From an uncultured Acidobacteriota bacterium (GTDB taxonomy: Bacteria > Acidobacteriota > Thermoanaerobaculia > UBA5066), in NCBI GenBank assembly GCA_903845115.1, contig CAIMWE010000174.1, positions 1 through 48,051 of the forward strand: 48,051 nt of DNA. Reading direction: 5' to 3'. The notes below the pieces were generated by a model. The model ran no database searches. It was not told the origin of the DNA and was given only the letters and a program-made list of their open reading frames with translations. This document shows positions 1 through 48,051 of this stretch, piece after piece. Both the position numbers and the translations under genes were made by a program. Numbering within the stretch: the first letter of the stretch is position 1; the number at the start of each line of letters is the position of its first letter.

Positions 1-3000
1 ATCGACGACCCGGCGCGGGTCGGCCTCGTCGAGGCCCACGGCACCGGGACCGCGCTCGGCGACCCGATCGAGCTCCACGCCCTCCGGGCGGTCCTCTGCC
101 CGCCGGCCCATCCCCGCGGCCCGCTCCTCGTCTCCTCCGTCAAGACGAACCTCGGGCACCTCGAGGCGGCGGCGGGGATCGCGGGACTCGTCAAGGCGGT
201 CCTGGCGCTCGGCCACGCGGAGGTCCCGCCGCACCTCCACTTCCGGCAGCTCTCTCCCCACATCGACCTCGGGGACGCCCCGATCGCGATTCCGACCGCG
301 CGGACGCCCTGGCCGGCGGCGGAATTCCCGCGCCTGGCGGGCGTCAGCTCGTTCGGGTTCAGCGGGACGAACATCCACGTCGTCGTGGAGGAGGCCCGTG
401 GCCTCCCGGAGCCGCCGCGCCTCCCCGACCGCGCGGCGCAGCTCCTCCTCCTCTCGGGGCGGACCCCGGAGGCGCTCCGGTCGGCGGCGTCGCGGCTCGA
501 GCGACACCTCGCGTCTCCCGCGGGGGAGGAGCTCGCCGGCGTCGCCGCCACGCTCGCGACGGGGCGTGCGCACCTCGCCGAGCGCTTCGCCGCGGTCGTC
601 CGCTCGCGCGAGGAGGGGCTCGCCGTTCTCTCCCGCTTCCGGAGCGGCGAGCGCTCCCCCGGGATCCTCTCGGGGCGCGCCGATCCGGGCGAGAGGCCGG
701 TCGTGGCGTTCCTCTTCACGGGACAGGGGGCGCAGGGACCGGGGATGGGGCGAGCGCTCTGGGACTCCGAGCCGCTCTTCCGCCGGGCGATCGAGGAGTT
801 CGACGCGGTCCTCGCGCCTCACCTCGACGTCCCGCTGCGCGATCTCCTCCTCGGGACCTCGGAGCCGGGGGCGATCCACGAGACCGCGAGGACGCAGCCG
901 GCCCTCGTCGCGCTCGAGCTCGCCCTCGTCCGCCTCCTCGGCTCCTGGGGCCTCGCTCCCGCCTGGACCTTCGGACACAGCGTCGGCGAGATCGCGGCCG
1001 CCGCGGCGGCGGGGATCCTCTCCGAGGGGGACGCCCTGCGCTTCGCGGCGAGGCGGGGAGCGCTGATGGGGGCCCTCCCCGCCGGGGGGGCGATGGCTGC
1101 CCTCCTCGCGCCGGAGGGGGAGGTCCGGGGGCTCCTCGGGCGCCTCCCGGCGGGGGAGCGGGCGCTCCTTTCGATCGCGGCGGTCAACGGGCCCTCGAGC
1201 ACGGTCGTCTCCGGCGGGGCGGGGGCCCTCGAGAGGTTCCTCGCGATCGCCTCGGCCGCGGGGCTCGCCTCCGAGAGGCTCACCGTCTCGCACGCCTTCC
1301 ACTCCCCGCTCCTCGAGCCGGTCCTGGACGAGCTGGAGCGGGTCGCGTCGGAGATGCCGCACGCGCCCGGCCGGGCGGGGCTCGTCCTCGACGTCACGGG
1401 AGCCGCCGCGCGGCCGGGGGAGCTTTGCGGGGCCTACTGGCGGCGGCAGGCGCGGGAGGCGGTCCGGTTCGACGAGGGGATCAGGTCCCTCGCGGCGCAG
1501 GGGGTCGACACCTTCGTCGAGGTGGGGCCGCACCCGGTCCTCGTCACGATGGGGAGGCGCTGCGTCGGCGCGCACGCCGGAAGAGCGCCGGCCTGGATCG
1601 GGACCCTCCGGCGCGGCGTCCCGGCCGACGGCGCTCTTCTCGCGGCCCTCGGCGAGCTGCACGTCCGGGGCGTCCCCGTCGACTGGAAGGGGGTCCACCG
1701 CGAAAGGGGACGGACCGTCACCCTCCCCTCCTACCCGTTCGAGCGGACGAGCCACTGGCTCCCTGCCGAGACGGGGTCCGCGCGGCCAGGCGACGAGGTG
1801 GCGACTGTGGCGACTGGGGAGACTGGGGTGTCCGCCCCGGCGCCCCCCCTGCCGGGACGCGCCATCGCCACGCCGCTGGCCCGGGCGGTCTTCGAGACGA
1901 CCGTCGGCCTCGAGACGTTCCCGCTCCTCGAAGGGCACGTGGTCGGCGGGCGGGTCGTCGTTCCGGGGGCCTTCCACCTCGCGGTGCTCGCGTCCGCGGC
2001 GCAGAGCCTCGTCCCCGGTCCCTTCGCTCTAGAGGCGGTCGCCTTCCGCGAGCCCCTCGTCCTCGCCGACGACGAGAGCCTCGTGCTGCAGGTGACCGCG
2101 GTGACGGGCCCTGCGCCCGGAACGCTCGACCTGCGAGTCGGGACGCTCCGGGGGGAGGAGTGGACCTCTCACGCCGAGGCGACCCTCGCGCCGATCGTCG
2201 GAGAGGGAGACCGCGCGGTGGAGGAGGCGGCCGGCCCCCTCTCGCCTTCGGATCCCGGGGAGGTCTACGCCTTCCTCGAGGCGACCGGCGTCTCCCTCGG
2301 GGCGGGATTCCGGTGGATCCGGAGCCTCCGGAGCGGACCGGGGGAGGCGGTGGCGACGCTCGACGGGGACGACGCCGGGTGGGCCGCCGCCGGGCTCCTC
2401 CACCCGGGACTCGTCGACGGGGCGTTCCAGGTGATCGCCGCCGCCGGAAGAGGGAGCGGGGGAGAGGGAGCGGCCCTGACCCTTCCCTTCGCCGTCGACC
2501 GCTTCGCCCTCCTCGGCCCTCTCGCCCCGCCCCTCACGGCGACGGCCCGCGTCCGCCCCTCCGGGGGAAGCCCTCCCCCGGGAGACGTCGTCCTGCGGGA
2601 CGCCTCGGGGCAGGTCGTTCTCGCCGTGCGGGGACTGCGCCTCAGAGAGGCCGACCGGGGCGCTCTCGCCGGGCACGGATCCGCGTGGCTTCACGAGGTC
2701 GCCTGGAGGGTCTCCCCGGTGCCGGACTCTTCTCCGTCGCTCTCCGGCCGCTGGCTCGTCGTCGCGTCGGACCCGCTTCTCGCACGCCGCGTCGCCGAGG
2801 CGGTGGAGAGGGCGGGCGCCTCCTGCGCCGTCGCGGTCGAGCGGCGAGCCGGCGGAGCGGTCGAAGCGACTGGTTCGAGGGGTCTCGCGGCGGACCCCGC
2901 CTCGGCGGAGGAGGTCGCGAGGCTCCTGGCGGCCGTCGAGACGGAGGGGTCTCTCTCGGGGGTCCTCGACCTCTGGCCGCTCGGGGCGGGTGAGGGCTCG

Positions 3001-4632
3001 CCGGAGGCAGACCTCGAGCGGGACCAGGAGCGGGTGGCGGCGGGAGCGCTCCACCTCGTCCAGGCGCTCGCCGCACGCGGCGTCCCGACGCGCCTCGTCC
3101 TCGTCACCCGGGGCGCGCAGGCCCTTCCCGGCGACGCTCCCGGGCGCGTCGCCCCGGTGCAGGCGCTCGCGTGGGGCCTCGGCCGGGTCGTTGCGCTCGA
3201 GTCTCCCGAGATGGGGCCGCTCCGGCTGGACCTCGATCCCGACCCCGAGGCGGACCTCGCCCGGGATCTCGTGGCAGCAGTTGCAGCGGACTCCGCATCC
3301 TCCCCCGTCGTTTCCGGGGATCGCGAGGAGGAGGTCGCCTTGCGCGGCGGCGTCCGCTTCGTCCCGCGCCTCGTCCGGTCGACCGGTGCAGGCGGTGCCG
3401 TCGGTACAGTCGACGCAGAGGGCGCTTCCGGCGGCGGATCGACCCACCCCGCGGAGGGGACGTTCCTCGTCACTGGAGGAATGGGGGGGCTGGGCCTCGC
3501 CGTGGCGCGTTTCCTCGCTGCACGCGGGGCCAGGGGGCTCGTCCTCGTCGGGAGAAGGCCCCCCTCCGGCCCGGCGCGGGAGGAGATCCGCGCGCTCGAA
3601 GCGGCGGGGGTCCGCGTCGAGACGGTCGCGGTCGACGTCTCGGAGGGTGGGGCGGCGGCGAGGATCAGGTCGGCGCTCGCCGGGCTCCCGCCGCTCGCGG
3701 GGGTCGTCCACGCCGCTGGGGTCCTGGACGACGCGACGCTCCTGCAGCTCGACTGGAGCCGCTTCCGGAAGGTCCTGGCGCCCAAGGTCGCCGGGACGCT
3801 GGCCCTCGCGGAGCTGGCCGGGGGAGTGCCGTTCGTCCTCTTCTCGTCCGCGGCGGGTCTCCTCGGGTCGGCGGGGCAGGGGGCCTATGCGGCAGCCAAC
3901 GCCTTCCTGGACAGTTTCGCCCCGGCCCGAGGGGCGCTCTCGGTCGGCTGGGGGCGGTGGTCGGGGAGCGGGATGGCGAGCCGGGCCGCGGCCGGCGGGC
4001 GGTGGCTCCGGTGGAGCGGTGCGGCCTTCGGCGAGATCTCTCCCGAGCGGGGGCTCGCGCTCCTCGACTTCCTCCTCTCCCGTGGCGGCGGCTCCTACGT
4101 CGCCGTCCTACCGGTCGACTGGGGGGCTCTCCTCGCCGGCGGCGAGTCCGGGACCGTCCCGCCCCTTCTCCGGGAACTCGCCCGGCCCGGGCCGCGGGTC
4201 CCGCCGGCCTCCCCCGAAACCCTCCGGGCGCGCCTCGAGAGCGCGCCGCCGGGGGAGCGGTACGACCTCCTCGCCGGCGGAATCTGGCGCGAGGCGCTCC
4301 GGACGCTCGGCCTCCCGGGGGGACGCCCCCTCGAGCCGCGCACCCCGCTCCGGGACCTCGGCCTCGACTCGCTGATGGCGGTCGAGGTCCGCAACGCGCT
4401 GGCCCGGCAGGTGGAGATGCCCCTCCCCGCGACGCTCCTCTTCGACTACCCGACGGTCGAGGCTGCGGCGCACGCCCTCTCGGAAAGGCTCGGCCTGGAG
4501 GCGGGCCTCGCGGTCGCCCCGCCCCCCTCCCCGGGGGTGGCGCGACAGGTGGAGGTCCTCGGTCGGATGTCCGAGGAGGAGCTTTCGGCCGTGGTCGACG
4601 ACGAGCTCGGGCACCTCCTGGAGGGCCCGTGA
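1..4632 (+). CDS. Type I modular PKS, partial at 5' end: module M1 (KS)-AT-DH-KR-ACP
   Basis: The frame is open from base 1, so the gene starts upstream; 1543 codons are visible. Residues 1-128 are the end of a ketosynthase, with catalytic His13 (AHGTGT) and His53 (KTNLGH). An acyltransferase follows (about 234-540), with Ser327 in GHSVGE and HAFH at 431-434, a malonyl-CoA-type signature. Next come a dehydratase (His646 in HVVGGRVVVP, Asp806 in LVDGAFQ), a ketoreductase with LVTGG and Tyr1296, and an ACP with its phosphopantetheine Ser1457 in GLDSL. The KR carries the LDD motif linked to B-type stereochemistry. The expected result is one malonyl extension ending as an alpha,beta-olefin. The C-terminus ends in an acidic helix (MSEEELSAVVDDEL) that looks like a docking element for the next protein. 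The KR helix after AANAFLD is about five residues shorter than in M4. The stop overlaps the next start by 4 bases. Family assignment is certain; the product is unknown. Confidence 0.97.
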   Translation: MDDPARVGLVEAHGTGTALGDPIELHALRAVLCPPAHPRGPLLVSSVKTNLGHLEAAAGIAGLVKAVLALGHAEVPPHLHFRQLSPHIDLGDAPIAIPTARTPWPAAEFPRLAGVSSFGFSGTNIHVVVEEARGLPEPPRLPDRAAQLLLLSGRTPEALRSAASRLERHLASPAGEELAGVAATLATGRAHLAERFAAVVRSREEGLAVLSRFRSGERSPGILSGRADPGERPVVAFLFTGQGAQGPGMGRALWDSEPLFRRAIEEFDAVLAPHLDVPLRDLLLGTSEPGAIHETARTQPALVALELALVRLLGSWGLAPAWTFGHSVGEIAAAAAAGILSEGDALRFAARRGALMGALPAGGAMAALLAPEGEVRGLLGRLPAGERALLSIAAVNGPSSTVVSGGAGALERFLAIASAAGLASERLTVSHAFHSPLLEPVLDELERVASEMPHAPGRAGLVLDVTGAAARPGELCGAYWRRQAREAVRFDEGIRSLAAQGVDTFVEVGPHPVLVTMGRRCVGAHAGRAPAWIGTLRRGVPADGALLAALGELHVRGVPVDWKGVHRERGRTVTLPSYPFERTSHWLPAETGSARPGDEVATVATGETGVSAPAPPLPGRAIATPLARAVFETTVGLETFPLLEGHVVGGRVVVPGAFHLAVLASAAQSLVPGPFALEAVAFREPLVLADDESLVLQVTAVTGPAPGTLDLRVGTLRGEEWTSHAEATLAPIVGEGDRAVEEAAGPLSPSDPGEVYAFLEATGVSLGAGFRWIRSLRSGPGEAVATLDGDDAGWAAAGLLHPGLVDGAFQVIAAAGRGSGGEGAALTLPFAVDRFALLGPLAPPLTATARVRPSGGSPPPGDVVLRDASGQVVLAVRGLRLREADRGALAGHGSAWLHEVAWRVSPVPDSSPSLSGRWLVVASDPLLARRVAEAVERAGASCAVAVERRAGGAVEATGSRGLAADPASAEEVARLLAAVETEGSLSGVLDLWPLGAGEGSPEADLERDQERVAAGALHLVQALAARGVPTRLVLVTRGAQALPGDAPGRVAPVQALAWGLGRVVALESPEMGPLRLDLDPDPEADLARDLVAAVAADSASSPVVSGDREEEVALRGGVRFVPRLVRSTGAGGAVGTVDAEGASGGGSTHPAEGTFLVTGGMGGLGLAVARFLAARGARGLVLVGRRPPSGPAREEIRALEAAGVRVETVAVDVSEGGAAARIRSALAGLPPLAGVVHAAGVLDDATLLQLDWSRFRKVLAPKVAGTLALAELAGGVPFVLFSSAAGLLGSAGQGAYAAANAFLDSFAPARGALSVGWGRWSGSGMASRAAAGGRWLRWSGAAFGEISPERGLALLDFLLSRGGGSYVAVLPVDWGALLAGGESGTVPPLLRELARPGPRVPPASPETLRARLESAPPGERYDLLAGGIWREALRTLGLPGGRPLEPRTPLRDLGLDSLMAVEVRNALARQVEMPLPATLLFDYPTVEAAAHALSERLGLEAGLAVAPPPSPGVARQVEVLGRMSEEELSAVVDDELGHLLEGP
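1798..1824 (+). repeat. 9-bp tandem repeat in the M1 AT-DH linker
   Basis: GTGGCGACT occurs twice in tandem (1798-1806, 1807-1815), then a degenerate third copy GGGGAGACT. It encodes Val-Ala-Thr repeats in an interdomain linker. Confidence 0.7.
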
Positions 4633-7600
4633 CGGTGCGCGAGCCGTTCGACGAGGTGCGCGACCTCTCGCCCCTGGCGAAGGCGGTCTGGGCTCTGAAG
4701 AAGACGCGGGGCCAGCTCGAGGCGCTCCGGCGCTCGCACGCCGAGCCGATCGCCGTCGTCGGGGCTGCCTGCCGCTTCCCCGGCGCGCCCGACCTCCGCT
4801 CGTTCTGGGAGCTTCTCGAGCGCGGCGAGGCCTCGCTCAGCGAGGTCCCTCCCGACCGGTGGGACATCGAGGCGACCTGGGACCCCGACCCGGACGCGCC
4901 CGGGAAGATGTACGTCCGGAGCGCGGGCTTCCTCCCGGACGTCGCCTCGTTCGACGCGCGCTTCTTCGGCATCGCTCCGCGGGAGGCCGCCCAGATCGAC
5001 CCGCAGCAGCGCCTCCTCCTCGAGGTCGCGTGGGAGGCGCTGGAGAACGCCGCGATCCCCCCGGGAGACCTTTTCGGGACCGCCACGGGCGTTTTCGTCG
5101 GGATCATGGCGGCCGAGTACGCCCACCTGCAGGCGCTCCACGGCGACCCCGCCCGGCAGGACGGGCACAGCGGCGTCGGGAGCGCCTCGAGCGTCGCGGC
5201 GGGGCGCCTCGCCTACGTCCTCGGCCTGACCGGGCCGGCGATGGCGATCGACACCGCCTGCTCGTCGGGGCTCGTCGCCCTCCACCTGGCGGTCCAGAGT
5301 CTGCGGGCGGGGGAGTGCCGGACCGCCCTCGTCGGAGGCGTGAACGTCATCCTGGCGCCCACCCCGATGATCCTCGCCTGCAGGGCCCGGATGCTCGCGC
5401 CCGACGGCCGGTGCAAGACGTTCGACGCGGCGGCGGACGGCTTCGGCCGGGGAGAGGGGTGCGGCGTCGTCGTCCTCCGCAGGCTCTCGGACGCCCTCGA
5501 GAGCGGCGACCGCGTCCTCGCCGTCGTCCGCGGCAGCGCGGTGAACCAGGACGGGCGGAGCGGCGGGTTGACGGCGCCGAACGGGCCGGCTCAGGCCGCC
5601 GTCATCCGGCAGGCGCTCGCCGCGGCCGGCGTCTCGCCGGACGAGATCGGGATGGTCGAGGCGCACGGGACCGGGACGCCGCTCGGCGACCCGATCGAGA
5701 TGGGGGCCCTCGTCGAGGTCTTCGGCACCTCCCGTCGGGAGAGACCTCTCTTCGTCGGCTCCGTCAAGACGAACGTGGGGCACCTGGAGGCGGCGGCCGG
5801 CCTCTCCGCCCTCCTGAAGACGGTGGAGGCGCTCCGCCACCGGACCGCTCCGCCGCACCTCCACCTCGAGCGGCTCAACCCGCGGATCGCGGAGCTCGGG
5901 ATCGACCGGGTGCCGATCGAGATTCCCCGCGAGGCGCTTCCCCTCCTTCCGATCGGTGGCCGGCGGCTCGCGGGCGTCAGCTCCTTCGGCTTCAGCGGGA
6001 CGAACGTCCACGTCGTCCTCGAGGAGCCTCCCTCGGCCGCCCCCGCGCCGGGCGACCTCCCCGCCGTCGTCCCGCTCTCGGCGCGGAGTCCGGGCGCCCT
6101 GCGGGCCCTCGCCGCGCGCTGGGCCGAGAGCCTCTCGCCGGGCCGTGCGGAGGGGCCCCCTCCGAGGCTCGCGGACGTCGCCTTCACGGCCGCGGCGGGA
6201 CGGACTCTCTTCCCCCACCGGGCGGCGATCGTGGCGTCGACCGTCGCCGATCTGCGCGAGAGGCTCGCCTCCCTCGCGCGGGGCGACGAGGGGCCCGCTC
6301 CATCCGGCGCGCCGGCTCACCTCGAGGAGGCGGCGGCCTCCTGGCGCCGCGGCCAGTCGGTCGACCTCGCAAGTCTGGTGGCCAGCGCCGACCCGCGGCG
6401 GGTGGAGCTTCCGTCCGTCGTCTTCGAGCGCGAGAGGCTCTGGATCGACCTGCCCGCTTCCCTCGCCGCTCCCGCCGCCCTGACGCACCCGGGCCTCCTC
6501 CACGCCGTGAGGTGGCAGGCGGCCCCCGTCGTCCCTTCCGTCGCGGTGCCGAGGCCCGGCCGCTGGCTCGTCCTCGGGCCCGGGGGCGAGCCCCTCGCGC
6601 TCCACCTGCGTGAGCGGGGCGTCGACGCGGAGTCCTCCCCGGGGATGCTCCCGCCGAGAGGCGCGGAGGGGGAGACCGCGGGCGTCGTCCTCCTCGCCCC
6701 GGAGGGAAGCGGAGATCCGGCGCGGGCGGCCGCGGAGATTGCCGGCACCGTCCTGGCCGCGCTCCGGGCGCTTCTCGGCCGGCCGGGAGAGGCGCCGAAG
6801 CTCTTCGTCGTGGCGCGCGAGGGCCTGGCGGCGTCGGTCCTCCGGGGCCTCGCGAAGGTTCTCTTCCTGGAGCACCCCGAGGTCCGCGGCGGGCTCGTGG
6901 AGCTCGGTCCCGGCGAGGGAGACGACGGACTCGGCCTCGTCGCGGCGCACCTCCTCGCCGGCGACGGGGAGACGGAGGTCCGCGTCGCGGGGGGCGTCAG
7001 GCAGGTCGCCCGGCTCGAGAGGCTCTCCGCTCCCCCCGCGCGGCTCGTCCTTCCCCCCGACGCGACGGTCCTCGTGACAGGCGGCCTCGGCGCCCTCGGC
7101 CTCGCGATCGCGCGGCGCCTGGTCGAGCGGGGGGCGCGGAGCCTCGTCCTCGTCGGCCGCCGCGGCGTCGACGAGCTCCCGGACGCCACGCGCGCCGCCG
7201 TCGCCTCCCTGGGCGACTCGGGAGCGACGGTCTGGACCCGGAGGGCCGACGTCTCCTCCCCGGGCGACGTCGGGCGGATCCTCGAGGAGATCCGCGCGGG
7301 GGCCCCGCCCCTCGACATGGTCGTTCACGCGGCCGGGGCGCTCGCCGACGCGGTCCTCCTCCGGACCGGTCCGGAGGCGCTCGCGGCGGCGTTCGCGCCG
7401 AAGGTCGCGGGAGCGTGGAACCTCCACGAGGCGACGCAGACGACGGGACTCTCCCGCTTCGTCCTCCTCTCGTCGGCCGCCGCCGTCCTCGGCTCGCCGG
7501 GGCAGGCGGCCTACGCGGCGGCCAACGCCTTTCTCGACGGCCTCGCCCGGAGCCGCCGGGAGGAAGGGCTTCCGGCGACGAGCCTCGCCTTCGGGCCGTG

Positions 7601-10600
7601 GGCGGGCGAGGGAATGGCCCGCGACCTCTCCCGCGTGAGGCCAGGCCCCGTGACCCCCCTCGAGCCGGCCCGGGCCCTCGACGCTTTCGAGGAGGTCCTC
7701 GCGGCCGGGAACCAGCTTCCCCCGGACCTCTCGGTCCTCGACGCCGACTGGGCGTCTCTCTCGAGGGAGACCTCCCTCGCGTCCGGCCCGGTCTCTCGCC
7801 TCCCGTCGATTCTCCGCGGCCTCGCGGGAGGGGAGAGCCGGGAAAAGGGTTCCCCGCTCCCCGAGGAACTCGGGCGTCTCGACGGCGCCTCGCGCGCGGC
7901 GCGGCTGGGCGACATCGTCCGGAAGGAGGTTGCGCGGGTCCTCGGCCTTGCGCCCGGCGAGGTGGACGCCCGGCGCGGTTTCGCCGACTCGGGGATGGAC
8001 TCGCTCCTCGCGATCGACCTGAAGAACGCGCTGCAGGCCCTCCTCGGGATCCCCCTCGCGCCGACCGTCGCGATCAACCACCCGACGGTGGAGACGCTCG
8101 CGACGCACCTCGATGGAATCCTTTTCCCGGAGGGGACCGGCGCTCCTGTCCCCTCCGGGCAGGCGGTCCTCCCGGCGGAGGCGCCGCGCGGCGACGACCC
8201 GATCGCCGTCGTCGGGATCGGCTGCCGCTTTCCGTCGGGATCGGGGCCCGACCTCGAGGGGCCCGGGGCGTTCTGGGAGTTCCTGGCGGAGGGAGGCGAC
8301 GCGGTGAGCGAGGTCCCGAAGGAGCGGTGGGATCCCGCCACCGACGGCGGGCCGCGGTTCGGGGCCTTCCTCTCCGGGGTCGACCTCTTCGACGCCTCGT
8401 TCTTCGGGATCTCGCCCCGCGAGGCGGAGGTGACCGACCCGCAGCAGCGGCTCCTCCTCGAGGTGGCCTGGGAGGCGCTCGAGGACGCGGGGCTCCCGGC
8501 GGACGGCCTCCGGAGGTCGGCCACGGGGGTCTTCGTCGGGATCGACAGCACCGACTACGCGCGGGTCGTCGCGCGCGCGGCCGCCGGAGGAGCCGAGGTC
8601 GACTCCCACGTCGGGACGGGGAACTCGCTCAGCGTCGCCGCCGGGAGGATCAGCTTCGTCCTCGGATTCCACGGCCCGACGATGGCGGTCGACACCGCCT
8701 GCTCCTCCTCGCTCGTCGCGGTCCACCTCGCGGCCGAGAGCCTCAGGCGCGGCGAGTGCACCCTGGCGCTCGCGGGCGGAGTCAACGTGATCCTGACGCC
8801 GGAGACCTCCTCGCTCTTCGAGAAGGCCGGGATGCTGGCCCGCGACGGCCACTGCAAGACGTTCGACGGCGCGGCCGACGGCTACGTCCGGGGAGAGGGG
8901 TGCGCCCTCCTCGTCCTGGAGCGGCTGTCGGTCGCCACTGCCCGAGGGGACCGCGTCCTCGCCCTGATCCGCGGCTCGGCGGTCAACCACGACGGGCCGA
9001 CCAGCGGGCTGACCGTTCCCTCGGCCCCTGCGCAGGAGGCTCTCCTCCGGGGGGCTCTCCGGGCGGCCGGCGTCGCCCCCTCCGCGGTCGGCTACCTCGA
9101 GGCGCACGGGACCGGGACGCCCCTCGGCGACCCGATCGAGATGGAGGCGATCGGCGCGGTCCTCGGAGCCGGGCGGAGCGCGGACGACCCCCTCCTCGTC
9201 GGATCGGTGAAGACGAACCTCGGGCACCTGGAGCCGGCGGCGGGGGTGGCCGGGCTGGTGAAGACCGTCCTCGCCCTCGCGCACCGTGCCGTTCCCCCTC
9301 ACCGGAACTTCTCGAGGCCGAGCCCCTTCATCGACTGGGAACGGCTCCCGGTCCGGATCCCGACCGCCCTCGAGGCCTGGGAGCCCCGTTCGAGGCGCCG
9401 GATCGCCGGCGTCAGCGCGTTCGGCCTGTCCGGGACGAACGCCCACGTCGTCGTCGAGGAGGGGCCCGGGACCCCGTTCTCTCCCGCGGCCGAGCCGCTC
9501 TCAAGGCCCGTCGTCCTGCCGCTCTCGGCGCGGGACCCGGGGGCGCTCCGCGACCAGGCGGCGCGGTGGGCCGACCTTCTCGAGCGGGGAGGGGAGGGCT
9601 CGGACCTGCCGAGCGTCGCCTTCACCGCGGCCACCGGGCGCGCCGGCCTCCCCTTCCGGGCCGCGGTGGTGGCCACCTGCCGGGAAGAGGCGGTCAGGGC
9701 CCTCCGAGGACTCGCCGGCGGGACGGAGGCGCCTGGCCTCGTGGTCGACGGGGAGCCGCGGGACGAAGGCGATGGCGATGGCGACGGCACGGACGCGGCG
9801 CGGACCGCCGCGGAGGCGTTCGTCCGGGGGGAGAGCCCCGACTGGGCGCCCCGTTTCGCCGGCCTCCCGGTCCGCAAGGTGGCTCTCCCGACCTACCCCT
9901 TCCGCAGGAGGCGCCACTGGATCCAGGCGCCTGCCGCGGGGCAGGGCGAGGTCCGGCGCGCGGGGGGCCACCCGCTGATCGGGCATCGCGTCTCCTCGCC
10001 GGCACTCGAGGCCGTCGTCTTCGAGGCCCTCCTCGGCGCGTCCGACCCCTCCTTCCTGGCCGACCACGTCGTCCAGGGGCTCGTCATCGTCTCGGGCCCG
10101 ACCGAGATGACGATGGCGGTCGAGGCGGTGCGGAGCGCCCTCCTGGCGGAGGCGGGGATTGTCCTGGAGGAGGTCCTCTTCGAGGTGCCGCTCGTCCTCT
10201 CCCCCGGCATCCCGCGGACGGTCCAGACGATCCTCTCCGCGGCCGAAGCGGGGGGGTGGCGCTTCGAGATCGTCAGCCGCGGGAACGAATCGGGCTGGGT
10301 CCGGCATGCGAGCGGAAGCCTGCGGGTCGAGGACGGGGAGGAGGAGACGGCCCCGGCAGCCGGGGCATCGGCCGCGGGGGAGAAGATGTCGGGGACGTCG
10401 TTCTACGCCGACGTGGCGCCCCGCTTCGGGTTCGCGTTCGGCCCGGCCTACCGCTGGATCGAGGAAGTCGAGCGGGGTACTGACGAGGCCGGGGCCCGGA
10501 TGCGCCCCGCCACGGCCGCGGAGGCCGCGCCGTACCTCGTCCCCCCCGGACTCTTCGACAGCGCCTTCCAGCTCTCGATGGCGGTCCTCGCCGACGAGGG

Positions 10601-11312
10601 GGGGGTCGTTCCGATGGCGGTCCGGCGGGCGGTCTTCCACGGGCGTGCGGAAGGCGCCCTCGGGGCCCGCGTCACGATCGAGCGGGCCGGGGGGAGCCCG
10701 ACGCCGACGGGGGCGAGCGTCGCGCTCCACGGGGCCGACGGGCGCGCCGTCGTCTCGGTCGAGGGGATCCGGGGACAGCCGGCGACGCGGGAGCGGCTGA
10801 CGCGGGCGCTGCCGGCGACGCCGGGATCGATCGCTCCCGGGAGGCTCCGCGCCCGCCTCGGGGAAGTCTCGCCCGCGGAGCGCCGCGGCCTCCTCGAGCT
10901 CCTCGTCCGCGAGGAGGTGGCCCGCGTCCTACGCCTCGAGTCGCCCGCCACGCTCGATCCCCGGCGCCCGCTCTTCGAGGCGGGACTCGATTCGCTCCTG
11001 GCAATCGAGCTGCGCAACGCGCTCCAGGACGGCCTCGCGGTGCCGCTCCCCTCGACGGTCGTCTTCGACGGCCCGTCGGTCTCCAGCCTCGCGGAGGCGC
11101 TGGCTGCGATGGCGCCGGAGCTAGCGGGCGCGGTCGCCCCGGCGGGTGGAGCGGCTGCCATGCCTGCGACGATTGCCGAGACTGCTGCGACTTCGGCGAC
11201 GGCCGCGGCGGGTGCAGGCGGAGAGGCCGAGCGGCTCTCGAAGCTCTCGCCCGAGGAGATGGAGGCGCTGCTCCTCGCCAAGCTCTCCTCGCTGGAGGGG
11301 GGCGAGCGGTGA
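4629..11312 (+). CDS. Type I modular PKS, two AT-less modules: M2 KS-KR-ACP and M3 KS-DH-ACP
   Basis: The GTG start at 4629 overlaps the upstream stop (GTGA), with GGAGG at 4620-4624; a second GTG at 4635 is possible. The protein has 2227 residues. Residues 1-38 form a charged helix of the N-terminal docking type. M2: KS with Cys211, no AT, KR (LVTGG at 815, Tyr962) and ACP Ser1125. M3: KS from about 1190 with Cys1358, no AT, a DH-like domain (His1813, Asp1977) and ACP Ser2122; it has no ketoreductase. Both KS domains keep the Cys and both His residues. After each KS the usual linker runs directly into the post-AT motif (PSVVFERERLWI, then LPTYPFRRRRHWI), so malonyl units must be loaded in trans. 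In the M3 DH the Pro of HxxxGxxxxP is Ser1822. M2 should leave a beta-hydroxyl; M3 chemistry is uncertain, see findings. The C-terminus (LSPEEMEALLLAKLSSL) is a docking-like helix. Confidence 0.97.
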   Translation: MTVREPFDEVRDLSPLAKAVWALKKTRGQLEALRRSHAEPIAVVGAACRFPGAPDLRSFWELLERGEASLSEVPPDRWDIEATWDPDPDAPGKMYVRSAGFLPDVASFDARFFGIAPREAAQIDPQQRLLLEVAWEALENAAIPPGDLFGTATGVFVGIMAAEYAHLQALHGDPARQDGHSGVGSASSVAAGRLAYVLGLTGPAMAIDTACSSGLVALHLAVQSLRAGECRTALVGGVNVILAPTPMILACRARMLAPDGRCKTFDAAADGFGRGEGCGVVVLRRLSDALESGDRVLAVVRGSAVNQDGRSGGLTAPNGPAQAAVIRQALAAAGVSPDEIGMVEAHGTGTPLGDPIEMGALVEVFGTSRRERPLFVGSVKTNVGHLEAAAGLSALLKTVEALRHRTAPPHLHLERLNPRIAELGIDRVPIEIPREALPLLPIGGRRLAGVSSFGFSGTNVHVVLEEPPSAAPAPGDLPAVVPLSARSPGALRALAARWAESLSPGRAEGPPPRLADVAFTAAAGRTLFPHRAAIVASTVADLRERLASLARGDEGPAPSGAPAHLEEAAASWRRGQSVDLASLVASADPRRVELPSVVFERERLWIDLPASLAAPAALTHPGLLHAVRWQAAPVVPSVAVPRPGRWLVLGPGGEPLALHLRERGVDAESSPGMLPPRGAEGETAGVVLLAPEGSGDPARAAAEIAGTVLAALRALLGRPGEAPKLFVVAREGLAASVLRGLAKVLFLEHPEVRGGLVELGPGEGDDGLGLVAAHLLAGDGETEVRVAGGVRQVARLERLSAPPARLVLPPDATVLVTGGLGALGLAIARRLVERGARSLVLVGRRGVDELPDATRAAVASLGDSGATVWTRRADVSSPGDVGRILEEIRAGAPPLDMVVHAAGALADAVLLRTGPEALAAAFAPKVAGAWNLHEATQTTGLSRFVLLSSAAAVLGSPGQAAYAAANAFLDGLARSRREEGLPATSLAFGPWAGEGMARDLSRVRPGPVTPLEPARALDAFEEVLAAGNQLPPDLSVLDADWASLSRETSLASGPVSRLPSILRGLAGGESREKGSPLPEELGRLDGASRAARLGDIVRKEVARVLGLAPGEVDARRGFADSGMDSLLAIDLKNALQALLGIPLAPTVAINHPTVETLATHLDGILFPEGTGAPVPSGQAVLPAEAPRGDDPIAVVGIGCRFPSGSGPDLEGPGAFWEFLAEGGDAVSEVPKERWDPATDGGPRFGAFLSGVDLFDASFFGISPREAEVTDPQQRLLLEVAWEALEDAGLPADGLRRSATGVFVGIDSTDYARVVARAAAGGAEVDSHVGTGNSLSVAAGRISFVLGFHGPTMAVDTACSSSLVAVHLAAESLRRGECTLALAGGVNVILTPETSSLFEKAGMLARDGHCKTFDGAADGYVRGEGCALLVLERLSVATARGDRVLALIRGSAVNHDGPTSGLTVPSAPAQEALLRGALRAAGVAPSAVGYLEAHGTGTPLGDPIEMEAIGAVLGAGRSADDPLLVGSVKTNLGHLEPAAGVAGLVKTVLALAHRAVPPHRNFSRPSPFIDWERLPVRIPTALEAWEPRSRRRIAGVSAFGLSGTNAHVVVEEGPGTPFSPAAEPLSRPVVLPLSARDPGALRDQAARWADLLERGGEGSDLPSVAFTAATGRAGLPFRAAVVATCREEAVRALRGLAGGTEAPGLVVDGEPRDEGDGDGDGTDAARTAAEAFVRGESPDWAPRFAGLPVRKVALPTYPFRRRRHWIQAPAAGQGEVRRAGGHPLIGHRVSSPALEAVVFEALLGASDPSFLADHVVQGLVIVSGPTEMTMAVEAVRSALLAEAGIVLEEVLFEVPLVLSPGIPRTVQTILSAAEAGGWRFEIVSRGNESGWVRHASGSLRVEDGEEETAPAAGASAAGEKMSGTSFYADVAPRFGFAFGPAYRWIEEVERGTDEAGARMRPATAAEAAPYLVPPGLFDSAFQLSMAVLADEGGVVPMAVRRAVFHGRAEGALGARVTIERAGGSPTPTGASVALHGADGRAVVSVEGIRGQPATRERLTRALPATPGSIAPGRLRARLGEVSPAERRGLLELLVREEVARVLRLESPATLDPRRPLFEAGLDSLLAIELRNALQDGLAVPLPSTVVFDGPSVSSLAEALAAMAPELAGAVAPAGGAAAMPATIAETAATSATAAAGAGGEAERLSKLSPEEMEALLLAKLSSLEGGER
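11166..11201 (+). repeat. Degenerate 9-bp periodic repeat in the tail of the second PKS protein
   Basis: Four 9-base units end in a Thr or Ile codon (ATI, AET, AAT, SAT) between the last ACP and the docking helix. Individual units have diverged; the period is visible in the protein. Confidence 0.45.
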
Positions 11313-14300
11313 GCGCGAGCGGCTCCCCGCTCGTCCGCGCCTACCTCGCCATCGAGGAGCTGGAGCGGAGGCTCCGCTCCGCCGAGGAGGCGCGGCACCA
11401 GCCGATCGCCGTCGTCGGGCTCGGCTGCCGCTTCCCCGGCGGGAAGGACCCGGCTGCCTTCTGGAAGCTCCTGCGCGAGGGGGGCGACGGGATCCGCGAG
11501 ATCCCGGCGGACCGGTTCGACGTCGACGCGTACTACGACCCCGACCCCGCCGCCCCGGGGGGGATCACCACCCGGTCGGGGGGATTCCTGGACGACGTGG
11601 CGGGCTTCGACGCCCCCTTCTTCGGGATCTCGCCCCGCGAGGCGGCGAGCCTCGACCCGCAGCAGCGGCTCCTCCTCGAGGTGGCGTGGGAGGCGTTGGA
11701 GGATGCGGGCCGGGCCCCCTCGCGCCTCTCGGGGAGCGCCGCGGGGGTCTTCGTCGGCATCATGAACACCGATTTCCTCGGCGTCGTCGGCCGGGGATCG
11801 GAAGTCGCCGGCGTCGATACCTACACCGCCACGGGGAACGGGCTCAGCTTCGCGGCGGGGCGCCTCTCCTACGTCCTCGGTTTGCAGGGGCCGTCGCTCG
11901 CGGTCGACACCGCCTGCTCCTCCTCGGCCGTGGCGGTCCACCTCGCCTGCCAGAGCCTCCGCGCGGGGGAGTGCGACCTCGCGATCGCGGGAGGGGTGAA
12001 CCTCCTCCTCTCGCCCGAGCCGTTCCTCTCGATGAGCCGCCTCGGGGCCCTCTCGCCCGACGGGAGGTGCAAGACCTTCTCGGCCGAAGCGGACGGGTAC
12101 GGGCGCGGCGAGGGGTGCGGCCTCCTCGTCCTGCGCCGGCTCGCCGACGCCGAGCGGGACGGCGACACGATCCGCGCCCTCATCCTCGGCTCGGCGGTGG
12201 GGCACGACGGGCCGAGCGGCGGGCTGACCGTCCCGAGCGGACCGGCGCAGCAGCTCGTCGTCCGGAAGGCGCTCGCGGCGGCCCGCGTCTTACCGGCGCG
12301 CGTCGACTACCTCGAGGCGCACGGGACCGGCACGCCGCTGGGAGACCCGATCGAGGTCCACGCGGCGGCGGCCGTCTATGGCGAAGGGCGCGACGCCGAG
12401 CGTCCCCTTCTCCTCGGCGCCGTGAAGGCGAACGTCGGGCACCTGGAGTCGGCCGCCGGCGCGGCGAGCCTCGTGAAGGTGGTCCTCGCCCTCTCGGAGA
12501 GGACCGTGCCGCCCCACCCCCTCCGGGGCGAGAGGAACCCGCGGATCGACTGGGACCGCCTCCCGGTGGAGCTCCCTGTCGCCGCGCGCCCCTGGCCGGC
12601 GGGGGAGGGCTCGCCGCTCGCCGCGGTCAGCTCGTTCGGCCTCTCCGGCATCAACGCGCACCTCGTCCTGGCCGGCGCCCCGCGTCCCGCGGAGCGGGTC
12701 CGGACGGCTCCCGAGAGGTCCCGCCGTCTCCTCGTCCTCTCCGGAAGGACGGAGACCGCGCGCGCGGCCGTCGCGAGCCGCTGGGCCGTGGCGATGGCGG
12801 AGACGGCCGCACCCTCCCTCGCCGACGTCGCCTTCACCGCGGGAGTGGGGCGCTCTCCCTTCGCGCACCGCCTGGCGATCGTCGCCTCTCCCACCGCCAC
12901 CGCCGGGACGCTCGCGCGGAGCCTGGAAGCGTTCGGGCGCGGCGAGCGCCCGCCCGAGGTGCGGGAGGCGAGCCTTCCCCCGGGCTCCTCCCCGCCGCGC
13001 GTCGCCTTCCTCTTCACCGGGCAGGGATCGCAGTACCCCGGGATGGGGAAGGAGCTCTACGACGGCGAGCCGGTCGTCCGCGCGATCCTCGACCGGTGCG
13101 AGGAGGCGGTCGCGGACCTCCTCCCGGAGCGGCTCCTCTCCGTGATGTTCGGCCGGGACGCCGCGCTCCTCTCGCAGACCGCCTACACGCAGCCCGCCCT
13201 CTACGCCCTCGAGGTGGCGGTCGCCGAGCTGTGGCGCTCGTGGGGAATCGTCCCTGCGGCGCTCCTCGGCCACAGCATCGGCGAGCTTGCGGCGGCCGCC
13301 GTGGCCGGGGTCTTCGGGATCGAGGAGGGGGCGCGGCTCGTGGCGACGCGCGGGCGCCTCATGCAGTCGCTGCCGCACGGCGGGATGGCGGCCGTCCTGG
13401 CGTCCGAGGATCGGATCGCCCCCCTCCTGGCCGATCCCCGGCTGGGCCGCGGCGTCTCGCTCGCCGCCGTGAACGGCCCGGAGAACGTCACGATCGCGGG
13501 AGAGCCGGGCGCGCTCGCCGCGCTCCTGCGGGAGCTGACCGCGCGACGGATCTCCTTCCAGGAGCTCGCCGTCTCCCACGCGTTCCACTCCGGGATGATG
13601 GAACCGATCCTGGGGCAGCTCGAGGAGGCGGCGCGCGCCGCGGGGGACCGCCCGCCGCGGATTCCCGTCGTCTCGAACCTGGCGGGGCGCGTGGAGGGGA
13701 CCCTCGACGCCGCCCACTGGAGACGGCATGCGCGCGAGGCGGTCCGCTTCGCCGACGGGATCCGCTGCCTCGCGGGGACGCACGCGGACCTGTTCCTCGA
13801 GGTCGGCCCGGCCCCGACGCTCCTCGGACTGGGGCGGCGGATCGTGAAGGGGGACGCGTCCGCCTGGCTCGCGTCGCTCGAGCGGGGGAAGGAGCCCGGG
13901 GAGACCCTCCTCGCGTCGCTCGGCTCGCTCTTCCTCCGGGGCGCAGGCGTCGACTTCGAGGGGCTGGAGCGGGGGCGAGCGCGCCGCCGGGTCCCGATGC
14001 CGACGACCCCGTTCGAACGGGAGCGGCACTGGCCGGGCGGGACGGCGGGGCGCCGGAAGACGCCGTTCCCGGCGGGGGCGCCGTCGCGCCACCCGCTGCT
14101 CGGGGAGGAGCGCCGTCCGGTGCTCCGCGAGGTCGTCTTCGAGAGCGTCCTCTCCGCGGCGAGCCCCGCGTTCCTGGCCGATCACCGCGTCGGCGGGGAG
14201 GTCGTCGTCCCCGCGGCCGCGCTCCTCGAGATGCTCCTCGCCGCCGGGGCGGCCGCCGGCGACGGGCGCGCCGAAGGGCTCCGCCTCTCCAGCGTCGTCA

Positions 14301-17300
14301 TCCTCCGGCCCCTCGCGCTGGGTGCAGAGGGGGGGACGAACGGGACGACGGTGAGGACGGTGAGGACGGTCGCCACGCCGGGGTCGGGCGGGAGGATCGA
14401 CGTGAGGATCGAGGCGCGTGGGACCGGCGGCTCCTTCGAGACGATCGCCGAGGGGCAAGTGGGCCCGGACGACGGTCTCGGCGACCGCCAAGTCACCGGG
14501 GAGTGGGAGGTGGGCCGGGGCGTCGATCCGCTGGCGCCGGTCGACCTCCCCGCCCTCTACGCCTCGCTCGAGCGCGCCGGGCTCTCGTACGGCCCGGCGT
14601 TCCGCACCCTCGTCGACCTCCGCGCGGGCGGTTCTGGCTCTGGCGGTCTCTCCGGCGAGGCGTCGGGACGGGTCGAGGCGCGCGAGGGGGCCGGCCACGG
14701 CTTCCTCGTTCCCCCGACCCTCCTCGACGGTGCCTTCCACGCTCTCGCGGCGGCGGGGGGGGGCGGGGCAGGCCCGCAGGGCTTCCTCCCGTCGGCTTTC
14801 GGGGCCCTCCGCTTCCTGGAGCGCCCGGGGCGGTGCGCCGGCGTCGCGGCGCGCCTGGTCCGCGACGACGAAGGGCGGACCTCCGGGGAGCTCCGCCTCC
14901 TCGACCCCGGGACGGGACGCCTCCTCGTGGAGCTCCTCGGGATCCGGACGGCGCCTGCGAAGAGGGAAACGCCCGCGCCGGTCGACGACCTCCTCTACGA
15001 GGTGGCCTGGAGGGAGGTCCCTCTCCCCGCCGCGAACGCCGAGGAGATCGTGGAGCGCTGCCGCCCGCGCCTCCTCTCGCTCCCGGGCGAGTTCCCGCTC
15101 GGGGACGGCCCGGCGCTCGGCGAGGGGCTCGAGGCGCTGGCGAGGGGATGGGCGCGAAAAGGGGTCGACGCAATCGAGGGCCTCTCCCCGTCGGGGCCCA
15201 CTCCGGCCCGGCCGGGCCGCGAGCGGCTCCGTGGCCGCCTTCGTGAGCTCGCCGCAGGCTGGACCGGCGAGAACCCGGAGACGCTGCAGGAGGAGCTGGA
15301 GGCGCGCTTCCCGGCGGGAAGGAGCGAGCTGGGGCTGCTCGGCCGGTGCGGCCGGAGCCTCCCCGCCGTCCTCCGCGGCGAGGTCGACCCCCTGTCGATC
15401 CTCTTCCCGAAGGAGGCCGAGGGGAGCGCCGCGAATTTCTACGGCGAGTCCCCCTTCTCGCGCGCGCTGAACCTCCTCCTCGCGCGGGTCGCCTCGGAGG
15501 CGGCTCACCGGAGTCGCGGCGCGGAGCTGCGCGTGCTGGAGGTCGGGGGAGGGACCGGGGCGAGCACGGCGGCGATCCTCGAGGCCCTTCCCCGGGAAAG
15601 GACGCGGTACCTCTTCACCGACATCTCGTCCGGCTTCCTCGCTGTGGCGCGGGGGCGGTTCGGAGACCATCCCGGATTCGCGACGGCCCTCTTCGACGTG
15701 GAGCGTTCCGCCCAGGAGCAGGGCCTCGTCGCGGGGTTCGACCTCGTCGTGGCCGCGAACGTCCTCCACGCCACGGCGGACCTCGCAGCGACCATCGCGG
15801 GCATCCGGCCCCTGCTCTCTCCAGGCGGAGCGCTCGTCCTCCTCGAGGGGACCCACCGGCAGGGATGGCTCGACGTCGTCTTCGGCCTGACGGACGGCTG
15901 GTGGGCCTTCCGGGACCACGAGCTGCGTCCCGACCACCCGCTCGTCCCGGCGGCCACCTGGGTGAAGCTCCTCGGCGGCGCGGGATTCGAGAGCGCCGCG
16001 GCCCTTCCCGGAGAGGGGGACGAGCCGGCGCTCGGCGCGGCGGTCGTCGTCGCCCTGGCCAGTGGCAGGGAAGTCGACAGGAGACCCTGGATCCTCCTGG
16101 GGCCACCCCGGGAGGGGCTCGCCCAGGCCCTCTCCGCGCGTGGCGTCGAATCCTCCACGGTCCCGAGCTCAGCCGACCTACCCGAGGCCCTTGCCCGATT
16201 CCGCCCCGCGGGTGTCGTCTTCGACGCGGGCTGGGAGACCGAGCCCGCCTCTGCGGCCTCCCTCCGCGCGAGGACGGACTCCCTCTCCCTCGACCTCCTC
16301 TCGGTTGTCCGGGCGCTGGCCGCGAGCGAGCCCCCCCCCCGCCTCGTCATCGCGACCAGCGGCGCCGTCTCCACGGGGCGCGAGGTCGTCCTGGACCCGG
16401 GAGCGGCGCCGCTCGTCGGCCTCGGGAAGGTGATCGCGCTCGAGCATCCGGGCCTGCGCCCCCTCCGGGTCGACCTCGACCCGGCCGGACCGGCGGACCG
16501 GGGAGGCGCGCTCCTGGCGGCCGAGATCCTCTCCGGGGGTCCCGACGACGAGGTCGCCTGGAGGGGCCGCAGCCGGCTCGTCCCGAGGCTGGTGAGGCGG
16601 GCCACGGAGGCCAGGCTCGTTCGCCCCGCCACCCCCTCCGTCCGGCTGACGACGCGGCGGCACGGCCTCCTCGACGAACTGGCCCTCGTCTCCGCCGAGC
16701 GGCGGGCTCCCGGACCGGGAGAGGTCGAGATCGAGGTCGAGGCGGCCGGCCTCAACTTCCTCGACGTGATGAACGCCCTCGGGGTCCTCCCGCCGGAAGT
16801 CGCGGCCCTGGCCGGATCGGCTTTCGGGGGCGAGGCCGCCGGGCGGATCGTCCGGACCGGTCCCGGTGCGGGGTCCGCCCGGGAAGGGGAGCGGGTCGTC
16901 GCGATCGGGGCCGGCTCCTTCGCAACCCACCTGACGACCGACTCCCGCCTCGTCGCGCCGATACCGGAGGCGCTCGGCTTCGCGGGGGCGGCGACGATCC
17001 CGATCGCGTTCCTGACCGCCGAGGTCGCCCTCGCGCAGGTCGCGGCCCTCTCCGCCGGCCAGACGGTCCTGGTCCACTCGGCCGCCGGGGGAGTCGGGCT
17101 GGCGGCGCTCCAGCTGGCGCGGCGGCTCGGCGCCACGGTGATCGGGACCGCCGGTTCGGAGGAGAAGCGGGACCTCCTGCGGGCCATGGGCGTCGCGCAC
17201 GTCTTCGACTCGCGCTCCCTCTCCTTCGCCGGTGCCGTCCGCGAGGCGACCGGGGGGCGAGGGGTCGACGTCGTCCTCAACTCCCTCGCGGGCGACTTCA

Positions 17301-20300
17301 TCCCGGCTGGGCTCTCGGTCGTGGCCCGCGGCGGCGCCTTCGTCGAGATCGGCAAGACCGGCGTCTGGAGCGGCGAGCAGGCCGCCGGCGCCCGCTCCGA
17401 CGTCCGCTACACCGTCGTCGCCCTCGACCGGATGATCGCGGAGGAGCCGGCGGCCGTCGGGGACCTCCTCCGGGAGCTGGTCGAGCGGTTTGCCGCCGGA
17501 GAGCTCCTTCCCCTTCGCCACCGCCGGTTCGACCTGGAAGACGCCGTGGCGGCCTTCCGGACGATGCAGCGCGGGACGAACGTCGGGAAGCTCGTCCTGG
17601 CGCCGCGGGAGGGGCCGGTCCGGCGGGGTGGCACGTACCTCGTCACCGGAGGGCTCGGCGGGCTCGGGCTCGAGCTGGCGCGCTGGCTCGCCGCCCGGGG
17701 GGCCGGTCGGATCGTCCTCGCGGGGCGGCGCGGCGACGCAGGACTCGACCCGGCCGGGCGGGCGCTCCTCGCCGCGCTGCGGGACGCGGGCACGGCGATC
17801 GAGACGGTCGCGGCGGACGTCGCGCTCCCCGCGGACGCCGACCGCATCGTGGCGCTCGCGGCGGGCGACCCGGCGTCCCCTCTCGTCGGCGTCTTCCACG
17901 CGGCCGGCGTCCTGGCGGACGGGGTTCTCCTGGAGGCCGACCCGGGCGCCTTCTTCTCGACCTACCCTGCGAAGCTCGATGGGGCCTTCAACCTCCACCT
18001 CGCGACGCGGAAGCTCGCCCTCGACGACTTCGTCCTCTTCTCCTCGGCGGCGGGGCTCCTCGGTTCGGCGGGGCAGGGGAACCACGCGGCGGCGAACGCC
18101 TTTCTCGACACGTTCGCTCCGTACCTCCGCCTGCAAGGAGTCCCGGCCACGTCGATCGACTGGGGGGTCTGGGGCGAGGTCGGTGCCGCGGCGAGGGTCA
18201 GCGCCGCGGCGAAGGTTGGTGTCGAGGATCGGGCGGGTCGGCTCGGTTTGAGGGCCTTCCCCCCGGCCGCGGGGATCGCCGCCCTCGAGCGGGTCCTGTC
18301 GAGGACGGGCGGGGAGGCGGCCGTCCTGGCGGTCGACTGGGGGAAGGTGGCGAAGGCGCTTCGCGGCGAACGGGTCCCTCCGCTTCTCGAGGAGCTGGTG
18401 GAGGCGGGCGCGTCGGAGCCCGGAGCCTCGCCTCGCGCTTCGGAAGGAGGGGAGGGTGCCCTCGGCCTTCTCGCGGAGCTCGAGGGACTCCCGGCGGGCA
18501 AGCGCCGCGCGCACCTCGCGCGTCGCCTCGCGGAGGAGGCCGCGGCCGTCCTGGGGCTGCCGCGGTCGCGCCGCCCCGACCCGCGCCAGCCGCTCGCCGA
18601 GCTGGGGCTCGACTCCCTGATGGCGGTGGAGCTGCGCAACCGCCTCGGGAGCCTCCTCGGGCGGACCCTCCCGGCGACCCTCCTCTTCGACTACCCGACC
18701 GTCGAGCGCCTGGTTGGGTACATCGGCGAGTCGCTCCCCGGCCTCGGGCTCGAGGAGATGCCGGGAGCCGGCCCGGAAGCCGCCGCCGCCCCGCTCTCCG
18801 CCTCCGAGCCGATCGCGATCGTCGGGATCGGCTGCCGCTTCCCGGGAGGGGGGAGCGACGTCCACGGGACCGAGGCCTACTGGAAGCTCCTCCTCGAGGG
18901 GGTCGACGCGACCTGCGAGGTCCCCCCGGGCCGGTGGGACGCGCAGGCGTTCCTCGACACGGACCCGGACGCCCCGGGGAAGATGGTCACCTGCCGTGGC
19001 GGCTTCCTCCACGACGTCGACCTCTTCGACGCTGCCTTCTTCGGGATCTCACCGCGCGAGGCGTCGGCGATGGACCCGCAGCAGCGGCTCCTCCTCGAGG
19101 TGGCGTGGGAGGCGCTCGAGGATGCCGGGCACGCTCCCGACCGGCTCGCCGGGTCGGACACCGGGGTGTTCGTCGGGATCTGCAACAACGACTACGCACT
19201 CCTCGGCGGGGGAGGAGCGGCGGGCGGGCGGCTCGACGCCTACTCGGGGACCGGGACCGCCTTCAGCGTCGCGGCGGGGCGTATCTCGTACGTCCTGGGC
19301 TTGCAGGGCCCCTCGGTGGCGATCGACACCGCCTGCTCCTCTTCGCTCGTCGCCCTCCACCTCGCGGCCCAGAGCCTCCGGAGCGGCGAGTGCCGGATGG
19401 CCCTCGCGGGGGGAGTGAACCTCGTCCTCTCGCCCCTCTCGATGGTCGCCCTCTCCAGGCTCCGGCTCCTCTCCCCGACGGGGCGGTGCCGGACCTTCGA
19501 CGCCGGGGCGGACGGCACGGCACGGGGCGAGGGATGCGGGATCGTCGTCCTCCGGCGGCTCTCGGACGCGCTCGCCGACGGGGACCGCGTCCTCGCGGTG
19601 ATCCGGGGGAGCGCGGTGAACCAGGATGGGAGGAGCTCCGGCCTGACGGCGCCGAACGGGCCGGCGCAGGAGGCGGTGATCCGGAGGGCGCTCGCGCAGT
19701 CGGGGATCGACCCCGCCCGCGTCGGGTACGTCGAGGCGCACGGAACGGCGACGCCGCTCGGAGACCCGATCGAGGTCGGCGCGCTCCGGGCGGTCCTCAC
19801 GCCGGGCCGGCCGGCCACGAGGCCTCTCGTCGTCGGCTCGGTGAAGACCAACTTCGGGCACCTCGAGGCGGCGGCCGGCGTGGCCGGGCTCGTCAAGACG
19901 GTCCTCGCCCTCCGCCACGCGACGATTCCGCCCCACCTCCACCTCGAATCGCTCAACCCGCACCTCGACCTCGACGGCGCCCCGATCGTCTTCCCGACGG
20001 TGGCGCGCCCCTGGGAAGGGGACGGGCCGCGCGTGGCCGGCGTCAGCTCCTTCGGCTTCAGCGGGACGAACGCGCACGTGATCCTCGAGGAGGGGACGGA
20101 GGACGGATCGGGCGGCGGGAGAGAGAGCGCACCGGCGCCGCGCCCGCTCCTCCTCCCCCTCTCGACGAGGAGCGCCACCGCCCTCGCGCTCCTCGCTCGC
20201 CTCACCGCCGAGCGCCTCGACGGGATGGAGCCCGGGGAGTTCCCCGACGCCTGCTTCACCGCGGCGGTGGGGCGGGCGCAGCTCCGGCACAGGCTCGCCG

Positions 20301-22510
20301 TCGTCGCCTCCGACCCGAGGAGCGCGGCCGCCTCCCTCCGTTCCGCGGCGGAGGGGCGGGGTGCGGCCGGCCTCTTCGCAGGGGTCGCCGATCCCGCGGG
20401 CGCCGAGGGGCGGGACCCGGCGGAGGATGCTCAGGCGGGGGAACTTCCGGCTGAGGACCTCGAACAGATCGCCTCCCTCTGGGTCCGCGGGGTCCCGGTC
20501 GATCTCGAGAGATCGCTGCCGCCGGGTCGGTACCGCCGGGTCTCCCTCCCGACGAATCCCTTCGAGCGGGAGCGTTTCTGGATCGACGAGAGCCCTAGAG
20601 GCGAGCAGCCGGTCAGAGACGTCACAGACGGCGGCGTGGCGCTCCTCGAGGTGGCGTGGCGGCGCTCCGACCTTCCCGCCCCCGCCGCGGGCGCGCGGCT
20701 CGAGGGGCGGTGGCTCGTCGTCGCGGGAGACGGGCCGCTCTCAACGGCCGTGAAGGGCTCCCTCGAGGCCCGCGGCGCGGCCGTCTCCACGGCCTCTACC
20801 GCCGCGCTGGCGGCGTCGAGCGCCGATGCGCTCGCCGCATCCCTCGGGAGCGTCGGCGCGATGGAAGGGGTCCTCTTCCTCGGCGCGCTGGACGGTGATC
20901 TCCCCGAGGACCGGGACGGATCGCCGGGGCTCTCCGGCGGACCCGCGCTGGGGACGCTCCTGCATCTCGTCCAGGGGCTGGCGCGCGCGGGCGCCTCCCT
21001 TGCGCGCGGGCTCGTGGTCGTCACGCGCGCCGCCGTGGCGACGACCTCGGTCGAAACGGTCTCTCCCTTTGCCACCGCGGTTTGGGGGCTCGCACGGACC
21101 ATCGCCCTAGAGCACCCCGAGCTGGCGCCGCGCCGCGTCGACCTCGGCCCCGAGGGCGACGTCGCCGGGATCCTCGTGGCAGAGCTGCTCGCGGGGGAGT
21201 CCGCGGCGCCGGTCGAGGCCGACGTCGCCTGGCGGCGCTCCCTCCGGTTCGCCGGGCATCCTGTGTCGCTCCGCCAGCCGCTGCCGGCGGCGCCCCTGGC
21301 CCTCCGGCCCGAGGGACGCTATCTCGTCACCGGCGGCCTCGGTGCGCTCGGCCTCGAGGTCGCGCGGCGCCTCGTCGAGCGCGGCGCACGGCACCTGACG
21401 CTCGCCTCGCGGGGGGAGCCTTCCGCGGCCGCCCTCGACCTCGTCGCGTCGCTCGAGGCAGCGGGGGCCCGGCTCTCGATCGTCCGGGGGGACGTCGCGA
21501 GCGAGAAGGACGTCGCCCGGATGGTGACGGGGGAGCCCCCCCTCCTCGGAATCGTCCACGCGGCGGGGACGGTCGAGGACGGGATCCTCCCGAACCAGAC
21601 GCTCGAGCGGTTCGAGAGGGTCCTCTCGCCGAAGGTGCGCGGGGGCCTCCTCCTCGACCGGCTCGCCGGCGAGCGGCTCGAATTCATGGTTTTCTTCTCG
21701 TCGGTGGCCTCTCTCCTCGGCGCCCCCGGCCAGGGAGCCTACGCGGCGGCGAACGCCTTCCTCGACGGCCTCGCGCAGCGCCGGAGGGCCCGCGGACTGC
21801 CGGCCCTCTCGATCCAGTGGGGGCGCTGGACAGGTCCCGGGATGGCGGAGCGGAGCTCGGGCTCCTCGCTCGAGCGGAGCCCCAGCCCCTCGCTCGAGAG
21901 GGGCGCCGCCCTCGCGGCCTTCGAGCGGCTCCTCGGACAGGCACTGTCCGAGCCTGGGAGCCTGCCGGCCGCGGTGGCGGTCGTCCCCCCGGGCGGGCAG
22001 GAGCAGACCGAAGGCGCGAAGCCTCCCGCGTGGCTCGCCGGGCTGCTCCGGGCGGCGGCGCCCGAGGAGCGGGAGGGGATCCTCTCGTCCGAGATCCGGC
22101 GGGCGGCGGCGCGCGTCCTCGGGATGGACGCCGCGCGCCTCGCCGATCCCTCGCTCCCCCTGCAGGAGCTCGGGCTCGACTCGCTCATGGCGCTCGAGCT
22201 CCGGAACATCCTCGGGGCGGCCGTCGGCACGCCGCTGGCGGCGACGCTTCTCTTCGACGCGCCGAGCCTCGCGGCGCTCGGCCGCACCCTTTCTGGGATC
22301 CTCGGCTTCGGCCAGGCCCCTTCCGTCCAGGAGAACGCGGCAGAGGAGGACGAGGCGATCCGCGCGGCGGAGGTGGAGCGCCTCTCCGAGGACGATCTCG
22401 ACCGCGAGATCGCGGGGTTCGCCGAGCGGTACGGCGACGCGGGAAGCGGGCCGGAAGGGGAAGGGGCCAGGCCGGACGGACCGGCCGGGCCCGGGGAGGA
22501 GGAGCGATGA
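11309..22510 (+). CDS. Type I modular PKS: fully reducing methylating module M4 (with AT) and AT-less module M5
   Basis: The GTG start overlaps the previous stop (GTGA); GGAGG lies at 11294-11298. The protein has 3733 residues and starts with a coiled-coil-like docking segment (residues 1-31). M4 in order: KS (Cys203), AT (Ser656 in GHSIGE, HAFH at 757-760, malonyl type), DH (His959, Asp1140), C-methyltransferase (SAM-binding EVGGGTG at 1411-1417), ER (NADPH loop SAAGGVGLAA from about 1924), KR and ACP (Ser2436). The KR catalytic Tyr position is His2259 (QGNHAAANAF). M5: KS (Cys2676), no AT, KR (LVTGG at 3339, Tyr3478) and ACP (Ser3625). M4 is expected to add malonate, alpha-methylate it with SAM and fully reduce it; M5 to leave a beta-hydroxyl. 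A cis-AT module and an AT-less module therefore share one chain. The C-terminal tail (VERLSEDDLDREI, then Gly/Pro/Glu-rich) is probably a docking element. Confidence 0.97.
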   Translation: MSASGSPLVRAYLAIEELERRLRSAEEARHQPIAVVGLGCRFPGGKDPAAFWKLLREGGDGIREIPADRFDVDAYYDPDPAAPGGITTRSGGFLDDVAGFDAPFFGISPREAASLDPQQRLLLEVAWEALEDAGRAPSRLSGSAAGVFVGIMNTDFLGVVGRGSEVAGVDTYTATGNGLSFAAGRLSYVLGLQGPSLAVDTACSSSAVAVHLACQSLRAGECDLAIAGGVNLLLSPEPFLSMSRLGALSPDGRCKTFSAEADGYGRGEGCGLLVLRRLADAERDGDTIRALILGSAVGHDGPSGGLTVPSGPAQQLVVRKALAAARVLPARVDYLEAHGTGTPLGDPIEVHAAAAVYGEGRDAERPLLLGAVKANVGHLESAAGAASLVKVVLALSERTVPPHPLRGERNPRIDWDRLPVELPVAARPWPAGEGSPLAAVSSFGLSGINAHLVLAGAPRPAERVRTAPERSRRLLVLSGRTETARAAVASRWAVAMAETAAPSLADVAFTAGVGRSPFAHRLAIVASPTATAGTLARSLEAFGRGERPPEVREASLPPGSSPPRVAFLFTGQGSQYPGMGKELYDGEPVVRAILDRCEEAVADLLPERLLSVMFGRDAALLSQTAYTQPALYALEVAVAELWRSWGIVPAALLGHSIGELAAAAVAGVFGIEEGARLVATRGRLMQSLPHGGMAAVLASEDRIAPLLADPRLGRGVSLAAVNGPENVTIAGEPGALAALLRELTARRISFQELAVSHAFHSGMMEPILGQLEEAARAAGDRPPRIPVVSNLAGRVEGTLDAAHWRRHAREAVRFADGIRCLAGTHADLFLEVGPAPTLLGLGRRIVKGDASAWLASLERGKEPGETLLASLGSLFLRGAGVDFEGLERGRARRRVPMPTTPFERERHWPGGTAGRRKTPFPAGAPSRHPLLGEERRPVLREVVFESVLSAASPAFLADHRVGGEVVVPAAALLEMLLAAGAAAGDGRAEGLRLSSVVILRPLALGAEGGTNGTTVRTVRTVATPGSGGRIDVRIEARGTGGSFETIAEGQVGPDDGLGDRQVTGEWEVGRGVDPLAPVDLPALYASLERAGLSYGPAFRTLVDLRAGGSGSGGLSGEASGRVEAREGAGHGFLVPPTLLDGAFHALAAAGGGGAGPQGFLPSAFGALRFLERPGRCAGVAARLVRDDEGRTSGELRLLDPGTGRLLVELLGIRTAPAKRETPAPVDDLLYEVAWREVPLPAANAEEIVERCRPRLLSLPGEFPLGDGPALGEGLEALARGWARKGVDAIEGLSPSGPTPARPGRERLRGRLRELAAGWTGENPETLQEELEARFPAGRSELGLLGRCGRSLPAVLRGEVDPLSILFPKEAEGSAANFYGESPFSRALNLLLARVASEAAHRSRGAELRVLEVGGGTGASTAAILEALPRERTRYLFTDISSGFLAVARGRFGDHPGFATALFDVERSAQEQGLVAGFDLVVAANVLHATADLAATIAGIRPLLSPGGALVLLEGTHRQGWLDVVFGLTDGWWAFRDHELRPDHPLVPAATWVKLLGGAGFESAAALPGEGDEPALGAAVVVALASGREVDRRPWILLGPPREGLAQALSARGVESSTVPSSADLPEALARFRPAGVVFDAGWETEPASAASLRARTDSLSLDLLSVVRALAASEPPPRLVIATSGAVSTGREVVLDPGAAPLVGLGKVIALEHPGLRPLRVDLDPAGPADRGGALLAAEILSGGPDDEVAWRGRSRLVPRLVRRATEARLVRPATPSVRLTTRRHGLLDELALVSAERRAPGPGEVEIEVEAAGLNFLDVMNALGVLPPEVAALAGSAFGGEAAGRIVRTGPGAGSAREGERVVAIGAGSFATHLTTDSRLVAPIPEALGFAGAATIPIAFLTAEVALAQVAALSAGQTVLVHSAAGGVGLAALQLARRLGATVIGTAGSEEKRDLLRAMGVAHVFDSRSLSFAGAVREATGGRGVDVVLNSLAGDFIPAGLSVVARGGAFVEIGKTGVWSGEQAAGARSDVRYTVVALDRMIAEEPAAVGDLLRELVERFAAGELLPLRHRRFDLEDAVAAFRTMQRGTNVGKLVLAPREGPVRRGGTYLVTGGLGGLGLELARWLAARGAGRIVLAGRRGDAGLDPAGRALLAALRDAGTAIETVAADVALPADADRIVALAAGDPASPLVGVFHAAGVLADGVLLEADPGAFFSTYPAKLDGAFNLHLATRKLALDDFVLFSSAAGLLGSAGQGNHAAANAFLDTFAPYLRLQGVPATSIDWGVWGEVGAAARVSAAAKVGVEDRAGRLGLRAFPPAAGIAALERVLSRTGGEAAVLAVDWGKVAKALRGERVPPLLEELVEAGASEPGASPRASEGGEGALGLLAELEGLPAGKRRAHLARRLAEEAAAVLGLPRSRRPDPRQPLAELGLDSLMAVELRNRLGSLLGRTLPATLLFDYPTVERLVGYIGESLPGLGLEEMPGAGPEAAAAPLSASEPIAIVGIGCRFPGGGSDVHGTEAYWKLLLEGVDATCEVPPGRWDAQAFLDTDPDAPGKMVTCRGGFLHDVDLFDAAFFGISPREASAMDPQQRLLLEVAWEALEDAGHAPDRLAGSDTGVFVGICNNDYALLGGGGAAGGRLDAYSGTGTAFSVAAGRISYVLGLQGPSVAIDTACSSSLVALHLAAQSLRSGECRMALAGGVNLVLSPLSMVALSRLRLLSPTGRCRTFDAGADGTARGEGCGIVVLRRLSDALADGDRVLAVIRGSAVNQDGRSSGLTAPNGPAQEAVIRRALAQSGIDPARVGYVEAHGTATPLGDPIEVGALRAVLTPGRPATRPLVVGSVKTNFGHLEAAAGVAGLVKTVLALRHATIPPHLHLESLNPHLDLDGAPIVFPTVARPWEGDGPRVAGVSSFGFSGTNAHVILEEGTEDGSGGGRESAPAPRPLLLPLSTRSATALALLARLTAERLDGMEPGEFPDACFTAAVGRAQLRHRLAVVASDPRSAAASLRSAAEGRGAAGLFAGVADPAGAEGRDPAEDAQAGELPAEDLEQIASLWVRGVPVDLERSLPPGRYRRVSLPTNPFERERFWIDESPRGEQPVRDVTDGGVALLEVAWRRSDLPAPAAGARLEGRWLVVAGDGPLSTAVKGSLEARGAAVSTASTAALAASSADALAASLGSVGAMEGVLFLGALDGDLPEDRDGSPGLSGGPALGTLLHLVQGLARAGASLARGLVVVTRAAVATTSVETVSPFATAVWGLARTIALEHPELAPRRVDLGPEGDVAGILVAELLAGESAAPVEADVAWRRSLRFAGHPVSLRQPLPAAPLALRPEGRYLVTGGLGALGLEVARRLVERGARHLTLASRGEPSAAALDLVASLEAAGARLSIVRGDVASEKDVARMVTGEPPLLGIVHAAGTVEDGILPNQTLERFERVLSPKVRGGLLLDRLAGERLEFMVFFSSVASLLGAPGQGAYAAANAFLDGLAQRRRARGLPALSIQWGRWTGPGMAERSSGSSLERSPSPSLERGAALAAFERLLGQALSEPGSLPAAVAVVPPGGQEQTEGAKPPAWLAGLLRAAAPEEREGILSSEIRRAAARVLGMDAARLADPSLPLQELGLDSLMALELRNILGAAVGTPLAATLLFDAPSLAALGRTLSGILGFGQAPSVQENAAEEDEAIRAAEVERLSEDDLDREIAGFAERYGDAGSGPEGEGARPDGPAGPGEEER
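14348..14370 (+). repeat. 9-bp tandem repeat inside the M4 dehydratase region
   Basis: ACGGTGAGG occurs twice in tandem (14348-14356, 14357-14365) and continues as ACGGT. It encodes repeated Thr-Val-Arg in a surface loop between beta-strands of the DH fold. Confidence 0.7.
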
Positions 22511-25500
22511 GCGGCGGAGCCCTGGAAGCCAAGCAGCAGGCCCTCCTGGCCCTTCGCTCGATGCAGGCGCGGATCGAAGCGCTCGAGCGCGAGCGGAGCG
22601 AGCCGATCGCCGTCATCGGAACCGCCTGCCGCTTCCCCGGGGGCGTCCACGACCTCGCATCGTTCCGGGTACTCCTCGAGGGGGGCGTCGATGCGGTGTC
22701 GGAAGTCCCTGCCGTCCGCTGGGACGTCGACGCGTTCTACGCGCCCGAGCCGGGGACGCCGGGGAAGATGTACACGCGCCGGATGGGGTGGGTCGAGGGA
22801 GCCGACCTCTTCGACCCCGCCTTCTTCGGGCTCGGCGTCCGCGAGGCGGTCCGGATGGACCCGCAGCACCGCCTCCTCCTCGAGGCCGCGTGGGAGGCGC
22901 TGGAGGACGCGGGGCAGGCGCCCGGCTCTCTCTCCGGCTCGTCGACCGGCGTCTTCGTCGGCATCTCGACGAGCGACTACGCCCAGATGGCCCTGACCTC
23001 CCTTGCCGGCGGGGCGATCGACGCCTACGCCTCGACGAGCGCGGCCTTCAGCGTGGCGGCGGGGCGGATCTCATACCTCCTCGGCCTCCAGGGCCCCTCC
23101 ATCGCTCTCGACACGGCCTGCTCCTCGTCGCTCGTGGCGGTCCACCTCGCGGCGGAGAGCCTCCGGCTCGGCGACTGCCGGATGGCGCTGGTGGGCGGGG
23201 TCAACCTCGTCCTCTCCCCGCTCGCCACCGTCGCCCTCTGCCAGATGCGGATGATGGCGCCCGACGGGCGCTGCAAGACGTTCGATGCCTCCGCCGACGG
23301 CTACGTCCGGGGCGAGGGGTGCGGCCTCGTCGTCCTCAAGCGGCTCGGGGACGCACGGAAGGATCGGGACCGGATCCTCGCCGTGATCCGCGGATCGGCC
23401 GTCAACCAGGACGGGAGGAGCGGCGGGCTGACCGCTCCGAACGGCGCGGCCCAGGAGGCGGTGATTCGCCGGGCGCTCGCGAACGGGCGGGTCGAGTCGC
23501 GCGAGGTCGGGTACGTCGAGGCGCACGGGACCGGGACCGCGCTCGGCGACCCGATCGAGATGCAGGCCCTCGGCGCCGTCTACGGCGAGGGACGGGAGCG
23601 CTCGGAGCCCCTTCGCGTCGGCTCGGTGAAGACCAACCTCGGGCACCTGGAGGCCGCGGCCGGCATCGCGGGGCTCCTCAAGGCGGTGGCGACGGTCGGA
23701 GCGCGTTCCATCCCCCCGCACCTCCACCTCCGCAACCCCAGCCCCCACATTCCCTGGGAGAGGCTCGCCGTCGAGGTGCCGACCTTCCCGGCGCCGTGGC
23801 GGGACGGGCGGCGGGTCGCCGGCGTCAGCTCCTTCGGTTTCAGCGGCACGAACGCCCACGTGATCGTCGAGGAGGCTCCGCCGGACGCGCGCTCCCCGGA
23901 CACGGGAGAGCGAGGGGAGCGGGACCTCGTCCTCCCCCTCTCGGCGAGGACGCGGGGGGCGCTCCGGGAGCTGGTGGAGCGGACCCGGGAGTTCCTCCGG
24001 GACGACGCGAGGACCCTGGACCACTGCTTCACGGCGGCCACCGGGCGCACCGGCCTGCCGCTCCGGATCGCCGTGGTCGGCCGCTCGCGCGAGGAGCTCC
24101 GCTCCGCGCTCGACGCCTACCTTCGCTCCGAGAGCTCGCCGGGGTTGGTCGAGAGCGGGCGCACGCCTCCTTCCGCGTGCATGGCGGACGGCGCGGACGG
24201 TGCCGCCGACGCGGGGGCTCTCTCCGTCGCCCGCCGCTGGGTCGCGGGGGACGAGGTCGACTGGAAGCCCCTCTTCTCCGGCAGGGACGTCCGCCGGGCC
24301 CCGCTTCCGACCTACCCCTTCCAGCGGATCCGCTGCTGGATGGAGGGGTTCGGAACGCTCGACGTCCCCGAAGCGCCCGGAAGCCCGGCGGCGGGAGGCC
24401 CGAGGCCCGCCGTCTACGACCTCTCCTGGACCGGGGCGGAATCCGAGGAGAGGCCCGGCGCCGCGCCCGAGGCGGGCGGCCCCCTTCGCTGGCGAATCGT
24501 GGCCGACGCCGGCTCCGCGCCCCTCGCCTCGGCTCTCGCCAGGAGCCTGGAGAACGCGGGGTGCCTGGAGGTCGCCGTGGCCGATGCCCTCCCGGAGCCG
24601 GGAGACGGGCAGACGCGCGAGGGGGTCGTCGTCCTCGCGGCAACCGGGGACGCGGGGGCCGAGACCTCCCCGGCCCAGGCCGCCCGGTCGGCGCCGGGCG
24701 CGTGCCTGGGCCTCCTCGCCGCGCTCCGCGGTGCGACGGCGCGCCGACCGGCCGCGTCGCGCTTCGTCGTCGTCACGAGGGGAGCCGGGGCTCCGAGAGG
24801 GCCCCTGGAGATGGAGCGGACCGTCAGCGCGGTCGCGGTCTCGGTCGCGGCGCTCGGGCGGACCCTCCTCGCGGAGCACCCGGAGCTTTCTCCCTCGCTC
24901 GTCGACCTCGACCCGGACGAGCCGGCCACCGGGCAGGCGGACGCGCTCGCCCGCGAGCTCCTGGCGGACGCGGGAACCGGAGGAGGCCGCGAGGTGGCCC
25001 TCCGGCGCGGGAAACGCCTCGTCCCGCGCCTCGTCGCGCGCCCCTCCCCGGGCGGCGTCCCCGTCCCGCCGCTCAGGACGGCCGGCAGCGCGCTGATCAC
25101 CGGGGGGCTCGGGGCGCTCGGCCTGGCGCTGGCCGCGCGACTCGCGAAGCGCGGCGTGAAGAAGATCATCCTCGCCGGGCGAGGTGGAGAGGAAGGAGCG
25201 GACGAGGAGACCCGGCGCGCCCTCTCCGCCCTCCGCGCGGGGGGCGCCGACGTCCGCGTCGTCACGGCGGACGTGACCCGCCGGGAGGATGTCGAGCGGC
25301 TCCTCGCCCCCTCTCCCGGCGCCGGAGAGCCCCCCGTCACCGCCCTCTTCCACGCCGCCGGTGTCCTCTCGGACGCGCTCCTCGCCAACCAGACGGAAGA
25401 GAACGTGCGGACCGCCTTCGGGGCGAAGGCCCTCGGCGCGGCCCTTCTCGACGAGGTGTCGAGGGAGCTGGGGCTCCCGCTCGACACCTTCGTCCTCTTC

Positions 25501-28500
25501 TCCTCGGCCGCGGCGCTCCTCGGCCCCCCCGGCCAGGGGAGCTACGCCGCCGCGAACGCCTTCCTCGGGGCGCTGGCGAGGAAGAGGCGCGAGGACGGGC
25601 TCCCGGCGCTCGCCGTCCACTGGGGCCCGTGGGCGGGGCGAGGGATGGCGGCGAGGACGGACCGCCGCGGCCTGGCCGCGCGCGGCCTCGGCCTCCTTCC
25701 GGCCGAGGCGGCCCTGGACGCGCTGGAGCGGCTCGTCGCCGACGGCTCCGCGGAGGGGGCGGTCCTCGTCCTCGACCGGTCCTTCTTCGCGGGAGCCCCG
25801 GCGAAGGCCCTCCCGGATCTCCCCCGGCGCCTGGGAGGCCTCCCCCCGGAGGAGAGGCAGGGGGTCGCCGCCTCCTTCGTCCGGGGCCAGGTGGCCGACC
25901 TTCTCGGTTTCACCGACCCCGGGGCAATCGACACCCGCCGCGGCTTCTTCGACCTCGGCCTCGACTCGCTCCTGGCGCTGGAGCTGCGGGGACGGCTCCA
26001 GGCCGCGCTCGGGGAGGATCGTCCGCTCCCCTCGACCCTGATCCTCGACCACCCCACCGTCGAGAGCGTCGCGGCCCGGCTCGTGCGCGAGCTGGGCGAC
26101 GGAGCAGAGCCGGACCTTTCCCGCGCGCCGTCGACGACTCCTCTCCGCCTCGCCTTCGACCCGATCGCGATCGTCGGCCTCGCCGTCCGGTTTCCCGGGG
26201 CTCCCGACGTCGATTCGTTCCGGGAGCTTCTCGTCGAAGGGCGGGACGCGATCACCGTCGTCCCCGCCACGCGATGGGACGTGGAGGCCCTCTACGACCC
26301 GGACCCCGACGCCCCGGGAAAGATGGCGACCCGCTGGGGGGGCTTCGTCGACGGGGTCGAGTCGTTCGACGCGCGCTTCTTCGGGATCACCCCTCGCGAG
26401 GCCGCCTCGATCGACCCGCAGCACCGGTTCCTCCTCGAGGAGAGCTGGCACGCCCTCGAGGACGCCGGGATCCCGGCCGAGAGCCTCGAGGGGACGAGGA
26501 CGGCGGTCTTCGTCGGGATCAGCGGGAACGACTACGGCCCGCTCCTCGCCGGGGGAGACCGCTCGCGCGTCACCGCCCACTTCGGCCTCGGAAACTCGTT
26601 CAGCGCGGCAGCGGGGAGGATCGCCTACACCTTCGGCCTGACGGGGCCGGCGGTGGCGCTCGACACGGCCTGCTCCTCGTCCCTGGTGGCGCTGCACCAG
26701 GCGGCGGCGAGCCTGAGGACGGGAGAGGCGAGCCTCGCGCTGGCCGCCGGTGTGAACCTGATCCTCGCCCCGGAGGCGACGATCAACCTCTCCCGCGCCC
26801 GGATGATGGCGCCCGACGGGCGGTGCAAGACGTTCGACGCCTCCGCCGACGGCTACGTCCGGGGAGAGGGGTGCGGCGTCGTCGTCCTCGAGCGGCTCTC
26901 GGACGCGGTGGCGAACGGACACCCGGTCCGCGCCCTCCTGCTCGGCTCCGCGGTGAACCAGGACGGGAGGAGCGCCGGCCTGACGGCGCCGAACGGGCCG
27001 TCCCAGGAGGCGGTCCTCGCGGAGGCTCTCGCCTCTGCCGGAGTCGCCCCCGCAGACGTCGACTACGTGGAGGCTCACGGGACCGGGACCTCCCTCGGCG
27101 ACCCGATCGAGCTCCACGCGATGGGGGCGGTCTACGGGAAGGGGAGGCCCGCGGACCGGCCCCTCCTCACCGGGTCGGTCAAGACGAACCTCGGGCACCT
27201 CGAGGCCGCCGCCGGGATGGCGGGGCTGGCGAAGGCGGTCCTCACCCTCGAGGCGGGAGAGGTGCTGCCCCATCTCCACCTGAAGACTCCGAACCCGCTG
27301 GTCGACTGGGACCGGATCGCCGTCCGCGTCCCGACGGAGAAGACCCCCTGGCCCTCGACGGGGCGCCCCCGCCGGGCGGCCGTCAGCTCGTTCGGCTTCA
27401 TCGGGACGAACGCCCACGTGATCCTCGAAGCGGCCCCGGCTCCGCTCGCGGATGCGCCGGAGCGGGAGGAGGCCGCCTGGGAGACGCAGCTGCTCCTCCT
27501 CTCGGCCCGCTCGCCGGAGGCGCTGCGCGACCTCGCGTCGAGATTCGAGGAGCGCCTCCGTACCGGGACCGCCGACCGGGAGCTGGGCGACATCGCCTTC
27601 TCGGCGCGCGCCGGCCGGTCGGCCCTGGCGCACCGCCTCGCGATCGTCGGCGCCACGGCGGGGGAGATCGCCGACGGCCTCGCGGCCTTCCGCGAGGGGA
27701 GGACCGGCGCGGGGATCGCTCGTGGCGTGGCGAGCTCCGTGCCCTCTTCCGGACCCCCTCCAGGGTCCCCGCTCTCTCTCCCCGAGCCCTTCACGAGGGA
27801 AGCGCTGGAGCGTCTCGGCGCCGCGTGGGTCCGGGGAGACCGAGTCGATCTCGAGCCCCTCGACCGGCGCTCCTCGAGGAAGAGGGTGAGGCTTCCGCTC
27901 TACCCCTTCCGGAAGGAGAGGCACTGGGGACCGGACCTGCCGGGAGCGATCGCTCCTCCCGTCGCCGGGGTCCCTGTCGCCGCACGACCCTTCCTCGGAC
28001 CGGCCCTGGCGACGGCGTTCGGGGCGACGCTCTTCGACACGACCTGGAGCGCGGCGTCTCTGCCGTTTCTCGCGGAGCACCGGATCCACGGCCGGATCGT
28101 CGTGCCGGGCGCGGCCCACGTCTCCCTCGTCCTCTCGGCTCTCCGTTCGCTCCACGGGCCGGGTCCCTGGCGCCTCTCGGACGTCAGCTTCCCCGAACCG
28201 CTCGTCCTCGGCGAGGAGGAGCACCGTCGCGTGCAGCTCGTCCTCGGACCGGGCGAGAGCTTCCAGGTTGCGAGCCGACGGGAGGGACCGGTCGAGCCGT
28301 TCGTCGTCCACGCGCGCGGAAAGGCGGCCCCGCTCGTTGACGCCGCGCCGGTGGACGGGCCCCGGCCAGCGACGGCGCCGCAGGCGCCCCCGGGGGAGAG
28401 CATCCCCGGCACGGCCCTCCGAGAGGAGCTGTCGCTGCGCGGGATCTCCCTCGGTCCGTCGTTCGGGTGGATCGAAAGCGTCGTCCCCGGCCCCGGCGCT

Positions 28501-30741
28501 GCGACGGGCCTCCTCGAGAGACCGCGCGACCTCTCCCTGCGGGGCCTCGAGGGGACCTTCGCCGCGGCGCTCCACCCGGGTCTCCTCGACTCGGTCTTCC
28601 AGCTCGTCGCCGCCGCGCTCCCGGGGGCGGCGCTGCGCGACACCGCCTACGTCCCGTTCGCTTTCGAGCGGCTGGACGAGAAGGCCGCGGACGCCCCGCT
28701 CGACGGGCTCGAGGCGCGGGTCGCCGTCTCGCACGAGGAAGGGGTCCGCTCCAGCGTCGTGGCGAGCTTGTCGATCGGCGACGGGAAGGGGAGAGAGCTC
28801 TTCTCGATCGAGGGGCTGACGCTGCGGGCCGCGCCTCGTGAGGCGTTCGCGCCCGGGACGACGGGGAGCGCCGACGCCGGCCAGGAGCTCTTCCAGCTGG
28901 CCTGGAGGCGTGTGGCCGCGCCCGGGCCTGGCGCCACGGGCGGCCGGTGGCTCGTCCTGGGCGGCCAGGAGGGCGACGGAGAGCGGCTCGCCGCCGCCCT
29001 CGTCCGGTCCGGCGTGGACGCCAGGTCGCTCCGGGACCTCGAGGGCAGGTCGCTGATCGCGTCGGCGGCGGGGGCCGGCCCGGAGAGGATCGTCTTCCTC
29101 GCCGGCGAGGAGTCGGGAGGGGACCCGTTCGCCCAGTGCCGGCGGCTCCTTCTCCTCTGTCAGGCGCTGGCCGGGAGCGCCGGCGATGCGACCCGCCTCG
29201 ACGTCGTGACGAGGGGGGCGCAGGGGGTCTGCGACGAGGACGCCCGGCTGTCGACGGGAGGCGCGGCCGTCTGGGGCCTCGTCCGCTCGCTCGCGCAGGA
29301 GCACCCTGGCCTCGCCCCGCGGCTCGTCGACCTTCCGGCCGCGCGGAGAGTCCCCGCCGGCGCCCTGGCGAGCGAGCTCGAGGAGGCGCTCGCCGCCGAG
29401 CTCCTCGCGGCCGACCGGAGCGAGACCCAGGTGGGGCTCCGGATCTCGGGACGCTTCGTCGCGCGCCTCGCAGGGCTGCCGCTCGCGCCCGGGGGCCGCC
29501 TCGCGCTGCGCGAGAAGTCGACCCACCTCGTCACGGGGGGCCTCGGGGCCCTCGGGCTCCACGTCGCCCGCCTCCTCGTCGCGCGCGGCGCAGGACGCGT
29601 CGTCCTCGCGGGACGGGGCGAGCCGGGAGCGGCCGCCCGCGCCCTCGTCGCCTCTTCGGGCGGGTCGGTCGAGGTCGTCCGCGCCGACGTCTCGCGGGAG
29701 GAGGAGGTCGCGCGACTCCTCGAGACGGTCCGCAGGAGCGGCCCCCCGCTCGCCGGGGTCTTCCACGCCGCGGGGGTCCTCGACGACGGGGCGCTCCTGC
29801 GGCTGACGTGGGAGCGGTTCGAGAAGGTCCTCGCGCCGAAGGCCCGCGCCGCCCTCCTCCTCGACCGGGAGACGGAAGGGGACCGCCTCGACCACTTCGT
29901 CCTCTTCTCCTCCGCCGTCTCTCTCCTCGGCGCCGCGGGGCAGGCGAGCTACGCCGCCGCGAACGCGGCGCTCGACGCCCTCGCCCTCGACCGCCAGCGG
30001 CGCGGGCTTCCCGGCCTCTCGGTCTCCTGGGGGCCGTGGGCGGGGGAGGGGATGGCGGCGCGCGCCGGCGACGAGGCCCGTCGCGTCCGCGAGGAGCGCG
30101 GGATCGCCCTCCTCCCGCCCTCGCGCGCCCTGGAGCTGCTCGAGAGGCTCCTCGTCGCGGGTCTCCCTCACGCCACCGTCCTCCCCGTCCGGTGGGAGCG
30201 CCTCCTCCGGCCGGTCCCCGCGGGCGTCCCCCCGTTCCTGGCTGAGGTCGCGCCGCCAGGCGGAGAGGCGCTTTCCGCGAGCCCGTCCCCCGCGGCCGCC
30301 GCCCGTCCCGCCCGTCCGGCCCCTCCCGCCTGGGGACCCCTCCTCGCGGGGCGCCAAGGCGCCGCGCTGCGCGAGCGGATCGCCGAGCTGATCGCCGAGA
30401 GGGCCGCGGCGGTGATGGGGCTCGCCGATCCGTCGGCGGTCGCTCGCGGCGTCCCGCTCCTCGAGCAGGGGCTCGACTCGTTGATGACCCTCGAGCTGGC
30501 CCGCACGCTCGAGGAGTCGAGCGGGATCGCGGTCCCGGCGACGACCGTCTTCCGGCACCCGACGGTCGAGGGGCTCGCCGGCCACCTCTCGGAGAGGCTC
30601 GCCCCTGCGGCCGTGAAGGAGGTCCCCGAGCCGCTGCCGGCCGAGATCGCGGCGCTCGGGGAGGAGGAGCTACGCTCGGCGCTCGCGAGAGAGCTGGACG
30701 CCATCGGCGAAGGGGACGCCCCGGGCGGCCCCAGGAGGTGA
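22507..30741 (+). CDS. Type I modular PKS, two AT-less modules: M6 KS-KR-ACP and M7 KS-DH-KR-ACP
   Basis: The ATG at 22507 overlaps the previous stop (ATGA), with GGAGG at 22495-22499. The protein has 2744 residues and an N-terminal helical docking segment (about 1-33). M6: KS (Cys205), KS linker ending in LPTYPFQRIRCW without an AT, KR (ITGG near 865, Tyr1013), ACP (Ser1154). M7: KS (Cys1389), linker ending LPLYPFRKERHW, DH (His1858 in HRIHGRIVVP, Asp2028), KR (LVTGG at 2341, LDD motif, Tyr2482), ACP (Ser2658). Predicted output is a beta-hydroxyl from M6 and an olefin from M7. There is no thioesterase, reductase or condensation domain after the last ACP. Instead about 60 residues end in an acidic helix (LGEEELRSALARELDAI) like the docking tails of the three upstream proteins. 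The gene is the last PKS gene on this side of the cluster. Confidence 0.97.
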   Translation: MSGGALEAKQQALLALRSMQARIEALERERSEPIAVIGTACRFPGGVHDLASFRVLLEGGVDAVSEVPAVRWDVDAFYAPEPGTPGKMYTRRMGWVEGADLFDPAFFGLGVREAVRMDPQHRLLLEAAWEALEDAGQAPGSLSGSSTGVFVGISTSDYAQMALTSLAGGAIDAYASTSAAFSVAAGRISYLLGLQGPSIALDTACSSSLVAVHLAAESLRLGDCRMALVGGVNLVLSPLATVALCQMRMMAPDGRCKTFDASADGYVRGEGCGLVVLKRLGDARKDRDRILAVIRGSAVNQDGRSGGLTAPNGAAQEAVIRRALANGRVESREVGYVEAHGTGTALGDPIEMQALGAVYGEGRERSEPLRVGSVKTNLGHLEAAAGIAGLLKAVATVGARSIPPHLHLRNPSPHIPWERLAVEVPTFPAPWRDGRRVAGVSSFGFSGTNAHVIVEEAPPDARSPDTGERGERDLVLPLSARTRGALRELVERTREFLRDDARTLDHCFTAATGRTGLPLRIAVVGRSREELRSALDAYLRSESSPGLVESGRTPPSACMADGADGAADAGALSVARRWVAGDEVDWKPLFSGRDVRRAPLPTYPFQRIRCWMEGFGTLDVPEAPGSPAAGGPRPAVYDLSWTGAESEERPGAAPEAGGPLRWRIVADAGSAPLASALARSLENAGCLEVAVADALPEPGDGQTREGVVVLAATGDAGAETSPAQAARSAPGACLGLLAALRGATARRPAASRFVVVTRGAGAPRGPLEMERTVSAVAVSVAALGRTLLAEHPELSPSLVDLDPDEPATGQADALARELLADAGTGGGREVALRRGKRLVPRLVARPSPGGVPVPPLRTAGSALITGGLGALGLALAARLAKRGVKKIILAGRGGEEGADEETRRALSALRAGGADVRVVTADVTRREDVERLLAPSPGAGEPPVTALFHAAGVLSDALLANQTEENVRTAFGAKALGAALLDEVSRELGLPLDTFVLFSSAAALLGPPGQGSYAAANAFLGALARKRREDGLPALAVHWGPWAGRGMAARTDRRGLAARGLGLLPAEAALDALERLVADGSAEGAVLVLDRSFFAGAPAKALPDLPRRLGGLPPEERQGVAASFVRGQVADLLGFTDPGAIDTRRGFFDLGLDSLLALELRGRLQAALGEDRPLPSTLILDHPTVESVAARLVRELGDGAEPDLSRAPSTTPLRLAFDPIAIVGLAVRFPGAPDVDSFRELLVEGRDAITVVPATRWDVEALYDPDPDAPGKMATRWGGFVDGVESFDARFFGITPREAASIDPQHRFLLEESWHALEDAGIPAESLEGTRTAVFVGISGNDYGPLLAGGDRSRVTAHFGLGNSFSAAAGRIAYTFGLTGPAVALDTACSSSLVALHQAAASLRTGEASLALAAGVNLILAPEATINLSRARMMAPDGRCKTFDASADGYVRGEGCGVVVLERLSDAVANGHPVRALLLGSAVNQDGRSAGLTAPNGPSQEAVLAEALASAGVAPADVDYVEAHGTGTSLGDPIELHAMGAVYGKGRPADRPLLTGSVKTNLGHLEAAAGMAGLAKAVLTLEAGEVLPHLHLKTPNPLVDWDRIAVRVPTEKTPWPSTGRPRRAAVSSFGFIGTNAHVILEAAPAPLADAPEREEAAWETQLLLLSARSPEALRDLASRFEERLRTGTADRELGDIAFSARAGRSALAHRLAIVGATAGEIADGLAAFREGRTGAGIARGVASSVPSSGPPPGSPLSLPEPFTREALERLGAAWVRGDRVDLEPLDRRSSRKRVRLPLYPFRKERHWGPDLPGAIAPPVAGVPVAARPFLGPALATAFGATLFDTTWSAASLPFLAEHRIHGRIVVPGAAHVSLVLSALRSLHGPGPWRLSDVSFPEPLVLGEEEHRRVQLVLGPGESFQVASRREGPVEPFVVHARGKAAPLVDAAPVDGPRPATAPQAPPGESIPGTALREELSLRGISLGPSFGWIESVVPGPGAATGLLERPRDLSLRGLEGTFAAALHPGLLDSVFQLVAAALPGAALRDTAYVPFAFERLDEKAADAPLDGLEARVAVSHEEGVRSSVVASLSIGDGKGRELFSIEGLTLRAAPREAFAPGTTGSADAGQELFQLAWRRVAAPGPGATGGRWLVLGGQEGDGERLAAALVRSGVDARSLRDLEGRSLIASAAGAGPERIVFLAGEESGGDPFAQCRRLLLLCQALAGSAGDATRLDVVTRGAQGVCDEDARLSTGGAAVWGLVRSLAQEHPGLAPRLVDLPAARRVPAGALASELEEALAAELLAADRSETQVGLRISGRFVARLAGLPLAPGGRLALREKSTHLVTGGLGALGLHVARLLVARGAGRVVLAGRGEPGAAARALVASSGGSVEVVRADVSREEEVARLLETVRRSGPPLAGVFHAAGVLDDGALLRLTWERFEKVLAPKARAALLLDRETEGDRLDHFVLFSSAVSLLGAAGQASYAAANAALDALALDRQRRGLPGLSVSWGPWAGEGMAARAGDEARRVREERGIALLPPSRALELLERLLVAGLPHATVLPVRWERLLRPVPAGVPPFLAEVAPPGGEALSASPSPAAAARPARPAPPAWGPLLAGRQGAALRERIAELIAERAAAVMGLADPSAVARGVPLLEQGLDSLMTLELARTLEESSGIAVPATTVFRHPTVEGLAGHLSERLAPAAVKEVPEPLPAEIAALGEEELRSALARELDAIGEGDAPGGPRR

Positions 30742-30770
30742 TCTTGAGATCGACCAGGAGGAAGAGATGA
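30733..30770 (+). promoter_or_regulatory. Two Shine-Dalgarno sites between the PKS and nucleotidyltransferase genes, with a possible 8-codon leader
   Basis: AGGAGGTGATC at 30733-30743 is a perfect 11-base match to the complement of a typical 16S rRNA 3' end and spans the PKS stop codon. A TTG at 30744 opens an 8-codon frame ending in TGA at 30768-30770, which overlaps the ATG of the next gene as ATGA. A second AGGAGG at 30756-30761 sits 5 bases before that ATG and is the ordinary ribosome-binding site. The mini-frame may be chance; the two ribosome sites are clear. Confidence 0.35.
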
Positions 30771-31495
30771 GCCTTCTCACCGTGATCCTTCCCGCCGCCG
30801 GCAAGGGGACGAAGCTGAACCTCCCCTACCCGAAGGAGATCCTCCGGCTCGACAAGGACCAGGCGCTCATCGACTTCAGCTTCGACTTCTTCCGGGGCCG
30901 CGGCCGCGCGGAGGTGGAGTTCGTCGTCGTCGTCAACGAGGAGAAGACCGAGATCCTGAAGTACCTCGGCCGGTACAAGGACCGGTTCAACGTCAGCTTC
31001 ACCTTCCAGGACCCTCGCGAGCCGGAGTACACCGGCGCGATCAAGAGCGCCAGGCACCTCTTCGGCGAGAGCAACCTCGTCCTCCTCCCCGACACGGTCA
31101 TGACCCTTCCTCCCGGGGTCGACCTCGTGGACGCGGTGAGGGGGAGCCTCGGCGAGACGGGCTTCACCTTCCTCTTCAAGAGGGAGACGGACCCCGGGAT
31201 GCTCCGGACGAAGGGTGCCCTGGCGATCGGGGAGACCGGCCAGGTCGACGAGTACGAGGACAAGCCGACGGAGGAGCTCGGCCGGTTCAACGCCTTCTGG
31301 GGCGGCTTCGCCTTCGCCAGGTCGGCCTTCGACGCCTCGATCGCCTTCATGGAGAAGAGCACCCTGAAGCGGCCGCTCCTCCCCGGCGAGATCCGGTCGA
31401 CCCCGCTCTACGGCAGCCGGGGGATCGAGGTGCTCGAGTACAAGGACCTGGGGACGTGGGAGGAGATCCGGCGGCTCCTGCGCGACACGGGCTGA
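30767..31495 (+). CDS. Sugar-phosphate nucleotidyltransferase (NTP_transferase family)
   Basis: The 242-residue product starts with the nucleotidyltransferase signature at residues 8-22 (PAAGKGTKLNLPYPK), the variant of AAGxGTRLxPxTxxxPK that binds the nucleotide and triphosphate. LLPDTVM near 107 supplies the likely metal-binding Asp. It is the length of the catalytic domain alone, without a left-handed beta-helix acyltransferase extension. Such enzymes join a sugar 1-phosphate to NTP to give an NDP-sugar. The start lies 25 bases after the last PKS gene on the same strand with its own AGGAGG, so co-transcription is likely, and a role in supplying an activated sugar for polyketide glycosylation is possible. 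That role is inference, supported only by the glycosyltransferase fragments nearby. The sugar and nucleotide cannot be read from the sequence. Confidence 0.85.
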   Translation: MSLLTVILPAAGKGTKLNLPYPKEILRLDKDQALIDFSFDFFRGRGRAEVEFVVVVNEEKTEILKYLGRYKDRFNVSFTFQDPREPEYTGAIKSARHLFGESNLVLLPDTVMTLPPGVDLVDAVRGSLGETGFTFLFKRETDPGMLRTKGALAIGETGQVDEYEDKPTEELGRFNAFWGGFAFARSAFDASIAFMEKSTLKRPLLPGEIRSTPLYGSRGIEVLEYKDLGTWEEIRRLLRDTG

Positions 31496-31503
31496 CGCGG
31501 CGG

Positions 31504-31650
31504 CACGCGGAATCCCGGCGCCCAGCCTGGCAATCCGGTCCCCCCCCAGAACGGCTGGTCGAAGAAGAAGGGGACGACGGCGGACATCCTGGGGAAGAGC
31601 AGCTCGTGCGAGGCTCTGCCCAGGTCCGGCCACGCGGCGCTCCGGCGACC
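31504..31650 (-). pseudogene. Fragment of a GT1-type glycosyltransferase gene, frameshifted
   Basis: On the minus strand one frame reads SAVVPFFFDQPFWG, the nucleotide-sugar-binding C-terminal motif of GT1 glycosyltransferases (consensus VVVPFFxDQPFWGxRVxxLGVG). The expected continuation, DRIARLGAG, is present but in another frame. The shift falls in a run of eight C (31540-31547, G on the coding strand). Six would restore an unbroken FWGDRIARLGAG. A further upstream stretch resembling the family (SLARAALPQD) is again in the second frame. No start codon or N-terminal domain remains, so this is a dead fragment of a few dozen codons. A sequencing error in the homopolymer could explain the shift but not the missing remainder. 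Confidence 0.6.
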
Positions 31651-31666
31651 TGATATCGTCGACCTC

Positions 31667-31903
31667 GTGAAGCCGGACGATGCGATTCGCGAGGCAAGCG
31701 CCGACTCTCTCCCTGGCGGGCTCCTCAAGCTCGAGCCCGACGAGGACACCTCGGCCGCCGAGCTAGCCTTCGAGCTCCGTTTTCTCGGGAGCCTCACGGT
31801 TGCCCAGCGGTTCGAGTTGATGTTCGAGAAATCCCGCGAGATGAAGGAGCTCATGGAATCCTGCGGACACCGAAGCGCTCCTGCGATCCCTGAACGCGCT
31901 TGA
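31667..31903 (+). CDS. Small hypothetical protein upstream of the broken nucleotidyltransferase
   Basis: A 78-codon frame starts at GTG 31667 and has no clear Shine-Dalgarno. An extended -10-like TGATATCGT lies just upstream, so the mRNA may be leaderless. The product is acidic and helical, with a core of LAFELRFLGSLTVAQRFELM and FEKSREMKELM. It resembles, from memory, small proteins that precede MNT-like nucleotidyltransferase genes as possible partners. Its 3' end overlaps the nucleotidyltransferase remnant in another frame. Function unknown; it may survive as an orphan or be decaying too. Confidence 0.5.
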   Translation: MKPDDAIREASADSLPGGLLKLEPDEDTSAAELAFELRFLGSLTVAQRFELMFEKSREMKELMESCGHRSAPAIPERA

Positions 31904-32080
31904 CGTCCGCTACGTCGTGATCGGAGCGACGGCGTTCCCGGTTCACGGCTAGCCAGGATCGGACGCACGGAGGCCGCCTTTGCCTCGCTCTCAGGCCTTG
32001 ATGAAGCGCGCGGCGGGCCGGCCGAAGGACCTCGAGGACCTCCGGGTCCTCCTCGAGCTGGAAAAGACTCCCGGTCCGTG
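31857..32080 (+). pseudogene. Broken MNT-like nucleotidyltransferase (AbiEii/DUF-type antitoxin or toxin partner)
   Basis: In frame 3, 31857-31952 encodes TEALLRSLNALDVRYVVIGA followed by TAFPVHG and a TAG stop. This is the start of small nucleotidyltransferases, where GxTAFxVHG normally leads into a DLDL metal-binding motif. The same frame resumes at about 31980 with ALMKRAAGRPKDLEDLRVL, the typical C-terminus of the family. The middle, including the catalytic Asp residues, is missing. The likely original start is the ATG at 31853, now one base out of frame with the remnant. The enzyme cannot be functional. Confidence 0.65.
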
Positions 32081-32215
32081 GGAATCGCCCAGTCATCCGG
32101 CCTCACTGGAGGCGATCGAGGACACCATCCACGACGAAGAGCGGCCAACGAGGGGGACACGGATGCGGGCGGGGGTGGCAGCGGAGCGGCTTCGCCCGGT
32201 CCTGGCGCGAGGGGC

Positions 32216-33106
32216 TCAGTGTGCTGGGCCTGGCGGCGGGCTTCCCTCCAGGCGGGACAGCAGCCCCTCGAAGAACTCCCGCGACCAGAGCTTCACGGCG
32301 TCCGCGTCGCGCAGGAACGGCAGAACGTCTCTCTTTGCTGCCTCGAAGTCCACTGTGGCGAACCTGGCCGAGAGGAGGGCCTTCAATTCGGCAAGACCGA
32401 GCACCTGGTCCCCTTCCCACCCGCCCGTCTGCCTGAGCCTCGCCTCGAGATGCGCGAGCCTGACCCTCGTCCTGCGCCCGATGTACCAGACGAAGTCGTA
32501 GTAATCGCGGCCTTTGACGCAGCGGTGCTTCCAATCTCTTTGAAGAATTGCGTGGAGCTTCCCCGCGAAGAGATCGGGCAGCTGGAAGGTGTTGACGGCG
32601 AAAGGGATGGGCTGGAGAAGGACCATGGCTTCCGTCTCGAAGCCCCCCGGAGGGTCGGTATCAACCTCGAGCTTGACCTTGAGTAACGAGCTGACCGGCG
32701 TACGCCTCGAGATGGCATCTGGCACCCCGATCCGGAGCAGGTGCTCGCGAGTGCCCGCCTTGATGAAAGCGGAGTCGATCGCACGCTCCACGCCCTTCTC
32801 GCGTGCTTCGACCTTCACAGCGAAGCCCAGGGATTCCAGCTCCGCCTTGACTGCGCCGAGGTACGGCTGTAGCCGGAAGCCCGGCTGGGACTCCAGCAGC
32901 GAGAAGTCGAGATCCTCCGAAAAGCGATCGAGTCCGTAGAGGATCCGAAGCGCGGACCCTCCATAAAAGGCCGCATGCTCGAAGAGCTTGGCACGCCAGA
33001 GCCCCAGGAGCGCGATCTCCTGGATGATTTCCTTGAGCGCGTTTTCGTAGTCGCGCGCCGTGGCCGGTTCGTAGCGATCGAGCATGGCGACGACGGCGGG
33101 TTTCAT
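32216..33106 (-). CDS. abiEii: AbiEii-type toxin (nucleotidyltransferase, type IV toxin-antitoxin)
   Basis: The 296-residue product starts at ATG 33106-33104, preceded by GGGAGG five bases away. The ATG overlaps the antitoxin stop as ATGA, so longer upstream starts are not needed. Residues near 51-71 read FYGGSALRILYGLDRFSEDL followed by DFSL, the GGxxLRxxYGxxRxSxDLDF motif of the AbiEii/DUF1814 nucleotidyltransferase family with its metal-binding Asp pair. In characterised AbiE systems the toxin is a nucleotidyltransferase that causes reversible growth arrest and can block phage. A later KGRDYYDFVWYI segment also fits the family. The gene is full-length and uninterrupted, unlike its neighbours. 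Codon use is less GC-extreme than the PKS region, which suggests separate acquisition. Confidence 0.88.
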   Translation of the reverse strand: MKPAVVAMLDRYEPATARDYENALKEIIQEIALLGLWRAKLFEHAAFYGGSALRILYGLDRFSEDLDFSLLESQPGFRLQPYLGAVKAELESLGFAVKVEAREKGVERAIDSAFIKAGTREHLLRIGVPDAISRRTPVSSLLKVKLEVDTDPPGGFETEAMVLLQPIPFAVNTFQLPDLFAGKLHAILQRDWKHRCVKGRDYYDFVWYIGRRTRVRLAHLEARLRQTGGWEGDQVLGLAELKALLSARFATVDFEAAKRDVLPFLRDADAVKLWSREFFEGLLSRLEGSPPPGPAH

Positions 33107-33813
33107 CGTGGCCTCCCTTCCGAATCCAGGGTCGTAGCGGGCGCGCCTGCAGCAGGAGCGTCGAGGGCCTCGGCAATCCAATCGGCATCGCGGGACCGAT
33201 AGAGTCGTGCGAGGGTGCGCAGTTCCGCGCGGTCGATGCGCTCCCATCGCTCCTCGTCGATCCGGAGATCCTCCCGCAAGAACGCCCGCGCATCCTGGGC
33301 ACTCGCGAGCTTGGGCGAGCGGCAGAGCTTGACGAGGTCGCAGAGCGCCTTGGCCGGGGAAGCCATCAGCACGGGGTGGGTTTCGTCGATCCAGACCTGC
33401 TCGATGCCGTACGGATACCTTGCGAGCGCGAGGTGCCGATAGGTGAAGCGGCCGAGCGGCGTCTCGAAGACTTTGTCTTTCTTCTTGGGCGTCACACTCG
33501 TTACGGTCTCCACTCGCTCCGGGATGAGGCCGTGATGCGCCAGGGCGTACTCGAGCGAGATGCAGGAGGGACCAAAAATAAGGTTGGCGAGCGTCTCCCG
33601 GCAGATCAGCCGGCGTTGGTGTTCGGGGCCGAAGACGTAGAGCCCCTTTTTCACCCTGACGATCGCGCGAGAGCGCAGGAGTCCGTGGATCTTCTGCGTG
33701 GGTCCGGCGTAGTCACGGAGCACGCTCTTCAGGATCGTGTAGTCGAATTCCTCTCGCGGGATACGTCTTTGAAGTTGTGCGAGGCCGATTCGTTGCAGCT
33801 TTGTGGGCTCCAT
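33103..33813 (-). CDS. abiEi: AbiEi-type antitoxin and transcriptional autorepressor
   Basis: The 236-residue product starts at ATG 33813-33811. The N-terminal half has the winged-helix-like region expected for AbiEi (about residues 15-75, including GLLRSRAIVRVKKGLYVF). It is followed by the family's characteristic CISLEYALAHHGLIPE segment and a TPLGRFTYRHLAL stretch. The C-terminal domain (ASPAKALCDLVKL onward) matches the antitoxin half. AbiEi proteins neutralise AbiEii without direct complex formation and repress their own operon by binding inverted repeats. The stop overlaps the toxin ATG by 4 bases, so translation of the two is coupled. A promoter with an inverted repeat lies directly upstream. 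Confidence 0.88.
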   Translation of the reverse strand: MEPTKLQRIGLAQLQRRIPREEFDYTILKSVLRDYAGPTQKIHGLLRSRAIVRVKKGLYVFGPEHQRRLICRETLANLIFGPSCISLEYALAHHGLIPERVETVTSVTPKKKDKVFETPLGRFTYRHLALARYPYGIEQVWIDETHPVLMASPAKALCDLVKLCRSPKLASAQDARAFLREDLRIDEERWERIDRAELRTLARLYRSRDADWIAEALDAPAAGAPATTLDSEGRPR

Positions 33814-33823
33814 TCGATCTCTC

Positions 33824-33871
33824 CAGTCCAGTAGGTCAAGTAAATCATAGCTTACTGGACTGATCTGTAAA
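33824..33871 (-). promoter_or_regulatory. abiE promoter and inverted-repeat operator
   Basis: On the minus strand TTTACA (33871-33866) and TATGAT (33849-33844) are 16 bases apart, a near-consensus sigma70 promoter reading toward abiEi. A perfect 10-bp inverted repeat, CAGTCCAGTA at 33824-33833 and TACTGGACTG at 33853-33862, overlaps it. One arm lies between -35 and -10, the other just past the predicted start. This placement fits repression by AbiEi, which is known to bind paired inverted repeats in its own promoter. The patch is AT-rich compared with the surroundings. Confidence 0.65.
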
Positions 33872-33927
33872 ACAACCGCGCCGGTGAAGGATGGAGTCCG
33901 GGCCTTGATCCGTCACCACTTCGACAT

Positions 33928-34103
33928 TCAGCTCAAGAGCTGGAAGCCAGCCTCGACGAAGTGCCGGTCAAATAGGAAGTCGTGACGAATTCCACGTCGT
34001 TCTTCCTGGCGCGCCTGAACGCTCGACTCGCAGCGGCGTGGTTCGGGTCATCCGCGACGGGCAGGGCCAGGATCGCCGACGTGTCGACGAAAACCGGTTT
34101 CGC
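33928..34103 (-). pseudogene. vapC: Broken VapC-type PIN-domain toxin
   Basis: From 34100 downward the minus strand encodes KPVFVDTSAILALPVADD and then NHAAASRAFRRARKNDVEF and VTTSYL, the N-terminus of a VapC PIN-domain ribonuclease with its first catalytic Asp. The normal C-terminus, FDRHFVEAGFQLLS, follows immediately in a different frame and ends at a TGA at 33930-33928. About 80 central residues are missing, including the other acidic catalytic residues. The expected start position is GCG (34103-34101) instead of GTG. The gene is dead. Confidence 0.7.
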
Positions 34104-34280
34104 CGGAAGGCGTCCAGGAGGTGCTCGTCGTGCTTCGTGGAGAGGCTTGCCTCTTCACCCGTCCGGAAGGCTCCAACGAGGCCCGCTGCACTCGCGTACA
34201 GGTCGGCTCTCATCAGGGGTGGCTGCCTCAATGAGGTGTCGACGCATCGCCTCACGACCTCGGCAACGGAAACCTCCTGG
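34101..34280 (-). pseudogene. vapB: Broken VapB-type ribbon-helix-helix antitoxin
   Basis: The minus strand encodes QEVSVAEVVRRCVDTSL, then RADLYASAAGLVGAFRTGEE, then LSTKHDEHLLDAFR. This is the middle and C-terminus of an antitoxin of the type usually paired with VapC. The N-terminal beta-strand and start codon are absent, replaced by a glycosyltransferase-like fragment. The stop expected directly after DAFR is CGA instead of TGA, so the frame reads through. With the adjacent vapC remnant this was a VapBC operon. Confidence 0.6.
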
Positions 34281-34287
34281 GCGCGGG

Positions 34288-34323
34288 CCGTGGCTGGTCG
34301 AAGAAGAAGGGTACGACGACGGG
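34288..34323 (-). pseudogene. Short glycosyltransferase-like fragment (PVVVPFFFDQP)
   Basis: Directly after the stop codon of the membrane-protein gene, in its frame, the minus strand reads PVVVPFFFDQP. This is again the GT1 C-terminal motif. Positions 34292-34318 match 31553-31579 at 26 of 27 bases, the same motif in the other fragment. Nothing else of a glycosyltransferase is visible here. Confidence 0.4.
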
Positions 34324-35064
34324 TCAGGCGGCGGGCTCGCCGGACGGGCCTATCGTCCTGCGGGAGGCCCGGTCCAGGGTTCCGGCGAGGAGGAAGCCCC
34401 AGAACAGGAGTGCCGAAGCGGCCATCTCGGCCGGGTAGAGGCCGGCGGTCTCGCCGAGCCGGGCCCGGGCGCCGACGAAGGCGATCACGAGAGTGCCGAG
34501 CGCGATGAGGACGTTGGCCCACATCCTGTAAGCGAACTCGGCCTTGCGCGAGAAGCGCCAGGCGGAGAGGACCGCCCCTCCGAGGAGCAGGATCGTCCCC
34601 GGGATGTTGAAGAAGAGCGACATCACCCTCGGGAACGTTCCACCGGGACCGAGCGCCTGTCCACCCACCGTGATGCCCGGGACCAGCTTCTCCAGGACGA
34701 GGTCCGTCCGGGCCGCACCCCAGGCGAAGACGGCAAGGCAGACGACGTTGAAGACGAGGTACGAGTGGCCCCAGATGCGGTTGCGGGTGAGGAGATAGAG
34801 CGTTCCGAGTCCGAGAAAGCCGACGAGGCTCGCGGCCAGGACGATGTAGACGCGGTAGACGACGGGATTCCACGAGCCCGTCGACTCCGACCACGACTCG
34901 AGGAAGGCAGCCACCGAGAAGAAGAGGAGGCCGGCCGTCCAGGCGAGCTGATGGGCGCGGCGGCGGAGGCGCCACTGCCGGAGGACGAGGAGAGCGAAGG
35001 CAAGGGCGAGGAGCGCCGTCGCGAGAGGCCACGACCAGTGCGACCAGAATGCTTCGTGCGTCAC
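34324..35064 (-). CDS. Seven-helix integral membrane protein of unknown function
   Basis: The 246-residue product starts at GTG 35064-35062. Hydropathy by eye gives about seven membrane segments: residues 11-27 (WPLATALLALAFALLVL), 38-54, 67-88, 96-114, 150-166, 182-200 and 210-226. Short charged loops separate them, and the C-terminus is Arg/Pro-rich. No catalytic motif, cofactor site or known transporter signature is visible. The Shine-Dalgarno is weak. It lies downstream of the lectin gene on the same strand with a 55-base gap, so it may share or have its own promoter. I do not recognise the family. Confidence 0.8.
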   Translation of the reverse strand: MTHEAFWSHWSWPLATALLALAFALLVLRQWRLRRRAHQLAWTAGLLFFSVAAFLESWSESTGSWNPVVYRVYIVLAASLVGFLGLGTLYLLTRNRIWGHSYLVFNVVCLAVFAWGAARTDLVLEKLVPGITVGGQALGPGGTFPRVMSLFFNIPGTILLLGGAVLSAWRFSRKAEFAYRMWANVLIALGTLVIAFVGARARLGETAGLYPAEMAASALLFWGFLLAGTLDRASRRTIGPSGEPAA

Positions 35065-35069
35065 CGGGG

Positions 35070-35095
35070 AACTCTACTCCGGAAAATACAGAGTT
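35070..35095 (-). promoter_or_regulatory. Small inverted repeat before the membrane-protein gene
   Basis: AACTCT (35070-35075) and AGAGTT (35090-35095) form a 6-bp inverted repeat around an AT-rich core, which on the minus strand includes TATTTT. It lies 5 bases upstream of the GTG start. It could be a promoter element or operator, but a repeat this short may be chance. Confidence 0.25.
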
Positions 35096-35119
35096 TCGCC
35101 CCCGCACCCCGTCAACGGG

Positions 35120-35563
35120 TCAGTGTCTGAGCTTCCACGTCTGCTGACGGGAGCCGTTGCACTGCCACACCTGGACGTTGCATCCGTTCTCGCGCTCGCA
35201 GGGCTTGTGAACGTCCAGACAGAGTCCGGCCCGGCTCCGGATCACTCCCCCTTCCAGTTTCCATTTCTGCTGGGGGGAGCCGTTGCACTCCCAGACCTGG
35301 ACCTGGCAGCCGTCCTCCTCATGACAAGGGGCGTGGACGTCCAGACAGAGTCCCGCGCGGCTCCGGATCTCTCGTCCCTCGATCCTCCAGCGTTGCTGGC
35401 GCCTGTCGTTGCACTCCCAGACCTGGACCTGGCATCCGTTCTCGTTCTGACAGGGGGCATGCACGTCCAGGCACAGTCCGGCGCCGCTCCGGATCTCTTC
35501 CGCCAGCGCCGGGCTCGCGGTCAGACCGACCAGAACCAACAGGCCAAAGACCTTCCCGTTCAT
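35120..35563 (-). CDS. Secreted ricin-type beta-trefoil lectin (single RICIN domain)
   Basis: The ATG at 35563-35561 is preferred because a GGGGGG-rich ribosome site lies about 7 bases upstream; a GTG six codons earlier is possible. The 147-residue product has a signal peptide (residues 1-21, ending PALA before EE). Three near-identical repeats of about 40 residues follow, each with RSxAGLCLDVHxPC, then GCxVQVW, then CN and a QxW motif (QQRW, QQKW, QQTW). This is the complete beta-trefoil of ricin B-type carbohydrate-binding proteins, with the sugar-contacting Asp and Gln positions kept in each lobe. Paired Cys residues in each repeat suggest disulfides and an extracytoplasmic location. There is no attached enzyme domain, so it is probably a free or cell-surface lectin. 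The DNA repeats are also close, suggesting recent expansion or homogenisation. Confidence 0.9.
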   Translation of the reverse strand: MNGKVFGLLVLVGLTASPALAEEIRSGAGLCLDVHAPCQNENGCQVQVWECNDRRQQRWRIEGREIRSRAGLCLDVHAPCHEEDGCQVQVWECNGSPQQKWKLEGGVIRSRAGLCLDVHKPCERENGCNVQVWQCNGSRQQTWKLRH

Positions 35564-35857
35564 CACGTTTCCCCCCTTCACTCCAAGTCATCTGCTTCGA
35601 AGGCCCGAACCTGGTCCGCGGGACGGAAACAGCTCTCCGTCTCACGGCAAGACCAAATATATCGCAGGCAAGATCGTTCGCCGCGGCCCAGGCCCGAACC
35701 GATTTCGTATCTATTTCCAAAGGTCTTCCTGGCCATCGCAGCCGGACCGGAGGGAAGATACGGAATCAAGCGGGAGGCCGGGTCGTCGCGGGAGGGCGTT
35801 CGGCCCTTGCGGGTCGGCTCGGTCACCGGATCAAGCGAAAGGACAAAGAGGTACGAG
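35564..35857. other. Divergent intergenic region
   Basis: These 294 bases separate the lectin gene (minus) from the small secreted-protein gene (plus) and must contain both promoters. The only clearly AT-rich patch is around 35651-35662 (CCAAATATATCG). I could not assign convincing -35/-10 pairs, and I see no gene or structured RNA. Confidence 0.5.
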
Positions 35858-36394
35858 ATGAAACGAACACTTCTGCTCACGGGTCTGGCGGCCTTTCTCT
35901 GTGGGCTCCCGGCGGGGAGCGCTCTCGCCCAGGAGACGAAGCCGGAGGTGAAGGCGGTGGCGAAGCCGGAAGCGGCTCCCGTCATGAGCGACAAGGAGAA
36001 GGCCGAGTTCGCAAAGCAGGTCGACTTCTTCGTCCAGGTGGCGTCGTACGGTGAGGCCCACAAGGACCCGCTGGCCCTCGTCACCGCCGTTCGGCTGCTG
36101 GACGACCTGCCGTTCACCTCGGTCGCCCGGCCGGGCGAGGGAGAGAAGAGCGGTCCTCCGTACGACCGCGACGCCCTGATCGCACAGGCGAAGGCGTCCG
36201 CCGGCGGCGACGCGGGCCTCCTCGCGATCATCGAGAAGGTCCAGGACGCCCCCGAGCCGACGGCCGTCCGTGGAGGCGGACATCGTCCGCCTCCGCCGCC
36301 CCGCTACTACGATCGGAATTACCACGAGCGTCACTACCGCTGCCGCTGGGTCCGCGAGTGCCACCGCGGCAACTGCGAGTGGGTCTGCCGGTAA
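35858..36394 (+). CDS. Small secreted protein with Cys/His-rich C-terminus, unknown function
   Basis: The ATG at 35858 follows AAGAGG at a suitable distance. The 178-residue product starts with a clear signal peptide (MKRTLLLTGLAAFLCG to SALA, about 24 residues). An Ala/Lys/Pro-rich stretch and a helical domain (about 45-130) follow. The tail has a polyproline run and then a Tyr/Arg/His/Cys-rich end with RCRWVRECHRGNCEWVCR. The four Cys and several His residues at the end could form disulfides or bind a metal. I do not recognise a family. A strong hairpin lies just downstream, so it is probably transcribed alone. Confidence 0.75.
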   Translation: MKRTLLLTGLAAFLCGLPAGSALAQETKPEVKAVAKPEAAPVMSDKEKAEFAKQVDFFVQVASYGEAHKDPLALVTAVRLLDDLPFTSVARPGEGEKSGPPYDRDALIAQAKASAGGDAGLLAIIEKVQDAPEPTAVRGGGHRPPPPPRYYDRNYHERHYRCRWVRECHRGNCEWVCR

Positions 36395-36425
36395 GCTGAC
36401 CTCCCCCCGAAACCTCGCCCGTTCT

Positions 36426-36455
36426 CCCGCTCTGCTCCCGGCCGGAGCGAGCGGG
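36426..36455 (+). terminator. GC-rich hairpin, probable terminator of the small secreted-protein gene
   Basis: CCCGCTC-T-GCTCC (36426-36438) pairs with GGAGCGAGCGGG (36444-36455) around the 5-base loop CGGCC, giving a 12-bp stem with one bulged T. It begins 31 bases after the stop codon at 36394. It is followed by a G run instead of T residues, so it is not a classical intrinsic terminator. It could also act on the downstream gene's leader. Confidence 0.4.
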
Positions 36456-36507
36456 GGGGCGGGCCTCAGCTCGAGTCGCGGCGCGCGCTTGCGACGGGAG
36501 GCCCCCG

Positions 36508-39500
36508 GTGATTCGTCGAACGTCTACTCGGGCCGCTCTCGTCTCGCCCGACCGCCCCCCCCTTCCGCGAATCTCGACGTCCCTTCTCCTCGTCGTCTTC
36601 CTCTCTGCCTTCTCTGCCCTCGCTGCCGAGGGGAGCGAGCCGGCCGCGAGGGGGGCCGGCTCGCCGGCCGACGAGGGCGCCAGGCTCCTCCTGGAGGAGA
36701 AGTACGACGAGGCCGCCGCACGTGCGGGCGAGGCCCTCGAGGCGGCCTCCCGGTCGCTCCCGAAGGACCACCCGGACGTCGCGGCCCTCCTCCAGCTCCT
36801 CGCGCGGACCGAGTCGGCCCGCGGAGACTACGGAGCGGCCGACTCCTACGCCAAGAGGGCCTGGGGAATTCGCGAAAGGTCGCTGGGCAAGGAGAGCCCG
36901 GAGGTCTCGGAAACGCTCGTCCTCCTGGGGCGCATCGCGCTCTCGGCCAATCGCCCCGCGGACGCGGAGCGTTTCTGCAAGGGGGCCCTGGACTCCACCA
37001 CCGCCCGTGCGGGCGCAGACGACCTCGCGACGGCGCCGGCCCGGACCTGCCTCGGCATGCTCGCCTCCAACCGGGGCCAGTACCAGATGGCCGAAGAGAT
37101 CTTCAGGAGGGTCCTCGAGATCCGGGAGAAGAGCCTCGACCCCGGTGCCGCCGACCTGCTCCAGAGCAAGAGCCTCCTCGCGGGGCTCGACCTGACGCTC
37201 GGCCGGTACTCCGAGGCCGAAGCGCTCTATCGACAAGTGATCACGCTCCGCGAGAAAAACCTCGGCAGCTCGCATTCCTCGCTCGCCTGGGGCCTCGACG
37301 GCATGGCCGAGCTCTTCGAGATCACGGGACGATCCCGGGAGGCCGAGCCGCTCCGCCAACGCTCGCTCCGGATCCGGGAGGAACGGCTCGGGGCCAATCA
37401 CCCCCAGGTCGCCCGCTCCCTCACGTCTCTTGCGGAGCTCGACAAGGACCTCTCCCGGTACGACCAGGCCCTCGCCGGGTGCGACCGGGCCGACGAGATC
37501 CTCCGCCGCCGCGGCGAGAGCGACCAGCCCGCTGCGGCCCGTGTCCTCAACGTTCGGGCCGAAGTGGCCCTTTCGCGGGGAGAGTCCGAGAGAGCGGAGC
37601 TTCTCGGGAAGAGAGCGCTCGGGATCCGGGAAAGGACCCTGGGGCCGGCGCATCCCTCGACGGCCGAGAGCCTGATGCTCCTCGGGCGCGTCGCCTCGGC
37701 CCGGGGGAAGGCCGAGGAGGCCCGGGAGCTCGTCTCCCGGGCGCTGAAGATCCGTGAGGACGCCTTCGGGCCGGAGCACCTCGAAGTCGCGCGGAGCCTC
37801 GCCGCCCTCGGCTCCAACCTGCTCGCCCGGGCGAGGTACGCCGAGGCCCAAGCCGCCTTCAGGAGGGCCCTCGAAATCCGGGAGCGGACGCTGAGCTCCG
37901 ATCATCCCGACATCGCCACGAGCCTTGGCCTCCTCGCCCGCCTCTACGTGACGCAGGGAAAGTACGCCGAAGCCGAGCCGCTCCTGACTCGATCCGCCGC
38001 GATGAGGGACGCCGCGGGGGACGCGGGACTCCGGCAGATCCCCTGGAGCCTCGGCGCCCGCGCCGAGTTCCAGGAGATCCTCGGGAACACCGCGGCCGCC
38101 GAGTCCCTCTATCGCAGAGCCCTCGAGATCCGCCGCGCGCAGCTCGGCGACGATCATCCGCAGGTGGCCCTCTCTCTCCGTTCCCTCGCGTCGCTCCAGC
38201 GGACGAACGCGCGGTACGCCGACGCGCTTCGGCTGGCCGAGGAAGCGCTGGCGATCAACCGGAAGAAATACGGAAACGGACACCCTCAGGTCGCGGCCTG
38301 TCTGCACACCCTCTCGGAGATCCGGGCCGCCCTCGGCGAGTACGAGACGGCCGACCAGCTCTGCCGGCAGGCCCTCGGAACGCGGGAGGCGCGGCTCGGG
38401 AAGGACCATCCCGACGTGGCGGAGAGCCTCCAGCTCCTCGGTTCGATCTCCCGTTCGAGGGGCCAGAACGCCGACGCCGAGACCGCGCTCGGGGAAGCGC
38501 TCCGGATCCGGGAGGCCGCGTTCGGGCCGGATCACCCGGCCGTCGCCCAGAGCCTCACGTCGCTCGGACAGCTCTCCCTGACGAGGGGTCGCTACGCCGA
38601 GGCCGAGGCACAGCTGAAGAAGGGTCTCCTGATCCGCCAGAAGACGCTCGTCCCGGAGCACCAGGACATCGCGTCGAGCCTGGGGGCGCTCGCCCGCCTC
38701 TACGTGACGCTCGGGCGTTACGCGGAAGCCGAGCAGCTCCTCGCACGATCCCTGGCGATCCGCGAGAAGCTCGCCGGGAACGACCATCCCCGCTACGCCG
38801 CGAGCGCAACGACCGTCGCGGAGCTCTACGAGGCGATGGGCCGGTACCGGGACGCCGAGACCTTCTACCGGCGCGCCCTCGAGATCCGGGAGAAGGCCCG
38901 GGGAAGCGACCACCCGACGACCGCCCGGATCCTGACCTCTCTCGCCGGTCTCGAGCTCAAGCTGGGACGGTACGAGGCGGCCGAGGCCGGGGCGCGGAAG
39001 GCGATCGCGATCAACGAGGAGAAGCTGGGACGCGATCACCTCGAGACGGCTCGGAGCCTCCAGGTCCTCGCCGAGATCCTGATCTCGAAGGGAGCCTACG
39101 CCCAGGCCGAGCCCCTCTGCGCCCGCGCGATCGGCATCCGGGAGAGCGCCCTGACGAAGGACCACCCGCTCTGCGCGGAGAGCCGGATCACGCTGGCCAC
39201 CCTCTACCAGAACAGCGGCAGGTCGCGGGAGGCGGAGCGCGAGCACGCGAAAGCGCTCGAGATCCAGGAGAAATCGTTCGGGAAGGACCACCTCGAGGTC
39301 GCCGAGACCCTCGGTCTCCTCTGCAAGCTGGAACAGGCGCGGGGAGCATTCGACGAAGCGGAGAACGGCTTCCAGCGGGCCCTCGAGATCCGCCAGAAGG
39401 CTTTCGGGCTCGACCACCCCGACGTCGCCGAGAGTCTCGACCTGCTGGCGGGGCTCCTGGTGACCCGGAACCGTTTCAACGAAGCGGAGCAGCGGTACCG

Positions 39501-41433
39501 GACCGCCCTGACGATCCGCGAGAAGGGCCGGGGGGCCAACCAGGCGCCGGTCGCCGAGAGCCTCCACAACCTCGGCGCGCTCTACCGCAGGTCCGGCCGC
39601 TGGGAGGCCTCGGAGCACTCCCTCAAGGAGGCGTACGACATCCGGATGAAGGCCCTCGGCGAGGGCCACCCGAAGCTGTCGTCCACGGCGAAGGAGCTGG
39701 CCCTCCTCTACGCCGTCGAGGGGAGGCACCCGGAGAGCGACCGGCTCTTCCGGCAGCACGTCGACCTCGAGGAGAAGAAGCGCGACGACGTCTTCCTCCT
39801 CCTCTCCGAGCGGGAGAAGCTCGGCTACGTGAAGGAGACGGAGCGCTCCGTTCACGACTACCTGAGCCACACGGCGGCGGCCATGGGATCGGATCCGGAG
39901 GCCCTGGAGGGGACCCTGAACGCCTGGCTCCGGTGGAAGGGTTCCGTCATGGAGGCCCAGGGACGGCACCTCCGGGCCGCGCTCGCCTCGGGCGACCCCC
40001 GGGGACGCGCGCTGTTCGAGGAGCTGACCACCGTGCGGCAGGAGACCGTGAAGCTCCGCGCTGCTCGGCTGGCCGATCGATCCCTCGACGAGGACGCCCG
40101 GACCCTCGCGACCCTCCAGGAGCGCAAGGAGGCGCTCGAGGCGAAGCTCTCGAGCCTGAGCGCCGAATTCGCGTCCCACAGGCGAGCGGGGCGGGCGGAC
40201 GTCTCGACGATCGCGCGCATCCTTCCTCGCGACTCGCTCTACGTCGATTTCGCGCGGATCGCGTACCGCGACTTCCAGAAGGGCTCGAGCGAGCAGAGGT
40301 ACGTCGTCTTCGTCCTGCAGCCGGGAGAGAAGCCAGCCGTCTCTCTCGTCGACCTCGGGAGCGCCGAGGCGATCGACAAGGCGGTCGCGGCGTACCTCGG
40401 GGCGATGAGCTCGGCGCGGGATGGGTACGTCCCGAACCGGAGGAAGCTCGATCAGGAAGCCGGCGAGCTCCACCGCCTGCTGCTCCTCCCTCTCCAGCAG
40501 CAGCTCGCTGGCCGCCGGCAACTCTTCGTCAGTCCCGACGGCAGCCTCCAGCTGGTTCCCTTCGAGGTCCTCCGCAGCCCGGAGGGCGCCTACCTCGTCG
40601 AGTCGGTCCAGATCAGCTACGTCGCCGCCGGCCGGGACATCCTGAGGTTCGAGAGGAAGGATTCCGCTTCCGGGCGCGCGCCCGAGGCCGTGATCCTCTC
40701 CGACCCGAACTACGACCTGGGACTCAAGGCTCCGGATCCGGGTCTCGTCCACGTGACCGCCTCGCCGTCGAGAGGGGCCTTCCTGTCGTCGTTCTCCAGG
40801 CTGCCGGACACGCGGCTCGAGGCCGACGCGATCGAGGCGATCCTGAAGCAGCGGATGCGGATCGCGGTCCGGTCGTTCCAGGGAGACCAGGCCGTGGAGG
40901 CGGCCCTCACCTCCGTGGAGTCCCCGAAGATCCTCCATCTCGCGACACACGGGTACTTCCTGGGACAGGACGAGACGGCCCCCTCTCCGGGAGGGGTCGA
41001 GACCGGACAGGCCACGCTGAAGGACGACCCGATGTTTCGATCGGGACTCGCCCTGGCGGGAGTCAACTATTCCTTGAGAGCCGGGACCGACGGAGGGGTC
41101 GTCAGCGCGGAGAAGCTGATGGGCCTCCGGCTCGGACGGACCGACCTCGTCGTCCTGTCGGCCTGCGAGACAGGGGTGGGCGAGGTCCTGAGCGGAGAGG
41201 GGGTCTTCGGTCTGAAGCGGGCGTTCATCCTCTCCGGAGCCCGGGCGGTCGTTCTGAGCCTCTGGAGCGTGCCGAGCGCCGAGACCCGGGAGCTCATGAC
41301 GACCTTCTACAACTTGATGGCGGACGGGAAATCGAAGGCCGAGGCGTTGCGTCAGGCCAAGCTCGAGATGGCCAAGGAGAAGCCGAACCCCTTCTACTGG
41401 GGGGCCTTCGTCCTCATCGGGAATCCGCAGTAG
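36508..41433 (+). CDS. Exported TPR-repeat protein with C-terminal CHAT (caspase-like) protease domain
   Basis: The GTG at 36508 follows GGGAGG at 36498. The 1641-residue product has a positively charged start and a hydrophobic segment (about residues 22-40, SLLLVVFLSAFSALAA), typical of an export signal or anchor. Residues about 50-1110 are roughly two dozen kinesin-light-chain-type TPR repeats of 42 residues (pattern YxEAExLxxRALxIREKxLGxDHPxVAxSLxxLA). After a helical linker, the CHAT domain occupies about 1300-1641. Its catalytic pair is visible: His1481 in HLATHGYF and Cys1553 in LSACETGVG, followed by the typical SLWSVP and NPFYWGAFVL segments. CHAT domains are caspase-family cysteine peptidases; TPR arrays usually recruit partners or substrates. 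No partner gene is obvious next to it. The last 20 bases overlap an antisense esterase remnant. Confidence 0.93.
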   Translation: MIRRTSTRAALVSPDRPPLPRISTSLLLVVFLSAFSALAAEGSEPAARGAGSPADEGARLLLEEKYDEAAARAGEALEAASRSLPKDHPDVAALLQLLARTESARGDYGAADSYAKRAWGIRERSLGKESPEVSETLVLLGRIALSANRPADAERFCKGALDSTTARAGADDLATAPARTCLGMLASNRGQYQMAEEIFRRVLEIREKSLDPGAADLLQSKSLLAGLDLTLGRYSEAEALYRQVITLREKNLGSSHSSLAWGLDGMAELFEITGRSREAEPLRQRSLRIREERLGANHPQVARSLTSLAELDKDLSRYDQALAGCDRADEILRRRGESDQPAAARVLNVRAEVALSRGESERAELLGKRALGIRERTLGPAHPSTAESLMLLGRVASARGKAEEARELVSRALKIREDAFGPEHLEVARSLAALGSNLLARARYAEAQAAFRRALEIRERTLSSDHPDIATSLGLLARLYVTQGKYAEAEPLLTRSAAMRDAAGDAGLRQIPWSLGARAEFQEILGNTAAAESLYRRALEIRRAQLGDDHPQVALSLRSLASLQRTNARYADALRLAEEALAINRKKYGNGHPQVAACLHTLSEIRAALGEYETADQLCRQALGTREARLGKDHPDVAESLQLLGSISRSRGQNADAETALGEALRIREAAFGPDHPAVAQSLTSLGQLSLTRGRYAEAEAQLKKGLLIRQKTLVPEHQDIASSLGALARLYVTLGRYAEAEQLLARSLAIREKLAGNDHPRYAASATTVAELYEAMGRYRDAETFYRRALEIREKARGSDHPTTARILTSLAGLELKLGRYEAAEAGARKAIAINEEKLGRDHLETARSLQVLAEILISKGAYAQAEPLCARAIGIRESALTKDHPLCAESRITLATLYQNSGRSREAEREHAKALEIQEKSFGKDHLEVAETLGLLCKLEQARGAFDEAENGFQRALEIRQKAFGLDHPDVAESLDLLAGLLVTRNRFNEAEQRYRTALTIREKGRGANQAPVAESLHNLGALYRRSGRWEASEHSLKEAYDIRMKALGEGHPKLSSTAKELALLYAVEGRHPESDRLFRQHVDLEEKKRDDVFLLLSEREKLGYVKETERSVHDYLSHTAAAMGSDPEALEGTLNAWLRWKGSVMEAQGRHLRAALASGDPRGRALFEELTTVRQETVKLRAARLADRSLDEDARTLATLQERKEALEAKLSSLSAEFASHRRAGRADVSTIARILPRDSLYVDFARIAYRDFQKGSSEQRYVVFVLQPGEKPAVSLVDLGSAEAIDKAVAAYLGAMSSARDGYVPNRRKLDQEAGELHRLLLLPLQQQLAGRRQLFVSPDGSLQLVPFEVLRSPEGAYLVESVQISYVAAGRDILRFERKDSASGRAPEAVILSDPNYDLGLKAPDPGLVHVTASPSRGAFLSSFSRLPDTRLEADAIEAILKQRMRIAVRSFQGDQAVEAALTSVESPKILHLATHGYFLGQDETAPSPGGVETGQATLKDDPMFRSGLALAGVNYSLRAGTDGGVVSAEKLMGLRLGRTDLVVLSACETGVGEVLSGEGVFGLKRAFILSGARAVVLSLWSVPSAETRELMTTFYNLMADGKSKAEALRQAKLEMAKEKPNPFYWGAFVLIGNPQ

Positions 41434-41560
41434 GGGGAGCGGTCCTCGCGAGAAAGGGCTGGAGATCTCTGGTCAGGACGGCCGCGACGACGCGCTGACC
41501 GGCCGGATTGGGATGGACGCCGTCGGGGAGATTCAGCTCGGGCCTGGAGTGTCCAGCCAC
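41414..41560 (-). pseudogene. C-terminal remnant of a GDSL/SGNH esterase
   Basis: The minus strand reads ELNLPDGVHPNPAGQRVV, then AAVLTRDLQPFLAR, and stops at TGA 41416-41414. The DGVHPNPAG block is the final catalytic motif (Asp-x-x-His) of GDSL/SGNH hydrolases, followed by the usual C-terminal helix. The rest of the enzyme, including the GDS nucleophile block, is absent; upstream the neighbouring gene ends at 41585. The remnant's stop lies inside the 3' end of the TPR-CHAT gene. Confidence 0.6.
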
Positions 41561-41584
41561 TGCGACCGGGCCTCTGCCTCGAAG

Positions 41585-44566
41585 TTACGCGGACGTCCCG
41601 GGTTTGAGGATGACCCCCTCGTTCAGGCGTCCGTTCATCTTGACGAAGAGCGGTCCAGAGAGGACCAGGTGCCTCGTGTAGGTGAGTGTCTCCTCCGCCG
41701 GCTGCGCGGCGAGCCACTCCCAGTCGAGCGAGCCGTCGCCCGCCTCGGGGTTCACCGTGAAGTAGCCGACCCCTCCCGCCGCCAGGTTCTGGAAGAAGTG
41801 GGTCCCTTGCGAGGGGGTTACCTTGAAGTCCCGAAATCCGGCCTCGACGATGACGCGCGCGCCGGAGATCTCGTCCCAGGAGACCGGGATGCCGAAGAAG
41901 GGGTCTGCCGAGCCCCAGCGCCCGACCCCGACGAGGAGATAGGGCCGTCCCTTCTCCAGGAGGCGAATGTTCAGCCGGGCCACCTCGGCGGCGGCGACGC
42001 GGCTGTAGGCCCGGTCGAAGCGTTGGGGGTCGACGACCACCACGTCGCGCAGGTTGTCGACCCGGCCGTTACCCAGGACCGTCGAACTGCGGCAGACGAG
42101 CGCCCCGGCCGGCACGTCCCCGATCTCGAGCTCGGCGGTCTCCCGCGCGAGGGCCAGTGGCCGAAGCTGGAGGACGGCGAACTCCTTGGGCTGGCCCGGC
42201 AGCCCGGAGAGGTCCGCCGCGAACTCGATCTCGACGGGACCGTCCGTTCCCCGGGCGCCGACCTCGAGGATGTGAGAGAGGATCTCTGCCAGCGGAAAGA
42301 CGCCGTGCTTGAGGATCGGCGCGAAGCTGACGAGCCGCATCCCGGAGCGCCCGATGCCGTCGTAGACGGCGTCGTTTTCGGGGGAGTAGGTCGAACCGAC
42401 GGCGGACAGCGTCCCGTCGCGTTCGGCGGCGTCGAGGCCGTAGGGCGTCAGCGAGAACTGGTGTCCAGCGCTCGCACACGCCTCGGCCTCCTCGGCGAGC
42501 CCGAGGGCGAAGAAGTGGCGCTGGGAGCCGCGTACCTGGTCGCGCGGCGACGAGAAAGGGGAGAGGTGGCGCGGGTAGCGGGGGCAGAAGCGGACGCACG
42601 CGTCGCCGTCCCCCACGCTCTCGCCAAAGCCCAGGGCGACGGCGGCGACGCCGTCGTGGGTTTCCATCGGGGCGGTCGGGTAGAAGTTGTGCGAGCGCGC
42701 GGTTCCGGCAAACGTGGGGTAGAAGCGCCCGCCGTGGGCCGAGCCGACGACCCGCTGGAGGATGACCGCCATCTTCTCCTGCTCCGTCCGGAACGGGGTT
42801 GCCTTCAGGTACGCCTTGGCGTGGGACGAGAAGGTCGAGGCCCAGACGCGCTTGACCGCTTCGACGAGCCGGGCCAGTCGCTGCTCCGGATCCGGGCTGC
42901 TGTTGGGGAGCATGCAAGTCCGGTAGGCGCCGGCGAGGGGTTGATACTGCGAGTCTTCCAGGAGGCTCGACGAGCGAACGGCGAGCGGGTGGCGGGTCCG
43001 CTGGGCGAACGCTCTCAGGTCGCGGACGGCGTCCTCCGGCAGGTCCGCTTCCAGGAAGCGGCGGATGACCTCGGCGTCGTCGGCCGCCCCGATGGCCGCC
43101 TCCCGCAGGCCGTTGGAGTCGAGGAAGCGGTCGAAGACGTCGGTCGCCACGACGACTGCGGAGGGCACGGAGATACGGATCCCGGCGAAGCGGTCGTGGA
43201 CGCCCTGGTCGTGGAGGAGCAGGTTCACGAAGGCGAGGCCGCGTGCCTTTCCCCCCAGCGAGCCGGCGCCCAGACGGCCGAGGATGGCGGAGCCGTCCCA
43301 CGTGGTCCGGTCGAAGTCCGCGACGATGCGCCGCCCCAGCTGCTGGCGGTAGTTGTGGATCTTCTGGATGATGTCGCGCCTGAGGTCCTCGAGTGTCGGG
43401 TAGTCCTCGACCTTGCGTGGGCGGAGTTCGAACGCCAGGGCGAACTCGGTCCGCGCCTTGAGCCACGTGGAGAAGTGGTTTCGCTCCGCGTAGTACCCGA
43501 CCAGCTCCGCGGGGACGGTCCAGAGCATCTCCTCCAGCTCTTTCATGTCCCTCGCGCGGCCCACCTCCCGTCCGTCGGGGAGCTTGAAGACGAAGTCGCC
43601 GAAGCCGAACTTCTCCACGATGAGGTGCCGCAGGTCCTGGAGGAGGAGCGGCGACCCCTTGAGCTGGAACGCCGCGCCGGCCGCCCGCGCTTCGGCCTCG
43701 ATCTCCTGGCGAGACGACTGGAGCATGACCGGCACGTCGGGCGCGAGTTCCCGGACGCTCCGGGCCAGATCGATCCCCGCGAGGGGCTCGAGGACGCCGT
43801 TGCGCCGGAACTCGACGTCGGAGACGACCCCGAGGACGTTCTCCCGCCACCGCGAGAAGGCGTTCCACGCCTCTTCCCATGTCTTGCACAGGAGAATCTT
43901 CGGCCGCGCCTCGAGTCGCCTGAGCCTGTGCGAAAGGTTCATCCCCTCGGGAGCCAGCCGGCGAGAGTGTTCCAGGATCTCGGCGTAGATGACGGGCAGG
44001 AACGACGAGTAGTAGCGGACGTCGTCCTCGACGAGGAGGACCACCTGGACCCCGGCGGCGACGTCGTGGGTCAGGTTGATCCGGTCCTCGATCAGCCGGA
44101 CGATGGCCAGGAGGATCATCACGTCTCCCTGCCAGAGGAAGACGCCGTCGAGTCCCTCGTCGCCGTGCCGGGCGAGGAAGGCGGCGAGCTCGCGCCCGTC
44201 GTAGGCGAGGACGGCGATGGGGACGTCGACACCCGCCTCGCGCAGCGACCGCGCCAGCTCGTGCGCGTTCATCGTCCCGACCTGGAGCGAGGTGAGAACG
44301 AGGTTGAAGCGGCGCTGGCCCCGGGCGAGGGCCACCGCCTCCTCGCCGGTGGAGACCCGGGTGATCCCGGGGACGTTCCGGCGGCTGCGCTCGAGGGACT
44401 CCTCGACCACGCGGTCGAGGAGCTGCCCGTCCTCGGAGAGGATGAAGGAGTCGAAGAGGCTCGACACGAGGAGGATGTCGTGGACCCGCCACGGCATCAG
44501 GTCCTGGAATCCGAACCGCCCCATCGGCTGCGGTCGGGAGAGTCGGTCGGCGGAGGGGAGGGGCAC
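41585..44566 (-). CDS. Receiver-receiver-PPDK_N protein (PEP synthase-like ATP-grasp, no swivel or PEP domain)
   Basis: The 993-residue product starts at GTG 44566 (6 bases after gdhA ends); ATG codons at residues 15 and 24 are alternative starts. Residues about 28-170 and 172-330 look like two receiver-type domains. The first lacks the phosphoacceptor Asp (LVLTSLQ), while the second keeps acidic residues (LLVEDD) and an Asp in VVSDVEF. From about 430 the protein matches the ATP-binding N-terminal domain of PEP synthase and pyruvate phosphate dikinase (SLGGKARGL, AVRSSSLLEDSQ, ALGFGESVGDG). The phosphohistidine swivel motif (GGxTSHAAI) and the PEP/pyruvate barrel are absent, so it is not a complete PEP synthase. 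It may be a phosphotransfer or regulatory kinase. The tight spacing to gdhA on the same strand implies one operon and suggests a link to carbon/nitrogen balance. Confidence 0.85.
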   Translation of the reverse strand: MPLPSADRLSRPQPMGRFGFQDLMPWRVHDILLVSSLFDSFILSEDGQLLDRVVEESLERSRRNVPGITRVSTGEEAVALARGQRRFNLVLTSLQVGTMNAHELARSLREAGVDVPIAVLAYDGRELAAFLARHGDEGLDGVFLWQGDVMILLAIVRLIEDRINLTHDVAAGVQVVLLVEDDVRYYSSFLPVIYAEILEHSRRLAPEGMNLSHRLRRLEARPKILLCKTWEEAWNAFSRWRENVLGVVSDVEFRRNGVLEPLAGIDLARSVRELAPDVPVMLQSSRQEIEAEARAAGAAFQLKGSPLLLQDLRHLIVEKFGFGDFVFKLPDGREVGRARDMKELEEMLWTVPAELVGYYAERNHFSTWLKARTEFALAFELRPRKVEDYPTLEDLRRDIIQKIHNYRQQLGRRIVADFDRTTWDGSAILGRLGAGSLGGKARGLAFVNLLLHDQGVHDRFAGIRISVPSAVVVATDVFDRFLDSNGLREAAIGAADDAEVIRRFLEADLPEDAVRDLRAFAQRTRHPLAVRSSSLLEDSQYQPLAGAYRTCMLPNSSPDPEQRLARLVEAVKRVWASTFSSHAKAYLKATPFRTEQEKMAVILQRVVGSAHGGRFYPTFAGTARSHNFYPTAPMETHDGVAAVALGFGESVGDGDACVRFCPRYPRHLSPFSSPRDQVRGSQRHFFALGLAEEAEACASAGHQFSLTPYGLDAAERDGTLSAVGSTYSPENDAVYDGIGRSGMRLVSFAPILKHGVFPLAEILSHILEVGARGTDGPVEIEFAADLSGLPGQPKEFAVLQLRPLALARETAELEIGDVPAGALVCRSSTVLGNGRVDNLRDVVVVDPQRFDRAYSRVAAAEVARLNIRLLEKGRPYLLVGVGRWGSADPFFGIPVSWDEISGARVIVEAGFRDFKVTPSQGTHFFQNLAAGGVGYFTVNPEAGDGSLDWEWLAAQPAEETLTYTRHLVLSGPLFVKMNGRLNEGVILKPGTSA

Positions 44567-44572
44567 GCGGAC

Positions 44573-46254
<1,682 letters not shown>

Positions 46255-48051
46255 TTGAAGAAGGTCTTCGCGGCAATCGTCCTCGCGGCCGGAGTCGCCG
46301 CAGCCCCCGACGCGAGTTCGACCGGGGCGGGCGGGGAAACCAGCTACACCCTGAAGTTCGTGAGCGGGTCGAACTACGACCTCTTCGCGAGCATGGGAGG
46401 CGGGCCCCCTCATCGGGTCCAGCTCGACACGGGCTCCCGGGGACTCTTCGTCCCGAAGGGTGTCCTCGGAAGCTCTGCCACGATCTCGGCGACCGAGACG
46501 TGCGCCACCGTCTACGTCAGCAGCGGCAAGACGCTCTCCGGTCACATGGCGACCGGCCCCGTGACGCTGCTCGGCTCGACGGCCGCGGGCGACGTCAATC
46601 CCCCCCCGTCCACGGTTCCGATGTCGTTCTGCGCGGTGGACGACCCCCCGGACTTCGTCGACGGGATGATGGGGGTCGGCTTCGGGCGCGGCGCCCTGGA
46701 TGACCCGGCGAAGAACGTCCTCCTGCAGATCTCCGAGATCAGGGCGGGGAGCATGCGCCCGGGCTTCGTCCTCTCGACCTTCCCCTCGCCGAACGTGCAG
46801 ATCGGGATCACGACCGCGCGCTCCGCGAACTTCCAGATGGTCCAGCTTTCCCCCTCGCCCGGCGGGAACGGCGACTGGGTCGCCGCCTCGCTGAAGGGGT
46901 GCCTCTCGCTCCCGAGCACGCCTGCCTTCAAGCAGGAGTGCGGAGGGCTCCTCGTCGACACGGGGGTCGGGGAGGTGATCCTCTGGGGACCGAGCGACCC
47001 GACGCTGGGTGGCATCGTCCCGCCCGGAGGGACCTCCGCTCCCTTCGGGACCTCGGTGCAGATCACGACGCAGGCAGGTCCGATGCTCGACTTCTCGTTC
47101 GCGCTCGGCGCCGGAGTCCACACGCCGAGCTCGGTCGACATCCGGACCGCCACCGCTTTCTCGACGAATACCGGCCGGGCGCTGCTCGTCGACTACGACT
47201 ACCTCTTCGACGCCCAGGCGGGACTCGTCGGGTTCCAGCGCGTCTCCCCGGCGGGGGGCTACGCCTCGCCCTACGCCGTCTCCGGGCTCAACGCCGCCTG
47301 GCTGCAGGACCTGGGCTCGCTCGTGTCGCCGACCCTCCGACTCTACAAGGCCGCGACCACGACCACCCCCGGCCAGGATTCCTGGTACGACCAGGACGCC
47401 TACCTCCCGAAGACCACCGGCCCCGAGGCGCAGGGGGTGACGTGGGGACCGATGCCGCTTCTGCAGCCCCAGCCCCAGCTCCCGGCGGACGTGGTGGCGG
47501 ATCCCTCGAAGAAGCCCTCCTACTACCAGCAGCGCTTCGTGGCCACCGCGTACGCTCTGGTCGGCACCGCGTACCAGCATCACCACGACCCGGCATGGAA
47601 GCCGCTCTCCCCCTGGTACACGGGGCCCTCCTGGCCGTGGTCTTCCGTCTCGGTCAACCCCACCTCCACGGTCTACGAGCCGGTCCTGCAGCCGGACGGC
47701 AGCTACAAGATCGTGGCAACGAAGACATTCCCGAACCCGTACGCCGACGACTACGGGAAGATGGCCCCCGGCATCGACTGCAGCGACCTGGCGTCGCTGG
47801 CGTACAACGCCGCGTCCGGGGTCTTCGTCGACTCCGCCGTCGCCACCCAGGGGAACGTCACGGTCGGGGCAGCCTACGGCGGAAAGGCCCCGATCGGGTG
47901 GAGCAAGGCATCGGTGCCGATCTTCGTCGATCCGCGCGAGCCGGTCGACCCGAGCATCACCCCGATCGTCCCGACGTTCTTCCTCGGCCCCCACGCCGCG
48001 TTCAGCGATGGGACGAGAACGCCCGGCTTCAACGCCCCCGGCTCGCTCGAC
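46255..48051 (+). CDS. Secreted pepsin-like aspartic protease region fused to an NlpC/P60-like domain, partial at 3' end
   Basis: The start is TTG 46255 with AAGGAGAG six bases upstream; the next ATG would remove the signal peptide. The frame is open to the window edge, 599 codons. Residues 1-18 form a signal peptide (KKVFAAIVLAAGVAAAP). Residues about 30-340 carry two aspartic-protease motifs: Asp58 in VQLDTGSRGLF and Asp235 in LLVDTGVGEVILW. They are 177 residues apart, close to the spacing in bilobal pepsins. A Pro/Tyr/Trp-rich linker follows. Residues about 423-530 then read YYQQRFVATAYALVGTAYQH, a His/Trp-rich stretch and GIDCSDLASLAY. This is the catalytic-Cys motif (Cys509) of NlpC/P60 peptidases, which usually cut cell-wall peptides. 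A function in secreted protein or peptidoglycan degradation is inferred; no characterised protein with this pairing comes to mind. Confidence 0.75.
   Translation, partial: MKKVFAAIVLAAGVAAAPDASSTGAGGETSYTLKFVSGSNYDLFASMGGGPPHRVQLDTGSRGLFVPKGVLGSSATISATETCATVYVSSGKTLSGHMATGPVTLLGSTAAGDVNPPPSTVPMSFCAVDDPPDFVDGMMGVGFGRGALDDPAKNVLLQISEIRAGSMRPGFVLSTFPSPNVQIGITTARSANFQMVQLSPSPGGNGDWVAASLKGCLSLPSTPAFKQECGGLLVDTGVGEVILWGPSDPTLGGIVPPGGTSAPFGTSVQITTQAGPMLDFSFALGAGVHTPSSVDIRTATAFSTNTGRALLVDYDYLFDAQAGLVGFQRVSPAGGYASPYAVSGLNAAWLQDLGSLVSPTLRLYKAATTTTPGQDSWYDQDAYLPKTTGPEAQGVTWGPMPLLQPQPQLPADVVADPSKKPSYYQQRFVATAYALVGTAYQHHHDPAWKPLSPWYTGPSWPWSSVSVNPTSTVYEPVLQPDGSYKIVATKTFPNPYADDYGKMAPGIDCSDLASLAYNAASGVFVDSAVATQGNVTVGAAYGGKAPIGWSKASVPIFVDPREPVDPSITPIVPTFFLGPHAAFSDGTRTPGFNAPGSLD

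Follow-up and report, generated by a model that had tools for sequence, protein, structure and literature searches.

The stretch of DNA analysed here (the window, 48,051 nt) is the whole of contig C174 in the draft genome of an uncultured Acidobacteriota bacterium, which comprises 5.85 Mb in 305 contigs (96% complete, 1.7% contamination). By its RpoB the organism falls with Acidobacteriota: over the longest segments, identity is 64% to a named Acidobacteria MAG and 52-55% to the other named phyla, and it reaches 70% with a class-mate genome. Bases 1-30741 are occupied by four PKS genes in the same direction (P1 to P4), each overlapping the next by 4 bp and together carrying modules M1 to M7 (Table 1); the P2 start is a GTG that overlaps the P1 stop. 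An AbiEi/AbiEii toxin-antitoxin pair adjoins the PKS on the minus strand (32216-33813; PADLOC, 1e-61 and 2e-105). Further along are a 1641-aa protein with about 19 TPR repeats and a CHAT protease domain at its C-terminus (36508-41433) and, after it, a 1503-aa protein with no Pfam match (41513-46024).

Table 1. PKS genes, AT domains, KSs and AT-less junctions in the window.
Feature	Position	Strand	Basis
P1: M1 = KS(C-terminal part)-AT-DH-KR-ACP	1..4632	+	Pfam; 5' end on contig C255
AT of M1, GHSVGE / HAFH, Ser at 979-981	709..1674	+	PF00698 8e-62; motifs
P2: M2 = KS-[no AT]-KR-ACP; M3 = KS-[no AT]-DH-ACP	4629..11312	+	Pfam, no PF00698
KS of M2, C-H-H intact	4731..6032	+	
M2 KS-AT linker fused to post-AT linker (LPSVVF), AT absent	6033..6470	+	
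KS of M3, C-H-H intact	8184..9467	+	
M3 KS-AT linker fused to post-AT linker (LPTYPF), AT absent	9468..9944	+	
P3: M4 = KS-AT-DH-MT-ER-KR-ACP; M5 = KS-[no AT]-KR-ACP, single polypeptide	11309..22510	+	Pfam
AT of M4, GHSIGE / HAFH, Ser at 13274-13276	13007..13936	+	PF00698 5e-61; motifs
KS of M5 (AT-less), cis-AT lineage, C-H-H intact	18794..20098	+	
M5 KS-AT linker fused to post-AT linker (LPTNPF), AT absent	20099..20608	+	
P4: M6 = KS-[no AT]-KR-ACP; M7 = KS-[no AT]-DH-KR-ACP	22507..30741	+	Pfam, no PF00698
KS of M6, cis-AT lineage	22588..23880	+	
M6 AT-less linker junction (LPTYPF)	23881..24366	+	
KS of M7, cis-AT lineage	26146..27438	+	
M7 AT-less linker junction (LPLYPF)	27439..27951	+	

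GHSxGE followed by HAFH is the usual motif pair of malonyl acyltransferases (ATs). The first-pass annotation of this DNA, made from the letters alone, had placed GHSxGE ATs solely in M1 and M4, and the Pfam search agrees, with PF00698 matches in the window only in these two modules and the catalytic serines at exactly the positions noted. Nor is there an AT between the KS linker and the post-AT motif in M2, M3, M5, M6 or M7, as had been claimed: AT-fold sequence in these linkers would have told against the claim, but a sensitive AT HMM that scores M1 and M4 at 480-504 bits gave the M2, M3, M5, and M7 linkers less than 4 bits and that of M6 no match. Between KS end and post-AT motif lie 131-163 aa in each module without an AT; M1 and M4 have 441-444 aa there, and the difference (~290 aa) corresponds to roughly one missing AT domain. 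The post-AT motifs, described at first as LPTYPF-type, are all present, but are more varied than that (Table 1). The succession of a cis-AT module (M4) and an AT-less one (M5) on a single protein is likewise borne out by Pfam.

A model of the M5 KS and linker (AlphaFold2, 8 sequences, mean pLDDT 69) is consistent with a missing AT; its Z-scores, 47-48 against cis-AT KS-AT didomains (with the AT skipped) and 44-46 against trans-AT KSs, do not discriminate between the two. In terms of the usual classes, a cis-AT modular PKS has an AT in every extension module, and here just two of the seven window modules have one; the lack of an integrated AT that marks trans-AT systems is seen in M2, M3, M5, M6, and M7, and not in M1 or M4. 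The joint presence of AT-bearing and AT-less modules in the same line is that of a mixed cis/trans-AT PKS.

Loss of five AT domains through an assembly collapse had been raised as a concern at the outset. The genome is a draft, metagenome-style assembly, and contig breaks do fall inside KS repeats, but the M1 and M4 ATs are just 65% identical in DNA and are not collapsible repeats, the AT-less linkers are unlike one another, and every junction is in frame. Comparable AT-less junctions also occur in independent assemblies (L069, L091, G064, G067), among them a Planctomycetota MAG (JACQVV010000274), a Deltaproteobacteria MAG (PDZT01000125), and two genomes of the same class. Collapse thus seems a most improbable explanation. 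The Planctomycetota contig (L069, JACQVV010000274.1) encodes an AT-less KS-KR-ACP-sulfotransferase-TE arrangement, with a CurM-like ending and cis-type KSs, as well as an AT-less KS-DH-ER-KR-ACP module, also with a cis-type KS.

The line extends upstream onto contig C255, whose final 141 bases recur unchanged as the opening 141 of the window and, in frame, code for part of the M1 KS. C255 encodes, in order, KS-DH-MT-ER-KR-ACP with no AT, KS-KR-ACP, and the beginning of the M1 KS. The second of these modules retains an AT remnant (41 bits), with GEGGGE replacing GHSxGE and the small subdomain absent. Two further AT-less modules therefore lie upstream, and seven of the nine known modules are without a working AT. 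In addition, the KS-AT linker of the second C255 module, immediately before M1, is frameshifted (locus L023, at about 9585-9631), through either a sequencing error or a real lesion.

The KSs of the AT-less modules point to a cis-AT origin. Against PDB chains with one KS, those of M5 and M6 score 577-581 bits with CurL (cis-AT) and at most 419 bits with trans-AT KSs. The top PDB match, 7zma (758 bits), was considered as a sign of trans-AT affinity and set aside; its score sums two KSs (about 347 + 361), which leaves CurL as the best single-KS match. Phylogenies of the KSs and linkers against cis-AT and trans-AT references had been proposed in the first-pass annotation, and the KS part of this check places the AT-less KSs with the cis-AT ones, not with the trans-AT ones. 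In trees of 108 and 51 KSs, the window KSs sit among AT-bearing KSs, and the trans-AT KSs of the same genome (on contigs C119, C141, and C30) cluster with trans-AT KSs from a thiomarinol plasmid, Bacillus, and Azospirillum. A tree constrained to place these five KSs inside the trans-AT clade, whose own support is moderate (86/69), is rejected (-152 lnL, p-AU 0.0004), and one that makes the five AT-less KSs a clade of their own is disfavoured (p-AU 0.021), both under a simple model with no mixture. Because a single AT-less clade is disfavoured, AT loss was probably repeated, or the modules were shuffled after the loss. In named genomes, 144 of 151 clear cases of a KS of this type have an AT after it. 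In a search of 149 class genomes, those of the listed modules that fit the AT-less model over its full length with more than 700 bits all come from this genome.

Judged from their sequences, then, the AT-less KSs are of cis-AT descent and fall outside the trans-AT KS clade. The genome does have trans-AT PKSs, on C119, C141, and C30, from which AT-less modules might have been imported by recombination, but as far as the KSs are concerned the tree, the AU test, and the CurL match all speak against this, and such an origin is hardly credible.

ATs in several states of preservation are found elsewhere in the genome. Besides those of M1 and M4, there are intact ATs on contig C254 and in both members of a tandem pair on C18. 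The AT on C147 keeps GHSLGE and has the small subdomain deleted; that on C58 has lost both the small subdomain and the Ser, with GSGPGA replacing GHSxGE; and the AT is gone entirely from M2, M3, M5-M7, C241, C69, and the first C255 module. The tandem ATs are part of a KS-AT-AT-MT-KR-ACP module (L013, G000:C18; 3721-5898, minus strand), the first with an AYHG-type motif and the second with HAFH (malonyl-type).

A similar series is found in a class-mate genus, g18, in one conserved module. In most genomes its Ser is replaced (GFDAGE, GFGAGE, or GSDAGE) and the small subdomain removed, and in two genomes the AT is completely lost. The decay there runs parallel to that in the present genome, along the same route. 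The KS of the decayed module lacks a DTACS motif in the two genomes examined. At g18 loci L039-L048 and L051, and at L040 and L043, a conserved PKS protein has a second KS with a decayed AT (no Ser, no small subdomain) or no AT after it. Two Desulfamplus MAGs (L106 and L133, ~9992-13342) encode a protein in which one KS directly succeeds another. No AT comes after the second KS in L106, and L133 has a 28-bit trace of one there, so this may be a further instance of AT decay. In Anabaena (L090, 6005-9724), the place of the AT after a KS of the same type is taken by an acyl-CoA dehydrogenase domain with an ACP.

In the line studied here, the loss of ATs seems to have happened in place and one module at a time. 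Neither this decay, with its visible remnants, nor the cis-AT descent of the AT-less modules was part of the first-pass annotation, whose interpretation is partly supported. It might be supposed that the losses are degenerative and the line no longer functional, as the AT remnants without Ser, the frameshift in the C255 module, and the absence of a thioesterase (TE) from C174 by Pfam would allow. The rest of the line does not have this character: there are no premature stops across the ~30 kb of P1-P4, every complete KS in the window keeps its catalytic Cys and both His, the ACP serines are present, and the junctions fall cleanly at the borders of the linkers. A dead pathway is accordingly improbable, although the frameshift and the missing TE may mean that it is partly degenerate or incomplete.

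If the line works, the AT-less ACPs would receive malonyl groups from malonyl-CoA in trans; the AT-less modules still have their KS and ACP, along with linkers and reductive domains, and are presumably active. Two supply routes had been suggested, a discrete AT or the two embedded ones, together with a genome search for a standalone malonyl-CoA AT. Both routes still stand, and the search has strengthened the first, since a discrete AT of trans-AT type is encoded in the same genome, on contig C119. This 285-aa protein scores over the TIGR00128 cut-off and groups with two Bacillus trans-ATs (100/100; 51% identity) in a comparison that leaves out the C18 ATs, so that the discrete malonyl AT expected in the genome of a trans-AT system is present here. 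C119 carries a trans-AT cluster with this AT, a 334-aa AT of the Bacillus AT2 type, and a TE-terminated PKS. An apparent PPTase-like ORF is also seen in the cluster (L018, L019). The base composition of the contigs fits a single genome. No discrete AT was seen on C174 or C255, both of which are incomplete, so one could lie past an end.

The C119 AT is the likeliest candidate to load the AT-less ACPs; as its gene is on another contig and beside a different PKS, its use by this line is something that we infer. Somewhat favoured overall is a cis-AT line with in-place losses in which two ATs were kept and the remaining modules are predicted to be loaded in trans by this enzyme. M5 could instead, or additionally, be loaded by the M4 AT on the polypeptide they share. 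Extended to the whole line, that idea would have the M1 and M4 ATs supply the AT-less modules next to them, with no part for a discrete AT. It has a precedent in aureothin, where AT3 can substitute for the inactive AT4 (PMC6916388; PMC9899208), and the layout of P3 would be compatible with inter-module loading of that type. P2 (M2, M3) and P4 (M6, M7), however, have no AT at all, so the embedded ATs would need to serve other polypeptides, and the genome does hold a discrete malonyl trans-AT. In g18, the protein that carries the affected KS also has one intact AT, and a FabD-type AT is all that these genomes encode besides. This could be taken as a natural test of neighbour loading; it was rejected as a clean one because the protein stops after the post-AT linker, leaving the AT-less KS without an ACP on that protein, and what g18 shows is AT decay alone. 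Loading by the embedded ATs alone is possible but rather unlikely.

The g18 genomes could equally be cited for a third source, the housekeeping FabD, since this is the type of AT that they hold besides the embedded one, and in the present genome the FabD-type AT on contig C222 adjoins KR- and KS-family genes. With a dedicated trans-AT-type AT available, and no support for FabD in the sequence, there is little probability that it loads the AT-less modules.

Overall, the line looks like an ordinary 'cis' PKS turning into a 'trans' PKS. To our knowledge, such a change in place is not usually thought to happen in bacteria. There is perhaps an even chance that a cis-AT line has been caught here in the course of becoming AT-less, by repeated independent losses within one line (inactivation and small-subdomain excision, then full removal), possibly permitted by the discrete AT of an unrelated trans-AT cluster. 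If so, this would be a second, in-place origin for bacterial AT-less modules. In the open-access papers searched, no bacterial precedent was found for cis-AT-derived AT-less modules with visible intermediates, and a search of mostly open-access literature turned up no relevant account of AT remnants in cis-AT PKSs, a weak negative. With its cis-AT KSs and with ATs that are intact, dead, or cleanly deleted, such a line would offer graded natural test objects for AT loss, both for natural deletion borders and for which ATs serve cis-type modules in trans, and the borders in M2, M3, and M5-M7 are ready-made AT-removal designs for PKS engineering.

Mixed cis/trans lines, and a single dead AT served by a neighbour, are already known. 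That mixed lines have been catalogued, and that an AT-bearing module followed by one with an inactive AT has been published for aureothin, was missing from the first-pass annotation. What is unusual here is the extent of AT loss and the preserved intermediates, and it is the occurrence of these intermediates together with the descent of the AT-less modules from cis-AT ones that is notable. The AT4 of aureothin synthase is undersized and inactive, and AT3, from the penultimate module, can replace it (PMC6916388). This too is a cis-AT line with a shrunken, dead AT for which a neighbouring module's AT substitutes, but only one module is affected and the small AT4 is kept, whereas here the ATs are entirely gone from five modules in the window, two more are affected upstream, and several of the modules are on AT-free polypeptides. 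Kirromycin is also made by a hybrid line with AT-less and AT-bearing modules and a discrete malonyl AT available. It has AT-less KirAI-AV and, in KirAVI, a sole cis-AT protein (PMC5818483), so that each kind has proteins to itself; in the present line a single protein carries both M4 and M5, and the AT-less modules have KSs of cis-AT descent.

On a broader scale, 473 of 8,799 catalogued PKSs contain both kinds of module (PMC10394414). They share the mixed architecture of the present line, but in the accessible part of that catalogue they are grouped by architecture and AT decay intermediates are not reported. The type I PKSs of algae, for which displacement of integrated ATs in trans from a cis-AT ancestor has been proposed (PMC4661987), are perhaps comparable in outcome, but these are eukaryotic and the displacement is nearly complete; the present case is bacterial and part-way, with remnants remaining. 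The closest solved single KS is from the CurL-type cyanobacterial cis-AT modules, in which the AT that is absent here is present.
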